Of a stretch of DNA of 64,000 nucleotides, positions 1 to 64,000 are shown one piece after another (position 1 is the first letter of the stretch; each line of letters begins with the position of its first letter). The position numbers and the translations under genes were made by a program. The notes below the pieces were generated by a model. That model ran no database searches and was not told where the DNA came from. It saw only the letters and a program-made list of their open reading frames with translations. The stretch lies in contig NC_049993.1 in the NCBI RefSeq assembly GCF_000003815.2, positions 20,598,637-20,662,636 on the forward strand, in the 5' to 3' direction. Source of the DNA: Branchiostoma floridae. Taxonomy: Eukaryota > Chordata > Leptocardii > Amphioxiformes > Branchiostomatidae.

Positions 1-436
1 TGACAGCAAGGATAACTCAGGAGGGTCTGCATGGGGTGTGATGACAGCAAGGATAACTCGGGAGGCTGTGCATGGGGTGTGACGACAGCAAGGATAACTC
101 AGGAGGCTCTGCATGGGGTGTGATGACAGCAAGGGTAACTCAGGAGGCTCTGCATGGGGTGTGATGACAGCAAGGATAACTCAGGAGGCTCTGCATGGGG
201 TGTGATGACAGCAAGGGTAACTCAGGAGGCTCTGCATGGGGTGTGATGACAGCAAGGATAACTCAGGAGGCTCTGCATGGGGTATGATGACAGCACAGAT
301 AACTCAGGAGGCTCTGCATGGGGTGTGATGACAGCAAGGGTAACTCAGGAGGCTGTGCATGGGGTGTGATGACAGCAAGGGTAACTCAGGAGGCTCTGCA
401 TGGGGTGTGATGATAGCAAGGATAACTCAGAAGGGT
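1..436. repeat. 41-bp minisatellite
   Basis: About eleven near-identical units of 'gatgacagcaaggataactc' + 'aggaggctctgcatggggtg'. The array starts before the window. The next 400 bp (437-829) hold nothing recognisable. Confidence 0.95.
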
Positions 437-829
437 CTGTAGGGGGTTCTGAGAAAAAGCCTTTAACTTTATTTTGATTTTTCAGCAATCTCCATTGTTG
501 CCTTCCTCAGGTTGGAATGAACAATCAATAAATCATGTGACATCATGGACTGGATCCCAATACTCACTCACTCACTATCCGTTGTTGATTATACTGCTGC
601 TACAATGCTATTCTCCAATAGGAGAATAGTATTGTGTTCAAGCCAAATATAGAAACGTTTTACTAAATATTATTGCTGTCATGGTATTCTAACAGTGTTC
701 TACATCTGATACATCATTTTGTGAAATACATTATATTAACTGTCTGTCTAAATGTCAACATGCATCAAAGCCTATTATTTGGCAGGGCTGCAAATTTCAA
801 CATTTTCAAGCCAAAACCAAGACATTCTC

Positions 830-1545
830 TTGATCAGGCCCAGTTTGACTTGTTATTATTGAATAGAACTGACAGGAAGGAATGTCTAGTGGCCGTTTGT
901 TGCACTTTACCGTGTGTGGTGATATAATGCCCTTGACCCCAAGGTCACAAGAACAGCAGGGAATGATTGAGTAGTGGTGTAACATACCGGACAAAAGTCT
1001 CAAACCAAGGAATTAAGATGATTTGGCCCAGTTCTGAGTTATGTTCACCAACAGACCTGACAGCACAGGATGCCAGCGGCCTTTTGTTGTCCTGCTGTGA
1101 TGTTTGCCCTTGAACTCAAGGTCATAAGTTCATGTCTGCCAGAAAAGAAACATTTAAACCTATTAAGTACATGTTGTTGTCTGTCAAATTTTGCACAAAG
1201 GAACCATGGTATTTATCTGGTAGGTATTTGAGACGTATCTTTTAAGAAAACCAATATCTCTAATATTGCTTTGTCCTTTACATCTTTACTATGATGACCT
1301 TGAACCCAAGGTCACAATATTTGATGTCTGCCAATCAGCATAAATTCCTTAACTGGAAACAATCTTAAATTCTAGGTCAGAATGTACAAGAATCACAGAA
1401 GTAACTTGCTGAGGCCCAGTTTGACTTGTAACTAACCAATAAGACCGACAATCATCCGTTTCTTGGCCCTTCTATTTGTGGTGATGTTTGTCCTTGACCC
1501 CAAGGTCATGAGAACATGTCTGCCCCAGATCAGCACCTGGAAATG
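830..1545. repeat. Diverged 180-200 bp tandem repeat with CAAGGTCA palindrome
   Basis: Four units, each with 'gccCAGTTTGACTT'-like start and a palindromic CCTTGAnCyCAAGGTCA block at about 931, 1108, 1293 and 1492. Small ORFs here are not convincing. Confidence 0.7.
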
Positions 1546-1653
1546 GAGGGGCAGTCTAGATCTCTTTACCAGACCTCGGGAGGGGGGCAACGAACTTGTG
1601 TTATCCATCAGACTATGTACTAGTAACCTTGATGTTGTGAATGGTGTCCATAG

Positions 1654-1948
1654 AGGCCTTAACCTGGAATCCAGTCTAGTTGTGGCACGGGCCTACCGTA
1701 GTTAGTATAGACTCTCTACGGGGCCAGTGCAGCTCTAAGCCGCTGGTGTAATCATTCACACCCGGTAGGATTTTCCCCGGTAGGATTTTCCCACTGGGCC
1801 AAGTCTAACCGCGTGAAAATCCTACCGGGTGTGAATAATTACCCGGGCGGCTGAGAGCTACACTGGCCCTGTAGAGAGCCTACACTAACTACGGTAACGT
1901 TAGGCCGAGCCAGTAGTAGACTGGATTCCAGGTTACAGAGGCCTTGAT
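1654..1948. mobile_element. Foldback element, nested inverted repeats
   Basis: The arms AACCTGGAATCCAGTCTA / TAGACTGGATTCCAGGTT enclose an inner hairpin with CTACCGTAGTTAG arms and 'cacccggtaggatttt' arms. Both sides carry AGAGGCC, a possible 7-bp target duplication. 1949-2426 shows nothing else. Confidence 0.7.
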
Positions 1949-2426
1949 TTAGACCAGTTTTCTCTCTCTCTGTGTCAGTCAGTCTGCCAGTCAGACTATG
2001 ACAAACTACACAAGAACTTAACGACAAAAGATTTCAATTCCGATGCTCATAGATACAAAATTACATAAACTTAAAGTTGCAACTTAGCAGATAGTAAGAG
2101 TCCAATTTCAATTCAAAGTTCAATTCAAATTGCAGTTCAAAGGGGTTGTTTTCAACAGAGTTGAAAAGAGAATTTCCTCTATTTGATAGAGAACAGTGCA
2201 ATTTCTCATACAGTAGTAACATAAATAAAGAGTAAGATTAGACAATTTCAACATAATATTAATAAATTATGATAAAGAAAGATAGAAAATTCTTGTTTCT
2301 TCTTTTGTTCCAGCTACATTTCCTGTAATCAATCACTTCAAGGTCTCTCTGTTCAGTTTTATAACACGAGTTGTCATTGTCTCGTTTTCAAAACAAGGCC
2401 AGGTCATAAGAGATGGCAGACTTCAC

Positions 2427-2619
2427 TACTCTCCAAGCAGAGGTTAGGCTCCGGCTGTTTTTAACGTCTTTTTTAGTCGTGTTTATCGGACTTTCTATTT
2501 TGTATTTCAGCAGGCCGAGTGGGGTGAACGTCAAGAAAAATGACAAAATAGAAAGTCCGATAAAAACGACTAAAAAAGACATTAAAAACAGCCGGAGCCT
2601 AGCCTCTGCTTGGAGAGTA
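2427..2619. mobile_element. MITE family A, copy 1
   Basis: Termini TACTCTCCAAGCAGAGGTTA and its inverse complement with long near-palindromic arms (193 bp). Flanks AGACTTCAC / AGACTCCAC form a 9-bp target duplication with one mismatch. Confidence 0.88.
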
Positions 2620-2774
2620 AGACTCCACCGCCTCAAAGGTTTCAGCGCCCTCAAGCGGAAGATACTGTACATAAACTGCACAGCTCCCTCTAGCAGAACA
2701 TACAGGAATTGCAGTATTACACACTCAAACAAGACGTCTCGAGGTGATGGGAGACAATACCTCATTCCTCATAG

Positions 2775-3072
2775 GTAGCGCGCGTAGTCCAGTGGTTAGC
2801 GGCCCTGCCTCTGGAACTGGAAGCCGTGAGTTCGATTCCGGCTGTGTCGCTCACCCGACATGCACGCTACCGGAAAGGGTTGCAGTCCTTAGGATGGGAC
2901 ATTAAGCCGTGGTCCACTGTTCATTGTGCTTGTCGAAAAGAGCTAGGGGAATTTCCCCGGTACAATGAACCTGTAAATACTGTACATAGCGTCTGTCCTC
3001 CCTGTCACGACCAGTGGAAGACTAGCTCTTCATTGAGCTAAAATTGGATCGAGATCCCTTTCCTTTTTTTTT
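2775..3072 (+). mobile_element. tRNA-derived SINE
   Basis: Begins with an RNA polymerase III A-box-like TAGTCCAGTGGTTAG (2785-2799) and B-box GTTCGATTCC (2830-2839), followed by a non-tRNA body and a T-rich tail. It is not a functional tRNA gene, because no acceptor stem closes after the T-arm. 3073-3840 holds nothing recognised. Confidence 0.8.
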
Positions 3073-3844
3073 ATTCCCTTTGACAAGTTATCAACATGTC
3101 GTATCGTCTAGTCAAGGCAATCTTAGGTTATATTATATAATATACCACTCACATTCAGTTTTGAATAACCATGAAGACCACAGACCTATAATGCATTTAG
3201 AGTGGCCCTTGGACTTTGGATGACAGTGAGTTGTAAATACTGTCTTGCAAGCAGGGAAGAAATGGCACAACTACCAGTATACCAGCTGGGCCTAACTGGA
3301 AGTTAGTAAAGACTGAAGTATAGTAAAACATAGTGAAACAGTGATTCTTCCTCACCTGATCTTTGTCTCCCCCACACACCAGCGATCCCTGCAGGTGAAA
3401 CAGGTGGTTGTCAGGGCTAGCACCAGGGCCCGTCTTGGCACCAAAATTTCCTTGTTCATGTAAAAACTTTCATCCTGTGCTTGAAAGAAAAATCTGGGCT
3501 TCATGACATTAAATCGATGGAACTATACTTCAATTAACTAAAAGTGAAAGATTTAGCAATGAAAATTAAGGACATGCCATTGGGCTCCCAAAGAGCAGGA
3601 GTCAGGCCTGGGGTTTGCCCTTTGAGTGATGCAACACTCACCCGGCTGTGTGGTTTGAACCACTCACCACACAACAGGCGGGGATTACAGACCTGCTCTG
3701 TGTTTTTGTACCGTTTTGTGGGGGCTAATCCTGGAACAAAGTGATTCCTGAATGGCCCCGGCGCACCCACAACACTCGGGGCTTGAGCTGTTGTTTTGGC
3801 GGTGTAGGGTTGCGCGTTATCTGTGTAACACTTACTTTGTAACC

Positions 3845-5345
3845 TCGTGTTGACAGAATTACACCTGCGCACGGTCTGGTAGACAGCACTGGGGACGGAA
3901 TTGCACCTGCGCCCGTCTGAGAGGCAACACGGGGGACGGCATTACACCTGCGCACGTCTGAGAGGCAACACTGGAGACGGAATTACACCTGCGCACGTCT
4001 GAGAGGCAACACTGGGGACGGAATTACACCTGCCTCCGTCTGAGAGGCAACACTGGAGACGGAATTACACCTGCGCCAGTCTGAGAGGCAACACTGGCGA
4101 CGGAATTACACCTGCGCTGGTCTGAGATGCAACACTGGAGACGGAATTACACCTGCGCACGGTCTGGTAGGCAGCACTGGGGACGGAATTACACCTGCGC
4201 CCGTCTGATAGGCAACACTGGGGACGGAATTACACCTGCGCCCATCTGAGAGGCAACACTGGGACGGAATTACACCTGCGCCCATCTGAGAGGCAACACT
4301 GGAGACGGAATTACACCTGCGCACGGTCTGGTAGGCAGCACTGGGGACGGAATTACACCTGCGCCCGTCTGATAGGCAACACTGGAGACGGAGTTACACC
4401 TGCGCCCGTCTGAGAGGCAACACTGGAGACAGAATTACACCTGCACCCATCTGAGAGGCAACACTGGGGACGGAATTACACCTGCGCCCGTCTGAGAGGC
4501 AACACTGGGGACGGAATTACACCTGCGCCCATCTGATAGGCAACACTGGGGACGGAATTACACCTGCGCCCGTCTGAGAGGCAACACTGGGGACGGAATT
4601 ACACCTGCGCCCATCTGAGAGGCAACACTGGGGACGGAATTACACCTGCGCCCGTCTGAGAGGCAACACTGGAGACGGAATTACACCTGCGCCCATCTGA
4701 GAGGCAACACTGGAGACAGAATTACACCTGCGCCCGTCTGAGAGGCAACACTGGGGACGGAATTACACCTGCGCCCATCTGAGAGGCAACACTGGGGACG
4801 GAATTACACCTGCGCCCATCTGAGAGGCAACACTGGAGACAGAATTACACCTGCGCCCGTCTGAGAGGCAACACTGGGGACGGAATTACACTTGCGCCCA
4901 TCTGAGACGCAACACTGGAGACAGAATTACACCTGCGCCCATCTGATAGGCAACACTGGGGACGGAATTACACCTGCGCCCGTCTGATAGGCACACTGGA
5001 GACGGAATTACACCTGCGCCCATCTGAGATGCAACACTGGAGACGGAATTACATTGTATACCTGCGCCCGTCTGAGAGGCAACACTGGAGACAGAATTAC
5101 ACCTGCGCCCGTCTGAGAGGCAACACTGGGGACAGAATTACACCTGCGCACGTCTGAGAGGCAACACTGGAGACAGAATTACACCTGCACCCGTCTGAGA
5201 GGCAACACTGGGGACAGAATTACACCTGCGCAGGTCTGAGAGGCAACACTGGGGACGGAATTACACCTGCGCCCGTCTGAGAGGCAACACTGGGGACGGA
5301 ATTACACCTGCGCCCATCTGAGAGGCAACACTAGACAGAGACAGA
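3845..5345. repeat. 41-bp minisatellite, about 36 units
   Basis: Units of 'tctgagaggcaacactgggg' + 'acggaattacacctgcgccc' with scattered point variants and a few indels. An imperfect direct repeat of about 106 bp follows (5530-5750). 5346-5894 has no gene. Confidence 0.95.
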
Positions 5346-5894
5346 ATTACACCTGCGCCCATCTGATAGACTGAGCTACGTAGACTGTGTTGGTTGGAGA
5401 AAGACCAAACAAGTCTTCAAGGGGCCGTAATTCCTTCTTAAGTGTCCTGGTCAAGACGTGTTCACATCCTTCTTGCTGCCAACTGCTGAGTAAATAGTAC
5501 CAGTTTGTCCAAACAACTTGTGTTACAGTATTGGGGAAGGCCTCACTAGTTTCTTTGGTTGGCTCCCGTTTTGAGCTAACTAGAAATTCAGCAAGATAAT
5601 AAAAAAAAACACATAGGACAGGTAGGAACTTAGGTATTGGGTAAGGCCTCACCAGTTTCTTTGGTTGGTTCACATTTTCAGGCAACTAGAAATTTGGCAA
5701 GACAATAAAAAACACATAACTTTGGGCAGGTAGGAAACTTGTGTCTTTAAGTTACTATCCACTCCTTGAAATTGTTTTTAGAGACTTTTCTCTCAGACTT
5801 CATCTTTCATACCAGTTTTCATATTCACGTTTGTATTCAAACTGTGTTTTCATGTGAATTAAGAGACTCTTTATACACAACCATAATGTTGCTT

Positions 5895-6203
5895 CATATA
5901 GTAAGGTTCTTTTAGCACAACCAGAAAATAACTTACATCCAACGTTTCGGTGTCTGTCAGACACCATCATCAGGGTGGAATGACGGGAACTACTTCTTGC
6001 TGCTACTTATAGCCGATGTAGGTGGCGTTGCAGCAGCAAGAACGCCGTCCCAGACGTGGCTCAGCTTGTATCCCCCCTCGTCTCTGTTCATGAGTGGCAC
6101 TGATTTTCTGATCCAAACTGCTTCTTTAATCCATCGAGTTCTTCTGTTCTTACGTTGGATGTAAGTTATTTTCTGGTTGTGCTAAAAGAACCTTACTATA
6201 TGA
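5895..6203 (-). mobile_element. Penelope-like retroelement 3' fragment in a foldback
   Basis: Inverted arms of about 50 bp (containing 'gtaaggttcttttagcacaa') enclose a minus-strand reading RWIKEAVWIRKSVPLMNRDE then GGYKLSHVWDG, typical of the GIY-YIG endonuclease C terminus of Penelope-like elements, and the hairpin 'ggtgtctgtcagacacc'. Confidence 0.65.
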
Positions 6204-6243
6204 ATAATTGCCAACCTGATGAAGTTATTCATGGACATAATGT

Positions 6244-6343
6244 NNNNNNNNNNNNNNNNNNNNNNNNNNNNNNNNNNNNNNNNNNNNNNNNNNNNNNNNN
6301 NNNNNNNNNNNNNNNNNNNNNNNNNNNNNNNNNNNNNNNNNNN
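6244..6343. other. Assembly gap, 100 N
   Basis: Fixed-size run of N; true size unknown. Confidence 0.99.
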
Positions 6344-6554
6344 ACCGTCTGTCACCTTCAGGGCAATTCAGACTGGTTTACATTGTGCTTCAGCGATAGG
6401 TGTCACTGCTTACAGATGCGGTCACAAAAAGTATTCGCATATACATATGCATGCAATGTTTATACAATGTTTAGAATGCATTTTTTTTAATGTTTGGGAC
6501 CACATTGTAAACATTGCATAAGCAATGTCTGTGTATGTGTTAATACTGTACGTT

Positions 6555-7100
6555 AGTGGAACCGGAAATAAAGCAATGGTTGTGTAAAGGAGTCTCTTTA
6601 TTCCATCCTCCTAACGCCCGGTCCCCAACGGCACTACCTTATGGGGCCCTGCTGTCCCAGGCCCTACCTACGGGTATTATGATTGTCGCCACAAACAAGC
6701 TGTCAACCAATCAGAGAACAGGCCTTCCTTGGGCTTGTTGTTGTCGCAAGCTGTCTTGCAAAGGCCGCTGGGAAGCTATCAGCCAATCATGTTACGTATT
6801 ACCATGGCTTTGTTTGCTCACCATGCCAACGCCCGATCCCCAACGGCTGACTGCCCATATAAGGGCAAGCTCATTAATATTCATAAGCAAGGCACCCCTA
6901 ATAACCGAATACTGTGGCTGATTTGTCAGGGTTGATATCATAGGCTTTGCCGTGATTGTCAACCCTGAGTGCGAGGGTGCTTTATTCAGCCTGTTCTGTT
7001 TCAGTCCCTAGACGTCAGGAGGAGGCTACTGTACCATCTGCACTGATGACAGAAACCAGGCGCTGAACCAACGACCTTCAAACGCACCCTGACCTTGCTT
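6555..7100. other. Unassigned region with direct repeats and a hairpin
   Basis: Two copies of 'aacgcccg(g/a)tccccaacggc' (about 6614 and 6830), a TATA-like 'catataagggcaagctcatt', and inverted 'cagggttgat'/'attgtcaaccctg' around 6928-6966. Looks transposon-derived or promoter-like; no function assigned. Confidence 0.3.
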
Positions 7101-7458
7101 TACACTCCAACATGGAGGCACGTGTTCCTGGTCTTTGAACTGAGCTTGACGAATATTTGTGGGGTAGGGCCGTTATGTTCTTCGGGGAAAGGGTATTTAT
7201 GAGAAGTTTACAGAAAATGCTGTTCATGACTGAGGGTAAAAATAAACTCACCTTTTGTGGGGGAGTTCCATGATTATGTTCCTTGGGAGTGGGTATTTAG
7301 AAGAAGTTTGAAAGAAAATGCCAAACTCTGTTCATAACTTATGGTAAAAATAAAATCCACTTTTAAGTTACAACTTTTTGTTGCATATCTGTTGTTTTTA
7401 TGAATTTCGTGTCTCTTATTTGGTAACACTAACATACTTTGAAAATGACCAATAAACT

Positions 7459-7550
7459 TATTCTCCAAGCAGAGGTTGGGTTGCAGAGATAGTAATGGTC
7501 AGAAAAATCCCGATCACTACTATCTCCGCGACCCCTCTGCTTGGAAAATA
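7459..7550. mobile_element. MITE family A, copy 2 (short)
   Basis: 92-bp near-perfect hairpin with TATTCTCCAAGCAGAGG ends; flanks CAATAAACT / CAAGAAACT are a 9-bp duplication with one mismatch. Confidence 0.85.
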
Positions 7551-7625
7551 CAAGAAACTGAGAAAGGAAAGTAACGGTTTCAAGAAGAACTGAGATAAGA
7601 ACAGCTTTAGTTTCACTGCTGGTAC

Positions 7626-7631
7626 TTTATT
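7626..7631 (-). promoter_or_regulatory. Candidate CDC20 poly(A) signal
   Basis: AATAAA on the minus strand, about 480 bp downstream of the stop codon. It is the first perfect AATAAA noticed. The stretch 7632-8112 would then be the 3'UTR; it contains three tandem 'gacctatgaac' phrases near 7950-8000 but no ORF of interest. Confidence 0.35.
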
Positions 7632-8112
7632 CAGATCCATGATGTCATAATGCAGTAGCTATTTATAACTTCCTGTCCTTTGGAAGCGTACGTTGGCCAG
7701 CACACTAATTCAGAGTGGCCCGTTGGTGGCGGTATGCACATTCAAAGTGCTAAAATTTAAAATCAACTTCACAACAAGGACGATGCGCAACACTGTACAA
7801 GTATACAAAAGTATGTCAATCAAATGACTTCACTACATATAAGCGGGTTCGGTGAAATATACAATCATGTATATACATTTCACTCCACGTCGTAAGTAAG
7901 CGTCGTAAAAGTATTAGCCAAAGCCCACGACCTATGTCTCTGCTGTTGACCTATGAACCTTTGCAGTTGACCTATGAACTGTACATGACCTATGAACACC
8001 TGTATCCACCTTGCTCAGTCTGCAGACGTTCCATATTGCAGTTCTTCAAAGCGTAAGAAAAAGATTAGTCCTAAGAAATGTTGTAAGAATCCTTAAGAAG
8101 AGCAGGATGTAG

Positions 8113-8294
8113 TTATCTGATCTGCTGCCGCAGTAGCGTGTTGGTTTTCTTGTCGGGGTGACTTTTTTGCGCCGGTTTCTTCTGGGGGTCGACAGCGAAA
8201 CACTTCCAGAGTCGGAGGGTCTCGTCTGCTGCGGCGGAGACAACAGTGGTGCCGTCCGGACTCATGGCCATGTGGAGCACACGGGCCTGGTGAC
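8113..8294 (-). CDS. cdc20: CDC20 coding exon 12, last blade, IR tail and stop
   Basis: Terminal coding exon, acceptor CCCCCACAG. Encodes [30 protein letters not shown], a basic linker and TLLRQQIR followed by TAA (8115-8113). The C-terminal Ile-Arg is the APC/C-docking tail of the family. A copy of the acceptor edge at about 8397-8436 has lost the AG. Confidence 0.96.
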
Positions 8295-8334
8295 CTGTGG
8301 GGGGAGGGGGCGGTCTGTTAGTGTAGTCAGACAC

Positions 8335-8396
<62 letters not shown>

Positions 8397-11300
8397 TCAT
8401 GGCCATGTGGAGCATGCGGGCCTGGTGACCAGGGGGGGAGGGGGGCGCTCGGTTAGTGTAGTCAGACACACACATACATACACGCACCTGCAAGCTACAA
8501 TCTGCAGAAGAATTGTTGAATCAAAATCATTGAAAATGTATTAACAACTTGAAATTTGACAGGGGGAAAGGGGAAGAGATAAGGCCTTGGATTAACTTTT
8601 AATGAAGAAAAATGTGATCTCAATGCCAAGTGCTGTACTGACAGTGGAGAGCAAGAGAACGGGTCTCTGCTGACGGATTGTTGTTGATGCTGTAGTTTGA
8701 AAATTGATCAACAGGGGGCGTTGCAGTACAGTGGGAAAATCTTATTAGTTATAGATTCTTGAGAAGTTTCTATACTGATATAACATGCTATACTACTCTG
8801 GGTGTGTGACATGCTCCCATGATTTTGCCTGCTACACTGGAGGCACATTGTGTAAGCTAGAGAAGAACAACAGGTCCACTCACCGGTCAGCTCGGTGACT
8901 TTAGCCATGGTGGGATACTTCCAGATGGTCAGCTGGTTGTTGGCGAAGCCGTGGCCCGAGATCAGTTCCTTATACTCCTTACTCCACAGGATAGAGCACA
9001 CCTGTAAAGGTAAGATGGACAGGTGTTAATACAGGTAAGTACAGGTATGTAGGGAGATCAGCTCCTTATACTCCTTAGACCACAGGATAGAGCACACCTG
9101 TAAAGGTAAGATGGACAGGTGTTAATACAGGTAAGTACAGGTATGTAGGGAGATCAGCTCCTTATACTCCTTACTCCACAGGATAGAGCACACCTGTAAA
9201 GGTAAGATGGACAGGTGTTAATCTTACCGATAAAAAAGGCCTGAACAGTATGTAAGGAGATCAGCTCCTTGCATAGGTATGTATGAAACAAAACCTTTCA
9301 ATGAGAAGTATACAATACATTTCTCTTCACCTTCACAGAAGGAAAACATTGTTTTTGCTCCGTTTCTTCTTCTCCAGAAAAATGAAAATGATCTGGACCA
9401 GACAGCTGTCACCATGGTTACTAGAGGTGTAACAGACACCCTGTGTGGCGAGTGGCAGGACAGCTGGTGGGGATGCTCACCATATATACGATTGTGTTAG
9501 AGTAAAAATAGTGCTAGACCATGTAAACGTAGACGTTATGAATTTGCTTGGAAAATGTTGCCTTTTAGATTCAACAAAAAGTACATTTGTTTACATGTGA
9601 CAACAGCATGTTTGTTTATTTGTGCACCTATGGCAACACGATGTTTGCATACCTGTGACTTGGTGTCCACGGTGTTGAGGCAGTGTCCCGTGTTGGCGTT
9701 CCAGAAGCGGATACAGCGGTCGGCCGTCCCACCTCCACTGGCGAGCACACTGGCCTGCCACGGACACCACGACAGTGCCTGAAAAACACAAGGGGGATAA
9801 ATTACAAACTGGCCTACCACGGACACAACAGTGCCTGAAATTCCAAAAGGAAAACAATTGATAACAGTGATAAACTAGCATTTTAACAGTGCCTTGGAAT
9901 GAATCGCACCACATTTATACACTACCTTGGGATGAAGTTTGGAAATTTTATTTGTGCTGGCCTTACCTTGACAGCTGCCTGATGCTGTGTTAGTGAGTGC
10001 AGTGGTACGTTCCCCTCCCATGTGCACTGGTACCCCCTCCCCCTGGCTGGTACCCCCTCCCCCTGGCCTTGTACCCCCTCCCCCTGGCCTTGTACCCCCT
10101 CCCCCTGGCCTTGTACCCCCTCCCCCTGGCCTTGTACCCCCTCCCCCTGGCCTTGTACCCCCTTCCCCATGCCCTTACCTTGACAGCTGCCTGATGTTGT
10201 GTTAGCGAGTGAAGTGGCACGTTCCCCTCCCGAGTGCACTGGTACCCCCTCCCCCTGGCCTTGTACCCCCTCCCCCCTGGCCTTGTACCCCCTCCCCCAT
10301 GCCCTTACCTTGACAGCTGCCTGGTGTTGTGTTAGTGTGTGTAGCGGTACGTTCCCTTCCCTGGTGCACTGGTACCCCCAGATGTTCAGGAGGTTGTCGT
10401 TGCCTCCACTTGCCAGGTAACGCCCTGAGGTAAAGATACAACAAAGGACATGTATAGAACATCATAAGTACAAAATCTCCAAACATATGTAAAACTGACT
10501 GCAGTTATAATATCAGACAACTTTCAACGCTTGGTGTTGTATTCATGCAGTTTTACAGACACAGTATGACTAAACAAAAATTACACTTCAGTCATCTACT
10601 CTAGTACCTAAGCAAATTTTAATGTCTAGTTTCTAGGCCTATGTCACGTTTTCAAACTGGGGCCTGGCTGTGCTGCTTTCAGGAATAGAAAATGGCTACC
10701 GTAGCAGCATGAAGGTTAAAAAGGGTTAACATTTTTTTACTGTAACTCTACTTATGGAGAATGGTTGGAATTTCCCTACCGTCGGGCGACCACTTGAGCC
10801 CGCAGACCTCCTGCGTGTGCCCGTCCAGCGTCGCCACGTGATGGTCCGCTATCCGCACGTCGTGGTGGTGGATCGTTCCCGCGCGGGAACCACTGCAGAA
10901 AGAAGTTGTTTGTTTGTTTGTGTTGCATACCCGTTAAACCGCCTCATAGCTCAACACATTGGTCAAGTTTGTACTGAACAGCGAAAGGGTGCCGACATAC
11001 ATTGTCAACAATCATAACAAAAGCAAAACAAACAGTGTGTGGCTTTTATGGCCGCGGATGGCATCCCCAAGCCGCATGTAGCTTCCACCAAGGATTTTTG
11101 TCCGTCAATGTTGACGGATTGGTTTTAAAATTTTTCCGTCAGACGCAGCAAATTTCCGTAAATTGACGGAGAAACGGACGCTGGCTAGAGCCCTGGAATG
11201 TACAGTTTTCAGATGGTCATCATCATCATCATCTGTCGGCTGCAGGGCGGATGGTACCCAGGCTAAATCTAACCAACATTACCTAATAAATGGTGTAAGA

Positions 11301-14300
11301 GTCTCTATTGTCCCTCAGATTGGACGTTAAATGGAGGTCCCATGTTTGAGGAGAGTCACACCGCATGCACGTAAAAGAACCCACCACACCTTTAGAAAAA
11401 GAATAGGGGCATGCCCCAGTGTGCGATGGTGCAAGCCTTACATAAAGGAGACAGCTGCCTACCCCTGTCAGGGCTCAAAATACTTTTTTCTGCATTGAAA
11501 ATTACCTGCACCAGGCAAATTTTACCTGTGCACACTACTCTGAATTTAAATTAGGAAGTATGGATCATTCTAAAACTTTGAACACTATTCCTTTATTTCT
11601 CTTCAATTTATACTTTATAAGTGGCAACAGTCAATGCAGCTGATAACAATCCATATACACCTACATAATAGACATAGGACATTTATTTATAAAAGCCAGT
11701 ACATGGACCAGTGCAGGTTAGGTGCAGGTAGACACCAGAAATACCTGCACAGCTCCAATTTTACCTGCGCATGCACTAACCGGTATATACCCAGTACATG
11801 GACCAGTACAGGTTAGGTGCAGGTAGACACCAGAAATACCTGCACAGCTCCAATTTTACCTGCGCATGCACTAACCGGTATATACCCAGTACATGGACCA
11901 GTACAGGTTAGGTGCAGGTAGACACCAGAAATACCTGCACAGCTCCAATTTTACCTGCACTAACCTGCATATACCCAGTACATGGACCAGTGCAGGTAGA
12001 CACCAGAAATACCTGCACAGCTCCAATTTTAACTGCACTAACCTGCATATGCAGGTGGTATATCGAGCCCTGCCTGTGTTAGGGACCCCAGCAGCAGTAT
12101 AATCAAATACTGGATACTACTATAGGCTACAGAGTCTTCAGCATGTTGAAGTTGGCAGCCTCAAAAGAAAGAAGAATTTTCCTGACCTGCTGAGGATGTA
12201 GACGTTCCAGTCCAGCGAGCCGACCCTCGAGGACTGGCTGGTCATGTTCCGTACTCTCTTCTGGGCCGCAACGTCCCACAGCTGGAACAATCAATCAATC
12301 AGTCCATCAATCAATCAATCAATCAGCAATCTGCACTATCTTCTAGGCTGCAACATCCTACAGCTGGAACAACACACACACACCTGTTTTAAACAGCAGA
12401 GCTGGTCAAACTATCGGTATGGAATACCCTGGACAGGCTGAGAACTACGGGATGGCTACTGATAGACTTTTAGATAGAACTCCCTAGGCCTACTAAGCGC
12501 TTTATTGGGCATGTTACCAAACAAAAAGTAGCCGTCCTGCATTTCTCTGGCTTCCAGTATAACTATGGAACAATAGACAGGTCGCAGGTCATTCATAGTG
12601 CTTCAGCATATCTGAACTGAACAACACTCCATCATTTACACTTCAACTGTTCAAACTCTAGTGGAATAAATAAACCAAAAAACAAACCTGTACTTCAGCG
12701 TTGCTGCTGCCGATTGCGAGGAAGTTTCCCTCAGCGATCCACGAGACGGCTGAGACGTAGTCCTCGGGCCCCGACATGGACATGAGCTGCTGGATATCAC
12801 CTGTCCCAGCATTCCACAGGTAAACGCTGTTGCCTAGCGCCACGGCCAGGTGGTTGTTACAGCTCCAGGCTAACAAGTTCAAGTCTGGGGAAAAACAACA
12901 ATAAAAAACAATGAACATTTATGCAGATTTTTTGATCAAGTCAAAGTCAAAGATTACAGCCAAAATTCTTCATACTTTCATTCATTCAACATCATTCTTT
13001 GATGCACTGTGGGTTATAGGTCAAAGTTCAAGACCTCTGAAACATACACCTTTACATGTTAGGGGCCTTGGCTGCTGATCTCGCACATGTGCAAACCCTG
13101 ACTGGCCTGAGCCATGTTCAACATAACTTATGAACATTTATGCAGCTCAAAGTAGTAAATAGAACATCTCCAGTTTTACAACTCAACATCTGATTCTGAC
13201 ACATAAGGATACATACATTGAAACGTTTTATCGCATATTATCCTTTCTAACGTCTTGAAGACTCACAGTAGTCGTCCAGAATCTCGGGCGCATCTAAGAT
13301 CCTCTCCGGGACCTGCGGGATGTGTCTGGTGACCTTCCGTGTGGAGGAGGGAGTCTTGGTCTGGCTGTACAGGACTCGCATGTTGTTCTGGTACCCTGGA
13401 GGGGGGAGTGGGGGGGACATTTTAGGTTTCTATTTATTCCTTTTATGTATATTAAATCAAATCATAGAGGACTGGTGGTCCCTACTCAAACTATGCAACT
13501 GCTTACACGATGATGACGCCAGCTGACAGCAGCCAAAGCCAGGCCTTCTTGAGTTATGTTCTCCATCCACAGACATACAAACATACATACACACACGATA
13601 CCAAAAACATAACCTTCCTCTCCTGGCAAAGGTAATTATTTAAGAATTAAAAAGATCGCAACATAGGTTCCTTCAATCAGTAGACTCTCTGATGCTTGTT
13701 TATTTTGATGCAGCCACAATAAGGTAACAGCGCCCCCTACCTTCCGGCGCCTGCGGTGCCTTGTTCTTGTAGGCGAGGATTTTGCTGTTGACGACGTTCC
13801 CGTTGAGGTTCTCGCTCATGGCCTCCTGGTACTGCTGCTTGGAGGGGCTCAGCATCTCCTCATCTACATGCACCTGGGGGAAACATTACATCAAACATCA
13901 GCATCTCCTCATCTACATGCACCTGGGGGTAACATTACATCAAACATCAGCATCTCCTCATCTACATGCACCTGGGGGAAACATTACATCAAACATCAGC
14001 ATCTCCTCATCTACATGCACCTGGGGGAAACATTACATCAAACATCAGCATCTCCTCATCTACATGCACCTGGGGGAAACATTACATCAAACATCAGCAT
14101 CTCCTCATCTACATGCACCTGGGGCAGATGGCGAGGAGCAACAGAATTCATCATCAGCAACAGAATTATTGGAGCCTAAAGTCCTTCCCGCAACAAATGG
14201 TGCATTGGGCAGCACCCATCTCCACTTCTGTAGCCCTGGGGCCACACAGCTTTGTGCAGTCTCTACAGCAGGGAGCCAGCACACTGGCAGTGGTGTGTGT

Positions 14301-17300
14301 TCAACTCCCTTTCCAAAATGCTGAGTGCTAAGCAGAGAAAGCAGCATGTACAATTTTTAAAGTCTTTGGTGTGACTCAGTCGGGATCAAACTCACGTAAT
14401 ACTAGTAGTCAAAGTTAAAATTCTGCAATGACTGTCATGTGTATACATAATTCAGGCTCTTACTGTTAGCTTACAAAGTTGAACAGTAATAAATAAAGTT
14501 CAAAGTTCAAGTTCAAATCTGAACTCGACCTGTACTGACCTTGTCCGCATTGCACTTGAAGTTTCCCAGCTCGAAGTTGGAGGCGGAGCGGTTGGGGATG
14601 AAGCGATCCGCCACGGGGGTTTTGGGCGTCTTCGCGTTATTCCCTGGGGTTTTAGACTTGCCTGGTAGAGAAACGGAGAGAAACAAACCTTGCAAGAAAG
14701 CCAGGGATCGAAATACTTTTTCTTTGCTACATGCAAAATTGCAAGTTGGCAAAAATTTTACGTGCAATTTGAAAAATTTACATGCAAAATACAACTAGGC
14801 GGCGATGGCGACGAGTATCGCTAGCTTGAATCGGTGAATTTTGATTACATCTAGTAAAGCTACCGGAGAAAGTTACTGGCAAAAACAAGAAAGGATAAAG
14901 AGTCAAAAGACACACGTCCATTTGTCTTTTTGTCTAAGACTAGAGTAAGAGTAGGGGGTCTAATTCCTCAGTATTTTTCCAATAGGCCAGGTATTTTCAA
15001 CATGCAAGATTGCAAGTTCAGAATAATTTTACATGCAAATCTCAAAAATTATGTGCAAATTGCAAGTTAAGTATGTGTATTTCGAACCCTGAAAGCTCAT
15101 GTATAAGGCTTGAACAAGGAAGAACTTGGGTGTCTGAGTCAGACGGACTATGATGCAGTGAGTTTAAATGAGACAAGAAACAAGACTACTTGGGGTGGGT
15201 ACCGCTACAGAAAATTAAGGTTCAGGTTCAGGTCCGTACCTGAACCTGACCTGAAATGAAAACTTGTGAATTGGCAATTTTCAAAACAATGGTCCATTTC
15301 TGTACAAAGGAGTCTGTTTGGTGGAGTAATTCTGGCCCTGCAATTTTTTTTTCAACATAAAAAGCGACAGAGAACGTTTGGTATCATCGAGAAAAAAGTA
15401 AGAACAGGAATTCCAACATTCAAATCAAGTATTCAAATTCTCAATACAGTGCACTCGGCACTTGCATTAAAATGATTCCTTCTTCACAAATTTTTATCAG
15501 AACACCTGTTTCCAACATTATCAAGGCCCAGATATGACATAATGACTTGTACAGACACAGGTGAGTTCCTCGGCCGCCGTTACCTGGTGTTTTCGACTTG
15601 CGGCCGCTCCTGGGCGTCTTGGCCTTGCCGGGCGTGTGCGAGGGCGTCTTGGCGGAGGCGCGATTGGAGGTCTTCATGGGCGTGCAGCCCGACACGTTCA
15701 GGGACATGTTTCTGCAGCTGGAGTTCAGCGAAGTGTTGTTGCTGGGGCCGCTGGGGAAACATTAAACACAAAAGTTAAAGCAGTCGTCCTAAACTGAGTG
15801 CTCTCGACAGGGCTTTTCAGCTTAGGCTTAGGGGCTGCTACTCTGTGATTTGGATCCCCTGTGCTGTGATTTGGATCCCCTATGCTGTGATTTGGATCCA
15901 CTACGCTGTGATTTCGATCCCCTATGTTGTGAATGTGTGATATGGGGCCTCTTTGCTATGTTTCAACCAAAGGGGACTGTTCTGTTCGCTAAATTTGGTT
16001 CAAAAATTAGTCAAAATGCAGGAGAAAGTGTTTCTAAGACTAAGGGCTAAAGATTTCAAGATTTTCAGGGTGAGGATTTTGTGCCTATCACTCAGGGCAG
16101 TCATGGGATCTGTTCCCCAGGGTAAGGGGGCACAGGATCAAGGCATGAGGGCGGTGTAGTGCCTCTATACACCTTTCTCACGCGGCGGCCATCATAGACT
16201 GAAGACGAGGTCAATGGGGCAAACAGACAAAACTTATTTCTAAAATCAGCTCCCATTTAGTTTTTCGCCAGACCACACCAATTTTCACAATTATAAGATC
16301 AGATAATAAATATTATAACCAACATGTTATGCAACAAAATATGTAGCAATTTAGACTCGCGTACTGATCCCATATTCCTTTAAGAGATGCAAAATAAAAA
16401 CATAACAATGCCAATATTTCACGGACATGCAGCCATTCTCTTATTGGTCAATTTCCTAATTTCCATGCTATCATTGGTTGAACTACTAATTATGATGGAC
16501 AGTCTTTTGTTTGCCCCATTGGACTCGTTTTAGATCTATCATGGCCGCCGCGTGAGAAAGGTGTATAAGCTCACTTTAGGCAGTTTTTCCCCACACAAGA
16601 TGCCAGGACGCATTTAGTAAGAAGTTGTCGGGGACCCCGCTGAGTTATCGGACGAATACTCCAGATGTGTCGGGGGAAATTCTGCCTACATCTATGACAA
16701 TAAGATTTCTATCTCTGGATGCCAAAAAAACTGCCGGCGACCTTCTTATTCTTCTGTGTAAAGCCCACATTCTGATATCATCTCCGCAGATGTGGGGATG
16801 AACGTTGCCTAGATTGGGCCAAACTCTCCTTCTAGACTCTAGACACAGCCCTACCTTTTCCCTGGGAGCCAGACAGTACCGGGTAGCTAGCGAATTTTGT
16901 TCGGAGACCCAATGCAGTCAGCCCGCAGATCTCACATTAGTGCTCCGGGGGAGTTTAAGCCTGAAGGAGTTATCGCTACCTAAGGGTAGATAAACTGTCC
17001 TAGCTGCCCGATCCTGGCTGGCTCCCAGGGTACCCTGCCTTACTCACGGTATCAGGACAACTCGGCACCTGGGACAACTCGTCCCCAGTCAATCAGGACG
17101 ACTCGGCACCTAGCCCAGGACAACTCGTCCTCTAGTTTAGGACGTGTCGGCACCACATATACTCAGTACATCATCTGTGTAATTTGGGCTCGTAAAACAC
17201 TTTTAATGATCTTGGAGCTCTAGTCGATCTCATGACTATACTTTTCACTTTGCTAGGCAAATATTTTCATAGCGTCGGCGAACTTGGGTGCGCTCTGAGC

Positions 17301-17871
17301 GGAACCACTGTGACCTTGTCGGCCCCGGCCGTCAGTTCACCCGAGTCGGCTCAGAGACTGCTGGATTACATTATATACGTGTACTACTATTAGTAGGCTA
17401 AAAACTACATGACATTATGAAGCATACACAGAGCTTCTTGGTCTTAATGTGAATATGCTCTGTTTCTGTAACGTTATATTTCAAATAAAGCTTACTCGTA
17501 TTTTGAGTGTAATTTTTGAGTGATGCTTCCGGTCCTGTTCGTGGACATAAAGTCCAATTAAAGAATAAAATGAAAGTATCCACCGTTCTTTCATGTCTGT
17601 ATATTATCTATAGATACCCCAATTGGGGTAATTTTGTTGCTCGGACATGTCCAAAACTAAGGTGCCGAGTTGACCTGCGCTGGGTGCCGAGTTGTCCTGA
17701 TTGTTCAGGGGCCCAGTCGTCCCAGGTGCCGAGTTGTCTCGGAATCCTTACTCACCTGCAGCGGCTGGACTCCATGGCTTTGCGCTGCCAGCGGGGCACG
17801 GGTCCGTCCGTGAAGGCAGAGTCCAGGCGAAGGAGCTGGTTCACATCGTTCTCAAACTTCAAGTGAGACAT
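8113..17871 (-). CDS. cdc20: CDC20/fizzy, APC/C co-activator, complete 12-exon gene
   Basis: Encodes the mitotic co-activator that recruits substrates to the anaphase-promoting complex and is the target of the spindle checkpoint. Twelve coding exons, all with GT-AG borders, join in one frame to 1614 nt (537 residues plus TAA; human CDC20 is 499). Visible: N-terminal RWQRKA block (about residues 27-32), Thr-Pro/Lys-rich tail (70-110), C-box DRFIPNR (about 113-119), MAD2-binding motif KILAYKNKA (about 166-174), a seven-bladed WD40 propeller (about 215-515) with family phrases such as [25 protein letters not shown] and GHGFANNQL, and the C-terminal Ile-Arg tail that docks on the APC/C. ATG at 17871 sits in CCCACCATG. 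No KEN box is seen, and the CRY position reads TRH. Several introns carry duplicated exon edges. The orthology is secure; the last few upstream UTR details are inferred. Confidence 0.96.
8331..8392. repeat. (CA)n/(CATA)n microsatellite
   Basis: Simple repeat in CDC20 intron 11 lying between the true exon 12 edge and its duplicated copy. Confidence 0.95.
8884..9001 (-). CDS. cdc20: CDC20 coding exon 11, WD40 blade
   Basis: 118-nt exon, acceptor CTTTACAG, donor GACCG/GTGAGT. Encodes [20 protein letters not shown] and [20 protein letters not shown]. The acceptor edge is repeated upstream at about 9055-9100, 9151-9196 and partly 9258-9275 (period 96 bp). Confidence 0.95.
8959..9275 (-). repeat. 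96-bp array repeating the CDC20 exon 11 acceptor edge
   Basis: The 5' half of exon 11 with its acceptor and flanking intron recurs at 9055 and 9151 (96-bp period), with a partial fourth start at 9258. All full copies keep TTTACAG before the exon edge. Confidence 0.9.
9653..9778 (-). CDS. cdc20: CDC20 coding exon 10, WD40 blade
   Basis: 126-nt phase 0-0 exon, acceptor GTTTTTCAG, donor TCACAG/GTATGC. Encodes [20 protein letters not shown], then [20 protein letters not shown] and SQ, matching the human ALAWCPWQ blade. One extra copy of the acceptor edge lies at about 9807-9845. Confidence 0.95.
9962..10300 (-). repeat. Two partial copies of CDC20 exon 9 donor edge in a C-rich minisatellite
   Basis: Copies of the last 60-70 bases of exon 9 with GTCAAG/GTAAG donor lie at 9966-10034 and 10186-10254, separated by tandem 'ccccctggccttgta' units (about seven in one block, two in the other). 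Confidence 0.9.
10309..10424 (-). CDS. cdc20: CDC20 coding exon 9, WD40 blade
   Basis: 116-nt exon, acceptor TTACCTCAG, donor GTCAAG/GTAAGG. Encodes [20 protein letters not shown] and [13 protein letters not shown]. Its 3' part plus donor is repeated twice in the intron (10184-10254 and 9964-10034) within a C-rich minisatellite. Only this copy has the full exon and an acceptor. Confidence 0.94.
10780..10892 (-). CDS. cdc20: CDC20 coding exon 8, WD40 blade
   Basis: 113-nt exon, acceptor TTTCTGCAG, donor GACG/GTAGGG. Encodes [20 protein letters not shown] and the degron-groove segment [15 protein letters not shown]. No exon-edge duplication was seen. The intron upstream holds a hAT fragment, a SINE and a further inverted-repeat element. 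Confidence 0.95.
10979..11195. mobile_element. Truncated copy of hAT element 32577-32939
   Basis: About 215 bp nearly identical to the right part of the 32577-32939 element, including 'tccgtcaatgttgacggat' and the terminus GGCTAGAGCCCTG; the left end is missing. Confidence 0.82.
11218..11468 (+). mobile_element. SINE-like sequence
   Basis: Contains 'ggacgttaaatggaggtccc' and 'cacgtaaaagaaccca', a tail architecture seen in invertebrate SINEs, and begins after a (CAT)n tract. No tRNA head is obvious. Confidence 0.45.
11469..12072. mobile_element. hAT-like element with internal 95-bp tandem repeat
   Basis: Ends CAGGGCTCAAAATAC and GTATATCGAGCCCTG. The interior (11690-12060) is about four tandem units containing 'ccagtacatggaccagt' and 'gacaccagaaatacctgc'. 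Lies in CDC20 intron 7. Confidence 0.72.
12187..12281 (-). CDS. cdc20: CDC20 coding exon 7, WD40 blade
   Basis: 95-nt exon, acceptor TGTTCCAG, donor CAGCAG/GTCAGG (weak at +3/+4). Encodes [19 protein letters not shown] and [13 protein letters not shown] diverged copy of the acceptor edge lies upstream at 12337-12376. Confidence 0.95.
12688..12884 (-). CDS. cdc20: CDC20 coding exon 6, WD40 blades 1-2
   Basis: 197-nt exon, acceptor TTCCCCAG, donor GTACAG/GTTTGT. Encodes [34 protein letters not shown] and [18 protein letters not shown], nearly co-linear with human CDC20. No duplicated exon edge was seen here. Confidence 0.96.
13267..13395 (-). CDS. cdc20: CDC20 coding exon 5, propeller entry
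   Basis: 129-nt exon, acceptor CCCTCCAG, donor TACT/GTGAGT, phase 1 in and 1 out. Encodes [12 protein letters not shown], then [20 protein letters not shown], the conserved lead-in to the WD40 propeller. The human CRY motif (Cys-Arg-Tyr-Ile-Pro) corresponds to Thr-Arg-His-Ile-Pro here. Confidence 0.95.
13741..13873 (-). CDS. cdc20: CDC20 coding exon 4, MAD2-binding motif
   Basis: 133-nt exon from acceptor CCCCCAG to donor GGAAG/GTAGGG. Encodes [19 protein letters not shown] and the MAD2-interacting segment [15 protein letters not shown]. The acceptor and the first 22 coding bases are repeated five more times upstream (period 49 bp, to 14125). The copy nearest the body of the exon is taken as the functional acceptor. 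Confidence 0.92.
13851..14127 (-). repeat. 49-bp array repeating the CDC20 exon 4 acceptor edge
   Basis: Six copies at exact 49-bp spacing (13851, 13900, 13949, 13998, 14047, 14096). Each carries CCCCCAG plus the first coding bases of exon 4. The shadow ORF on the plus strand is a by-product. Confidence 0.93.
14540..14661 (-). CDS. cdc20: CDC20 coding exon 3, C-box
   Basis: 122-nt exon, acceptor CTACCAG, donor GACAAG/GTCAGT, phase 1 in and phase 0 out. Encodes GKSKTPG, then the C-box DRFIPNR (human DRYIPHR), the APC/C-contacting motif, then [12 protein letters not shown]. In human CDC20 a KEN box follows shortly after; none is present here. Confidence 0.93.
14702..15091. mobile_element. hAT-like non-autonomous element, CAGGG family
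   Basis: Ends CAGGGATCGAAATAC and GTATTTCGAACCCTG are inverted repeats. The core contains repeated 'catgcaaaattgcaagtt'. No clear 8-bp duplication. Relatives start CAGGGCTCGAAA at 57192 and 27687. Confidence 0.7.
15584..15750 (-). CDS. cdc20: CDC20 coding exon 2, Lys/Thr-Pro-rich N-terminal tail
   Basis: 167-nt exon from acceptor TTTCCCCAG to donor ACCAG/GTAACG, phase 2 in and phase 1 out. It encodes a basic, Ser/Thr-Pro-rich stretch ([15 protein letters not shown]) like the disordered CDC20 N terminus that carries CDK sites. It has no WD repeat. The last residues KSKTPG recur at the start of the next exon. Confidence 0.9.
15830..16060. repeat. Dispersed repeat with 'ctatgctgtgatttggatcc' units
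   Basis: Four short tandem units followed by a 'tttcaaccaaaggggac' body; a second diverged copy is at about 35925-36100. The element type is not recognised. Confidence 0.5.
16166..16567. mobile_element. MITE with long TIRs, TA-type
   Basis: Termini TATACACCTTTCTCACGCGG and its reverse complement, about 30 bp each, 402 bp in all, AT-rich core. The TA ends suggest a Tc1/mariner-type target, but no longer duplication is visible. Lies in CDC20 intron 1. Confidence 0.8.
17048..17747. mobile_element. 700-bp inverted-repeat transposon inside CDC20 intron 1 donor
   Basis: Long terminal inverted repeats (GGTATCAGGACAACTCGGC at left; reverse complement of GGATTCCGAGACAACTCGGC at right) with further inverted copies of the 'gacaactcggcacc' phrase inside. 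Flanked by the 8-bp duplication TTACTCAC (17040-17047 and 17748-17755), which on the minus strand is GTGAGTAA. No transposase is seen. Confidence 0.82.
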
Positions 17872-17882
17872 GGTGGGGCTAC
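17756..17882 (-). CDS. cdc20: CDC20 coding exon 1 (ATG at 17871)
   Basis: Acceptor CCCCAG precedes 11 bases of 5'UTR and then ATG (17871-17869). The exon encodes [17 protein letters not shown] and [10 protein letters not shown], the conserved CDC20 N terminus, and ends in phase 2 at donor CTGCAG/GTGAGT. The acceptor-plus-ATG edge is tandemly repeated upstream (17883-18200), and a transposon sits 8 bp inside the intron downstream. Confidence 0.93.
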
Positions 17883-18200
17883 CTGGGGACAGAAACTACA
17901 GGTGAGACATGGTGGGGCTACCTGGGGACAGAAACTACAGGTGAGACATGGTGGGGCTACCTGGGGACAGAAACTACAGGTGAGACATGGTGGGGCTACC
18001 TGGGGACAGAAACTACAGGTGAGACATGGTGGGGCTACCTGGGGACAGAAACTACAGGTGAGACATGGTGGGGCTACCTGGGGACAGAAACTACAGGTGA
18101 GACATGGTGGGGCTACCTGGGGACAGAAACTACAGGTGAGACATAGTGGGGCTACCTGGGGACAGAGAAGGTAAACTTCAGGTGAGACATAGTGGGGCTG
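17862..18200 (-). repeat. 39-bp array repeating the CDC20 acceptor and start codon
   Basis: About nine copies of a 39-bp unit. Read on the minus strand, each unit contains CCCCAG, the short leader, ATG and three further codons, identical or nearly so to the true exon 1 edge, but then TAG. Copies are almost perfect, pointing to recent expansion. Confidence 0.93.
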
Positions 18201-18503
18201 TAAAGAGAAGGTAGAGTCAGTATCGTCTGAAAAGTTAGATGATGAAGGAAAGTAAAATCATTTTTTGTGTGTGTGGTATCATGGGAGGGGGGCACTAACC
18301 AGGTCAACGAACAAAAAAAAAGGCGTTGTACGACTGGACAGTACGGACAGATTCGTAACTAGGAACAAAAAAGTCGACATAACTGCAAATTTAGAGACTA
18401 GCGGAGCTAAAACAGAGCGTTAAAAACTCCGACAAAACGGGTATTTAAATTTTACCCCGTCGCCCCCCTCCCCCTTTCAACCAAACACGTTCCCTCTACT
18501 CAC

Positions 18504-18650
18504 CTCAAGCGACGCTACAGCAATTCTTTCTCGAAAAACTTTCTATTCCTCTACAAACTAGGCTTTCTACAAGGTTCAATCGAGTTAGATTGAGTAGATT
18601 TCTCTCCGGGAAGCAAGAAATACTCGTTTTTTAGTCGCATAGACTGCAGA
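18504..18650 (-). other. cdc20: CDC20 5'UTR exon (5' end approximate)
   Basis: A strong donor CTTGAG/GTGAGTAG lies at 18504, upstream of the acceptor before the ATG. It sits between the CCAAT boxes and the coding exons, so a non-coding first exon of roughly 100-150 nt is inferred. The transcription start is not visible; RNA data would fix it. Confidence 0.6.
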
Positions 18651-18710
18651 AAGTTGCGTCCAAACGCTTGGCTTCAGGTTGAATGCACCGGTCCAACCCA
18701 CGCCGCCCGC

Positions 18711-18750
18711 TGATTGGCCGAGCCGCGCAATACGCGCGTTCTTATTGGTC
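18711..18750 (-). promoter_or_regulatory. cdc20: CDC20 promoter, two CCAAT boxes 31 bp apart
   Basis: Two CCAAT motifs on the minus strand (ATTGG at 18713-18717 and 18744-18748 on the plus strand) start 31 bp apart, flanked by GC-rich, CG-containing DNA and placed 60-250 bp upstream of the inferred first exon. NF-Y sites spaced 31-33 bp are known from vertebrate G2/M promoters including CDC20. No perfect CHR (TTTGAA) was found; ATTGAA lies downstream on the minus strand near 18573. Confidence 0.65.
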
Positions 18751-19519
18751 AGGATCAAAACAACTTGTACCCAGGATCACGCGCTGTCCTTTCGGTTATA
18801 TTTTGACCCTTGCGACTTTTCTTCTGAAATCTTTTGTTTAGTTCAAAGAAAAAATAGTAAATGGATGTATAATTTGGTATTTTGCAATAGTCAGGTTCGC
18901 TACAGAGTAAGAAAATCAGTCACTTACAAAGCACCTCGTACCCAGGGTGCTACCCAAAACGTCACTCGGTATGGCGCCACCTTGTATGTCATACTGGTAT
19001 TACAGTACATTACATAGTACAGTAGACTTCCTTCCCTTCATCATCATCATCATTACAGTACATGTACATGAATTGCACTTTAGTTCTTGGCATTCTAATT
19101 TCCGAGCTGTAACATATGTAGCATCTACCAGACTACTAGGGTTGCCAGAGAAATAGGTTGCCAGAGAAATAGTTGAGATTGCCCAAATAGACAATATTCA
19201 ATGCGAAATAAACATTTGACTCGAAAACTGTTCATGGTTCTTCATTTCTGGATTAAGATTTTGATTTGATTACTCGGTTCTGTTTGTTTGTTTGTTTGTT
19301 TGTTTGTTTGTTTGTTTAAATCTTTGTTTATTCTGTATCCCTGTATGTAAGCCTTTGCCTGGTTACTTATTTGAATCATACATAAATCTTTGTCAAGTTA
19401 CATGTATTTATGTACGTACCATTTTGTTGCCATAGCTTTCCGGCCCCCTCGGAAGTTTGCTGACCGAAAAGCCCAATTCTTTGGCGATCTGTTCTTAAAA
19501 TCTGGCTTTCGGGGTAGGT
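18751..19519. other. Upstream of CDC20, no gene seen
   Basis: Mostly AT-rich DNA with a (TTTG)n tract at 19280-19317 and a duplicated 'ggttgccagagaaata' (19140-19170). It ends at a small MITE. Confidence 0.6.
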
Positions 19520-19608
19520 TAGTCTGTGTAACACAAACTCTGCTGTCCAGGGCTAAACTGGCCGGCGGATATTGGGCGGGCTGCTATAAGCGAGATTTAA
19601 TCAGGCTA
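19520..19608. mobile_element. 89-bp MITE family E, copy 1
   Basis: Ends TAGTCTG and CAGGCTA; a perfect 9-bp target duplication GGGGTAGGT on both sides. Two relatives lie at 33021 and 40763. Confidence 0.88.
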
Positions 19609-19631
19609 GGGGTAGGTATGTTACCTGTAGC

Positions 19632-19863
19632 TACTCTCCAAGCAGAGGTTCGGCTCCGGCTGTTTTTTAACGTTTTTTTTTAGTCGTTTTTATCGGGCTT
19701 TCTACTTTGTATTTTATCTTGCTGTGACACATACAGCCTGAGCCTAGCCAAAGAAGATCTAGAAGCTCTGACCCCCAGAGGAAGGGAGTGTGCGGAGCAC
19801 TGGAGCAGGAAAGTGTAGTGATGACACGAAAGAAGAAGAAGCCTAACCTCTGCTTGGAGAGTA
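19632..19863. mobile_element. MITE family A, copy 3, carrying a nested LINE tail
   Basis: TACTCTCCAAGCAGAGGTTC ends, perfect 9-bp duplication ACCTGTAGC. The right half is interrupted by a 5'-truncated LINE 3' end (about 19748-19850). Confidence 0.9.
19748..19850 (+). mobile_element. 5'-truncated non-LTR retrotransposon end
   Basis: Encodes AKEDLEALTPRGRECAEHWS then RKV-stop, followed by 'tgatgacacgaaagaagaag', the same tail as the longer fragment at 20830-21180. A dead insertion. Confidence 0.8.
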
Positions 19864-19918
19864 ACCTGTAGCCCAGTAAAAGCCCGTAGCCGCTGCGCTG
19901 TTCACTGGCTTTTCATCA

Positions 19919-20072
19919 TCTCTACCAGACTCCGGATCGCTGGAAAAATCGCAGAGACTATCACAGAGACTATCGCGTGCTGTTCCCTAGCCGGCTATAT
20001 TCCTCTGGCCGGCTTACTCCTCTATTTGTACTATTTCTACGATTTTTCCAGCGATCCGGAGTCTGGTAGAGA
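19919..20072. mobile_element. Foldback MITE family C, copy 1
   Basis: Arms TCTCTACCAGACTCCGGATC and complement, extending through 'gctggaaaaatcg'. A related palindrome is at 22560-22672. Confidence 0.75.
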
Positions 20073-20149
20073 CTAGGCTTTTCAGACGGTAGGACGTCAG
20101 AAGACGAGCTACCCGACGTACGTCCAGAACCCGTGGGGGGTATGCAGAA

Positions 20150-20633
20150 GTCATCTCCAAGCAGATCCAACGGTAGTATAAGATAGTTACGGTATCAAAA
20201 GCTGCTAGAGGAATGAAGCCTAGTCTATACCAGATCCGTCTGGCCGAATAGTAATATAGGGGACTTTGGCTAATCTCCAAGCAAATCCTACGGTGCCATA
20301 AGATAGTATAGCCGGCCTAAGGGAGTCAAACGGGCACCGGTGGGTTTGATACTATATTACGACACCGTGGATCTGCTTGGAGATTAGACTTTGGCCAGTT
20401 CGGGAATAAAAGCCTAATGTTGTCCGGCCAACACTGCTAGGCTACTACTACTAGTCTTTTATTCCTAACTTGGCCAAAGTCCCCTAAATTCGGTAGAGAC
20501 TATAAATTGAAGCCGACCTAGGACATGTAGGAGTGTGTATGCCCCGGTGCCCATCTGACTCCCTTTGGCCGGCTATACCCATTTGCCAGCTTTGATACTA
20601 TCTTATGGCACCGTAGGATCTGCTTGGAGATTA
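20150..20633. mobile_element. Composite of MITE family B ends
   Basis: A left end ATCTCCAAGCAGATCCAACG at 20150 and a right end finishing GCTTGGAGATTA at 20633 bracket the intact copy at 20271-20386 plus unrelated sequence. Either a longer relative or nested insertions; no matching duplication. Confidence 0.5.
20271..20386. mobile_element. MITE family B, copy 1
   Basis: 116 bp, ends TAATCTCCAAGCAAATCC and GGATCTGCTTGGAGATTA, perfect 9-bp duplication GACTTTGGC. Confidence 0.92.
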
Positions 20634-20829
20634 GTGCGGAAGGTGACCTATCGCTGACTCTAACTGAAATGAAACAAAAACATGACTGGAGCTCCTCCCT
20701 AGCCTGACTAAAATCGCGCTCCTAGCGGCCGGCCCTATAGTATTGCCGCCGCCCTAGGAGGGGGTCATTAATCCCAGCCAGCGAGAGATTGTGTAAACAT
20801 AGGCTACTCCTCCCCAACCCCACAGCAGT

Positions 20830-21180
20830 GCTATCAATCCTTGGAACAAAAGAAGACTATGTGGTCCCACCACCTCCAGACTGCACCACACAGACTTAAC
20901 CTCGCCCCGAAGGAATCTCTTCCTCCAGGAGCAGAGGAGGCATGGCCAACCTGGTCATGCCTCAACCGCCTCAGAACAGGCACAGGAAGATGCAAGACCC
21001 TCATGACAAAGGGGGGCCTGTGACTGCGGACAGGAGCAGACTATGAAACACCTTCTTGTCTTCCCCCTCCTGCCCGAAACATGCACCAAAGAAGATCTGG
21101 AAGCTCTGACCCCCAGAGGAAGGGAGTGTGTGGATTTCTGGACAAGGAAAGTGTAGTGATGACACGAAGAAGAAGACGTC
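20830..21180 (+). mobile_element. Non-LTR retrotransposon ORF2 C-terminal remnant
   Basis: Reads WPTWSCLNRLRTGTGRC, then after a frameshift DCGQEQTMKHLL and TKEDLEALTPRGRECVDFW plus RKV-stop. These are the NRLRTG and CxCG-QT-H motifs of the reverse transcriptase C terminus, with a (GAA)n-like tail. Inactive fragment. Confidence 0.75.
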
Positions 21181-22559
21181 CACAATAGACGTTACATCTG
21201 CATGCAAACCCGCACGTGAAATCCCATCTGTAGCGCGGTATCTCCCCGTCAGTACTCAGCATGTGGAGCATGGAACAACCTGATGCCCACCTGCCACGCG
21301 CCGCTACACTTGTAGCACTGGGGAGTATCGGCTTTCAGTCGGCAGATCAGGTTTCAGTGGATGGACTACTCACATTCCCACACCGGTCAATTAGTGGTCA
21401 ACGCGCATTCATCTTTATCATTTATGTACATAATTACTACCGATAGCGTGATAAAAGAAACCTTTTGGGGGTTTTTAGGTCCAAGCTACCTTCGTCTCAT
21501 ATTTCAAGCCATTAATTTCCAATCAAATTTCACGTCACTTTAAGCTGGAAAGTGTCCCTGCATGTCGGTTGTTTGGCCGGTTGCAGAAGTATACAGGAAA
21601 CACATGTACAGGGTATAAACAGTGTGTTTTCCCTTCCCCAGACCTGATATCCGGGATACTAGTATATCTGCCGTGTTTACCAGATATACTGCAAGATATA
21701 CGGCCTGACAATCCTCTGTGTTATTTCACAACCCTTTAAATTCAGAAGGGACACTCTTCTCTGATACTTCATTGGCCCCAAAGTGACACTGTTCATTACG
21801 CATCACAGGCCTGACAGCTCACAGTCCGGTATACAGCCCAGACTTGTTCGCATTCAGCAGACTACTCTGGCTAGTAATGCCTATTGAAAAAAAAAAAAAG
21901 AATAGATTTGATTATGCCTGTGGTATACATTATAAATTGGAGGTATGTACCTTACATGTACCTTTTAAAATCTGTCACTGCTTGAAGAAAAGTTGTAGTG
22001 CCTCTGGTTCAACTTGTGATTTTAGATAGTCGATTCCACATTATCGTGTGGGTGTTTGCTGTCTTTTGGTTCTATCATTTTCGTTAGAAACCTTTGTAAC
22101 AATCTATTAGACTGAGCTAAGCGCCTGTTGAGGACAATGTCTAAAATTTGTTTGACTTTCTATCACCTGGCACCGTTTTCTACCGTGTTCCAACATGTTT
22201 AATAATAGAGAAACGTTTCTAACGTCTAATACATTATTTGTATTAGTTTCTATACTGTTCCAACATAGATATATCATTAGTTCTAATTCCTCTTGCAAAA
22301 TGTTCACCGCATTTTGCACAATCTCCGCTATTTTTCTATAGTCTCCAAGCAGACGTGTCAGCTGGATGACAAAAGAGAAAATTTGGCCAAATAGGGACAA
22401 ATAAGATGTCATGGGATCACAGTCAGTCTTTTACAGTCTATCCAGCTATCACTTCACTCCTACTTGTCCTAGGCCAATTACATCCTACTTAGACTTACTG
22501 TATATTCCTATAAACTTGGCCATAGTCCCCATAGTTCTCTCTCCCAAACCCCATAGGTC
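21181..22559. other. Intergenic, no gene seen
   Basis: AT-rich DNA with an isolated MITE-like 'gtctccaagcagacgtgtca' at 22340. No ORF with recognisable content. Confidence 0.6.
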
Positions 22560-22672
22560 GCTGGAAAAACCGTAGAAATGGAACAAATAGAGGAGGCCAG
22601 AGTTGTATAGCCAGCTAGGGGCAGCGCGTTCTATTTGTTCCATTTCTACGTTTTTCCAGCAGATGGAGTCTG
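22560..22672. mobile_element. Foldback MITE family C, copy 2
   Basis: Arms 'cgctggaaaaaccgtagaaa' and complement with 'ctatttgttccatttctacg'; related to 19919-20072 at the outer ends. Confidence 0.7.
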
Positions 22673-22769
22673 GTAAAAAATAGTCCCCTAGTAGTACTAG
22701 TAGTCATTCAACCAGGTAGACTACCGTAGAACTACAAATTAAATGTACTATTTTTCCATCCACCCAAAG

Positions 22770-23340
22770 ACAGATCCCTGTGTGTCCCAGTGTGTCTCTC
22801 TGTGTGCCTATGTAGACCACAGATCCCCGTGTGTGCCTATCATGTAGACCACAGATCCCCGTGCGTGCCTATGTAGACCACAGATCCCCGTGTGTGCCTA
22901 TGTAGACCACAGATCCCCGTGTGTGCCTATGTAGACCACAGATCCCCGTGTGTGCCTATCATGTAGACCACAGATCCCCGTGCGTGCCTATGTAGACCAC
23001 AGATCCCCGTGTGTGCCTATGTAGACCACAGATCCCCGTGTGTGCCTATGTAGACCACAGATCCCCGTGTGTGCCTATGTAGACCACAGATCCCCGTGTG
23101 TGCCTATCATGTAGACCACAGATCCCTGTGCCTATCATGTAGACCACAGATCCCCGTGCGTGCCTATGTAGACCACAGATCCCCGTGTGTGCCTATGTAG
23201 ACCACAGATCCCCGTGCGTGCCTATGTAGACCACAGATCCCCGTGTGTGCCTATGTAGACCACAGATCCCCGTGTGTGCCTATGTAGACCACAGATCCCC
23301 GTGTGTGCCTATGTAGACCACAGATCCCCGTGTGTGCCTA
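22770..23340. repeat. 29-bp minisatellite, about 20 units
   Basis: Units 'tgtgcctatgtagaccacag' + 'atccccgtg', some with a 'cat' insertion. It is not CRISPR: there are no unique spacers and the host is eukaryotic. Confidence 0.95.
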
Positions 23341-23536
23341 TGACAAACTGACGGGGTGGATGAGATAAAGGTTGGCAGGGGAACAGGAAGGCTGCCGCGG
23401 CACATTGATGTAAATGCGGGCTGATGTTGATCCATCGTGCGCCTGAATAAAACAGCACCGGGATTTGGTACGTGCGATGCGCGCTGTGACGTTGTTTTCA
23501 ATAGGACAGGTTCGTTCCATCATTCAGGCCCATGTA

Positions 23537-23692
23537 TACTTTCCAAGCAGAGGTTAGGCTCCGGCTGTTTTTTTGGCGTTTTTATGATATTAGGCTTTCT
23601 ATTTTGTACTGTTTTCTTCTTGATGTCTCGCGGCCGCCTAAAATCGTAAAAAACAGCCGAACAGCCGGAGCCTAACCTCTGCTTGGAGAGTA
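23537..23692. mobile_element. MITE family A, copy 4
   Basis: 156 bp, ends TACTTTCCAAGCAGAGGTTA and GCTTGGAGAGTA. No adjacent 9-bp duplication, but 'aggacaggttcgttcc' and 'aggacaagttcgttcc' flank it. Confidence 0.8.
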
Positions 23693-24279
23693 CGAATAGG
23701 ACAAGTTCGTTCCTAAGTTACAGTTTAGAGTTAGCTTTTAGACTAAAATAGACATATTCTATGCTATTCTACACTGTTTAGGAATTTGCTATGAACTGTA
23801 AAAATAAATGGCACATCGGGCAGCACGTTTCCTCACTGTGGTTTCGGTAGCATTGTATATTTGTCTATTCAGTTCGGTTGACTTCAGTCAATTTGCCTAT
23901 GAATAAATAGTCTCAAGTTGCTGGAAAAGAAGAACTTGGTCAAATACTGAAAGAGACCATGATGACGTGCCAGAGGAGTGATAATAATTAAAAAGTGGGA
24001 TCTTTCGTCTTCCACTGTCTTCGAAAAAGGAGTCGAACCCAATAACCCAGGATCTAGAGTTAGCTTTTACTAGTTTTAGATTAGAGTAGACACTTGTGTT
24101 ATTGTATTTTACACTGTTTGAATCTATGTTACCTGCAATTAGCCCACGGGCAAGGATTTGCAATAAACTTGATAATAATAAAAGAGACCAGTTTGCAACA
24201 TATGTCGTTTTTATTTCCAGCAACGTATTGCGTCTTGTCTAGCCTCAATCTCCAGGCTCTCGGAAGGATAACTTGAAAA

Positions 24280-25720
24280 AAACAACCCCGAGACGTTAGT
24301 CGCGCCGGGGGAAATCATTTGACCCGAGAAGCCTGGCAAATCGATGTGACGGGCCATCAAAGGCGCGTGACAGGCCATTTCCTATTGACCTGTCTTTTCT
24401 TCTAGCATCATTCTGTTTTCACCAAGGTTTCACCCGACTTTTGCCGACCCTTTTCGAAATCTGCCATTTCGCAAAGCCGTTGTTTACGTAGTGGATGCCT
24501 CTTTTGTTGCTGAGCTGTCACAGAGAATATAAACATTATCTAAAGACCGTCCCGTCTATTGGTAGAGCCCTGGTGTGGGATAACAGCCTTCCCGATGACC
24601 CTACCGCAGAGGCTGTCCTGGAGTTCCCGGCCTCAGAGCGCCGTGCACCCGAATACAGGAAGCCACAGGCTCCGATCAGATGGTCCTATCGGGCCGTGAG
24701 ACCTGATCTTCCCGTGAAGGAGACGTGTTGCCGTGCCTGTACTACACAATGCCGCCCGGCCCGGTTTCCTGTATGACTCATTCTGACTTCCTTCTTTGGT
24801 TGTTCAGTCGGCCGGATCCAAGCATAGAGGCTCCATTGCACGGGGCGCCGGGATTCTCTTACGGGAGGGGGAAGCTACCGATAAAATTCACACCAAACAA
24901 AACAATTTCATCGAAATAGAGAACAATAAAAGTAAATTAACATTACATTTCCCTATCATTATAATGATAAATTAGATGTATATCAATGTATCAATTGTAT
25001 TAAAAAATAAATCGCATTTAAACAGAATATTTTAGTCCTACTCCCCCGTAGAAAGTGGCATAGCCCGCCCGATCCTCTGGATGTTAAATTATGTATGAGG
25101 TAGGGAGTGGAGGTGGCGCAGCGGTTTGCGTTTTTGCTCTCAAGTCTGTGCAGAAAGATCGTTCAACTTGTCCTTTACGTGCCCGATCCTCGGATATTCC
25201 CTAGCAGAGCGTCTTCTGAAGATCCCAAGACGTCCCAGAAAGGTGAGTTTGCCGCCTTAGAGCGGCATCTTATCGGTGTAAGCCCCGTGTTTCTGTGAGG
25301 CGGCCGCCAGCTCCTGATCGCGGCCCTTGTTGTGTGACATGTATACAGATGTCGGGCTTATACCCGCCGAGATGGCGTGTCTGGTTGTACAGAGTGTGTA
25401 GCTGGAGTGTCAGACGTCTTGTCTGTGTGTGGTTCATGTCTAAGACTTGTCCCAGCCCGTCTTGAAGCCGGGAGTACAGCGGACGTGCCTGCTTCAGGTG
25501 CGGCCATGTCTACATGTTCGGGCCGGGAGGATGTTTTCATGTCGGTCAGGCTGAATCACCAGCTCGGTTTAAGCGTCAAAACACGCCGCCTCCGCCGCCA
25601 AAATCCGCTCCAAATATCTCCAGAATTATCCCAGAACCACCTTAATGCTAGAAACTGTGGTGTAGAAGATTTTCAGAGCGTGGTTATGGCGGAAAACTGT
25701 TGTTGGCTGTGTTAAGCAGG
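24280..25720. other. GC-rich, mostly unique intergenic region
   Basis: Contains several CG-rich blocks (24580-24780, 25040-25640) with ORFs of 60-112 codons that match no family I know. Could hold the promoter or non-coding first exon of the downstream receptor gene; nothing in the sequence proves it. Confidence 0.25.
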
Positions 25721-28280
25721 TCTGTAAGGTCCCAAATGGCACGGTGGTCCTCTGGCCAGATCTGGGCTAATTCTTATGATTTACACTATGGCAAGATGGG
25801 GTCGGAATGGGGTTAGAAGGAGTCCATTTTCTTCAATTCCTTATGGTTTATTTGTCATAAAGTGTCTAAAATAGACACTTTAGCTCCTCAAGATTTGCTG
25901 ATAGATTGAAAGGAAAACATTAATTTGGTATGCAAACTTGAGGGCCTGTGCCTGCCTGCTGGCAGTTCATTATTACTGCTTGTCAAAACATATTAAAACA
26001 CCATTTCAGAGCCCCTGCACCTGGTGCCATTGCCAGGGAATTTCCTTTTCCTCACATCAAAAATATGTGTGAGAACGTAAAGAGAAAACTTAAAACTACA
26101 AAAGACATGTTCATTGTTAAAAACAGTTAAAGTGGAAACAATTTTCGGTCTCCAAGCGGAAACCACAACACAAGTGCGGCGAACTTGGCCCAAGCTCTTT
26201 AGGGGTACATCTGCCTAATTAGTTTTCGCTTAATTGGCAAAGAGAATGGTTGCTTGGAGGAAACAGAAGAGAGTTTGCGGTGTCTCGGTGGACCTGGGTT
26301 CACGGTTGGTACACACTGTAAGCACCACCTCCATACAGTAGCCTCATCTGGGCTTCTGCTGAAAAATGAGTGGGAAAAATGCAGAAGTAATGACCCGTAC
26401 TGACAGCGGCTATAGAAAGCAACCCGTAATTGGACTGTCCTGGTCCAGGGATTTGTAGGAAAATGGTCGGTAGTTTTCCTTGTTTGTGTTATATCTGTTT
26501 GTCTGGCAGGAAGAACTGGCTGGGATGATGGGTAAAATTGTGGGCAAGGGTTAAATATTCTGGCTGAGATTTGTCTGTGTAAGGGTCTGTGGTTCGTCTA
26601 CTCTAAAACCACAGCACAGCGGGTAATAACAGATGTGTGCTCACATTTTCATGGAAATCCAGAACAAAATATGCAGAAGTTTCACCCTGGTTACACTTTC
26701 CACACCGTTGTACTAAAAACTTCTGCTAAGGGCCCAGCAGTTTTTCTTTTGTTGTATGTTTTGGCAAACCTCCGCAGAGTGGAGACCTCCAGTGTCAGGC
26801 GAACACGGGCATACATGATGATTTGTCTGCGCAAGTTTTTACGTTTCAAAGCGACCAGGACTTGATGCCAGCGTCTCACATATGGTAGAGATGTTTGTAG
26901 CAGTCTGAGATGGTTGTGCACAGCACTGCGGGGTGGATGAGGGTGAGCTATTGTGTTAGTAACTCCACTGATCACCCCTGTCTACATGTGCCTTTTGTTT
27001 AGCCAAGCCTCTTTAGTTTTGTAAATAGATAATTACTGCAGGATTGTTCTCCGATGGTGGAGTTGTGAGCTGGCAATGACGGTGTATCACACAGGATAAT
27101 GGGGAGTGTTAATCATGCCACACTTGTACTGGAGGCAATCAGGGCCACACACAAGCACTGCGCTCGTGTGTGTATTCCTGTGTATTCGTGGGAATTTTGG
27201 CACTTAGAAGTCGAGCAGCTGGGTAGAGGGACGGGTCAGTGAAACCTCCACATGTGTGTGGGTACTGCTGGTGCACAGATGGACACCAGAGCCACCCTGG
27301 CAGAGCTGTTTGCAGGAAAAACATCCTGGGACACTGATACTCCATCAATTATGCAGGCCTGCCACAGATAGTGTCAAGAAATTAAATCATCCCTTACCTC
27401 TCAATTTGGCAGACTGGTTAACTAGTCATTATCACCAGCACGGATCTAGCTTCTGATATGGTGTCAAGGGAGTCATATAGCAAACAAGACTGGGGATTTA
27501 TTGTGTTGACACAGTCGATAGCTTTATATGGTTTGCTTGTTGCTCAGAAATAATGTTATCATATTCAAAACAAATGGTCATAAAGCTATCGCTGTCTGTT
27601 TGCTGGTATATTAATTATTACATACAGCATTTTGATAGGTCAATTGGCTATGCTTGTCTAGTTAAATTGATGTATTTCGTTCACAACAGGGCTCGAAATG
27701 CAGGGTGCATGTTCAGTTTTTTTGTGTTCAAAATTTCAGCTGTACACCTAATGTTTTTATTATGGATTGCACCTAAATGTTTGTGTAGGGGCATGTACAT
27801 AAGAAAGAGTATTATTTTTGTGCACTAGTAAATAGCAAATTCTTGTCAGAAAAAAAAGAGAATATCTTTGTTGTCCTACTTGATTAGGATTTACAAGGTT
27901 TTAGTTAAATAGAAGATCTATACAACCTCCTTGGAATTTAGAAATTGACTAAAGAATTTTACTTCATTTGTCTAACGTTATGGACTAAACAAGAATCTTC
28001 TCCGTTTCTTTTCTGTACAGTGTACTCCAAAATTTTACTTAGCTGCACCTATACCGGTACCTATAAAATAAATTTGAAGAATTGCTCACATGAATAGTGT
28101 GTAGGTGTTTGTTCCCTCTATGAGATACTCCTGTATACGCACTCACTGTTGTCTACAATGACATATCAACATGCTCTGCTCATGACAGCCAGTGTTTCTC
28201 AGAAACAATCTTAATTTCTGTCTATTTCTCAGACTCTGTGGAGCCTGGTAGAGGCTACTCCGGTGTATGGTGTGCAGTTG
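25721..28280. other. Intergenic, unique-looking DNA, no gene
   Basis: Homeodomain-type TAATTAG core near 26217 and 'agataattactgcagg' near 27028. A 'cagggctcgaaatgcagg' hAT end lies at 27689. No coding support. Confidence 0.4.
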
Positions 28281-28288
28281 TTTGTACC

Positions 28289-28466
28289 TAATCTCCAAGC
28301 AGATCCTACAATGGCATAAGATAGTACCAAACTGGCCAAAGACTGTAGTCAGCCAAAAGGTGTCCATTTTCCATCCCCGGTAGTGAAACACACTCCAAAG
28401 CTGGCTTCACTCCTCTGCCAGCTTTTGATACTATCTTATGCTACTGTAGGATCTGCTTGGAGATTA
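28289..28466. mobile_element. MITE family B, copy 2
   Basis: 178 bp, ends TAATCTCCAAGCAGATCC and GGATCTGCTTGGAGATTA, perfect 9-bp duplication GTTTGTACC. Confidence 0.93.
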
Positions 28467-28699
28467 GTTTGTACCCAGTGTGAGATACTCATGGATTTGA
28501 CAGACACAATAGCACGTCAACATGCTCTCCACATGCCAGCCAGTGTTTCCCAGAAACAATGGGGTGTGAAGGACTCAGTACTGAAACAAAGCCACATGTT
28601 ACTGGGTGGTGAATGAGGCGTTGGGTCCCAGATAATACAGAGAAAATGTACATCAGAATTGGGGTGGATTGTTTGGTGCCTTTCGACAGTGAAGTGATT

Positions 28700-29590
28700 C
28701 AGAAAGTGTTATTGTAGAGTTCAGTCATGTGTTCGTGTGAAATGCATGATCATTCATGTTTTATTCAATTTTGGCACCTGAAAATCATGAATTAGGCAAA
28801 AGTGAGATTTCTCCACTGCAACTAGTGCAAGATGGCAACTGTGTGTCGAGTTGAGTCATGTTTTGTTTAGAAATGTGCAAGGAAAACAGACAAAATCCCT
28901 CCAAGTGTGAGTTTAGTTTTGCCCTCTTGGTACATGAAACTCATGAAAAAGGCAAAACTGAGATTTCTGGACTGGAAAATAGCAACTGTGTGTCGAGTTT
29001 GAGACATGTTTTGTTTAGAAATGCGCAAGAAAAACAGACAAAATCCCTCCAAGTGTGATTGTACTGTAGACTTCATGTGAAATACATCACTTCATGTTTT
29101 GTTGAACTTTGGCATCTGAAACTCATAAAATAGACAAAACTGAGAGTTTTAGTCTCCAAACAGCAACTCTGTGTCAAACTTGAGACATGTTTTGTGTAGA
29201 AATGCGCAAGAAAAACAGACAAACCCCTTCCAAGGGTGATTGTAGTGTTCAGTCTTGCCTTCATGTGAGTTGCATTACTTCATGTTTTATTAAATTTTGG
29301 CGCCTGAAAGTCATGAAAAAGGCAAAACTGAGATTTTCAGTCTCCAAACAGCAACTCTATGTCGAGTTTGAGACATGCTTTGTGTAGAAATGCGCAAGAA
29401 AACGGACAAAATCCCTCCAAGTGTGATTGTAGAGCTCAGTTGCTTTGTTTCATGTTTTATCCAATTTTGACAACTGAAAGTCATGAAAAAGGCAAAACTG
29501 AGATTTCTGGACTGCAAAATGGCAACTGTGTGTCGAGTTTGAGACAGTTTTGTTTAGAAATGCGCAAGAAAAAGACAAAATCCCTCCACA
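28700..29590. repeat. Tandem repeat of about 150-190 bp, five units
   Basis: Each unit holds 'gaaaaaggcaaaactgagat', 'gtgtcgagtttgagacatg' and 'aaatgcgcaagaaaaacaga'. Period varies from 148 to 188. ORFs across it are shadows. Confidence 0.88.
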
Positions 29591-30060
29591 GTTTGTGCAC
29601 GATTTAGCAGATCCTCCTTTTGTTGTCCCTCCCCTCCCTGCCGAGGAGGATTTCTGGCAGTGGAATTATTTTGGTTCCAGGTCGTCAGCGGGGTAGGGAG
29701 GTTAATTAGTAGGTACAGAAAAATCCGCCGACGCACGGCTTTCATGTTCGGCTTAATGAAATTGTTACTTTCCCCCACACGTCTGTATCTGAAGCCAGTC
29801 AGCACCGGCTTATACATAACGAGATCTTCATAATTGCCGTAAACATCCTCGGAGTAAACAATCGCGCCCTTGAAACGACCTTGTTGTCTGTGGGGAGGGG
29901 TTGATTGTTGCTGACGTCTGCCGACGGAATGTCGGGAATGTCGGATTTATGCAGACTTTGACCTTCAGAGGATGTACCTGGGTTTGAAGTGGGGCGGTGT
30001 TAATTGGAGTTTGACCTTGGAGAAATCTTTGTCCTTTTCCCATTGTTGTCGGTAGTTTCT
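29591..30060. other. Unique region, candidate conserved non-coding element
   Basis: Balanced composition without repeats, containing 'ggaggttaattagtaggt', 'cggcttaatgaaattgtta' and two forkhead-type GTAAACA sites (29841, 29857). Only comparison with other lancelets can test it. 30061-31384 has nothing recognised beyond a small palindrome at 30460-30515. Confidence 0.25.
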
Positions 30061-31384
30061 TTAACAAAACCTCAGAGAGAGGAAAATGTTTACATGGAAT
30101 TATGGCGTCTGCTGTGGAGTCTCAGAACATTAGTATGTAAACAGTGTTGGTATTTCAAAATAGTTTGCTGAGTATCAAGAGAAACAACTGTTGGATTTGG
30201 AAATTATGGATTTGAACAAAGTGGCAAGTATGTGTAGTTTTGGTTAGGAATTGAAATAGCTTGGTACCATATATGGTATTTTGTCCCCCTATTGTTATAT
30301 AGTATCAACGTATGAAGTTACATCAAGAGATTTGGCATAGACACTTTAAATTTGCAGTTTGTCTTTTCAAAATTGTAGGAATATCTTATCTTAGTGTATG
30401 TCGGTTTACTGTATAGCAAGAAATATTCACAGTAGTCGTATGTTAGCCTAGAAGTAAATACCAGACCCCTGCCTGATCTCAAAAATATCTTATCCTGTGG
30501 GCTGAGGTCTGGTATCCAGATTAGTTATATGTTGGCAGTTTCCAAGCAGCAAACATGTACCCAGCCTTCTGTGCACCCCCCTCCCCCTGGCTTCACTGCA
30601 AACTCAGAACACAGTGAACACCTGCCCCAGTGAACACCCTTGCGATACGGTCCTGCTGTGATATGTTCCCAGACCACTGTGCTTCCCCCCATCTCTGCAT
30701 AATGGACCGACCCGCCTGACCTTGCTACTTGACTCCCCAACCTGCTGTGTAACGATTGCTATTCAGCTGATATCCTGGAGTAAAGTGGGGTGATGATGAT
30801 GTTGCATTTTCTTCAGCTCTACATGAATCACACGCAACAAGTGTTTTAGTCAGCCTGAATTTTTTCCCGTCCCCTGGATTTTGAATTTTGAAATCAGGAC
30901 CCACTGAAATACTATTTCCTGCATTTTGAGGGGCAAATTCTGCTGGTAGACTATGCTTGTTTCAGTGCGTGGCGTCTGTTTTGATATATTTATAGGCCAA
31001 TCTTTGTCAATCATAGAGGACAGAATGGGCAAAACTTTTGTCCCTCCCCAGCAGCAAAATTCCGTCAAAATGATGGAAGGACACACACTGGCTAAAACCC
31101 TGCACGCAACACTTAAGCCAGTAAGTTAAGGTCGCTTTACATTGACGACAGTACATAGTTGTGCAACAATGATTGTGAGTGACGATTGTCTTTAGACATG
31201 CAGTCAGGAAGTATCGAGGGACAGGTTCTTTTATTTCTGTGTGGTAGATTTTTGCCTGGGTAGCGATGATCTGTGTCAAAGTATTCTACAGATGTGCGAG
31301 TGCATGACCCACCGTGACCTGCTGTATGACTTGCTATTCAGTTCATATCCTGTGTGGTTGGGTGTTGATGTTGCATTTCTTTAA

Positions 31385-31944
31385 AGGTATGCTACGTAAT
31401 TATCTTTGTGACCTCCCATGTTAGACCCTCTTGGCTGTAAGTAACAACTTCCAGGCCTCCAGTAGGCACCCTAGGGGGTGGGCTAATGAGTTTATCACAC
31501 TCCAGCTGGCTACAGGGGAAGATCTTCCTCTTTTCAAACACTATTTTTTTTTCACTTCAGAATAGGATATAATCATGCACTTAGTCTATTTTGTAGGGTA
31601 TCAATAAGCTGAGGTTACATTCCCTTCAAAACTGCAAGAAATCTTGCAAATATTACGTTTTTCAAAAACTCTGGTGCAACTGTCATCAGACACCCCACTG
31701 TGCAGTCAGGCACACAAGACACTGATAAGCCAGATGTGGGCGTGTTTCCCTAGGAAGCATGGAGGTACATGTAGGAAGATCACAGTTTGTAGACATGTTT
31801 GTATGAAAACTATGATGCACTGATGTTGCAACTTCTCTCACTGAGCCTTGATATTCAATGCTAAAGGGTAGACTTAGCTTACTATGTAAAGAAATGGCAG
31901 GAAAATCTACTTTTTGTATTGTCCAAATATTACGTAGCATAGCT
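31385..31944. mobile_element. TTAA-target MITE (piggyBac/Kolobok type)
   Basis: 560 bp with termini AGGTATGCTACGTAAT and ATTACGTAGCATAGCT, flanked on both sides by TTAA (31381-31384, 31945-31948). TTAA duplication defines piggyBac and Kolobok groups; which one cannot be told. Confidence 0.82.
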
Positions 31945-32047
31945 TTAACTCTACATGAAACACACGTAACATGTACCACCGTGCAGTCAGCAGTTTCTGT
32001 GCTCCCTGTCCATACTGACCTCTTCAGCCTTACTACATGACTTTCAT

Positions 32048-32247
32048 GAGGGTCTGCATGGGGGGTCCCGACAAAGATTTACGCTGAATTCAGAAGTGCC
32101 CCCTACTATTTACGCTAAATCAAGGAATGCAATTACTCTAAATTTGGTTGCCTCGCTACGAACAGTAGATAAGATGGTTTTCCCTACGAGTTACGGGAAA
32201 TAAAAATAGGCTGCCTACGCCTTACGTTAAAGAGCATGCAGACCCTC
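32048..32247. mobile_element. Family D element, short copy
   Basis: 200 bp, ends GAGGGTCTGCATG and CATGCAGACCCTC, perfect 6-bp duplication TTTCAT. The core has repeated 'ttacgctaaat'-type motifs. Confidence 0.85.
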
Positions 32248-32576
32248 TTTCATATCTGTGCTGTCTCCATCTGTAGACTGACCCATTGTTTGGGAACCCA
32301 TGTTGTGAATTTTGGTCCTTGAACATGTCTGAAGCTTAGGAAAATACTTTACGTTTTACTTTTAGTACAGATTTTTTTGACGGAAGGAGTGAAATATTTG
32401 TCCCTCACAACGAGGGAGATTTGCGTTGAACGGGCCCTGTAGACAGCTCCAGTCGCACAACACTACAGATACAACTGGGCTGTCAGCAGTTTTCATGTCC
32501 TCTGCTCATACTGACCTCTGTAGCCTCGCTACATGACATTCATATTCATGCACATGTCACAGATTCTAGCATGACG

Positions 32577-32939
32577 CAGGGCTTTAGCCAACTCAAATTT
32601 TTTTTCCGTCAGCCAATTCCAATCGTGGTGAAAATCGTGAAAATTAATTTTTCCTATGACACTACAAAGTAGTAAATGTTGCCATTGAGACCTTGAAAAA
32701 CCGGTTTTAATGAGATTATCGTACGCGAAAGAGCGCCGACACACATTGTCAACAATCATAACAATAGCAAAACAAACAGTGTGTGGCTTTTACAGCCGTG
32801 GACAGCGTCCCCAAGCCGCCTGTAGCTTCCACCTAGGATTTTTGTCCGTCAAAGTTGACGGATTGGTTTTAGAATTTTTCCGTCAGACACAGTAAATTTC
32901 CGTCAATTGACGGAAAAACGGACGCTGGCTAAAGCCCTG
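32577..32939. mobile_element. hAT-type non-autonomous element
   Basis: 363 bp, ends CAGGGCTTTAGCCA and TGGCTAAAGCCCTG, perfect 8-bp duplication GCATGACG, as in hAT transposons. The interior has inverted 'tccgtcaa' motifs. Confidence 0.93.
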
Positions 32940-33020
32940 GCATGACGTTACAGACAGTTTGGGTGTTTGGCCCAGAACCCAAAGGTCCTTGATTAGAATC
33001 CCTTGACATGCCTTGATGTT

Positions 33021-33099
33021 TAGTCTGTGTAACACAAACTCCGCTGTCCAGGGCTGCGGATGTTGGGCAGGCTGCTACAAGCGAGATTTAATCAGGCTA
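33021..33099. mobile_element. MITE family E, copy 2
   Basis: 79 bp, ends TAGTCTG and CAGGCTA, flanked by a perfect CCTTGATGTT duplication (10 bp). Confidence 0.87.
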
Positions 33100-33882
33100 C
33101 CTTGATGTTGTGCTCTTGGGAAAGGCATTAACAAGACTCCACTCAGGTGTTTAAAAGTGGGTTCCTGACTTTGGTAGTGGAAGGTAAAGGGTGGTGGAAA
33201 GAGAGGGCTCCACCTTCCAATGAACCGTGCCCTAAACAGAGGGGATAACATCCCACTGCCCCTACGGCATCTAAAAACAGCCGTGAGATTATGACTGTCG
33301 ATATCCTTTGCACTTACCGTTACTCACAGTTTTCAGAGTGGTGCCAAAAGCGGAAGTGCTTTTTTTTCAGGTCTATTTACATAATAACATTGCTTGGATG
33401 TTATGATTTGTGTTTTGTGACAGCAGTGTCTGACTGAAAACGACAACAGTTGGTGTCAATGCAAAAACAGGACATAGGATTTTGTCTGTGCATCACTTGG
33501 AAATGTATTCATAGGTTTAGAAAATATTCAGTCACAACCACAAGTTAAACTTTCTGACTTAAATGTGTTCTTCATGAAGGCAGCGAACTTATTTGTCAAA
33601 ATGTTGACACATGAGAAGACTGTTGCTCATGTGGAAAGTATCTCACTTCATGCTTCTAAGATTTATGATTTGTTACATTTACCCTTGAATAGGTAACATG
33701 TATGCTAGAAACCGCTACAACTGCATAGTTGCCATTTTTGTCAGGCACGTTTTTCCAACCCCAGGAATATGTGATGTATTCATACCTGACATGTCTGACA
33801 TAGACAACATAGAAACAAGGCAACCAGGGGTGGCAGGCTTCACCCCCTTTCCCACACACTTATACTAATACGCTCAGAGACA

Positions 33883-34012
33883 TAATCTCCAAGTAGATCC
33901 ACGGTGGCGTAATATAGTATCAAACCTTCCCGTTTGACTCCCTTTGGCCGGCTACACTCCTTGGCCAGCTTTGATGCTATCTTATGGCACTGTAGGATCT
34001 GCTTGGAGATTA
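33883..34012. mobile_element. MITE family B, copy 3
   Basis: 130 bp, ends TAATCTCCAAGTAGATCC and GGATCTGCTTGGAGATTA, duplication TCAGAGACA / ACAGAGACA (8 of 9). Followed by a CA-rich microsatellite (34013-34190). Confidence 0.88.
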
Positions 34013-34548
34013 ACAGAGACACACATAGACATACAGACATGCACACATACAGATACACACTAACACATACACACACACACATGCACACACACACAATATA
34101 CACACAAAACCACAGACACACACAGACGTACAAAATCACACACACACACACACACACAGACACAGACCCACAGAGAGACAGACAGACAAGCCAAACATAA
34201 GTGATAACACTGTAAGGCTGAAGTAAAACTCCAGTGTCTGAAGGGAAATGTTTTCCCACTGTTTTACAGTTGACCGTTCATGCAAACCGACATTTTTGTT
34301 GTTGTGCCTTGACTTGCCTAGCAAGGCGTGAATAGTCGCTTTTGACGAGCGCTGACCCGATCGTTCCGTCCGTGATTACGACGTTTTCAACTGTCAGTCA
34401 AGCGTTTAACAGGTTGGTTAAGAGTTCTTTTGGCTGCTGCCCAAAAGGTGTAGCTGAGATGGTCCTGTTGTTCTGTCTCTCCCCTGTAGCTGAGATGGTC
34501 CTGTTGTTCTGTCCCTCCCCTGTAACACTAACCATGGGGTAGATCGGT

Positions 34549-35762
34549 GAGGGTCTGCATGCTCTTTTCCGTAAGGCGTAGGCAGGCCTTTTTAATTCCC
34601 GTAATTCGTAGGGTAAGCTATTTTATTTCACGTAATTCGTAGTGAGGATGGAAAATTTACCGTAAAGCGTAGCCAGTGTATTTCACGTAAGGCGTAATCT
34701 AGCCTAAAAATTTCACGTAAAGCGTAATTAAGCCTAAAAATTACCCGTAAATCGTAGCTGGCCTCCCAAATTTCGTAAGTCGAAACGTAGTCTACCAGTA
34801 AATTTAGTCCTTCAAAACACAGGAAATTGCGTTTCAGAGGATCAAGATTTCAAAATTTCGCCGGACCTCACTTGCGACTCCTTTCACCTTCGGCTTCGGT
34901 CATCGACATGGTAAAAATATGGTATATACCCTCGAAAATCTTCTTTTTTTTGCAAATAGAAATGTCATTGAAGTTAGCTTAGTCTGCCAGCAAAATTTGC
35001 CCATCAGAATGCAGGAAATATCATTTTAGAGGGTCAAGATTTCAAAATTTCCATGGTCCTCCTTGTGCCGCCTCGCGCCTTTGGAACTCGAAATTCTGAA
35101 AATATGTTGGGGATGTGTGTCAACCTCAAGTATCTGTTTTGCTAATAGAAATTTGCCCATCAAAATGCAGAAAATATCGTTTTATAGAGGGTCAAGATTT
35201 CAAAATTTAGCCGGATCTCCTTTGCCACTCTATTCACCTTCGGTCATCGACTTCGTAAAAAATATGTATCATGGCTGGGGGATGTGACGTGTCAACCTCA
35301 AACACATTTTTTACTGATAGAAATGTAATTTCACTTAGTTTTCTATAATAGCCAAAAAAACTGGCGTTTCAGGGGGGCAGGATTTCAAAATTTTCCCGGA
35401 CTTTCCTTCGGCGCTCGACGTTGCAAAAATAAGTTGGCTGGCGTCACCCTCATAAGCTTACGCTGAACCCCTGGGACTCTTTAATTAGAAATGCCATTTA
35501 ACTTAGCTTTGTTTGCCAGCGAAAATTTCCCTTCAAAATGCAGGGAATAGTGTTTCAGAGAGTCAAAATTTCAATCTTTCTTGCGGAGCACGACCCCGCC
35601 TCTGTCGAGTGTTGCCAGCCTTCCAGAATTTAGCGTAAACCGTTGTCAGCCTGTCTGAATTTAGCGTAAAACGTTGCCTGCCTTCATGAATTTAACGTAA
35701 AGCGTTGTCGACCGTCCCGAATTTAGCGTAAAGCGTTGTCAGGACCCCCCATGCAGACCCTC
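34549..35762. mobile_element. Family D element, 1.2 kb copy with subterminal repeats
   Basis: Ends GAGGGTCTGCATG and CATGCAGACCCTC, perfect 6-bp duplication ATCGGT. The left 250 bp holds about nine 'cgtaa(a/g)(g/t)cgtag'-type motifs and the right 150 bp four 'ttagcgtaaa' motifs. The centre has repeated 'tttgccagcaaaatttgccc'-like units. No transposase ORF. Confidence 0.9.
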
Positions 35763-36563
35763 ATCGGTGTCGCCTGGAATGTGTGGGTAATGGGGTCTTA
35801 CAAAACGACATGGAGAGTTGTTCTGCTTTTCTTTCGTTCTTGCGAAATGTTCTATTGTTCCATCCTTACTTTCGGAAGTTGGTGTTGCAGGGTTCTTGGC
35901 AGTGCAGTTGAGCATAGAGGGCCCGTACGCTGTGATTCATATCCCCTATGCTGTGATTCGTATCCCCTACACTGTGATTTGGGACCCTCATTTGGGTTTG
36001 GGTATTTCAACCAGGATAGGAGGCTTTTTAGTTGTTTTGTATTAAAGGTGAAAATGTTGGCTTTATTTCATTAAATTAGGCATCAAAATGCAGGAAAAAG
36101 TACTTTTGATGAAATGAATTTATAAGTACAAATGCTCTTCAATGCTCACACCTGCGTTGCTTGCCACGTGGCTTTGCTGCGCTAAGATGCCCCTACACTG
36201 TGAGAAATCCTGGTGAAAACCCTTTGTTGATGACTTTGGGAAAGTTTATTCTTTTCTACATGTTCTTCTTGTCAACCCTCTACATGAAACAAAGAGACTG
36301 TTCTCTTCAGTCTTGTCAAACATCCAAACAAAGAGACCATTCTGTATCCCTCTGCCCTGTGGCTGTGTGTGGATGTCTCACCAATAATGTATATCATCGG
36401 GTAAGAGACACACCTGTAGTCTTTAATTAGGAACAAATAAAGAACAAGACTCAGAGGTGAATACTTAAGAAACTTGTAATCTTTTCAGACAATAAACCCA
36501 AGGCTGGCTATGATGTTATGAAGCACCACTTTAGTCACATTCCAGTCTGCTGACGTTAGTGTG

Positions 36564-36899
36564 CAGCGTGCAAAATACCCACTTGCACATTGCAACCACT
36601 TTTTGCTTGGTGCAACTTACTTCTAAACTCAGGTTGCACAGGGTGCAACTTAGATTTTGAACCTCAGAACTCGATTTTGTTGTCAATTTACTTAAAAAAA
36701 TAAATGGACTGAGGCAGCTCTGTTTCATATCAGCCAAACATGTCTATTATGTATGTATGTACAGTGTATATATTGTACCTTTTTTTTTTAGAAATTAGTG
36801 AACTGTAGGTGGTGCAACTTGAAATTCAGTTGTGCAACCTATTTTTGCCCCAGGTTGCACACATGTGCAACCTGGCTCAGAAAAGTATTTTGTACACTG
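36564..36899. mobile_element. hAT-like element, CAGnGTrCAAAATAC ends
   Basis: Ends CAGCGTGCAAAATAC and GTATTTTGTACACTG are inverted. The core repeats 'ggttgcac' and 'gtgcaac'. No clean duplication. Confidence 0.65.
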
Positions 36900-37518
36900 G
36901 TGTGGTATGAATGTATGCTGTAGCTGTATTCATGTAGCTGTCATGATCTTACTTTTTGCATTTCTTTTAGTTTTAAATTCATGTCGAACCCTTGCCTGAC
37001 GAGGAACAACAGACGATAAAGCAGATAGTGAGTGTGTGTGTGTGAGTTGTACTTTGTGTGCTATGTAGTAGATCTATTGTTGCTCCAAATACTTTTCGTT
37101 TGCTCCAATTGATTTGTAACTCAGAGCTAATGTTGTTGTTGGAATTCGTTGATATTTTTTTCTGCCGTCTTGAAAATGTTCTGCAAATAGAGGTTGGTTG
37201 TGGTTCTTTCAAGTACTGTAGTTATGTATCTAGTAGCCAAATGAAAACATTTTTCTAACGGTCCATTTTTACCAACATGTCATACTTCCTTGTTGTTTAG
37301 GTAGATCATCACTGCTAGGCTTGGCCAGGAAACTGTTTTTTCCAAAGGAAATCCCTTCCAAATTGCCTGCCAGTCGGAGATGACCAGAATATGACAGTAC
37401 CTATCCATGTGTCATGTTTGACCTTGTAGGTTACTCTACGAGATATGAGACAGAAACATCAATGTTTATCAGAACAAAAATATAGATGGCGGTACCTATT
37501 TTATTTCTTGGTCTTGAC

Positions 37519-37717
37519 CAGGGCTGTCCCCAGGACCCATTCCTATGTGCCAGGAGGGGAAATCACTTGTTGGGACGGAAAAACATTTTACCCTATCCAT
37601 CCTCAAAATCTGAACTTCATGATCAATTTTCAGAAGTTTGAAATGACACGTTTAACAAGGAAAAAACAAGGTCACAATGGGTGGAACAGAAAAAATTTAA
37701 AGCTGGAGACAGTCTTG
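37519..37717. mobile_element. hAT-like family F, copy 1
   Basis: Ends CAGGGCTGTCCCCAGG and GGAGACAGTCTTG; flanks GTCTTGAC / GTCTTGGC (7 of 8). Relatives at 43256-43473 and, inverted, 50053-50231. Confidence 0.75.
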
Positions 37718-38657
37718 GTCTTGGCATTAAAGTAAAGATATACCTCTAATGTTAGAAGATCATGTTAACAGAGTCTGAGTGGAAATTCTGTCGTGCACTC
37801 AGTTTCAGGGAATGAAAATACAAAATGTAGTGAGATCATCTGATGCTTGTTTTTCTCCCAGCTCTCTGTTTTCATCCGAATCTCTTGCTCAATCTTTACT
37901 CTAAACTGTCCGAGAAACAATTTAAAATGAACAAGTGTTGTCTCCTGACCTGTGATATCCCCCATACCTGTGGTTATGAGAACCTGAGAATGAGATAATC
38001 AAAGTGTTATGGCGCCACCCCAGGGGGTGATGGTGTAAACGAGATTCTGTAGCAGGTGGATGATATTAACATACTGATGGAACACCAAAATGCAGCTCCT
38101 CCAATTTTAGCATATAGAGAGCTGATTTCTCCCTGGTCATTTCGAGAAGGGTGGTTGGTATGTAATTGTATTTATAGAGTTCAGGGTATGGGGGAAACTT
38201 CTTTGCCATGTTCATATTTCTGAGGATTGCTTGTAGCAAAAATGACGCTCTTTTCAATTATGAGGGCACTGAACAGTTGACCAAGGTTTGACTGCAACAC
38301 TTTCCAGTAGGGTGAAGTTAAGGTGATGAATCACAGGAGGGATCCGTTCTCCGAATAAGGTAAAAACCACTGTCAAGAGATGGAAAAAAAATGAAAATGG
38401 AGATATGATTTTGGGGCCTGTTTTGTGTGTGTGCATATGTATATGCATATCCGGCACAATATCTTAAAAACACCTGAGTGGTTTGCAATGTAATTTGGTA
38501 TGTGTGTTGCAGACCTGAAGATCAATGTTGATTTTGGGCCTCCTGTAGGTGGAATCTGGTACTGCAGCAAAAGTCCCATTTTCTGTATGTTTAGACTTAC
38601 TTTGGTCTTGTTGCTGGAGTTGTGTGTGCACATTATGGCTGTACAGTACTAGTGGTA
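37718..38657. other. Intergenic, no gene seen
   Basis: AT-rich DNA with several short ORFs on the minus strand that carry no recognisable domain. Confidence 0.6.
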
Positions 38658-38830
38658 TAATCTCCAGGCAGATTTACCAGTGGCATCACATAGTATCAAA
38701 CCTGGTCAAGGACTAGTCGGCCAAAGGGAGTCATCAGCCTCCCGTATCCAAACACACTCCTAGGCCAGCTTCACTCCTCTGGCAGCTTTTGATACTAGCT
38801 TATGCTACCGTAGGATCTGCTTGGAGATTA
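38658..38830. mobile_element. MITE family B, copy 4
   Basis: 173 bp, ends TAATCTCCAGGCAGATTT and GGATCTGCTTGGAGATTA. The flanking duplication is not clean. Confidence 0.82.
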
Positions 38831-39289
38831 TTACCAGTGGTGAAATTACACAATTTTCCACATTAAACCCCCGGCCTGGGAGAGTCCACAGGGGGCCTGG
38901 GGTCGCCATGGTTACTAAATACTAGAAAGGTTGAAATCAGCAGGATGATTATAGCACAGCTGCCTGTAGGTTAGAGAACCTGGGCTGGTTGTGGCAGACT
39001 GCCAGATCTGTCCATGTTTGTTAGTTGTTATTGGGTGGGAGGACTACTCTCTCATCCCAGCCAGGGGCTGATTTGAGAGGGGCTTACAATATTTGGTGCC
39101 ACTATTCTATACGAGGGACGGCCGTAACCTTGATACTCATTTTCACCTGAGTGAAGTGAGGAAAGTCGTGTTAAGTGCCAGAGTTTGACACTGGGAAGGC
39201 TGGTTTTGATCTGTCAGTAGGGTTTTACCATGTAGGCCTCAGATTTGGGTTGTGCACGAGTGCAGTATTGTTTTTGGCTTTTCTGTTTG

Positions 39290-39362
39290 CGTGTATGTGA
39301 GTGTTTGTCTGTGTGTGTGTGAGTGTGTCTCTGTGTGTATGTTTGTGTGTGTGTGTGTGTGT
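39290..39362. repeat. (GT)n-rich microsatellite
   Basis: Simple repeat upstream of receptor exon 1; Val/Cys-rich ORFs over it are artefacts. Confidence 0.9.
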
Positions 39363-39560
39363 CCTTTTGTATATACGTTCATGCGTGCGTGTCAGGGCTC
39401 ACTACATGACCTGGCCTATGCTCCCAGTATGGAAATTTGCCAGTAAGATGGACAAACATTTCCACTATTCATTTGAAAGAACATATTTCTTGCATCCTAT
39501 CTCGAGTTCAGCATACTGTTAATGTTTGCCACCTCACTGAAACTGTCACTCTTGTTGCAG

Positions 39561-39684
39561 ACTGCACTTCCATGTGAACTTGTCGGAGGTCGTCCCGTAA
39601 CCATGGAAATGCCCTGGCTGCCGGCGAAGCTGCTCCTGTCGACGCTCGTTCTGCTGCTGATGGGGCTCAGCCTCGGCAACGAGA
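39561..39684 (+). CDS. adgrl: ADGRL exon 1 (coding from 39603), signal peptide
   Basis: Acceptor CTTGTTGCAG at 39560 shows an upstream non-coding exon exists. ATG at 39603 (CCATGG) begins [20 protein letters not shown], a clear signal peptide with hydrophobic core, then GLSLGNE. Donor GAGA/GTAAGG, phase 1. The frame is open to the acceptor but no earlier in-exon ATG exists, so this start is chosen. Confidence 0.88.
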
Positions 39685-42600
39685 GTAAGGCATCGTTTGT
39701 TTGTTTGTTTGTTTGTTTGTTTATTCATACAGTTTTCATGGTATTTCCTTTTTGACTTACTTTTCGGTATAAATTTATTCCTATTAATGTTATATTTTTG
39801 TGTTGTTCTTATTCATCTTCATGTTGTTATTCTATTATTTGTTTTGTCAGTGGTTGAAGTCTTCCATTGTTTTATTTCTTTCAAAAACACCAGAGATGAT
39901 TGATAGTGTGTTGGTTGTTGCCTTTTTTCATTAATCTTGGCAGAGACTTTTTTGGTTATGTAAATATCAGTCATAGTCCAGGTTTCCTGTGTTTCAATAT
40001 GGCTCCTGAGGATCAAGTAACGCGATGTTCTGTTGTTATGGCAACCACAGCAGCGGTGCATCCGATTGGCTTCCCGACGGCGACGAATCGCGAGATCGCC
40101 TGCGAGGGTCTCGTCATCAACCTGCGCTGTCCGAGCCACCGCGTCATCTTCATCGAGGGCGCGAACTACGGGCGAACCGACAACCTGACGTGCGCCCGGA
40201 ACCCCCGCCGCATGCGCAACACCAACTGTCGCCATCCCGACTCGCTCAAGATCATGTCAGACAGGTCAGCGGATGTACATGTAACCTGATACACCTGTAA
40301 CCTGATATCCTGATACACACATAACCCTATATATATATTTTTAATCTGATATAAATGGTCTTATTGTATACAATGGTAATGGTAGCTGATAGATCTATGT
40401 ATCTAGTATTTTTTTCGCCACAAAGTTACCAATTTTTCATAAATTACTCTTAGTTTTCCTGGATTGCTTCTTTTGTCTTCATCTGTGGTACATTGTGCGT
40501 ATGTAGAGCTGCTAGAATCAGATATTTTTCTTAACAAACTTGTGCCAGTTAGTATGTTGGACCATGTGAATAGATGACAGTGCCATGCATGTATTTGAGC
40601 TAACTCTATATTTTATGTTCTCAGTGGCAGGCATGTGTGTGGTGTGGCACCGTTGCATGTGATAAGACACATGTATGTATCAGGGGAGGGATTGTGGTCT
40701 GGCAAATTCACAAATTCCTCCACTAGAGATCAGATCTGAGTCTCTGCCAACAGACACCAGGATAGCCTGATTAAATCTCACTTATAGCAGCCCGCCCAAC
40801 ATCCGCCGCAGGGAGGGGCCAGTTACAGCCATGGACAGTGGAGTTTGTGTTACACAGACTCACACCAGGAATGTGTTAGGGTGGTCTCCCATTTACAAAT
40901 CTGAATTTTTGATCTATGTATTATAAATGGGAGAGACTTCATTGGAGATATAATTCTTATTACACAACCAGTAGGTACTTACATTGCTAAAGTTTCGACC
41001 TTAGAAGCTCTGACGAAGGTGTCTGAGAGACATCGAAACGTAAGCAATGTAAGTACCCACTGGTTGTGTAATAAGAATTCTCCTTCATCCTATGTTGCCT
41101 TTCTAGTTTAGAAATTCATTTATTGGTTTCTCTGGAGCATATACATGAGCTGCTAAGCTTAGTGGTTAGCCTTATCTGCAACTCTATAAGTGAGACGACT
41201 CTTAAAAAGTTGGAAAGTGCTCAGTGCCTTTTCAGCATAAATCCATCCACATACACAGAAAAATCTATGGATTCCGATCGGATCTCTGCTGGTAGGATCA
41301 ATGATTCTGCCATGTTGGAACCTCTAACCTGACATATACATGTGTCTGGCTAGTATATACTGTATACGCTATCTTAGTATACATGTGTCTGCCTAGCATA
41401 TACGCTACATTAGTATACATGTGTTTTTATACTAGTTCATTAATCTTGTTGCGTTGCATTCGTCAGTTGCTTTCCTTTTTTCAGAATCAGAACAGCATTT
41501 GGAGCATGACAGTTTTGCGTACATTGTTAAACGCTGACCCATTTCTTTACTAGGTTCTGTGGCATGTTTTTCAGTCATTTCAGCGAAGGGAGAGAATTTT
41601 TCTGCTCGGCTCTCAATTAGCATTATTTATGTCTTGATGTACTAAACGATGAGTTCAGCTTAGGGCTGTGTACCTAAAGAAATTTTAGTTACAGGTACAG
41701 GTACACAGGTTTAGGTACAGGTCCGGACCTTTACCTGTACCTAAACAAGTTTGATCAATTATCTGTAAGTTATAAATGTAGTCAACTGGCTTTTTTAGTG
41801 ATGAATTGTCATCTTTGTATGATAATTTTGATATTTGAACCTGAAAAACAAAGTTTTCTTAATTTTGAACTGCACTATTATCANNNNNNNNNNNNNNNNN
41901 NNNNNNNNNNNNNNNNNNNNNNNNNNNNNNNNNNNNNNNNNNNNNNNNNNNNNNNNNNNNNNNNNNNNNNNNNNNNNNNNNNNTACTTATGTTCAGTCTC
42001 AAAAAGTGGTGTTCAGAAGTGATTTAGTTTGTTTAGGTACAGGCACAGGTACACAGATGTTTAGGTCCGGACCTGTACCTAAACATTTTTTAGGTACGGT
42101 ACAGGTACGGGTATTTAAGTACACAGCCCTAGTTCAGCTGATTGTTCCGTTTGCTAACCCTCTGGAACTAACATAATGTATAAGGATATGATTTGGCTAC
42201 ATTCGTAATGCTGAAGTTCAAAGAAAAGCCACAACTTAAACTACTGTAAATGCAGAAATGTTCGCGGTGGATTAGTGTTCGCGGTTTTCGCGGCGGCCGT
42301 TTCACCGCGAATTTAAAAGCTCCGCAAACATTTTTCCATAACAGTAAGGGACTACAGTGCATTGTGCTACCGCGAAATTAAAACCACCGCCAAAAGTCCA
42401 TTTTCCCGCTACCGCGAAATTAAATCCCCGCGAACTTAAATGCATTTACAGTATACAGTCGGAAGGCTCTAAGGATGGATGGCATTGTAACTCTAAGATC
42501 AGTTTCTGCATTGGTTCCTAGAGAACTATTTGGGCAAATCTTGGTAATTGTTAAACACTGACCCATATACAATGCTACGTTCTGTTAGTACATAAGTGCC

Positions 42601-45600
42601 ACATTCGTAATGCAGAAGTGACAAGAGAAGAAAAGCCAAAACTTATACCAGATACAGCTAGTAGGTACCGAAGACAGATAGCGTAGTAACTTTAGTTTCT
42701 ACACATTCCTAGTGAATTATTTTCGCGAGTCTTGTAGCTAAGATTATGTGTTATTTTGAGAATGAATGCAGCACCTAAGGAATGCGTGTTTGCTGCATGT
42801 TTATGTATGTAAGAAGGCATGACTCAGGTTTATCTTACCTACAGAGCTGCAAGCTGAACAAGTATTTACCAACTCTGATGTAGACATAGGATAAACATGT
42901 CCTTGTGAACAGGAAGTGAGTAAGGACCCAGTCTCATTCGTGGTGTGACAGGTTTTCCACAGCAAATCTGGGACATTCTGGGAACATTCACAGAAATTTG
43001 GTTGTCTAATGATGAAAAAGCTGGAAACATTTTTGCCATTTTCGATCTCTTAACACCAAGAATACGTATCCGCTGTATGACTACTGTACCATGGCATTGT
43101 TTCAGACATAAAGTCAAAACATTATGAAATCCTCCTTTGCCATCCGTCCAAAAAAATAAATCAACAATTGTTTCTTTGGAATCATTATCCCATATATACT
43201 TTTACTATCAAAATAAAACAGTGCAGTTGCAGTATAGCAAAAAGCCTGTACATTGCAGGGCTGTCTTCTTCAACCAGGGACGGAAATGTACATATTAAGA
43301 CAAACAAAAATGTCAACTAGTCTGTCCCAAAAATCTGAATTTGATGATGTGCAATCGATGAAAAATTTACTTTTGTAAACTTAAAATCACAGATTTGACA
43401 ACAGAAAATTTAACAGCATGGGCTCCCAGACAATGAGTAGGATGGAAAAGATCTAAAGCTGGAGGCAGTCCTGGTACTCTAGAAAAGAACAGCAAAAGGA
43501 TACTTTAAACATTTTGAATCAGAACTGATGTTTTTGCCTAATCTCCAAGCAGATCCACGGTGGCGTAATATAGTATCAAACCCACCCTCCGGTGCCCGTT
43601 TCACTCCCGTTTGGCCGGCCGTATTCCTTGGCCAGCTTTGATACTATCTTAGGGCACCGTAGGATCTGCTTGGAGATAAGTTTTTCCTGTTGTGTACTCA
43701 CCTCTGTTCTCTCTGCCTCTAGATGCAACAGCCACTCCAGCTGTAAGGTCGGCGCGCTCGACGCGACCTTCGGCGGCGACCCCTGCCCCAAAACCTACAA
43801 ATTCCTGGAGGTCCATTTTAAATGTCTCACCCACAGTGAGTAGTTGTCATACCTCCGGTTCCTGCTGTCGTTCGTGTCCCGCCTGCCCGCACGCGCATGC
43901 ACACACGTACATACATGCACGCCCCCTACAGGCTCAGCCCTGTACTCCACCCTGATCAGTCATGTTGCCATTTTTCGATTTTCGATCCTGTCTGTATGTA
44001 GATGTAACAACCGCACTCAGTGTGTCGTGCCCGCCCTCGACGGGGTGTTCGGCGAGGACCCCTGCCCGGACACCTACAAGTACCTCGAGGTGTTCTTTCG
44101 TTGTGTGTCCAGCTGTGAGTACCCTTCCCATCATGCCTCTGGGTACCCATCATGCCTTGGGTGCCCGCCTCTTTCCTCTCCGCATGCACACTCACTCCAT
44201 TCCTGACATCTCCATTGTCGCATGGGGCCACCAAGTCTAACCAGAAACCAGCTCCGACACCATGTAGAGTAGGCAGAGAGGCTCTCCGCAGCTTGTGGTT
44301 GAAGTTTGAACTAATCACAGAGTCTGAACAATAACTCACCGTTAAAGTAAACAAAACATGCAGTAATGCTTGGATCCATTGGAAGAAAAAACTTTGTAAT
44401 ATTGCATAACAGCTAGTTTCTAAAAACTTTGTTAATTTGACAATTGAGTAAAGTGCAAAGATACCACATGTAATTCAACCTTGCAAAGTAATTGGCAGTT
44501 GAAGCTAGTATGACCAAACATTGTTATGGACATGTCTCTTACCAGTTGTTTTTTCCAAGGCATCCAACCATGCTGCAAAAAAAAGTGACTTTAATATATA
44601 AGGATTTGTGTGTTTGACTAACTTCTTACTAAGTTAATCTACAAATAACTTTTGCAAACTGCAAGAAGCAGAAGGAAGACATGATGTAACTTGGTGGGCT
44701 AGCAGGTGGCTTCTGGGAAGGTTTGCGGATGTCTTAGACACACTTAGGGTTCCAAGGATGTGTTTTAAGATGTGACAGCAGGTAGCAAACGTCTTCAGTG
44801 TTGAAGAGAAGGAGGGGGGTTAGAAGTAGACCCAGTATGCAGGGTTGGACAGGTTTTCTAAAATTTACTTGTCCTATCGGGCATGTACGTGAAAAATTTA
44901 CTTGGCCGAACCATCTTTTCACTTGCCCAAAATTCAAATAACATTTCTCCGTGTATTTTCACTTCCATGTAGTGGCATTCTATTGGCTGTATTTTTCTCT
45001 GTTGACTATAGCTTGATGCCACGACTGTGAAAAGTAACAAGTACATGTTTATCAAAATCTCACTCGTGGAAAAATCTTACTTGCCTGATCGGGCAAGTGG
45101 CAGAGGAAAAGTGCTTGCCTGATCAGCTCTTTCAGTTGCCCAGGACAATCGGGCTAGTGGACTTGTCCAACCCTGGTACGTCTTGATGTGTTGATGTGTA
45201 ATTTACCCACGTTAGTTTTTGAGTGCCCGGGCACGCTGGAGTCCGTGGGCAGGCCGGAAACCCTCACACAGATGGGAACGAAGATCGGCAGCTGGTACAG
45301 AGATCCGGTACCCGGAGTCGACAAGGGCAAGATCTACGTCATGCCATGGCGACCGTTTAACACGATCAGCGTCGACGAATACGCTGACATCGACGACCTG
45401 AAAGACTTGAAGCCGTCGCGTACGATCCCGTTGCCGGATAAAGTCGATGGGACGGGGTTTGTGGTTTACGACGGCGCCGCGTATTACAACAAGGAGAGAT
45501 CACCCAGCATCATCAAGTTCAACCTCTCAACCCTGAATAGGGACTTACAGAAGGAGCTTCCGGGAGCAAGGTACCACAACGAAGCGCCGTATCGTTTTGG

Positions 45601-48600
45601 CGGGATGTCGGATATCGACTTAGCGGTGGACGAGAACGGATTGTGGGCGATCTACGCCACCGAGGAGAGCGAGGGAAGAATGGTGATCGCGAAACTCGAT
45701 CCGGATTCCCTCGCCGTAGAGAAAACCTGGGAGACGAACTACAACAAGCGCGCGGCCACGAACACATTCATGGTGTGCGGGAAGCTCTACGTGGTGAGCA
45801 CGCGATACGTCCAGCCGGTGGACACAGGAGGGAAGCTGGTGTATGTTTATGACACAAGCACGGGAGACGGCGAAAACCTTGACCTCCCGTTCTACAACCA
45901 GTACGGCTACAACACCCAGGTGGACTACAACCCACGCGACAACTCTCTCCACGTCTGGGACAACGGGTACCTCCTCTCGTACCCGCTAACGTTCGAGGCT
46001 GGTAAGTCGGGTGCTGCGTGGGCCATGTCCACAGCATGGGGTCACGGTACCCTTTTCTTAACGAGCGTGCGCTAATTAACGATGCACCGTAATGTCCATG
46101 GCTGACTGGCCTGCATGGGTTTAAGGATTAAATTGTAACTGCAGAAAAGCGTTAAGCTTTGGTGGCAAACTTAAACTTTAAGCACGTCAACCAGAAATTG
46201 TAAATCTTGACTGGCTTGTGAAGCAGAATATGTTTGTAAAGCTGAATATGACGTTGTAAAGAATAACTACAGAGTGATACTTAAAAATGATAATTGCATG
46301 CCTCTCCGTGCCTTTGAATATTTTCTGCTTGGAGACAACACCTGAGTGAACATTGTTGATGAACAAAATCGTTGCAGCAAAAAAAAATGTAAGTTGTTTG
46401 ACTTTCCGTCCCCAAATACTACAGAAACACATTTTCTTACCGATTTTACTTAAGGATAAGAATGTAACATTTTTTTCATCCCAACACTAAGAAAGTTTCA
46501 TATTTGTTGGCCAGTTCCAATTGCCAGATGCCAAACTGTAAGAAAATATTTATTTTGAGTGGCATTTATCAATCAACAGCATGTGAAAACAAGCGTTGTC
46601 TCTATCAGAAACAAGTTCCTGACATCTCTACAAACCTTTTTTCCACAATTTTGTAACGAGCCTCCTTTCCTAACAAACTCCCTTCTTTTTTAGTTGGCTG
46701 GCTGAAGCCTGAGTTCTCGCTAACCTAACAGATCTGCAGTATGACTCCCCTCTCCCTTCTCTCAGCTCTTACAACAAGGGTTCATACCCTGGATAGTTTA
46801 GCCCTAACATAGCAGACTTACATTTACCATTGCATATATAGTACAGTCTACGAGTTAGTGCTACCAACAAAGTCACACACAAAAGGCTGATTTTTTATCT
46901 TGGCTACTGTCTATACATTTGTAAAAGAACAAGATGATAATGTCTTTGCTTTTTGATATCTGTTTGGCACATTTCCAGTGTTTTTAATGCTTGCCAAGTT
47001 TTGGATAAAGTACTAAGCATGCTGTAGTACCCCCCTCCCCACCCTAAAACTTGAACAATAAGCCTTGGTTTCCACACGTAGTGAGATATTTTCAGGACCA
47101 TCAGTTATGTCATGTTTATGCATGGTCACGACTTCATCTTTTGTTGCTGCATTACTAAGACTAAGAGATGTTGCCATTTGTTTTGCGACTTTTGTAACAT
47201 TTCCGTTTTTGCCATTTTTTGTTCCATTTTTCGTTGCTTCCCGCTAACTGTGACCATTTCACAGTAATGAAGTGTTGCCATGACAATCATGGGAGTTCTA
47301 GTGATTGTGTTGTTGCCACGGAAACCATAGATAATGTATATGTTTTGCCAGGGAATGTGGTTTTGTCATATTCACATGGCTGAAACAGAATATGCCGCTT
47401 TTGCTCCATTTTATGTCATTTTCATGATGTTTTGTTTATTTTCGTTTGTTTGTGCTGAATGTGATGTGATCTTGTTTGTCAAGTTGCGTTTGTATGCCTC
47501 CCTGTTTTATGATAATTATAGCATGTTGGAATGTTTAGTAGGAAATTCCTCTCTGTAGCAATTGTGTTTTTCCCTGAAAGATTATGAGGAACTATTTCTA
47601 AATTGCAGTGTTTTCCCTCCCGTTAACTTGGCATGGTGGCTCCAGTAAAATCTTATTCCTACCACCATGCTGGTAAACTCACAGCCATGGGTAGTTTTTA
47701 TGCCCCAGACTATGAGCATCTTTCTGAACCCAACAGAAAGGCAGTATGGATAACAAACTGGAGTCACCAGGCCTTGCTAAAGGGTGGGGAAACATTGATG
47801 TTATGTAAGATATCCTAGTTCATTGTAATGTAAACAGGGGGTTCGTTTTTAAGGGGCGAAAGATTGGAAACTAACTTTTCTACAATTCTACAATCTAAAT
47901 TCTCATCCCATTCAAGTTTTTGGCCCTGACTCCTTACAAAATGGACCCCCTGGTGTAGGGTTAATTTTGGGCACATGTGGACTGTGTTTTACATGTAACG
48001 TTAAGGTATTCATGAAAAATGGTGTGACCTTGACGATATCCTGTTCAGACAGTGGTATGCAGTAGTTTGATAAGCGAGATTGACCAGTGTATGTGTTTCT
48101 TGTATATTCCTAGTATCTTCATAGTATGACTTACATGTGTGTGTGGGAAAATGACCGTCACAGACAGTGTTGAAGCTGTATAGGGAAGTTGTTAAGTGTA
48201 AAGGGTTCTGCCCCTACTTCAGTAATATAACATTTACTGTATTGTACTTCTACTATTTGAGTTGATTAGTACTGTATTATTGTTGGGTTGACATTTCTAA
48301 GTAGGTTTTTAGGGTATAATTGTAAATGGATAGATCATAATAATAATTAATGATCATAGATTCGTTGGTAAAATTTAAGAGTCAGTTATATGTACATTGT
48401 ACTACTCTCCATGGGATCATTGTGAAAGTTCAAGTGACTACCCAAACAGAATATTCTCTAAGGGATCATAGCAGAAGTTCTTGTTACCACCCAAATAGAT
48501 GATTCACTAAGGGATCATTGGGAAAGTTCATGTTACCACCCAGACAGAATCTTCTCTAAGGGAACATTGGGAAAGTTCATGTTACCACCCAAACAGAATC

Positions 48601-51600
48601 CCCACGCCACGCCATGTAGTCTGTCCTCAGCTGACGTGTAGTCTCGTCATTTCATCATCAACCAACCGCCATGTCCGCCTGTGTGTGCGTCCGTCCGTCC
48701 TTCCGTCCGTCCGTGTCTGTCCCTCACAGCTCTGCTGTTACATAACAAACCTGTCTGACATTGTGACTAATCAGCTCACTTCTTAGAGTAAGGTGTTCTG
48801 TTTCATGTTTGTTTAGTAAAAAGAGTGTTCTGAAATGTAATTTCAGCATGAAAACAGAGCCTGGGGGAAGATTGTACCACTTTTTCAGGTTTTTCCCCAA
48901 AACAGCCTCTGTTTCCATTTAGTTGTTTTCCTCAATTTTATTTGGAAATGTCCAAATCCAAGGAAGGTAAACCTGAGTGAATTCTCTTCATATAGAAACT
49001 GCCCAGAACACCTTGTTCAAAGAAGCCTCTAACCAAACATCAGTGATCTGAAGAGAAATGATCTGATTCCAAAGAAAAAAAAGTGATGAATCACGAATCA
49101 CAGCAAGAAGAGGAAAAAAGTTTTTCTATTCAAACCAGTCTCAGTGCTGTTTTCCTAAATTTGCACTAATGCTTCCAAGTCCAAAAGTGGTATATTTTTT
49201 TTGAAAACCTGGAAAGCCTTGAGTCTCCTCTCAGAGAAGTGGTAAAAAACTGAGACTGTTTGAATGGACAGACTTTCATCCTGTTGTATGTAGACTGCTA
49301 ACCCTGTCAGCATGTGGCTTGCTAGTGTAGTACAGTAATATTGTGTAGTCTTGTAAAACATGATTTAACTGTGATTATAACTTTGTGAAGTAACATTGTC
49401 TGTATTACACAGATTGTAGCAGTGTTTCTTATAACACCACATAGACTGTAGGTGTAGCACAGCCAACCAATGTGTGATTACAATCAGAAATCGCTGCAGT
49501 AGCAAAACTTTTCTTCCTCTCTTCTTCTCTCTCTCTCTTACAATCACTTCTACAACCTTCCGACGTAATTTTTCTGATCTCTTGTTCTCGACTGGTACTA
49601 ACCCACCTGTGTTTAAGAAGTGGACAGGTGTAGTAAAGACGTTGCTGTTTCTGCAGTGCCCACAGAGCCGCCCCCCTCCCGACCCGTGTCTCCAGATGTT
49701 CCCACAGTGAACCCAGACAAAGAAGGGCTGATCACAACCCCGGCACCGATACTACAGCCAACAACCCAAAACAGGTGAGATGTGCTGGCTTTATTGAGTT
49801 GCATGGACTGAAGTTTTTACCTGAATACAATAAAATGTGTGTCGACGAAGGTTGGACACCCAGGTAAGAAGGCAACAGTTATTGAAGCAACTGGAAAAGA
49901 TAAAAGAAAAACAGATATCAGACAATACAATGAATGCAGAGGACAGTTATACTCAGATTCTGAATTGGTTACCCATGGCTGCCTAAACCATACTTGTTTA
50001 ACTGCCATTTGAAAGTATCTATTCCATTCTGTAATAACAAATTTATTTGGGCCAGACTGTCTCTAGCTTTTTCCATCCCACGTTGTTGATTTTTCTTTTT
50101 AAAATTGTCATTCTATGCTCATGAAAACAGATTTTCAACAGTTTTATGTCATGAAGATTTTTGGGATAGATGGGTAATGTATTTTTTTTTGCCGTCCTGG
50201 GATGAAGGGATGGGTCCTGGAGACAGCCTTGCTTTGGACACAGATTTGACAAATATAGATTGTGTTTATCAGTCAGCTTGTACCTCCTGACAGGTGTGTG
50301 TGTGTGTACAGATGTGTGGCATGTCAACAGGGACAGGTCTGTCAAACATGTGAATAATCTGTTCTTCGTCTGTCAGCATGTCTCCTCACACCTGTGTAAA
50401 CGCCACTGCTATTATGTTATCCACCCACGACTATTCTATATATGCTAAGTCAGATTTAGAGATATTTTCTGCACAGTGAGGCAGGACTGCCATGCTTACA
50501 CATGTAGTTTAGATGTTCTTACTGTTTGCCTTTAAATGATAACTAAATTTGCACATCTCAGTAAAACTACAACACAATTAAAAGCAGTATGTTGGATAAC
50601 CCTGGCTAGGGAGAGACAAACCTGGAGACAACTCTTTATCTTCATGGCTACCTTGTCCCTCCAGCGACCTGGAGGTCAAGGGACTAGGTAGGTAGGTAGG
50701 TACTGTAATTCACTTTGTCTTCACGGTACCAAACTTTCACCGTCTGAGAAAATTTAACTTGCTCTCGGAACTAAATGTTCACTGTCGAGGCAAGTGCACA
50801 TAAAAAAGTCTGTGAATTGTTATCAGTAATGATAAGTTCACGTTACAGTCGTCACCGTGAAAACCGTGAACATAACAGTTCTTTGAAAAAATCAGGAATT
50901 ACAGTATGTTGTTGACTGGTCTAGGTTAAGATTGGAGTGGTCTTGGGCAGATTTTGCCAGTAAAATCATATATTGTAGGATTGTCAGGTGTGTCACTGAT
51001 ATGGACAGGTGTGTTGGTGAAGTATCAGACAGGACTCTTAAGTCACTGTTACAGGTATGTTCTCATTTTCGTGTATTAGGTAACAAGTAGGTGAGTCACA
51101 GTTAGAGACAAGTGTGTTAGGTAACGATTCAGGTGTCAGAACACCTCCACCTGCACCCGCTGATCTTGTATTCTAGGATGTTGGTCTCCAAGGCAGAGAC
51201 CTTATGTCTGTCATGTGCGACAGAGACATCTGGAGGGACTTCATAGTGTCACCTGATAATGGATGACTGAACTGAACTGTAAGATTGTTATCTGATGCAT
51301 TTTCTCTGCTATCCTCAGACCGGAGCCGCCACAGAGGCCAGTGTCCACGCGGAGACCGCCCGCTCGACCCGCTACCACAACCGCTGCGCCGGTCGGTCCA
51401 CAGAGACCGGACACGGTCACCGCCCGGACCTCCCCGCAGCCCACCGCGCCGGTTTCCACGACGACCGAGGAAACGCCGGCGTTCCTGCAGCAGTTCTGCC
51501 CGCCGATGTTTGCCAGGAACATCAGCTGGCCGAGAACGCCGGCGGGGGAAGTCAGCAAACAGCCGTGCCCTCCTGGGACTGATGGAGGTGAGTAGAGCTA

Positions 51601-54600
51601 GGAAAAGTTCTAGTGTTATGATACAAGATACAAGCTTGTCTTATTGCATAGCACAGTGTTGCCACTGAATTAAAACCTGTGAAAACTAGAAAGGCAACAT
51701 TTTTGCCAAAATTCACAAATGTTTTCCCTCTAGCGTTGTGTCAAGCTACATACAACACTGTACCTGGTCCATTAGGCTTGCCCCAATGTAGTGTGTGCGA
51801 GGGAAAAAAAGAATCGGGGCTATGGATTGGGGTATCTGAGTTGCCTGACATGATAGCAAGTCCAGGTAGACAGCCTTTTCTGCAAAGCTTTTCTGTTGGG
51901 AGGAAAAAAGAACATACCAGCAAAAACAAAATGTTTTCTCCTCAAAAAAACATTATAAAGATTTTGCAAATGAGTCAAGATTTACAGCATTAAGCCCTGT
52001 GAAGTTGTGTTTTGGATAAATGATTCTTGTCTGTTCAACTAAGCAAGATTTCTTGTGACCTGTTGACCTTTGACCAGGCGTGGCCACGTGGCGTTGCGGG
52101 CGGAACCCCGTCCAGTGGAGCACGGCGACCCCTGACCTGACGGACTGCACCTCGCGCTGGGTCGCCGGGATCAACCGCAAGATCCGAGACGGGGAATCGG
52201 CGCTGGAGATTGCACAGGTCGCTAAGTGTTTGCATTATGTATAGAATGTTTTCGTAGTATTACGACTTTTAACTGTGCAATTGATGATTAATTTAATGCA
52301 TACTATATATATATAGAATGGTTTTAGTATCACGACTATTAACAAAGTGACCACAATCTATGATTGATTTAAAGTATACCGATATGTATAAATTTTATCG
52401 ATTTTTTTAAAAAGAATATATAAGTGTTGGTTGTTACATTATCATTAAGTTCTTACTGTGCATGTAACTAGAATTTTTTATCATCAACAGTTGTTTTGCC
52501 TACGAAGCTGCTACTTGCAATGTGTCTTCAAGAAATAAGAACCATTATTATTATAATAACAGGATCTGGTGGGGAAGATCACGGAGAGCCGTGAGATCTA
52601 CGGGGGAGACGTGAAGAAGGCTGTCAAGATCATGGACCAGCTGGTCGTCCTGGTTACCAGCCAGGTGCAGAACATGGAGCCGCAGGACAAGCAGGAGAGT
52701 CTGAACACCTTCACTCAGGTGAGTTACTGTCATAGATGTGGACAGGTGTGTTCTTATCTTCGTGTATCTGGTAACAGTAATGGGATTCAAATCCACATTT
52801 CCACTTGACAGTTTTTAAGTCATCAGTAACAACGTGGTGTCAGAAGTGGGATTCAGACCCATGCCCCCATTTGACAGTTTTTAAGTACTTTCCCCCCCTC
52901 CAGACAGTGGTGGAGGCTATGGTTTCCAAGTGCATTTATTTATTTTTCCCCCCTACAGACATTGGTGGAGGTTATGGTAAGTGTGCTTTAAGTCTTGATA
53001 AGTAAAAGATCATTCCTCCCTGCAGACCCTTGTGGAGGCTGGGAGCATGCTGCTTGACGAGGGCAGAGTGGAATCCTGGGAAGACATGTCTGCGGGAGAA
53101 CAGTCCATCTCCGCGACGACGCTGGTGAAAACCGTGGAGGAGAACGGGCTGCTGCTGGCGGAACACCTCCCGCCCAGACGCAAGGTCACCGCCACCGACA
53201 ACAACATCGGTGAGATACCTAGACATAGTGTAGTCTTTACACAAGGTCACTGCGACCGACAACAACATCGGTGAGATACCTAGACATAGTGTAGTCTTTA
53301 CACAAGGTCACAACAACATCGGTGAGATACTTAGACATAGTCTAGTCCAGCGTTCCCGCCAGGTTTTTGAAAGTATGCGTCCAAATATTTGGGAGGGGCG
53401 TAATGAGCGCCGTAGGCGCGAGACGAGCGCCGCAGGCGCTCGCATTCTAGGGGGGTCCGGGGGCATGCTCCCCCGGGAAAATTTGGATTTTCAAACCCTC
53501 TAGAACACAATTTCCTGCAATTTGAGAGGATAATCATGTACTTGAGATTGGATGTCGGTTGCCTCTTTTACTCCCATTTTCAGTTATCGACGACCACCCT
53601 CTTCATCAAAATACGTAATATTAAACGTAATTAAAAACAACTGTAAGCACAGGGAATCAGCCTTCCGTGATCTGGCCCGGGTATTATTTGTCCAGACATA
53701 TCTATATGAAAATTTTGGATTTTTGATGCTTCGAAACAGGGCTCTAGCGGCCTAGCCTGTCCGTCAGCCCGTGAAAAAAATTCTGCCAATTATTTTCCGT
53801 CATTGAAAAAAAAATGTCTAACGTTTCCTCGTGCGATCGATGTTGCGCCCTCCCGCATCAAAAATTTTTCCGAGACGATAAAATAATGGCGCCATCACAC
53901 TTTGTGTCTTTTTTCTATTTTGCCCGATGATTTTAGTCAAATTTTTTGAATCGGTGGGGTTTTACAAGGCCTTGCCGTCATTTTCCACGAGCGTGCGTTT
54001 GTTCCTGCGACCTCAGGTAACCCCGTTTTCGGCGTGAAATCTTTGGCTGGATTTCTTTTTAAATAGATCAAGAACGTTATACATTACTCGAGGAGGACGA
54101 TCTGCTGCCTCTTTGGCAGTGATCATTGCCGGTGTAACCTTGAAGCAGTAGCCAGAAAGACGGCGCTGCGATCGACGGTCCGTCTGGGGAGGGGGGCGTG
54201 CCGTGACATGTGCCACGGAGTGCACAGCCGACTCGATCGACGCTTGACAACAATATTGCGGCCCCTTTTTCTGCCGCAAATTTTGTCTTTTTGAAATAAA
54301 AGAAATTTTGTAAATAAGAAATAAAGTGTATAGTTTTGGATTCTTCACTTATTTACCGCGCACCGTTTTTTGTTAGCTTTTGTTTTTTTCCGGTGACCAA
54401 TAACAGAGTGCAACATTACATTTATCAAACGCTGATTGGTTATTAAGATGATTGGATTTGGACCTGGTGGCCAATCTAGACTGCTTGGCGCTAGCGGCCT
54501 GTTGTCAAAGATACCGACTGCCAATCAACTGCCCACAGTATGAGAACTTTTGTTGAGATGTGCAGCACTCGCGCAGAGCAGTTTGCTTGTTCAATACTAG

Positions 54601-57600
54601 TATTACCCACAAATCTTTAACAAATACGTGAAACTGAGGACAAGTAAGTATCATGTTAATATCAGAATATAAAATCTGCATAAGATTTCTTCGAGTGTTA
54701 AAGAATGCTGACTGTCAGACGTATTTCACGGACTACAAAAAATTACATTGCGCAACGGACAGCTCAGACTGGCGCGTGGCTGGGTGTGTCGCACATGGGT
54801 CCGCTAGTTGTAAAGCGTGCCGCGCTCCGCCCCATGCCCAGACTACTAGGATGACCGGAAAGTGAAGAATTTGAAGTATAAATTGTAAAGGTAGGATTCC
54901 TTCGTATAAAGACAGATTTTTAAAAAGATTCCAGATACATTTTGTACACTGGTGGTACAGGTCAGCCTTTCTTTCATATTTTTTTATGGACGCATTCAGC
55001 CGAGCCGAGTGCGTCTTTCCAGAAAAAAATGCGTCCAAAGACGTAAAGACGTATGCCTGGCGGGAACGCTGGTCTAGTCTAAACACAACGTCACTGCGAC
55101 CGACAACAACATCGGTGAGATACCTAGACATAGTGTAGTCTTACACAAGGCCACAACAACATCGGTGAGATACCGAGACATAGTCTTGTCCAAACATTGG
55201 TGAGATACCTAGACATAGTTTAGTCTAAACATCAGTGAGATACCTAGACATAGTCTAGTCTTTACACCGCCACAGACAACAACATCGGTGAGATACTGGG
55301 CTGGTCTTATTTTGGGAGTATCTTTGATAAGTTTAAGGTCCATTTCCTATTGCTAACATTACCAATCTGTAAACTTAAAGAACAAGCTAGTCAATGCCAC
55401 TGACAACAACAGCCGTAAGGAACTTACAGTTCAGAACATTGGCCATAGAAACATTTTTTAACGTTTTTAGCTTTGCAGAGAATCAAGTATTGGAACATTT
55501 TAAAACACCAGCTCGTGCCTGAATACCTTAAAACACACTAACCCCTGTTGTTCCTATGTTACAGCTATGGAGGTGTTAGTTGTTGACACTACAGGTGAGG
55601 TAGAAGACATGTCCTTCCCACTTGCACACACCTGTACACATCTGCACACACCTGCACACACCTGTACACACCTGCACACACCTGCACACTCCTGTACACA
55701 CCTGTACACACACTAACCCGTGTTGTTCCTATGTTACAGCTATGGAAGTGTTGGTTGTGGACACCACAGGTGAGGTAGAAGACATGTCCTTCCCACTTGC
55801 ACACACCTGTACACATCTGAACACACCTGTACACACATGTACACACACTAACCCGTGTTGTTCCTATGTTACAGCTATGGAGGTGTTAGTTGTTGACACC
55901 ACAGGTGAGGTAGAAGACATGTCGTTCCCACCTGAAGGAAACGCCATCTCTGATGTCATCACCTTACCTGGGCCCAGCATCAAGGCACACGGGCGCAACG
56001 GTACAAACTCTACTCCACTGTCAGAGTCAAAGATCTAAATTTGTAGTACAATGCTAAACTTTCTGTTGGTGTCATTTGAATGTGTTAGGAGTTTTTATAT
56101 GCCCAGTTTTCTCACACTAGAAATAAGTATTGTGTCAAACCTAAATTGCCTTGACCAGTCTTATTCGTCAGGTCAGGAAATACTGAAAACTGTTACCTGT
56201 GAGAAACAATACAGTAGTGACAACTACATATGCTTACGAGAAAGAATGGGGTAATTTTGCTTTTTACAATCAGTGGGAGAATAACTTTTAAATGAAAGAT
56301 TACTTTGGATACATTTTCATGATTAAGAGTTTCCCCCTGCCCCGTAGGTAACAGTGAAAGTTATGTTTGTGACGTACAACACGATGGATTGCTTCCAAGT
56401 GAAAGGTGTTAACAATTTCCTTTTCCTCCGGTCCGTAGGTACAGCGAAAGTTGTGTTCGTGACCTACAGCACGCTGGGTCGCTTCCTGTCGTCCAACAGC
56501 CCGACCCACGGAGACATCAACTTCGTGGACAGCTCAGAGAGGATGCTGGGAACGCGGGTCATCGCCGCCTCCATCAACCGGCTGGAGCAGCAACAACTCC
56601 TGCCGGAACCTGTGGTTTTTACTCTGGAGCATACACAGGTGGGTACAACTGGAAATGTAGGGATGGGGTAGTTACTGTTACAGAAGAGTCAGGTACAGGT
56701 ATGGTCCAAGTTCAGAGGATCAAGTAGAATCTAGACCTGATTGCCTGTAAAAATTTCTGCATGGACAATATTTAAAACAATGGTCCATTTTGGTACCTCT
56801 AAGAATTTTGAATGAAATCTTACACTGATTGCTGATGTCACATAAAAAAAGGGAAGGTGACGTCCCAAAGCCTTTGATAGACTATAAGAGTAGTGGGTTT
56901 TAATCCACTGTTACTTGGACGCAGCATTGTATGTATGGTGGAGCCCATCCTTTCAATGCCTTGATAGTTACACCTGGGTGCACCGGTGACCTCTCCATCT
57001 TGTGGCATAAAGAACAGGTTGACACAGAGAAACCAAAAACTTTCAGTGCTGATGATGAGGTCTGATTGATTGTTTCCTTATTCCTCACAGGAGAACGTTT
57101 CTGGTCCTCTCTGCTCCTTCTGGAAGTACGAGCCACTGTAAGTATGAACACCTTTCCTTACATGATTTGTATTTTTTATCTGGTACAAAATCAGGGCTCG
57201 AAAGACTTTTTTCTGTCTTTCTGACCTGCCCTGGTGCAGGTAACTTTTGAAGCACTAGAAAAATGTTACCTGCATTCAAGTATATCCCTAAAGTGGATAA
57301 AACAACTTTTTGACCTTACCTACACAGCCCAACTTTTACCTGCACTAATCTGCATATGCAGGTGGAATTTCGAGCCCTAAAAATCTACCATTTTAGAGAA
57401 GCTTTTATTCATGTCTGTCACTTATCTGCATTTCTCTTAGATGAAACATGAAAGTATTTTCTCTGCTACAGAGAATAGTTCTAATACTGTATTTTCCTTA
57501 TCCTTGCACAGTGTTCTGATTGGCTACTGGTCAGGTGAGGGATGCAGCGTCGTGGCGACCAACACCACACACACCTCCTGCTCCTGTAACCATCTCACCA

Positions 57601-60600
57601 ACTTCGCTGTACTCATGGACACTCGTGGAGTCAAGGTACCAACAACATAACCCCAACATAACCCTTACCCAACACACCCACACAGTATAGCATAACCCTT
57701 ACCCAACACACCCACACAGCACAACATAACCCTTACCCAACACACCCACACAGTATAGCATAACCCTTACCCAACACACCCACACAGCACAACATAACCC
57801 TTACCCAACACACCCACACAGCACAACATAACCCTTACCCAACACACCCACACAGCACAACATAACCCTTACCCAACACACCCACACAGCACAACATAAC
57901 CCTTACCCAACACACCCACACAGTACAATATAACCCTTACCCTCCTGTAACCATCTCACAAACTTTGCTGTGCTCATGGACACCCGCGGAGTCAAGGTAC
58001 GAACAGCATAACCCCAACATAACCCTTACCCAACACACCCACACAGTACAATATAACCCTTACCCAACACACCCACACAGCACAACATAACCCTTACCCA
58101 ACACACCCACACAGTACAACATAACCCTTACCCAACACACCCACACAGTACAACATAACCCTTACCCAACACACCCACACAGCACAACATAACCCTTACC
58201 CAACACACCCACACAGCACAACATAACCCTTACCCAACACACCCACACAGCACAACATAACCCTTACCCAACACACCCACACAGTACCACATAACCCTTA
58301 CCCAACACACCCACACAGCACAACATAACCCTTACCCAACACACCCACACAGCACAACACAACCCTTACCCAACACACCCACACAGCACAACATAACCCT
58401 TACCCAACACACCCACACAGTACCACATAACCCTTACCCAACACACCCACACAGCACAACATAACCCTTACCCTCCTGTAACCATCTCACCAACTTCGCT
58501 GTGCTCATGGACACCCGCGGAGTCAAGGTACAAACAGCATAACCCCAACATAACCCTTACCCAGCACACCCACACAGTACAATATAACCCTTACCCTCCT
58601 GTAACCATCTCACAAACTTTGCTGTGCTCATGGACACCCGCGGAGTCAAGGTACCAACCTGCCATACAATGTAGAATTTGCTGTTAGTTGATTTGGCATT
58701 TCCAGGGACAGATACAATGTTGTTTAAGCTGCCAACACCCTCCATATTTAAAGTATAAGCATGTCTAACTCCTCAAGCACAGGGAACAAGCTCAGCAGAG
58801 TGAGTCTGTGAGTTTGGACAAGAGTATACCAAATTTACAAGGCATTTCACTGTTTTGGTTCTCTTGTCCAAACAAGTAGAGAAAATACAAGTGTTTGTTT
58901 ATTTATTAAACGTTTATTTGTTGTTCCCCAGCTGGCCAGCACCCATGTTGTGTTCCTGTCTGCAATCACCTGGGTGGGGATGATCATCTCCATCTGCTGC
59001 CTCTTCTGTGCTCTCATCTGTTTCTCCATATTCAGGTGAGTAAAACACTGACTGAAACATGCGTACATTGGTCACAACTGTGGCATTCAAGTAGTGCTGG
59101 AAAAGGACAAAACATTTTTTATGTGATATCTGAAAATATGATGTTGAATTGGATTGCAAATATCAGCTTCCTGATGCATTTCAGTTTGATATTGAGCTGT
59201 CATTGTTGGATCATACGTGGCTAAAATAGTGGGGGAAAAAAGAAAATCTCTACCAACTAACTCTTCCTATCCGTGTATCATACAAGGTCTGAAGGCTATA
59301 TGCTTGAAATAGTGGACAAGGAGCATAGTAGACATGAGAAAATGAGAATGCTTCTTGTAATAATAGTAGAAGTTGTAGCTGCAGCAGTAGTGGCAGTAAA
59401 GGAAGTAGAAGTAGTATCCGATACTACTGCTGCAGGGGTTTCTAACATGAGTGGTAAGAATGCAGCTAAATCGCCATGAATGGAAATATTGGAAGCTACT
59501 GGACTCAACCAATAGACTATAACCAACCCCCAAATTTCAATGAAAATCTTGTCACAGAGGTTATGTTTTACGCAGTTGCTTCCTAGTTGTGTTGAGTTTT
59601 ATTTGACATTGTTTTCCTGTCTACAGAGGTTTGAAGAGCGACCGTAACACGATACACAAGAATCTGTGCTTCAACCTCATCATCGCAGAACTCTTCTTTC
59701 TCATCGGCATAGACAAGACACAGTACCAGGTGGGCAAGGCTTGATTGATTAACTATATGATTGATTGATTAACAAAATGTCTACAGAAGTCCTGTGGTCT
59801 TTAGTTGTGTGACAGTGAGTACTGTTCCAGACTTATCTTCAAGTTTTCAAGTCATATCAGCTAGTGTCCACATTGTAATGTTCCTGTGCAATTCAAATAA
59901 AGTCAGAGTCTGTACAATTCCTTAGAAATTGCAAGCTTCCAGATGTGCTTGAGTAAGAACGAACAGAGCATTAGTTTGTTAAGTTAGGGTAGACGACGTT
60001 TGCTTGTAAATGTTGCCTTTGTAGTTAGACTTTTCCCCATTTTTCATCTAGGTGGGCTGTCCCTGTGTCGCCTTGTTCCTGTAGTTGCATAGTTAACCTG
60101 TACTGTTATGTGTTACACTGACTGTGTGATGTTCCCAGGTTGCTGTCCGGGTGTCGCTGCTATCCTCCANNNNNNNNNNNNNNNNNNNNNNNNNNNNNNN
60201 NNNNNNNNNNNNNNNNNNNNNNNNNNNNNNNNNNNNNNNNNNNNNNNNNNNNNNNNNNNNNNNNNNNNNNNNNNNNNNNNNNNNNNNNNNNNNNNNNNNN
60301 NNNNNNNNNNNNNNNNNNNNNNNNNNNNNNNNNNNNNNNNNNNNNNNNNNNNNNNNNNNNNNNNNNNNNNNNNNNNNNNNNNNNNNNNNNNNNNNNNNNN
60401 NNNNNNNNNNNNNNNNNNNNNNNNNNNNNNNNNNNNNNNNNNNNNNNNNNNNNNNNNNNNNNNNNNNNNNNNNNNNNNNNNNNNNNNNNNNNNNNNNNNN
60501 NNNNNNNNNNNNNNNNNNNNNNNNNNNNNNNNNNNNNNNNNNNNNNNNNNNNNNNNNNNNNNNNNNNNNNNNNNNNNNNNNNNNNNNNNNNNNNNNNNNN

Positions 60601-63600
60601 NNNNNNNNNNNNNNNNNNNNNNNNNNNNNNNNNNNNNNNNNNNNNNNNNNNNNNNNNNNNNNNNNNNNNNNNNNNNNNNNNNNNNNNNNNNNNNNNNNNN
60701 NNNNNNNNNNNNNNNNNNNNNNNNNNNNNNNNNNNNNNNNNNNNNNNNNNNNNNNNNNNNNNNNNNNNNNNNNNNNNNNNNNNNNNNNNNNNNNNNNNNN
60801 NNNNNNNNNNNNNNNNNNNNNNNNNNNNNNNNNNNNNNNNNNNNNNNNNNNNNNNNNNNNNNNNNNNNNNNNNNNNNNNNNNNNNNNNNNNNNNNNNNNN
60901 NNNNNNNNNNNNNNNNNNNNNNNNNNNNNNNNNNNNNNNNNNNNNNNNNNNNNNNNNNNNNNNNNNNNNNNNNNNNNNNNNNNNNNNNNNNNNNNNNNNN
61001 NNNNNNNNNNNNNNNNNNNNNNNNNNNNNNNNNNNNNNNNNNNNNNNNNNNNNNNNNNNNNNNNNNNNNNNNNNNNNNNNNNNNNNNNNNNNNNNNNNNN
61101 NNNNNNNNNNNNNNNNNNNNNNNNNNNNNNNNNNTCATCTGGCAGTATTAACTGTTACTCGGAGTTTGTGTTCTTATCATATTCATTTTGTTAGTTATAA
61201 CCATTGTTCTGGGTGCAAATTCATAGCATCATGATTACACATCCTTTTTATGACTACTGTACTATAGAATTGTTTCAACCATGCATTTAATACACCGCAA
61301 AACCTCTTTTTTCTAGTGAGTCCCACAAAAATACACTAGTAATGAATATTCAGTATCCAAGTAGACTCTTGCAAACAAACAGATCACTGCCAAGATAAAA
61401 TCTTGAGCTAAATGTTCCAGGTATTTCAGCCAGTAGACACCATCTTCACACATTGTTGAAAATATAATGAGTGATATTGGCAACATATGAATATCAATTG
61501 TACATGGAGTAATTTAGAGATAAGACTATATTGGACATACACATTGGACTGAAAACTGACCTAAGATATATGAAAGATTTTTTGCCTAACTCCTTCTCCC
61601 ATGTCTTCCTTACTCTGCTTCCTTAAAGTGCGACTCAGGAGTCAAACTTCCTGTAAGTTTCCTTCTGTCCCGTCTGTCTTCACCTGTGCATGTCTTGAAG
61701 CGTGACGTGTTTGTGCGTTCCATGTAGCCAGGCCTGCACAATGCTCTGAGATCAGGGCATAGTTTCTCATCTATGTTTGGCCATTTTCTGATTCCAAGAG
61801 CACATTGGAGCCCTACAATGTACATGTATGTGCTTGTTTCACCATTGAAAACTTGTGCATGTGCTGGGGCTTATATTGTTTGTGAGTTTCACCTAAATCA
61901 GCGCTATCACCCGTATCTGTTGCACTATTAGCAGTGGTGTGAAGACTGTGGTCTGTAGATTTAGTATATGAAGTCTGTGGCTATTGTATGAGTGGACTGC
62001 ATTGTGTTGAAGTGTGTGGTGTTGGAGTGTTACGTGTCAGCACTAGTTGTTGCTGTTGTGCATGTGTGTGTGCTTCTTTCACATTGGGTCTGTGTGACGG
62101 CATAGTCTGCACTGTACTTGTGTGTGCTAAGCTTGTGACACATTGGTATACAAATGTAGTCTGCACTGTACTGTACCTGTGTGAAGTGGTTGGAGTCTGC
62201 CCTTGAACTTGTGCTGGTGATGTTGGCTGTGATGTAAATATACGGCATGGCCAGTAGCTGATGTGAGGAGGGATCTGCAATTTGTGCCAGCAAATGTGAA
62301 ATATTCCCCACTCCCGATTGGTGATNNNNNNNNNNNNNNNNNNNNNNNNNNNNNNNNNNNNNNNNNNNNNNNNNNNNNNNNNNNNNNNNNNNNNNNNNNN
62401 NNNNNNNNNNNNNNNNNNNNNNNNNCAGTCGTTTTACATAACACTCCCACACACACACACAAGCCCATGTACACACACACACACACATACACACACACAT
62501 ACACACTCACACAGTCACTATCCAGTTTATCGAGAGTCAGTACTCCAGACTCAAGTACTACTACATGTACCTCTTCAGCTATGGAGAGGACACATTTTGT
62601 CTGTCAGTGAATCATTCTGTAGCAGGGTAAACTCCAGGACTTGTCACTCACTTACTGTACTGAAAACAAACTATCCAGCTGGAGACAGTGCGCTGTTTTG
62701 TAGTGAACCTTTACTGTTAACATGTTCTGATTGTTTGTTGATTTTGAATGATTTTTTCCCTCATCTCTCCCAGGAGTGCCGCTGGTTGTGGTCGGGGTAT
62801 CGGCAGCTATAGACCATCGAAGCTACGGAACAGACAAATAGTAAGTCTGTCAAATACTGGTTGTTTTGAAGCGCCTCCTAGTGATGTATTTTAAGTACTG
62901 CAGGTGTATCTTTGCATGTGGTTTATAGATTTTTTCATAAGTTATGGCCTTAGATTTGTTGATGTCTTTAATTGTGATATCTAAACATGATTTAGAAAAA
63001 ATATACCTGTAGGTACCGCCAATTGAGATACTTACTGAAATAAATTATCTAAACGAGAACTTTCTCATTCATTCCTCAGTTTTTTGTGCATTTTTCACTG
63101 TCTTCAGACACAATGTATCCTTCCGCAGAAGAGTGATCGATACTGGATGCTACTAAAAAATTATAATAATAATGAAAATGAATATTTTAGAAATCAAGGT
63201 AATTAATGTGTTTAATTGTTGTCTATTTGTTTTCCAGCTGCTGGCTCCAGTTAGATAACTATTTCATCTGGAGTTTTGTTGGGCCTGTCTGCCTCATACT
63301 ACTGGTGAGTGAGGAATCAAACTCTGTACCGAAATAGTCTTTTGTGGCTTGTTTATTCATGAGAATCTTCCAATCCACCGGCTGGCTACTTTTCAGGGAA
63401 CAGGTAACGGTCAGACAAGATAGAGCAAAGATACAAACTACATGATAGAAGTCCTAATAAATCCATAAACATTCTTTCCAAATAAAAGTTTTTCCATGTT
63501 GTCAAGAAGGTGAAGTACAAAGGAGTGACCCTTTGATCTTTCATTAGGTTCACTCATTCACCCACTCACTGTCTCGTTTTTCGTCTGTTGACGCTAAACC

Positions 63601-63930
63601 GGATAGTGAATGTGTGAGTGAGTGTGTTCCCCGTCATGCAAGGGTCAGACATACTTGCATGTATGTATGGTTATGCTTACTAAGCTTAGGTTATGATGAG
63701 CTTAGGTTATGTATGTATGCATGTAATATTATGTATATGTAATACTATGTATGCATCTATGTAGATATCATGATTTGATGTCAGACATGCTCTGTCATTC
63801 AGGTTAAGACTATATAATAACCAATTGTTCTGTTTTCCCAGCTGAACGTAGTTTTCCTGACCATCGCCATGTACAAGATGTACGTGCACATCACCCACAA
63901 GCCTGACCAGACTCGGACAAACACCCTCAA
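39603..63930 (+). CDS. adgrl: Latrophilin-type adhesion GPCR (ADGRL), 3'-partial, 18 exons seen
   Basis: Cell-surface adhesion receptor; vertebrate latrophilins bind teneurins and FLRTs at cell contacts. Exons join in one frame from ATG 39603 to residue about 922 before the assembly gap, then resume beyond it. Domains in order: signal peptide (1-27), SUEL lectin (about 30-136), single-exon olfactomedin domain (about 137-398), Pro/Thr/Ser-rich linker (about 399-505), HormR (about 506-545), GAIN (to about 853) with GPS motif [15 protein letters not shown]1 (about 858-885), TM2 with [20 protein letters not shown], then TM4, ECL2 with SYGTDKYCWL, and TM5. The TM3 exon lies in the 60170-61134 gap and the 3' end is beyond the window. 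A non-coding upstream first exon is implied by an acceptor at 39560. Family assignment is certain; the 1:3 relation to vertebrate ADGRL1-3 is inference. Confidence 0.95.
40051..40264 (+). CDS. adgrl: ADGRL exon 2, SUEL lectin N-terminal half
   Basis: 214-nt exon; acceptor is CCACAG or the tandem CAGCAG three bases later (NAGNAG, one-Ala difference). Encodes [15 protein letters not shown], then [17 protein letters not shown] and SLKIMSDR, the Gal_Lectin fold of latrophilins. Ends phase 2 at GACAG/GTCAGC and must join one of two alternative exons. Confidence 0.93.
40763..40861. mobile_element. MITE family E, copy 3 (inverted)
   Basis: 99 bp, starts TAGCCTG and ends CAGACTC, perfect 9-bp duplication ACACCAGGA. 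In receptor intron 2. Confidence 0.88.
40944..41083. mobile_element. Foldback, Penelope-like tail
   Basis: About 45-bp inverted arms ('acaaccagtaggtacttaca') enclose 'gtgtctgagagacatcgaaacg', akin to the tail of the 5895-6203 element. In receptor intron 2. Confidence 0.55.
41661..42131. mobile_element. hAT-type element, TAGGGCTGTG ends
   Basis: Ends TAGGGCTGTGTACCTAAA and TTTAAGTACACAGCCCTA, perfect 8-bp duplication GTTCAGCT. Interior rich in 'gtttaggtacaggtac'. Contains a 100-N gap, so its length is uncertain. Confidence 0.92.
41884..41983. other. Assembly gap, 100 N
   Basis: Gap inside the hAT-type element, probably because of repeated sequence. Confidence 0.99.
42242..42453. mobile_element. 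TA-target MITE, TACTGTAAATGC ends
   Basis: Ends TACTGTAAATGCA and TGCATTTACAGTA. The core has inverted 'ttcgcggt'/'accgcgaa' motifs. A related design (TACTGTAATTC ends) is at 50701-50906. Confidence 0.8.
43256..43473. mobile_element. hAT-like family F, copy 2
   Basis: CAGGGCTGTCTTCTTC start and GGAGGCAGTCCTG end, related to 37519-37717. Confidence 0.7.
43539..43679. mobile_element. MITE family B, copy 5, next to exon 3a
   Basis: 141 bp, ends TAATCTCCAAGCAGATCC and GGATCTGCTTGGAGATAA, flanks GTTTTTGCC / GTTTTTCCT. It ends 43 bp before alternative exon 3a. Confidence 0.88.
43723..43835 (+). CDS. adgrl: ADGRL exon 3a, alternative SUEL C-terminal half
   Basis: 113-nt exon, acceptor TGCCTCTAG, donor CACA/GTGAGT. 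Encodes [20 protein letters not shown], then [17 protein letters not shown]. It has the same length, phases and cysteine pattern as exon 3b 166 bp downstream. Because 113 is not a multiple of three, including both breaks the frame. A MITE ends 43 bp upstream. Confidence 0.9.
44002..44114 (+). CDS. adgrl: ADGRL exon 3b, alternative SUEL C-terminal half
   Basis: 113-nt exon, acceptor GTATGTAG, donor AGCT/GTGAGT. Encodes [20 protein letters not shown], then [17 protein letters not shown]. The CNNRTQCVV and TYKYLEV phrases are closer to vertebrate latrophilin than those of exon 3a, suggesting 3b is the ancestral form. Confidence 0.92.
44840..45175. mobile_element. hAT-like element before the olfactomedin exon
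   Basis: Ends CAGGGTTGGACA and TGTCCAACCCTG. The core repeats 'acttgcc'/'tcgggca'. No clean duplication. Confidence 0.75.
45216..46001 (+). CDS. adgrl: ADGRL exon 4, olfactomedin domain
   Basis: Single 786-nt exon, acceptor CCCACGTTAG, donor GCTG/GTAAGT. Encodes a complete olfactomedin propeller: [82 protein letters not shown] and [18 protein letters not shown], closely following vertebrate ADGRL. A hAT-like element ends 40 bp upstream of the acceptor. Confidence 0.97.
46002..49656. other. ADGRL intron 4
   Basis: 3.65-kb intron, mostly unique AT-rich DNA. A direct repeat 'gggatcattg.gaaagttcat'-like with 'accacccaaacagaat' recurs four times at 48410-48600. A hidden alternative exon cannot be excluded. 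Confidence 0.6.
49657..49774 (+). CDS. adgrl: ADGRL exon 5, Pro/Thr-rich linker
   Basis: 118-nt exon, acceptor GTTTCTGCAG, donor AACAG/GTGAGA. Encodes [20 protein letters not shown] and [14 protein letters not shown], low-complexity and probably O-glycosylated, as in the vertebrate linker. It is supported by phase fit and splice sites rather than by sequence identity. Confidence 0.85.
50053..50231. mobile_element. hAT-like family F, copy 3 (inverted)
   Basis: CAGACTGTCTCTAGC start and GGAGACAGCCTTG end, the reverse orientation of family F; imperfect 8-bp flanks. Confidence 0.65.
50701..50906. mobile_element. TA-target MITE, TACTGTAATTC ends
   Basis: Ends TACTGTAATTC and GAATTACAGTA with inverted 'ttcacggt' motifs inside; in receptor intron 5. 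Confidence 0.75.
51319..51587 (+). CDS. adgrl: ADGRL exon 6, Thr/Pro stalk and start of HormR domain
   Basis: 269-nt exon, acceptor TATCCTCAG, donor GGAG/GTGAGT. Encodes an Arg/Pro/Thr-rich stalk, then [20 protein letters not shown] and [11 protein letters not shown], matching the hormone-receptor domain (ISWP..T..GE....PCP.GT.G) of latrophilins. Confidence 0.94.
52078..52217 (+). CDS. adgrl: ADGRL exon 7, HormR domain end
   Basis: 140-nt exon, acceptor TTTGACCAG, donor GCACAG/GTCGCT (weak). Encodes [20 protein letters not shown] and [15 protein letters not shown], the second half of HormR with its W and C residues, then the first GAIN helix. Confidence 0.93.
52563..52718 (+). CDS. adgrl: ADGRL exon 8, GAIN subdomain A
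   Basis: 156-nt phase 0-0 exon, acceptor AATAACAG, donor ACTCAG/GTGAGT. Encodes [20 protein letters not shown] and [12 protein letters not shown], the helical GAIN-A segment (vertebrate IYAGDV..SVKLMEQLLDIL). Confidence 0.94.
52904..52981 (+). repeat. Two copies of ADGRL exon 9 acceptor edge
   Basis: CCCTCCAG/ACAGTGGTGGAGGCT at 52904 and CCCTACAG/ACATTGGTGGAGGTT at 52959 precede the true CCCTGCAG/ACCCTTGTGGAGGCT at 53026. All three have pyrimidine tracts and AG. Confidence 0.88.
53026..53209 (+). CDS. adgrl: ADGRL exon 9, GAIN subdomain A
   Basis: 184-nt exon, acceptor CTCCCTGCAG, donor CATCG/GTGAGA. Encodes [20 protein letters not shown] and [18 protein letters not shown] (vertebrate LEALESWKDM and MLLDVLEEGAFLLA). 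Both its acceptor edge (upstream, two copies) and its donor edge (downstream, about five copies) are duplicated. Confidence 0.94.
53210..55310 (+). repeat. Array of ADGRL exon 9 donor edges, split by a transposon
   Basis: The last exon bases and donor (AACAACATCG/GTGAGATAC) recur, ending at 53270, 53321, 55114, 55164 and 55287, each followed by 'cctagacatagtgtagtct'. A 1.7-kb element separates the groups. Confidence 0.9.
53348..55071. mobile_element. 1.7-kb hAT-type element in ADGRL intron 9
   Basis: Ends CAGCGTTCCCGCCAGG and CCTGGCGGGAACGCTG, perfect 8-bp duplication GTCTAGTC. Interior subterminal 'gcgtccaaa' motifs, and a nested 'cagggctctagcggcc' end at 53739. No transposase ORF, so non-autonomous. 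Confidence 0.93.
55565..55874 (+). repeat. Two copies of ADGRL exon 10 acceptor edge with CA-rich spacer
   Basis: 56-bp exon edge plus 'cctatgttacag' repeated at 55565 and 55740, separated by 'cacacctgtacacacctg' units. Copies are about 95% identical to the real exon start. Confidence 0.92.
55875..56000 (+). CDS. adgrl: ADGRL exon 10, GAIN subdomain B
   Basis: 126-nt exon, acceptor TATGTTACAG, donor CAACG/GTACAA. Encodes [20 protein letters not shown] and [12 protein letters not shown], a GAIN-B beta segment. Its first 56 bases with acceptor are repeated twice upstream (55565, 55740). An internal ACAG/GTGAGG could act as an alternative donor. Confidence 0.9.
56348..56400 (+). repeat. Diverged copy of ADGRL exon 11 acceptor edge
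   Basis: After CCCCGTAG, 'gtaacagtgaaagttatgtt' and 'tgtgacgtacaacacgatgg' parallel the true exon start about 90 bp downstream. Confidence 0.8.
56439..56638 (+). CDS. adgrl: ADGRL exon 11, GAIN subdomain B
   Basis: 200-nt exon, acceptor GTCCGTAG, donor ACACAG/GTGGGT. Encodes [20 protein letters not shown] and [15 protein letters not shown] then [10 protein letters not shown] (vertebrate VVKVVFILYNNLGLFLS, VIAASIN, PVIFTVAH). A diverged copy of its 5' edge lies at 56348. Confidence 0.94.
57091..57137 (+). CDS. adgrl: ADGRL exon 12, pre-GPS
   Basis: 47-nt exon, acceptor TCCTCACAG, donor CCACT/GTAAGT. Encodes [16 protein letters not shown], with the first GPS cysteine and the CSFWxY pattern conserved in latrophilins. 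Confidence 0.92.
57192..57379. mobile_element. hAT-like CAGGGCTCGAAA element
   Basis: 188 bp, ends CAGGGCTCGAAAGAC and GGAATTTCGAGCCCT. Related in sequence ('gcatatgcaggtgg') to 11469-12072. In receptor intron 12. Confidence 0.72.
57512..57635 (+). CDS. adgrl: ADGRL exon 13, GPS autoproteolysis motif
   Basis: 124-nt exon, acceptor CTTGCACAG, donor TCAAG/GTACCA. Encodes [20 protein letters not shown] and [14 protein letters not shown], a complete GPS with the His-Leu/Thr cleavage site and tethered-agonist start TNFAVLM. The 3' edge and donor recur three times in the following minisatellite. Confidence 0.96.
57636..58670 (+). repeat. 34-bp minisatellite with three GPS-exon donor edges
   Basis: About 25 units of 'cataacccttacccaacaca' + 'cccacacagcacaa', interrupted at 57942-57996, 58472-58530 and 58595-58650 by copies of the last 55 bases of exon 13 with TCAAG/GTAC donor. 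Confidence 0.93.
58932..59035 (+). CDS. adgrl: ADGRL exon 14, TM1
   Basis: 104-nt exon, acceptor TTCCCCAG, donor TTCAG/GTGAGT. Encodes [20 protein letters not shown] and [14 protein letters not shown], a hydrophobic first helix with the ITWVG signature of adhesion GPCRs. Confidence 0.95.
59627..59729 (+). CDS. adgrl: ADGRL exon 15, ICL1 and TM2
   Basis: 103-nt exon, acceptor GTCTACAG, donor TACCAG/GTGGGC. Encodes [20 protein letters not shown] then [15 protein letters not shown], almost identical to vertebrate [18 protein letters not shown]. Confidence 0.97.
60052..60080 (+). other. adgrl: Second copy of ADGRL TM3-exon 5' edge
   Basis: After acceptor TTCATCTAG the in-phase codons read [10 protein letters not shown], resembling the vertebrate IACPIFAGLLH start of the TM3 exon. 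The copy is followed within 30 bases by GTAGTT. It is either a short tandem edge duplicate or the end of an alternative exon. Confidence 0.5.
60139..60169 (+). pseudogene. adgrl: ADGRL TM3-exon 5' edge (possibly frameshifted copy), cut by gap
   Basis: After GTTCCCAG the bases read as TM3-start codons (CPGVAAIL) only if one base is missing near GTTGC-TGTCC relative to the phase expected from exon 15. Sequence then enters the N run. This may be a decayed edge duplicate, an assembly error, or the true exon with an indel. Confidence 0.5.
60170..61134. other. Assembly gap, 965 N
   Basis: Covers the expected TM3/ICL2 exon of the receptor. Confidence 0.99.
61135..62325. other. ADGRL intron sequence, no exon recognised
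   Basis: AT-rich; contains GT-rich low-complexity DNA (61980-62200). No conserved receptor segment seen. Confidence 0.55.
62326..62425. other. Assembly gap, 100 N
   Basis: Gap just before a CA-rich microsatellite and the TM4 exon. Confidence 0.99.
62526..62583 (+). CDS. adgrl: ADGRL exon, ICL2/TM4 start, non-canonical GA donor
   Basis: Acceptor CACTATCCAG; encodes [20 protein letters not shown] (vertebrate FESEYSRTKYYYLGGY). Phase continuity with the next exon demands a donor after TATG at 62583, where the genome reads GAGAGG rather than GTGAGG. Confidence 0.85.
62774..62840 (+). CDS. adgrl: ADGRL exon, TM4 and ECL2 start
   Basis: 67-nt exon, acceptor CTCTCCCAG, donor AAATA/GTAAGT. Encodes [20 protein letters not shown] and KY, matching vertebrate [22 protein letters not shown]. 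Confidence 0.95.
63238..63304 (+). CDS. adgrl: ADGRL exon, ECL2 cysteine and TM5
   Basis: 67-nt exon, acceptor GTTTTCCAG, donor CTACTG/GTGAGT. Encodes [20 protein letters not shown] and LL, with the conserved ECL2 Cys-Trp and TM5 NYFIWSF.GPV motif. Confidence 0.97.
63842..63930 (+). CDS. adgrl: ADGRL exon, TM5 end and ICL3 (last in window)
   Basis: 89-nt exon, acceptor TTTTCCCAG, donor CTCAA/GTAAGG. Encodes [20 protein letters not shown] and [12 protein letters not shown]6-7 and the cytoplasmic tail are outside the window. Confidence 0.92.
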
Positions 63931-64000
63931 GTAAGGATCTTAATGTCTTAGCTTACATCTTAGAAATCCTAGAGAAGCAAGGAACATAGCTGAGGATGAG

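Follow-up and report, generated by a model that had tools for sequence, protein, structure and literature searches.

The window, a stretch of 64,000 nucleotides of Branchiostoma floridae DNA, carries a CDC20 gene and a latrophilin-like adhesion GPCR gene (Table 1). Their exons were modelled by spliced alignment to human CDC20 and ADGRL1, respectively. Both identities given in the initial annotation hold, as Pfam found the CDC20/Fizzy WD40 domain (WD40_CDC20-Fz, E = 2.7e-133) in the first gene and the latrophilin set of SUEL lectin, OLF, HRM, GAIN, GPS and 7tm_2 domains in the second, whose span contains an assembly gap at about 60160-61134.

Segments spanning a splice junction were clearly copied into the adjoining intron at 5 of the 20 internal junctions of CDC20 and at three junctions of the latrophilin gene. 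A sensitive search gave a match at 11 of the 58 exon ends of the two genes, eight of which are strong, with each repeat reaching at least 8 bp to either side of the boundary. These are the donor at 10308/10309 and the acceptors at 13873, 12281, 9001 and 8294 in CDC20 (reverse strand), together with the donors at 53209 and 57635 and the acceptor at 55874 in the latrophilin gene (forward strand). Against the 13 affected boundaries initially claimed, seven in CDC20 and six in the latrophilin gene, we thus count eight strong cases, five and three respectively, with donors and acceptors among them in each gene. The matches are non-random (E down to 1e-48), and all 123 window alignments passed the low-complexity filter. 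Units of the window junction arrays measured 49, 61, 96, 130 and 135 bp by TRF, while two CDC20 cases consist of a single spare copy with an unaligned gap. The latrophilin donor motif GTGAGATAC occurs in eight junction-like units, the true one included, arranged in two clusters, so the earlier figure of up to about nine units was fair. The AG and GT dinucleotides, described as intact, are so in the window copies except for the spare of the CDC20 acceptor at 8294. Three further latrophilin sites were rejected as strong junction duplications: 52763 has only a 35-bp match 1.7 kb away, 53025 only a 26-bp match (E = 0.015), and 44001 belongs to an exon that pairs with the one at 43722 as an entire duplicated exon. 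Because of this pair, the statement that whole exons are not duplicated was not quite right, although it does apply to the junction arrays. CDC20 itself also holds a counter-example, the purely intronic array at 11696..12050.

Table 1 Genes, junction duplications and related repeats in the window
Feature	Position	Strand	Remarks
CDC20 gene	8116..15711	-	11 coding exons modelled, the most upstream uncertain
Junction duplication, acceptor of last exon (exon end 8294)	8259..8482	-	One spare copy at 8394-8482, 90% identical, AG lost
Junction array, acceptor of exon 8884-9001	8958..9270	-	96-bp unit, three copies; both spares retain AG
Junction array, donor of exon 10309-10424	9958..10379	-	Spare GT at 10178 and 9966, 21-bp sub-repeats between
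CDC20 intronic array	11696..12050	-	95-bp units; touches no junction
Junction duplication, acceptor of exon 12187-12281	12253..12372	-	One 38-bp spare, 87% identical
Junction array, acceptor of exon 13741-13873	13849..14124	-	49-bp unit x 5.6, 99% matches
Latrophilin-like adhesion GPCR gene	40018..63931	+	18 modelled exons used, several ends uncertain
Tandem whole-exon pair (43722.. and 44002-44114)	43709..44091	+	72% identical; exon duplication, not junction array
Junction array, donor of exon 53026-53209	53178..53349	+	61-bp unit
Second half of donor-53209 array	55072..55297	+	Set apart by 1.7-kb insert
Junction array, acceptor of exon 55875-56000	55525..55934	+	Spare AG at 55564 and 55739
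Junction array, donor of exon 57512-57635	57581..58658	+	Spare GT at 57996, 58527 and 58650, 34-bp sub-repeats between

To see how general this is, we extended the analysis to 12 other genes and 17 myosin loci from this genome. The same type of duplication, reported as shared by two unrelated genes, was also found outside the window in 5 of the 12 sampled genes (CCT6, MCM2, MCM6, PRPF8 and VCP), whereas none of the 230 junctions in the 17 myosin loci was spanned. Junction duplication is thus not universal, and the sample suggests that it is common in some genes and absent in others. An MCM locus (score 741) and a second locus (L065, score 257) were left out on the score cut; among the myosins, the cuts removed 4 of the 21 merged loci, and exons shorter than 30 bp were excluded. 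A possible dependence on chromosome position was noted by eye only.

The anatomy of the copies was evaluated over 36 junctions in seven genes, of which 31 entered the copy-level statistics; the five omitted were four in one MCM2 array, where model exons lie inside the array, and the weak latrophilin 52763. AG or GT is present in 91 of the 94 spare copies from the 36 junctions, and spare sites mostly score like true ones. The exonic portion of the copies measures 12 to 124 bp and at each of the 31 junctions falls short of the full exon; the nearest spare lies on the intron side in 31 of 31, which follows largely from the definition of a junction. Spare junctions and units agree in number to within about one in 13 of 18 multi-copy junction arrays, and hence the junction was part of the founding unit. 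Invasion of the exon by an intronic repeat array was rejected on this match, with four arrays in disagreement (MCM2 acceptor 5905, PRPF8 acceptor 3979, VCP acceptor 10482 and latrophilin donor 57635) and one unjudgeable. The CDC20 unit occurs at one genomic place only and is therefore not a dispersed mobile element. Mismatch between the true segment and its spares amounts to 13.5% in the intron, 13.3% at codon position 3 and 5.6% at positions 1+2, the pattern predicted when constraint acts on the true exon alone, and the copies diverge roughly as neutral DNA. Use of the nearest spare would keep the frame without a stop at only 3 of the 31 junctions and gives a frame shift or stop at the other 28; given this and the neutral look of the copies, it is doubtful that they serve as the proposed reservoirs of spare splice sites. 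Within the unit, the junction tends towards a central position (s.d. 0.218 against 0.289 for a uniform position, P = 0.0075, with 28 of 31 junctions usable), though a Kolmogorov-Smirnov test of this centring was not significant (p = 0.157). Unit lengths that are multiples of three showed no excess (12 of 31). CAG/CTG was present at 19 of 31 exonic breakpoints against 9.8 expected, but we do not claim this association because the idea arose from viewing acceptors, and donors alone gave 5 of 10 against 3.3 (P = 0.22).

Compared position by position with random intronic sites, which the initial annotation had named as its refuting test, junctions showed no excess, and its interpretation is not supported in the form given. 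In the 12 genes, 27 of 322 junctions were covered, compared with 14.1% of intron positions and 8.1% of exon positions; in the window, control sites were covered at about the rate of the exon ends (11 of 58), with 43 of 150 in CDC20 introns, 25 of 150 in latrophilin introns and 27 of 150 in intergenic DNA. This comparison is conservative because spare copies inflate the introns, and we did not take it as the sole verdict, since the spares of an array all count as intron coverage and its junction only once.

Counting each duplication family once gave a different outcome, and the two tests disagree because spare copies fill the introns. Families were called on exon-masked sequence, so detection gets no help from conserved exons; the MCM2 array with model exons inside it was retained as one family, and the latrophilin gene contributed 12 of its 18 exons (22 junctions). 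In the 12 genes and 17 myosin loci, 19 of 35 families include a junction where 6.5 would be expected, a count reached in 0 of 200000 simulations; a stricter null, which equates the unit with the full offset and collapses the introns, raises the expectation to 10.0 (141 of 200000 simulations). The counts are low, with 35 families of which 19 come from five genes, and differ strongly from gene to gene. The excess holds when each of the nine genes having families is left out in turn. Against random intronic sites, 33 of 55 families (window genes included) span a junction, where 300 draws gave a mean of 11.4 and a highest value of 20. BLAST reported few short-period repeats, and TRF was therefore run as an independent caller: with periods of at least 40 bp, 11 of 17 arrays span a junction against 4.8 expected, and below 40 bp 1 of 22 against 0.5, which is no excess (both counts include arrays split by TRF). 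Placement per family thus exceeds random, which supports this part of the initial interpretation, and within the sampled genes arrays of long units coincide with exon edges about two to four times as often as chance predicts. The excess is concentrated in arrays of at least three copies, 12 of 14 of which span a junction against 3.3 expected (18 of 22 against 5.0 with the window genes), whereas two-copy families do so at the random rate (7 of 21 against 6.6 under the strict null). Families with at least 90% intron identity were at a junction in 8 of 12 cases against 3.3, and those with offsets above 200 in 2 of 9 against 1.7. The contrast between multi-copy and two-copy families, at junctions versus in introns, gave p = 0.005 overall and p = 0.097 at offsets up to 200, so preferential growth of junction arrays is not secure.

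On balance we regard it as an even bet that the window and sample cases are amphioxus mirages that began as tolerated random duplications, after which junction arrays preferentially grew or persisted. The founding events would be tandem duplications, with units mostly of about 40-360 bp that include the splice junction, apparently random in placement. Where such a duplication crosses exactly one splice site, the exon would stay bounded by its own site and the spare junction would fall in the intron; this would be tolerated because the exon remains intact, whereas a duplication inside the exon would not. The spare is presumably ignored because splicing pairs the two sites bounding a short exon (exon definition), and would then drift neutrally. 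Arrays containing a junction would afterwards grow or last more often than intronic ones. We assume from the published cases that splicing of these mirages is undisturbed. As the process behind the excess we infer preferential growth, in place of an effect of survival or sampling; a longer lifetime of junction arrays, whose true site deletions must spare, could contribute to the excess. A more specific version, in which growth of long-unit minisatellites depends on junctions through a driver tied to them (such as co-transcriptional splicing, R-loops or exon-bound chromatin), is less likely than not; it draws on the random rate of two-copy families beside the junction excess in arrays of at least three copies.

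A plainer account, possible although we would not expect it, is that tandem duplication is common and random, that junction arrays are simply the tolerated ones, and that their excess stems from longer survival and from detectability by conserved exons. It agrees with the random rate of two-copy families, with the lack of excess in position-level rates, and with a family density in intergenic parts of the window (5 families per 7.9 kb and 15 per 22 kb) as high as that in introns of array-bearing genes, but it sits badly with an excess that survives exon masking and the 90% identity cut and is strongest in arrays of at least three copies. The initial proposal, duplication nucleated at splice junctions, would make junctions or exon edges mutational hot spots at which the first duplication arises, for instance by way of R-loops, of repair or of pausing where the composition steps. 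The enrichment of families with at least 90% intron identity and the tendency of the junction towards the unit middle speak for it, yet two-copy families, which come closest to founding events, are not in excess when the strict null is applied, and the centring fails the Kolmogorov-Smirnov test. Array growth or survival at junctions therefore fits better, and we consider nucleation improbable.

Selection for spare splice sites, whether as a reservoir or for robustness, seems very unlikely. It could appeal to the retained dinucleotides, to the scores of the spares and to a dinucleotide divergence of 2.8% against 5.6% at exon positions 1+2 (signed-rank p = 0.006); we rejected this last comparison as a sign of selection because the test is poorly suited to skewed two-base counts. 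The exon parts of the copies diverge like unconstrained DNA, and most nearest spares break the frame or add a stop. Population genetics also counts against it, since the benefit of a spare site is about the per-site mutation rate, too small for selection. That the duplications stem from misassembly, with haplotypes of a highly polymorphic genome left unmerged and showing up as local duplications mainly at conserved exons, is hardly credible. The window does contain N gaps and unmerged haplotypes could produce two-copy families, but the excess lies in arrays of at least three copies, which two haplotypes cannot yield, and the published mirages are described as backed by trace data, haplotypes, RT-PCR (globins) and re-sequencing (PGBD5) (PMC3087553, PMC3902484).

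The duplications are real but fewer than claimed, and belong to a known class at new loci. Mirages have been reported gene by gene since 2002, and it has been noted that cephalochordates may have them generally (PMC3087553, PMC3902484); no genome-scale count was found in the literature searched. Our sample suggests that the arrays are placed non-randomly and the first duplications perhaps at random, which turns a gene-by-gene anecdote into a testable question of where tandem repeats grow. Each affected junction is a natural test of splice choice among near-identical sites, in which the exon-proximal one must win. If junction-dependent growth is true, genes would be a main source of new copies of junctions on which the evolution of introns and exons could draw.

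Tandem and mutually exclusive exons share local coding duplication with these arrays, as the latrophilin pair at 43722/44002 exemplifies, but junction arrays hold only a partial exon. In intron gain by tandem AGGT duplication (the Rogers model; potato RdRp, Drosophila) the duplicated segment likewise carries splice signals; as that model is described, however, the duplicated pair becomes both ends of a new intron, whereas the spares at the eight window junctions lie inside an existing intron and copy one end only, not at the other junction. The closest parallel is the mirage, as the phenomenon is called in print; the comparison with amphioxus Adh in the initial annotation is correct. Mirages are described for Adh3, the globins BflGb6 and BflGb9, TnC and PGBD5 as tandem copies of exon-intron boundaries, at acceptors and donors, with AG/GT in many copies, units of tens to about 160 bp and one to several spare copies; regular splicing was demonstrated by RT-PCR for the globin and Adh3 mirages, and haplotype or somatic instability is known for some (PMC3087553, PMC3902484). 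The window cases resemble them in spanning the exon-intron boundary at eight junctions and in their minisatellite-like tandem units of tens to hundreds of bp, and the splice dinucleotides here are likewise kept in many, not all, copies. They differ in that CDC20, latrophilin, CCT6, MCM2, MCM6, PRPF8 and VCP are new loci, for which rates, placement relative to random expectation and copy divergence have now been estimated.

Gene models for the window, which occupies positions 20598637-20662636 of contig C15, were built with a purpose-written spliced aligner using human proteins as guides, and their junctions are predicted. CDC20 was modelled in full, from the N-terminal region through the stop, in 11 exons. 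The latrophilin, interrupted by an assembly gap, yielded 18 usable exons, several of whose ends are uncertain; both identities were confirmed by Pfam domains. A junction was scored as duplicated when a local alignment crossed it and extended 8 bp or more to either side. By this measure 5 of the 20 internal CDC20 junctions were duplicated, together with three latrophilin junctions with strong alignments, and of three additional latrophilin matches one was a whole-exon pair (43722/44002) and the others were weak alignments. AG and GT were intact in the window copies, the sole exception being the spare (extra junction copy in the adjacent intron) of CDC20 8294. Outside both genes, duplication families occurred at 5 per 7.9 kb and 15 per 22 kb.

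Coordinates of repeats, inserts and paired exons in the window and the sampled loci
Location	Feature	Description
Window, 3852-5366	Long minisatellite outside both genes	41 bp x 36.7
Window, 22801-23342	Long minisatellite outside both genes	29 bp x 18.4
Window, 43709-44114	Two tandem SUEL-lectin exons	72% identity, own AG in each; candidates for mutually exclusive exons
Window, 53348-55071	1.7-kb insert splitting a latrophilin donor array in two	Inverted ends identical over 16 bp (CAGCGTTCCCGCCAGG); 8-bp target duplication GTCTAGTC; looks like a hAT-type DNA transposon
MCM2 locus (L055), 8461-8976	Array near the 3' end	134 bp, 3.9 copies, 96% matches; the gene model sets four junctions inside it, and the exon structure there is uncertain
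Contig C19, 6925341 and 12481796	Two near-equal chaperonin-exon matches (G000, profile 50-112)	Opposite strands, 5.5 Mb between; possibly a duplicate or unmerged haplotype

The proposal that splice boundaries are duplicated above the random rate was not borne out position by position. In the window, 11 of 58 exon ends were spanned, against 43/150, 25/150 and 27/150 random positions, so that, taken plainly, the frequency of junction duplication is not unusual there. Further genes were found through exon matches to Pfam families or reference proteins rather than through repeats, except that the MCM match list hinted at a copy within MCM2 before the MCM2 sequence was retrieved. Of thirteen genes modelled, 12 were retained (CCT3, CCT4, CCT5, CCT6, CCT8, TCP1, MCM2, MCM6, MCM7, ATP1A1, part of PRPF8, and VCP), and 30 myosin loci were reduced to 21 by merging, of which 17 were kept, giving 552 junctions in total. 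The same comparison in the 12 genes likewise gave no excess, with 27 of 322 junctions spanned, where the share was 14.1% for intron positions and 8.1% for exon positions. In the 17 myosin loci none of 230 junctions was spanned, and the single family present lay off any junction. This test is not decisive, because each array contributes as many units of intron coverage as it has copies but holds one true junction; the question is therefore whether the founding unit held the junction.

Accordingly, families were called on exon-masked sequence, the unmasked alignment was checked for crossing a junction, and a unit of equal length was dropped randomly within the same gene as the null. Of the 34 families in the 12 genes, 19 spanned a junction (6.5 expected), and 18 and 17 did so when at least 15 or 20 bp per side was required. 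The excess was stable when the E-value cut-off was moved to four other settings, 17 to 19 families then spanning a junction, and survived the dropping of any single gene, being weakest without PRPF8 (11/23 vs 4.7). With the myosins, 19 of the 35 families outside the window spanned a junction, all 19 in five genes, and array content differed strongly from gene to gene. A second null used unmasked families and drew its random sites from introns whose repeats had been collapsed; here 33 of 55 families spanned a junction with the window genes included (mean 11.4, maximum 20 over 300 draws), and 24 without them (9.2 expected). A strict null, in which introns were collapsed and the unit was given the whole offset between copies as its length, still gave 19/35 against 10.0. 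A different caller, TRF, placed 11 of 17 repeats with a period of at least 40 at a junction (4.8 expected), and 1 of 22 with a shorter period (0.5 expected). Among loci L049-L064 and the window, genes with junction arrays lay on the unplaced contig C76 or less than about 6 Mb from the end of a contig; genes without them were mostly further away, with CCT5 and ATP1A1 as exceptions (coordinates judged by eye).

Under the strict null, two-copy families were at chance (7/21 vs 6.6; 8/24 vs 7.5 with the window), and arrays of at least three copies were far in excess (12/14 vs 3.3; 18/22 vs 5.0). Multi-copy and two-copy families stood at 12:7 at junctions and 2:14 in introns (p 0.005). In 13 of the 18 junction arrays with multiple copies, spare junctions and units were equal in number to within about one, so the founding unit contained the junction. 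Array growth dependent on the junction fits this pattern best, as a reading not yet proven, because the contrast weakens to 11:6 against 2:7 (p 0.097) at offsets of at most 200 bp; preferential survival of junction arrays is separable from growth only given polymorphism data.

Across 36 junctions in seven genes, AG was retained in 47 of 50 spare acceptors and GT in all 44 spare donors. At 31 junctions the true and spare copies differed on average by 13.5% in the intron, by 13.3% and 5.6% at codon positions 3 and 1+2 respectively, and by 2.8% in the splice dinucleotide, with codon positions taken from the frame of the gene model itself. If the true exon alone is constrained, codon positions 1+2 should differ roughly half as much as free sites, which matches the observation; the copies therefore look close to neutral, and the spare splice sites are not being purged. 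The nearest spare lay on the intron side at 31 of 31 junctions, a placement mostly forced, since the true junction is defined as the one joined to the exon body. Splicing to this spare would break the reading frame or introduce a stop in 28 of 31 cases. True and spare sites were mostly of similar strength, and thus position must decide the choice. In exon definition, splice sites are paired across a short exon, which would select the true site every time and could thereby make the spare copy tolerable.

The junction duplications of the window belong to an already known kind, published in amphioxus as mirages, tandem copies of the exon-intron boundary known from Adh3 and two globins, to which the PGBD5 paper adds PGBD5 and troponin C (PMC3902484).
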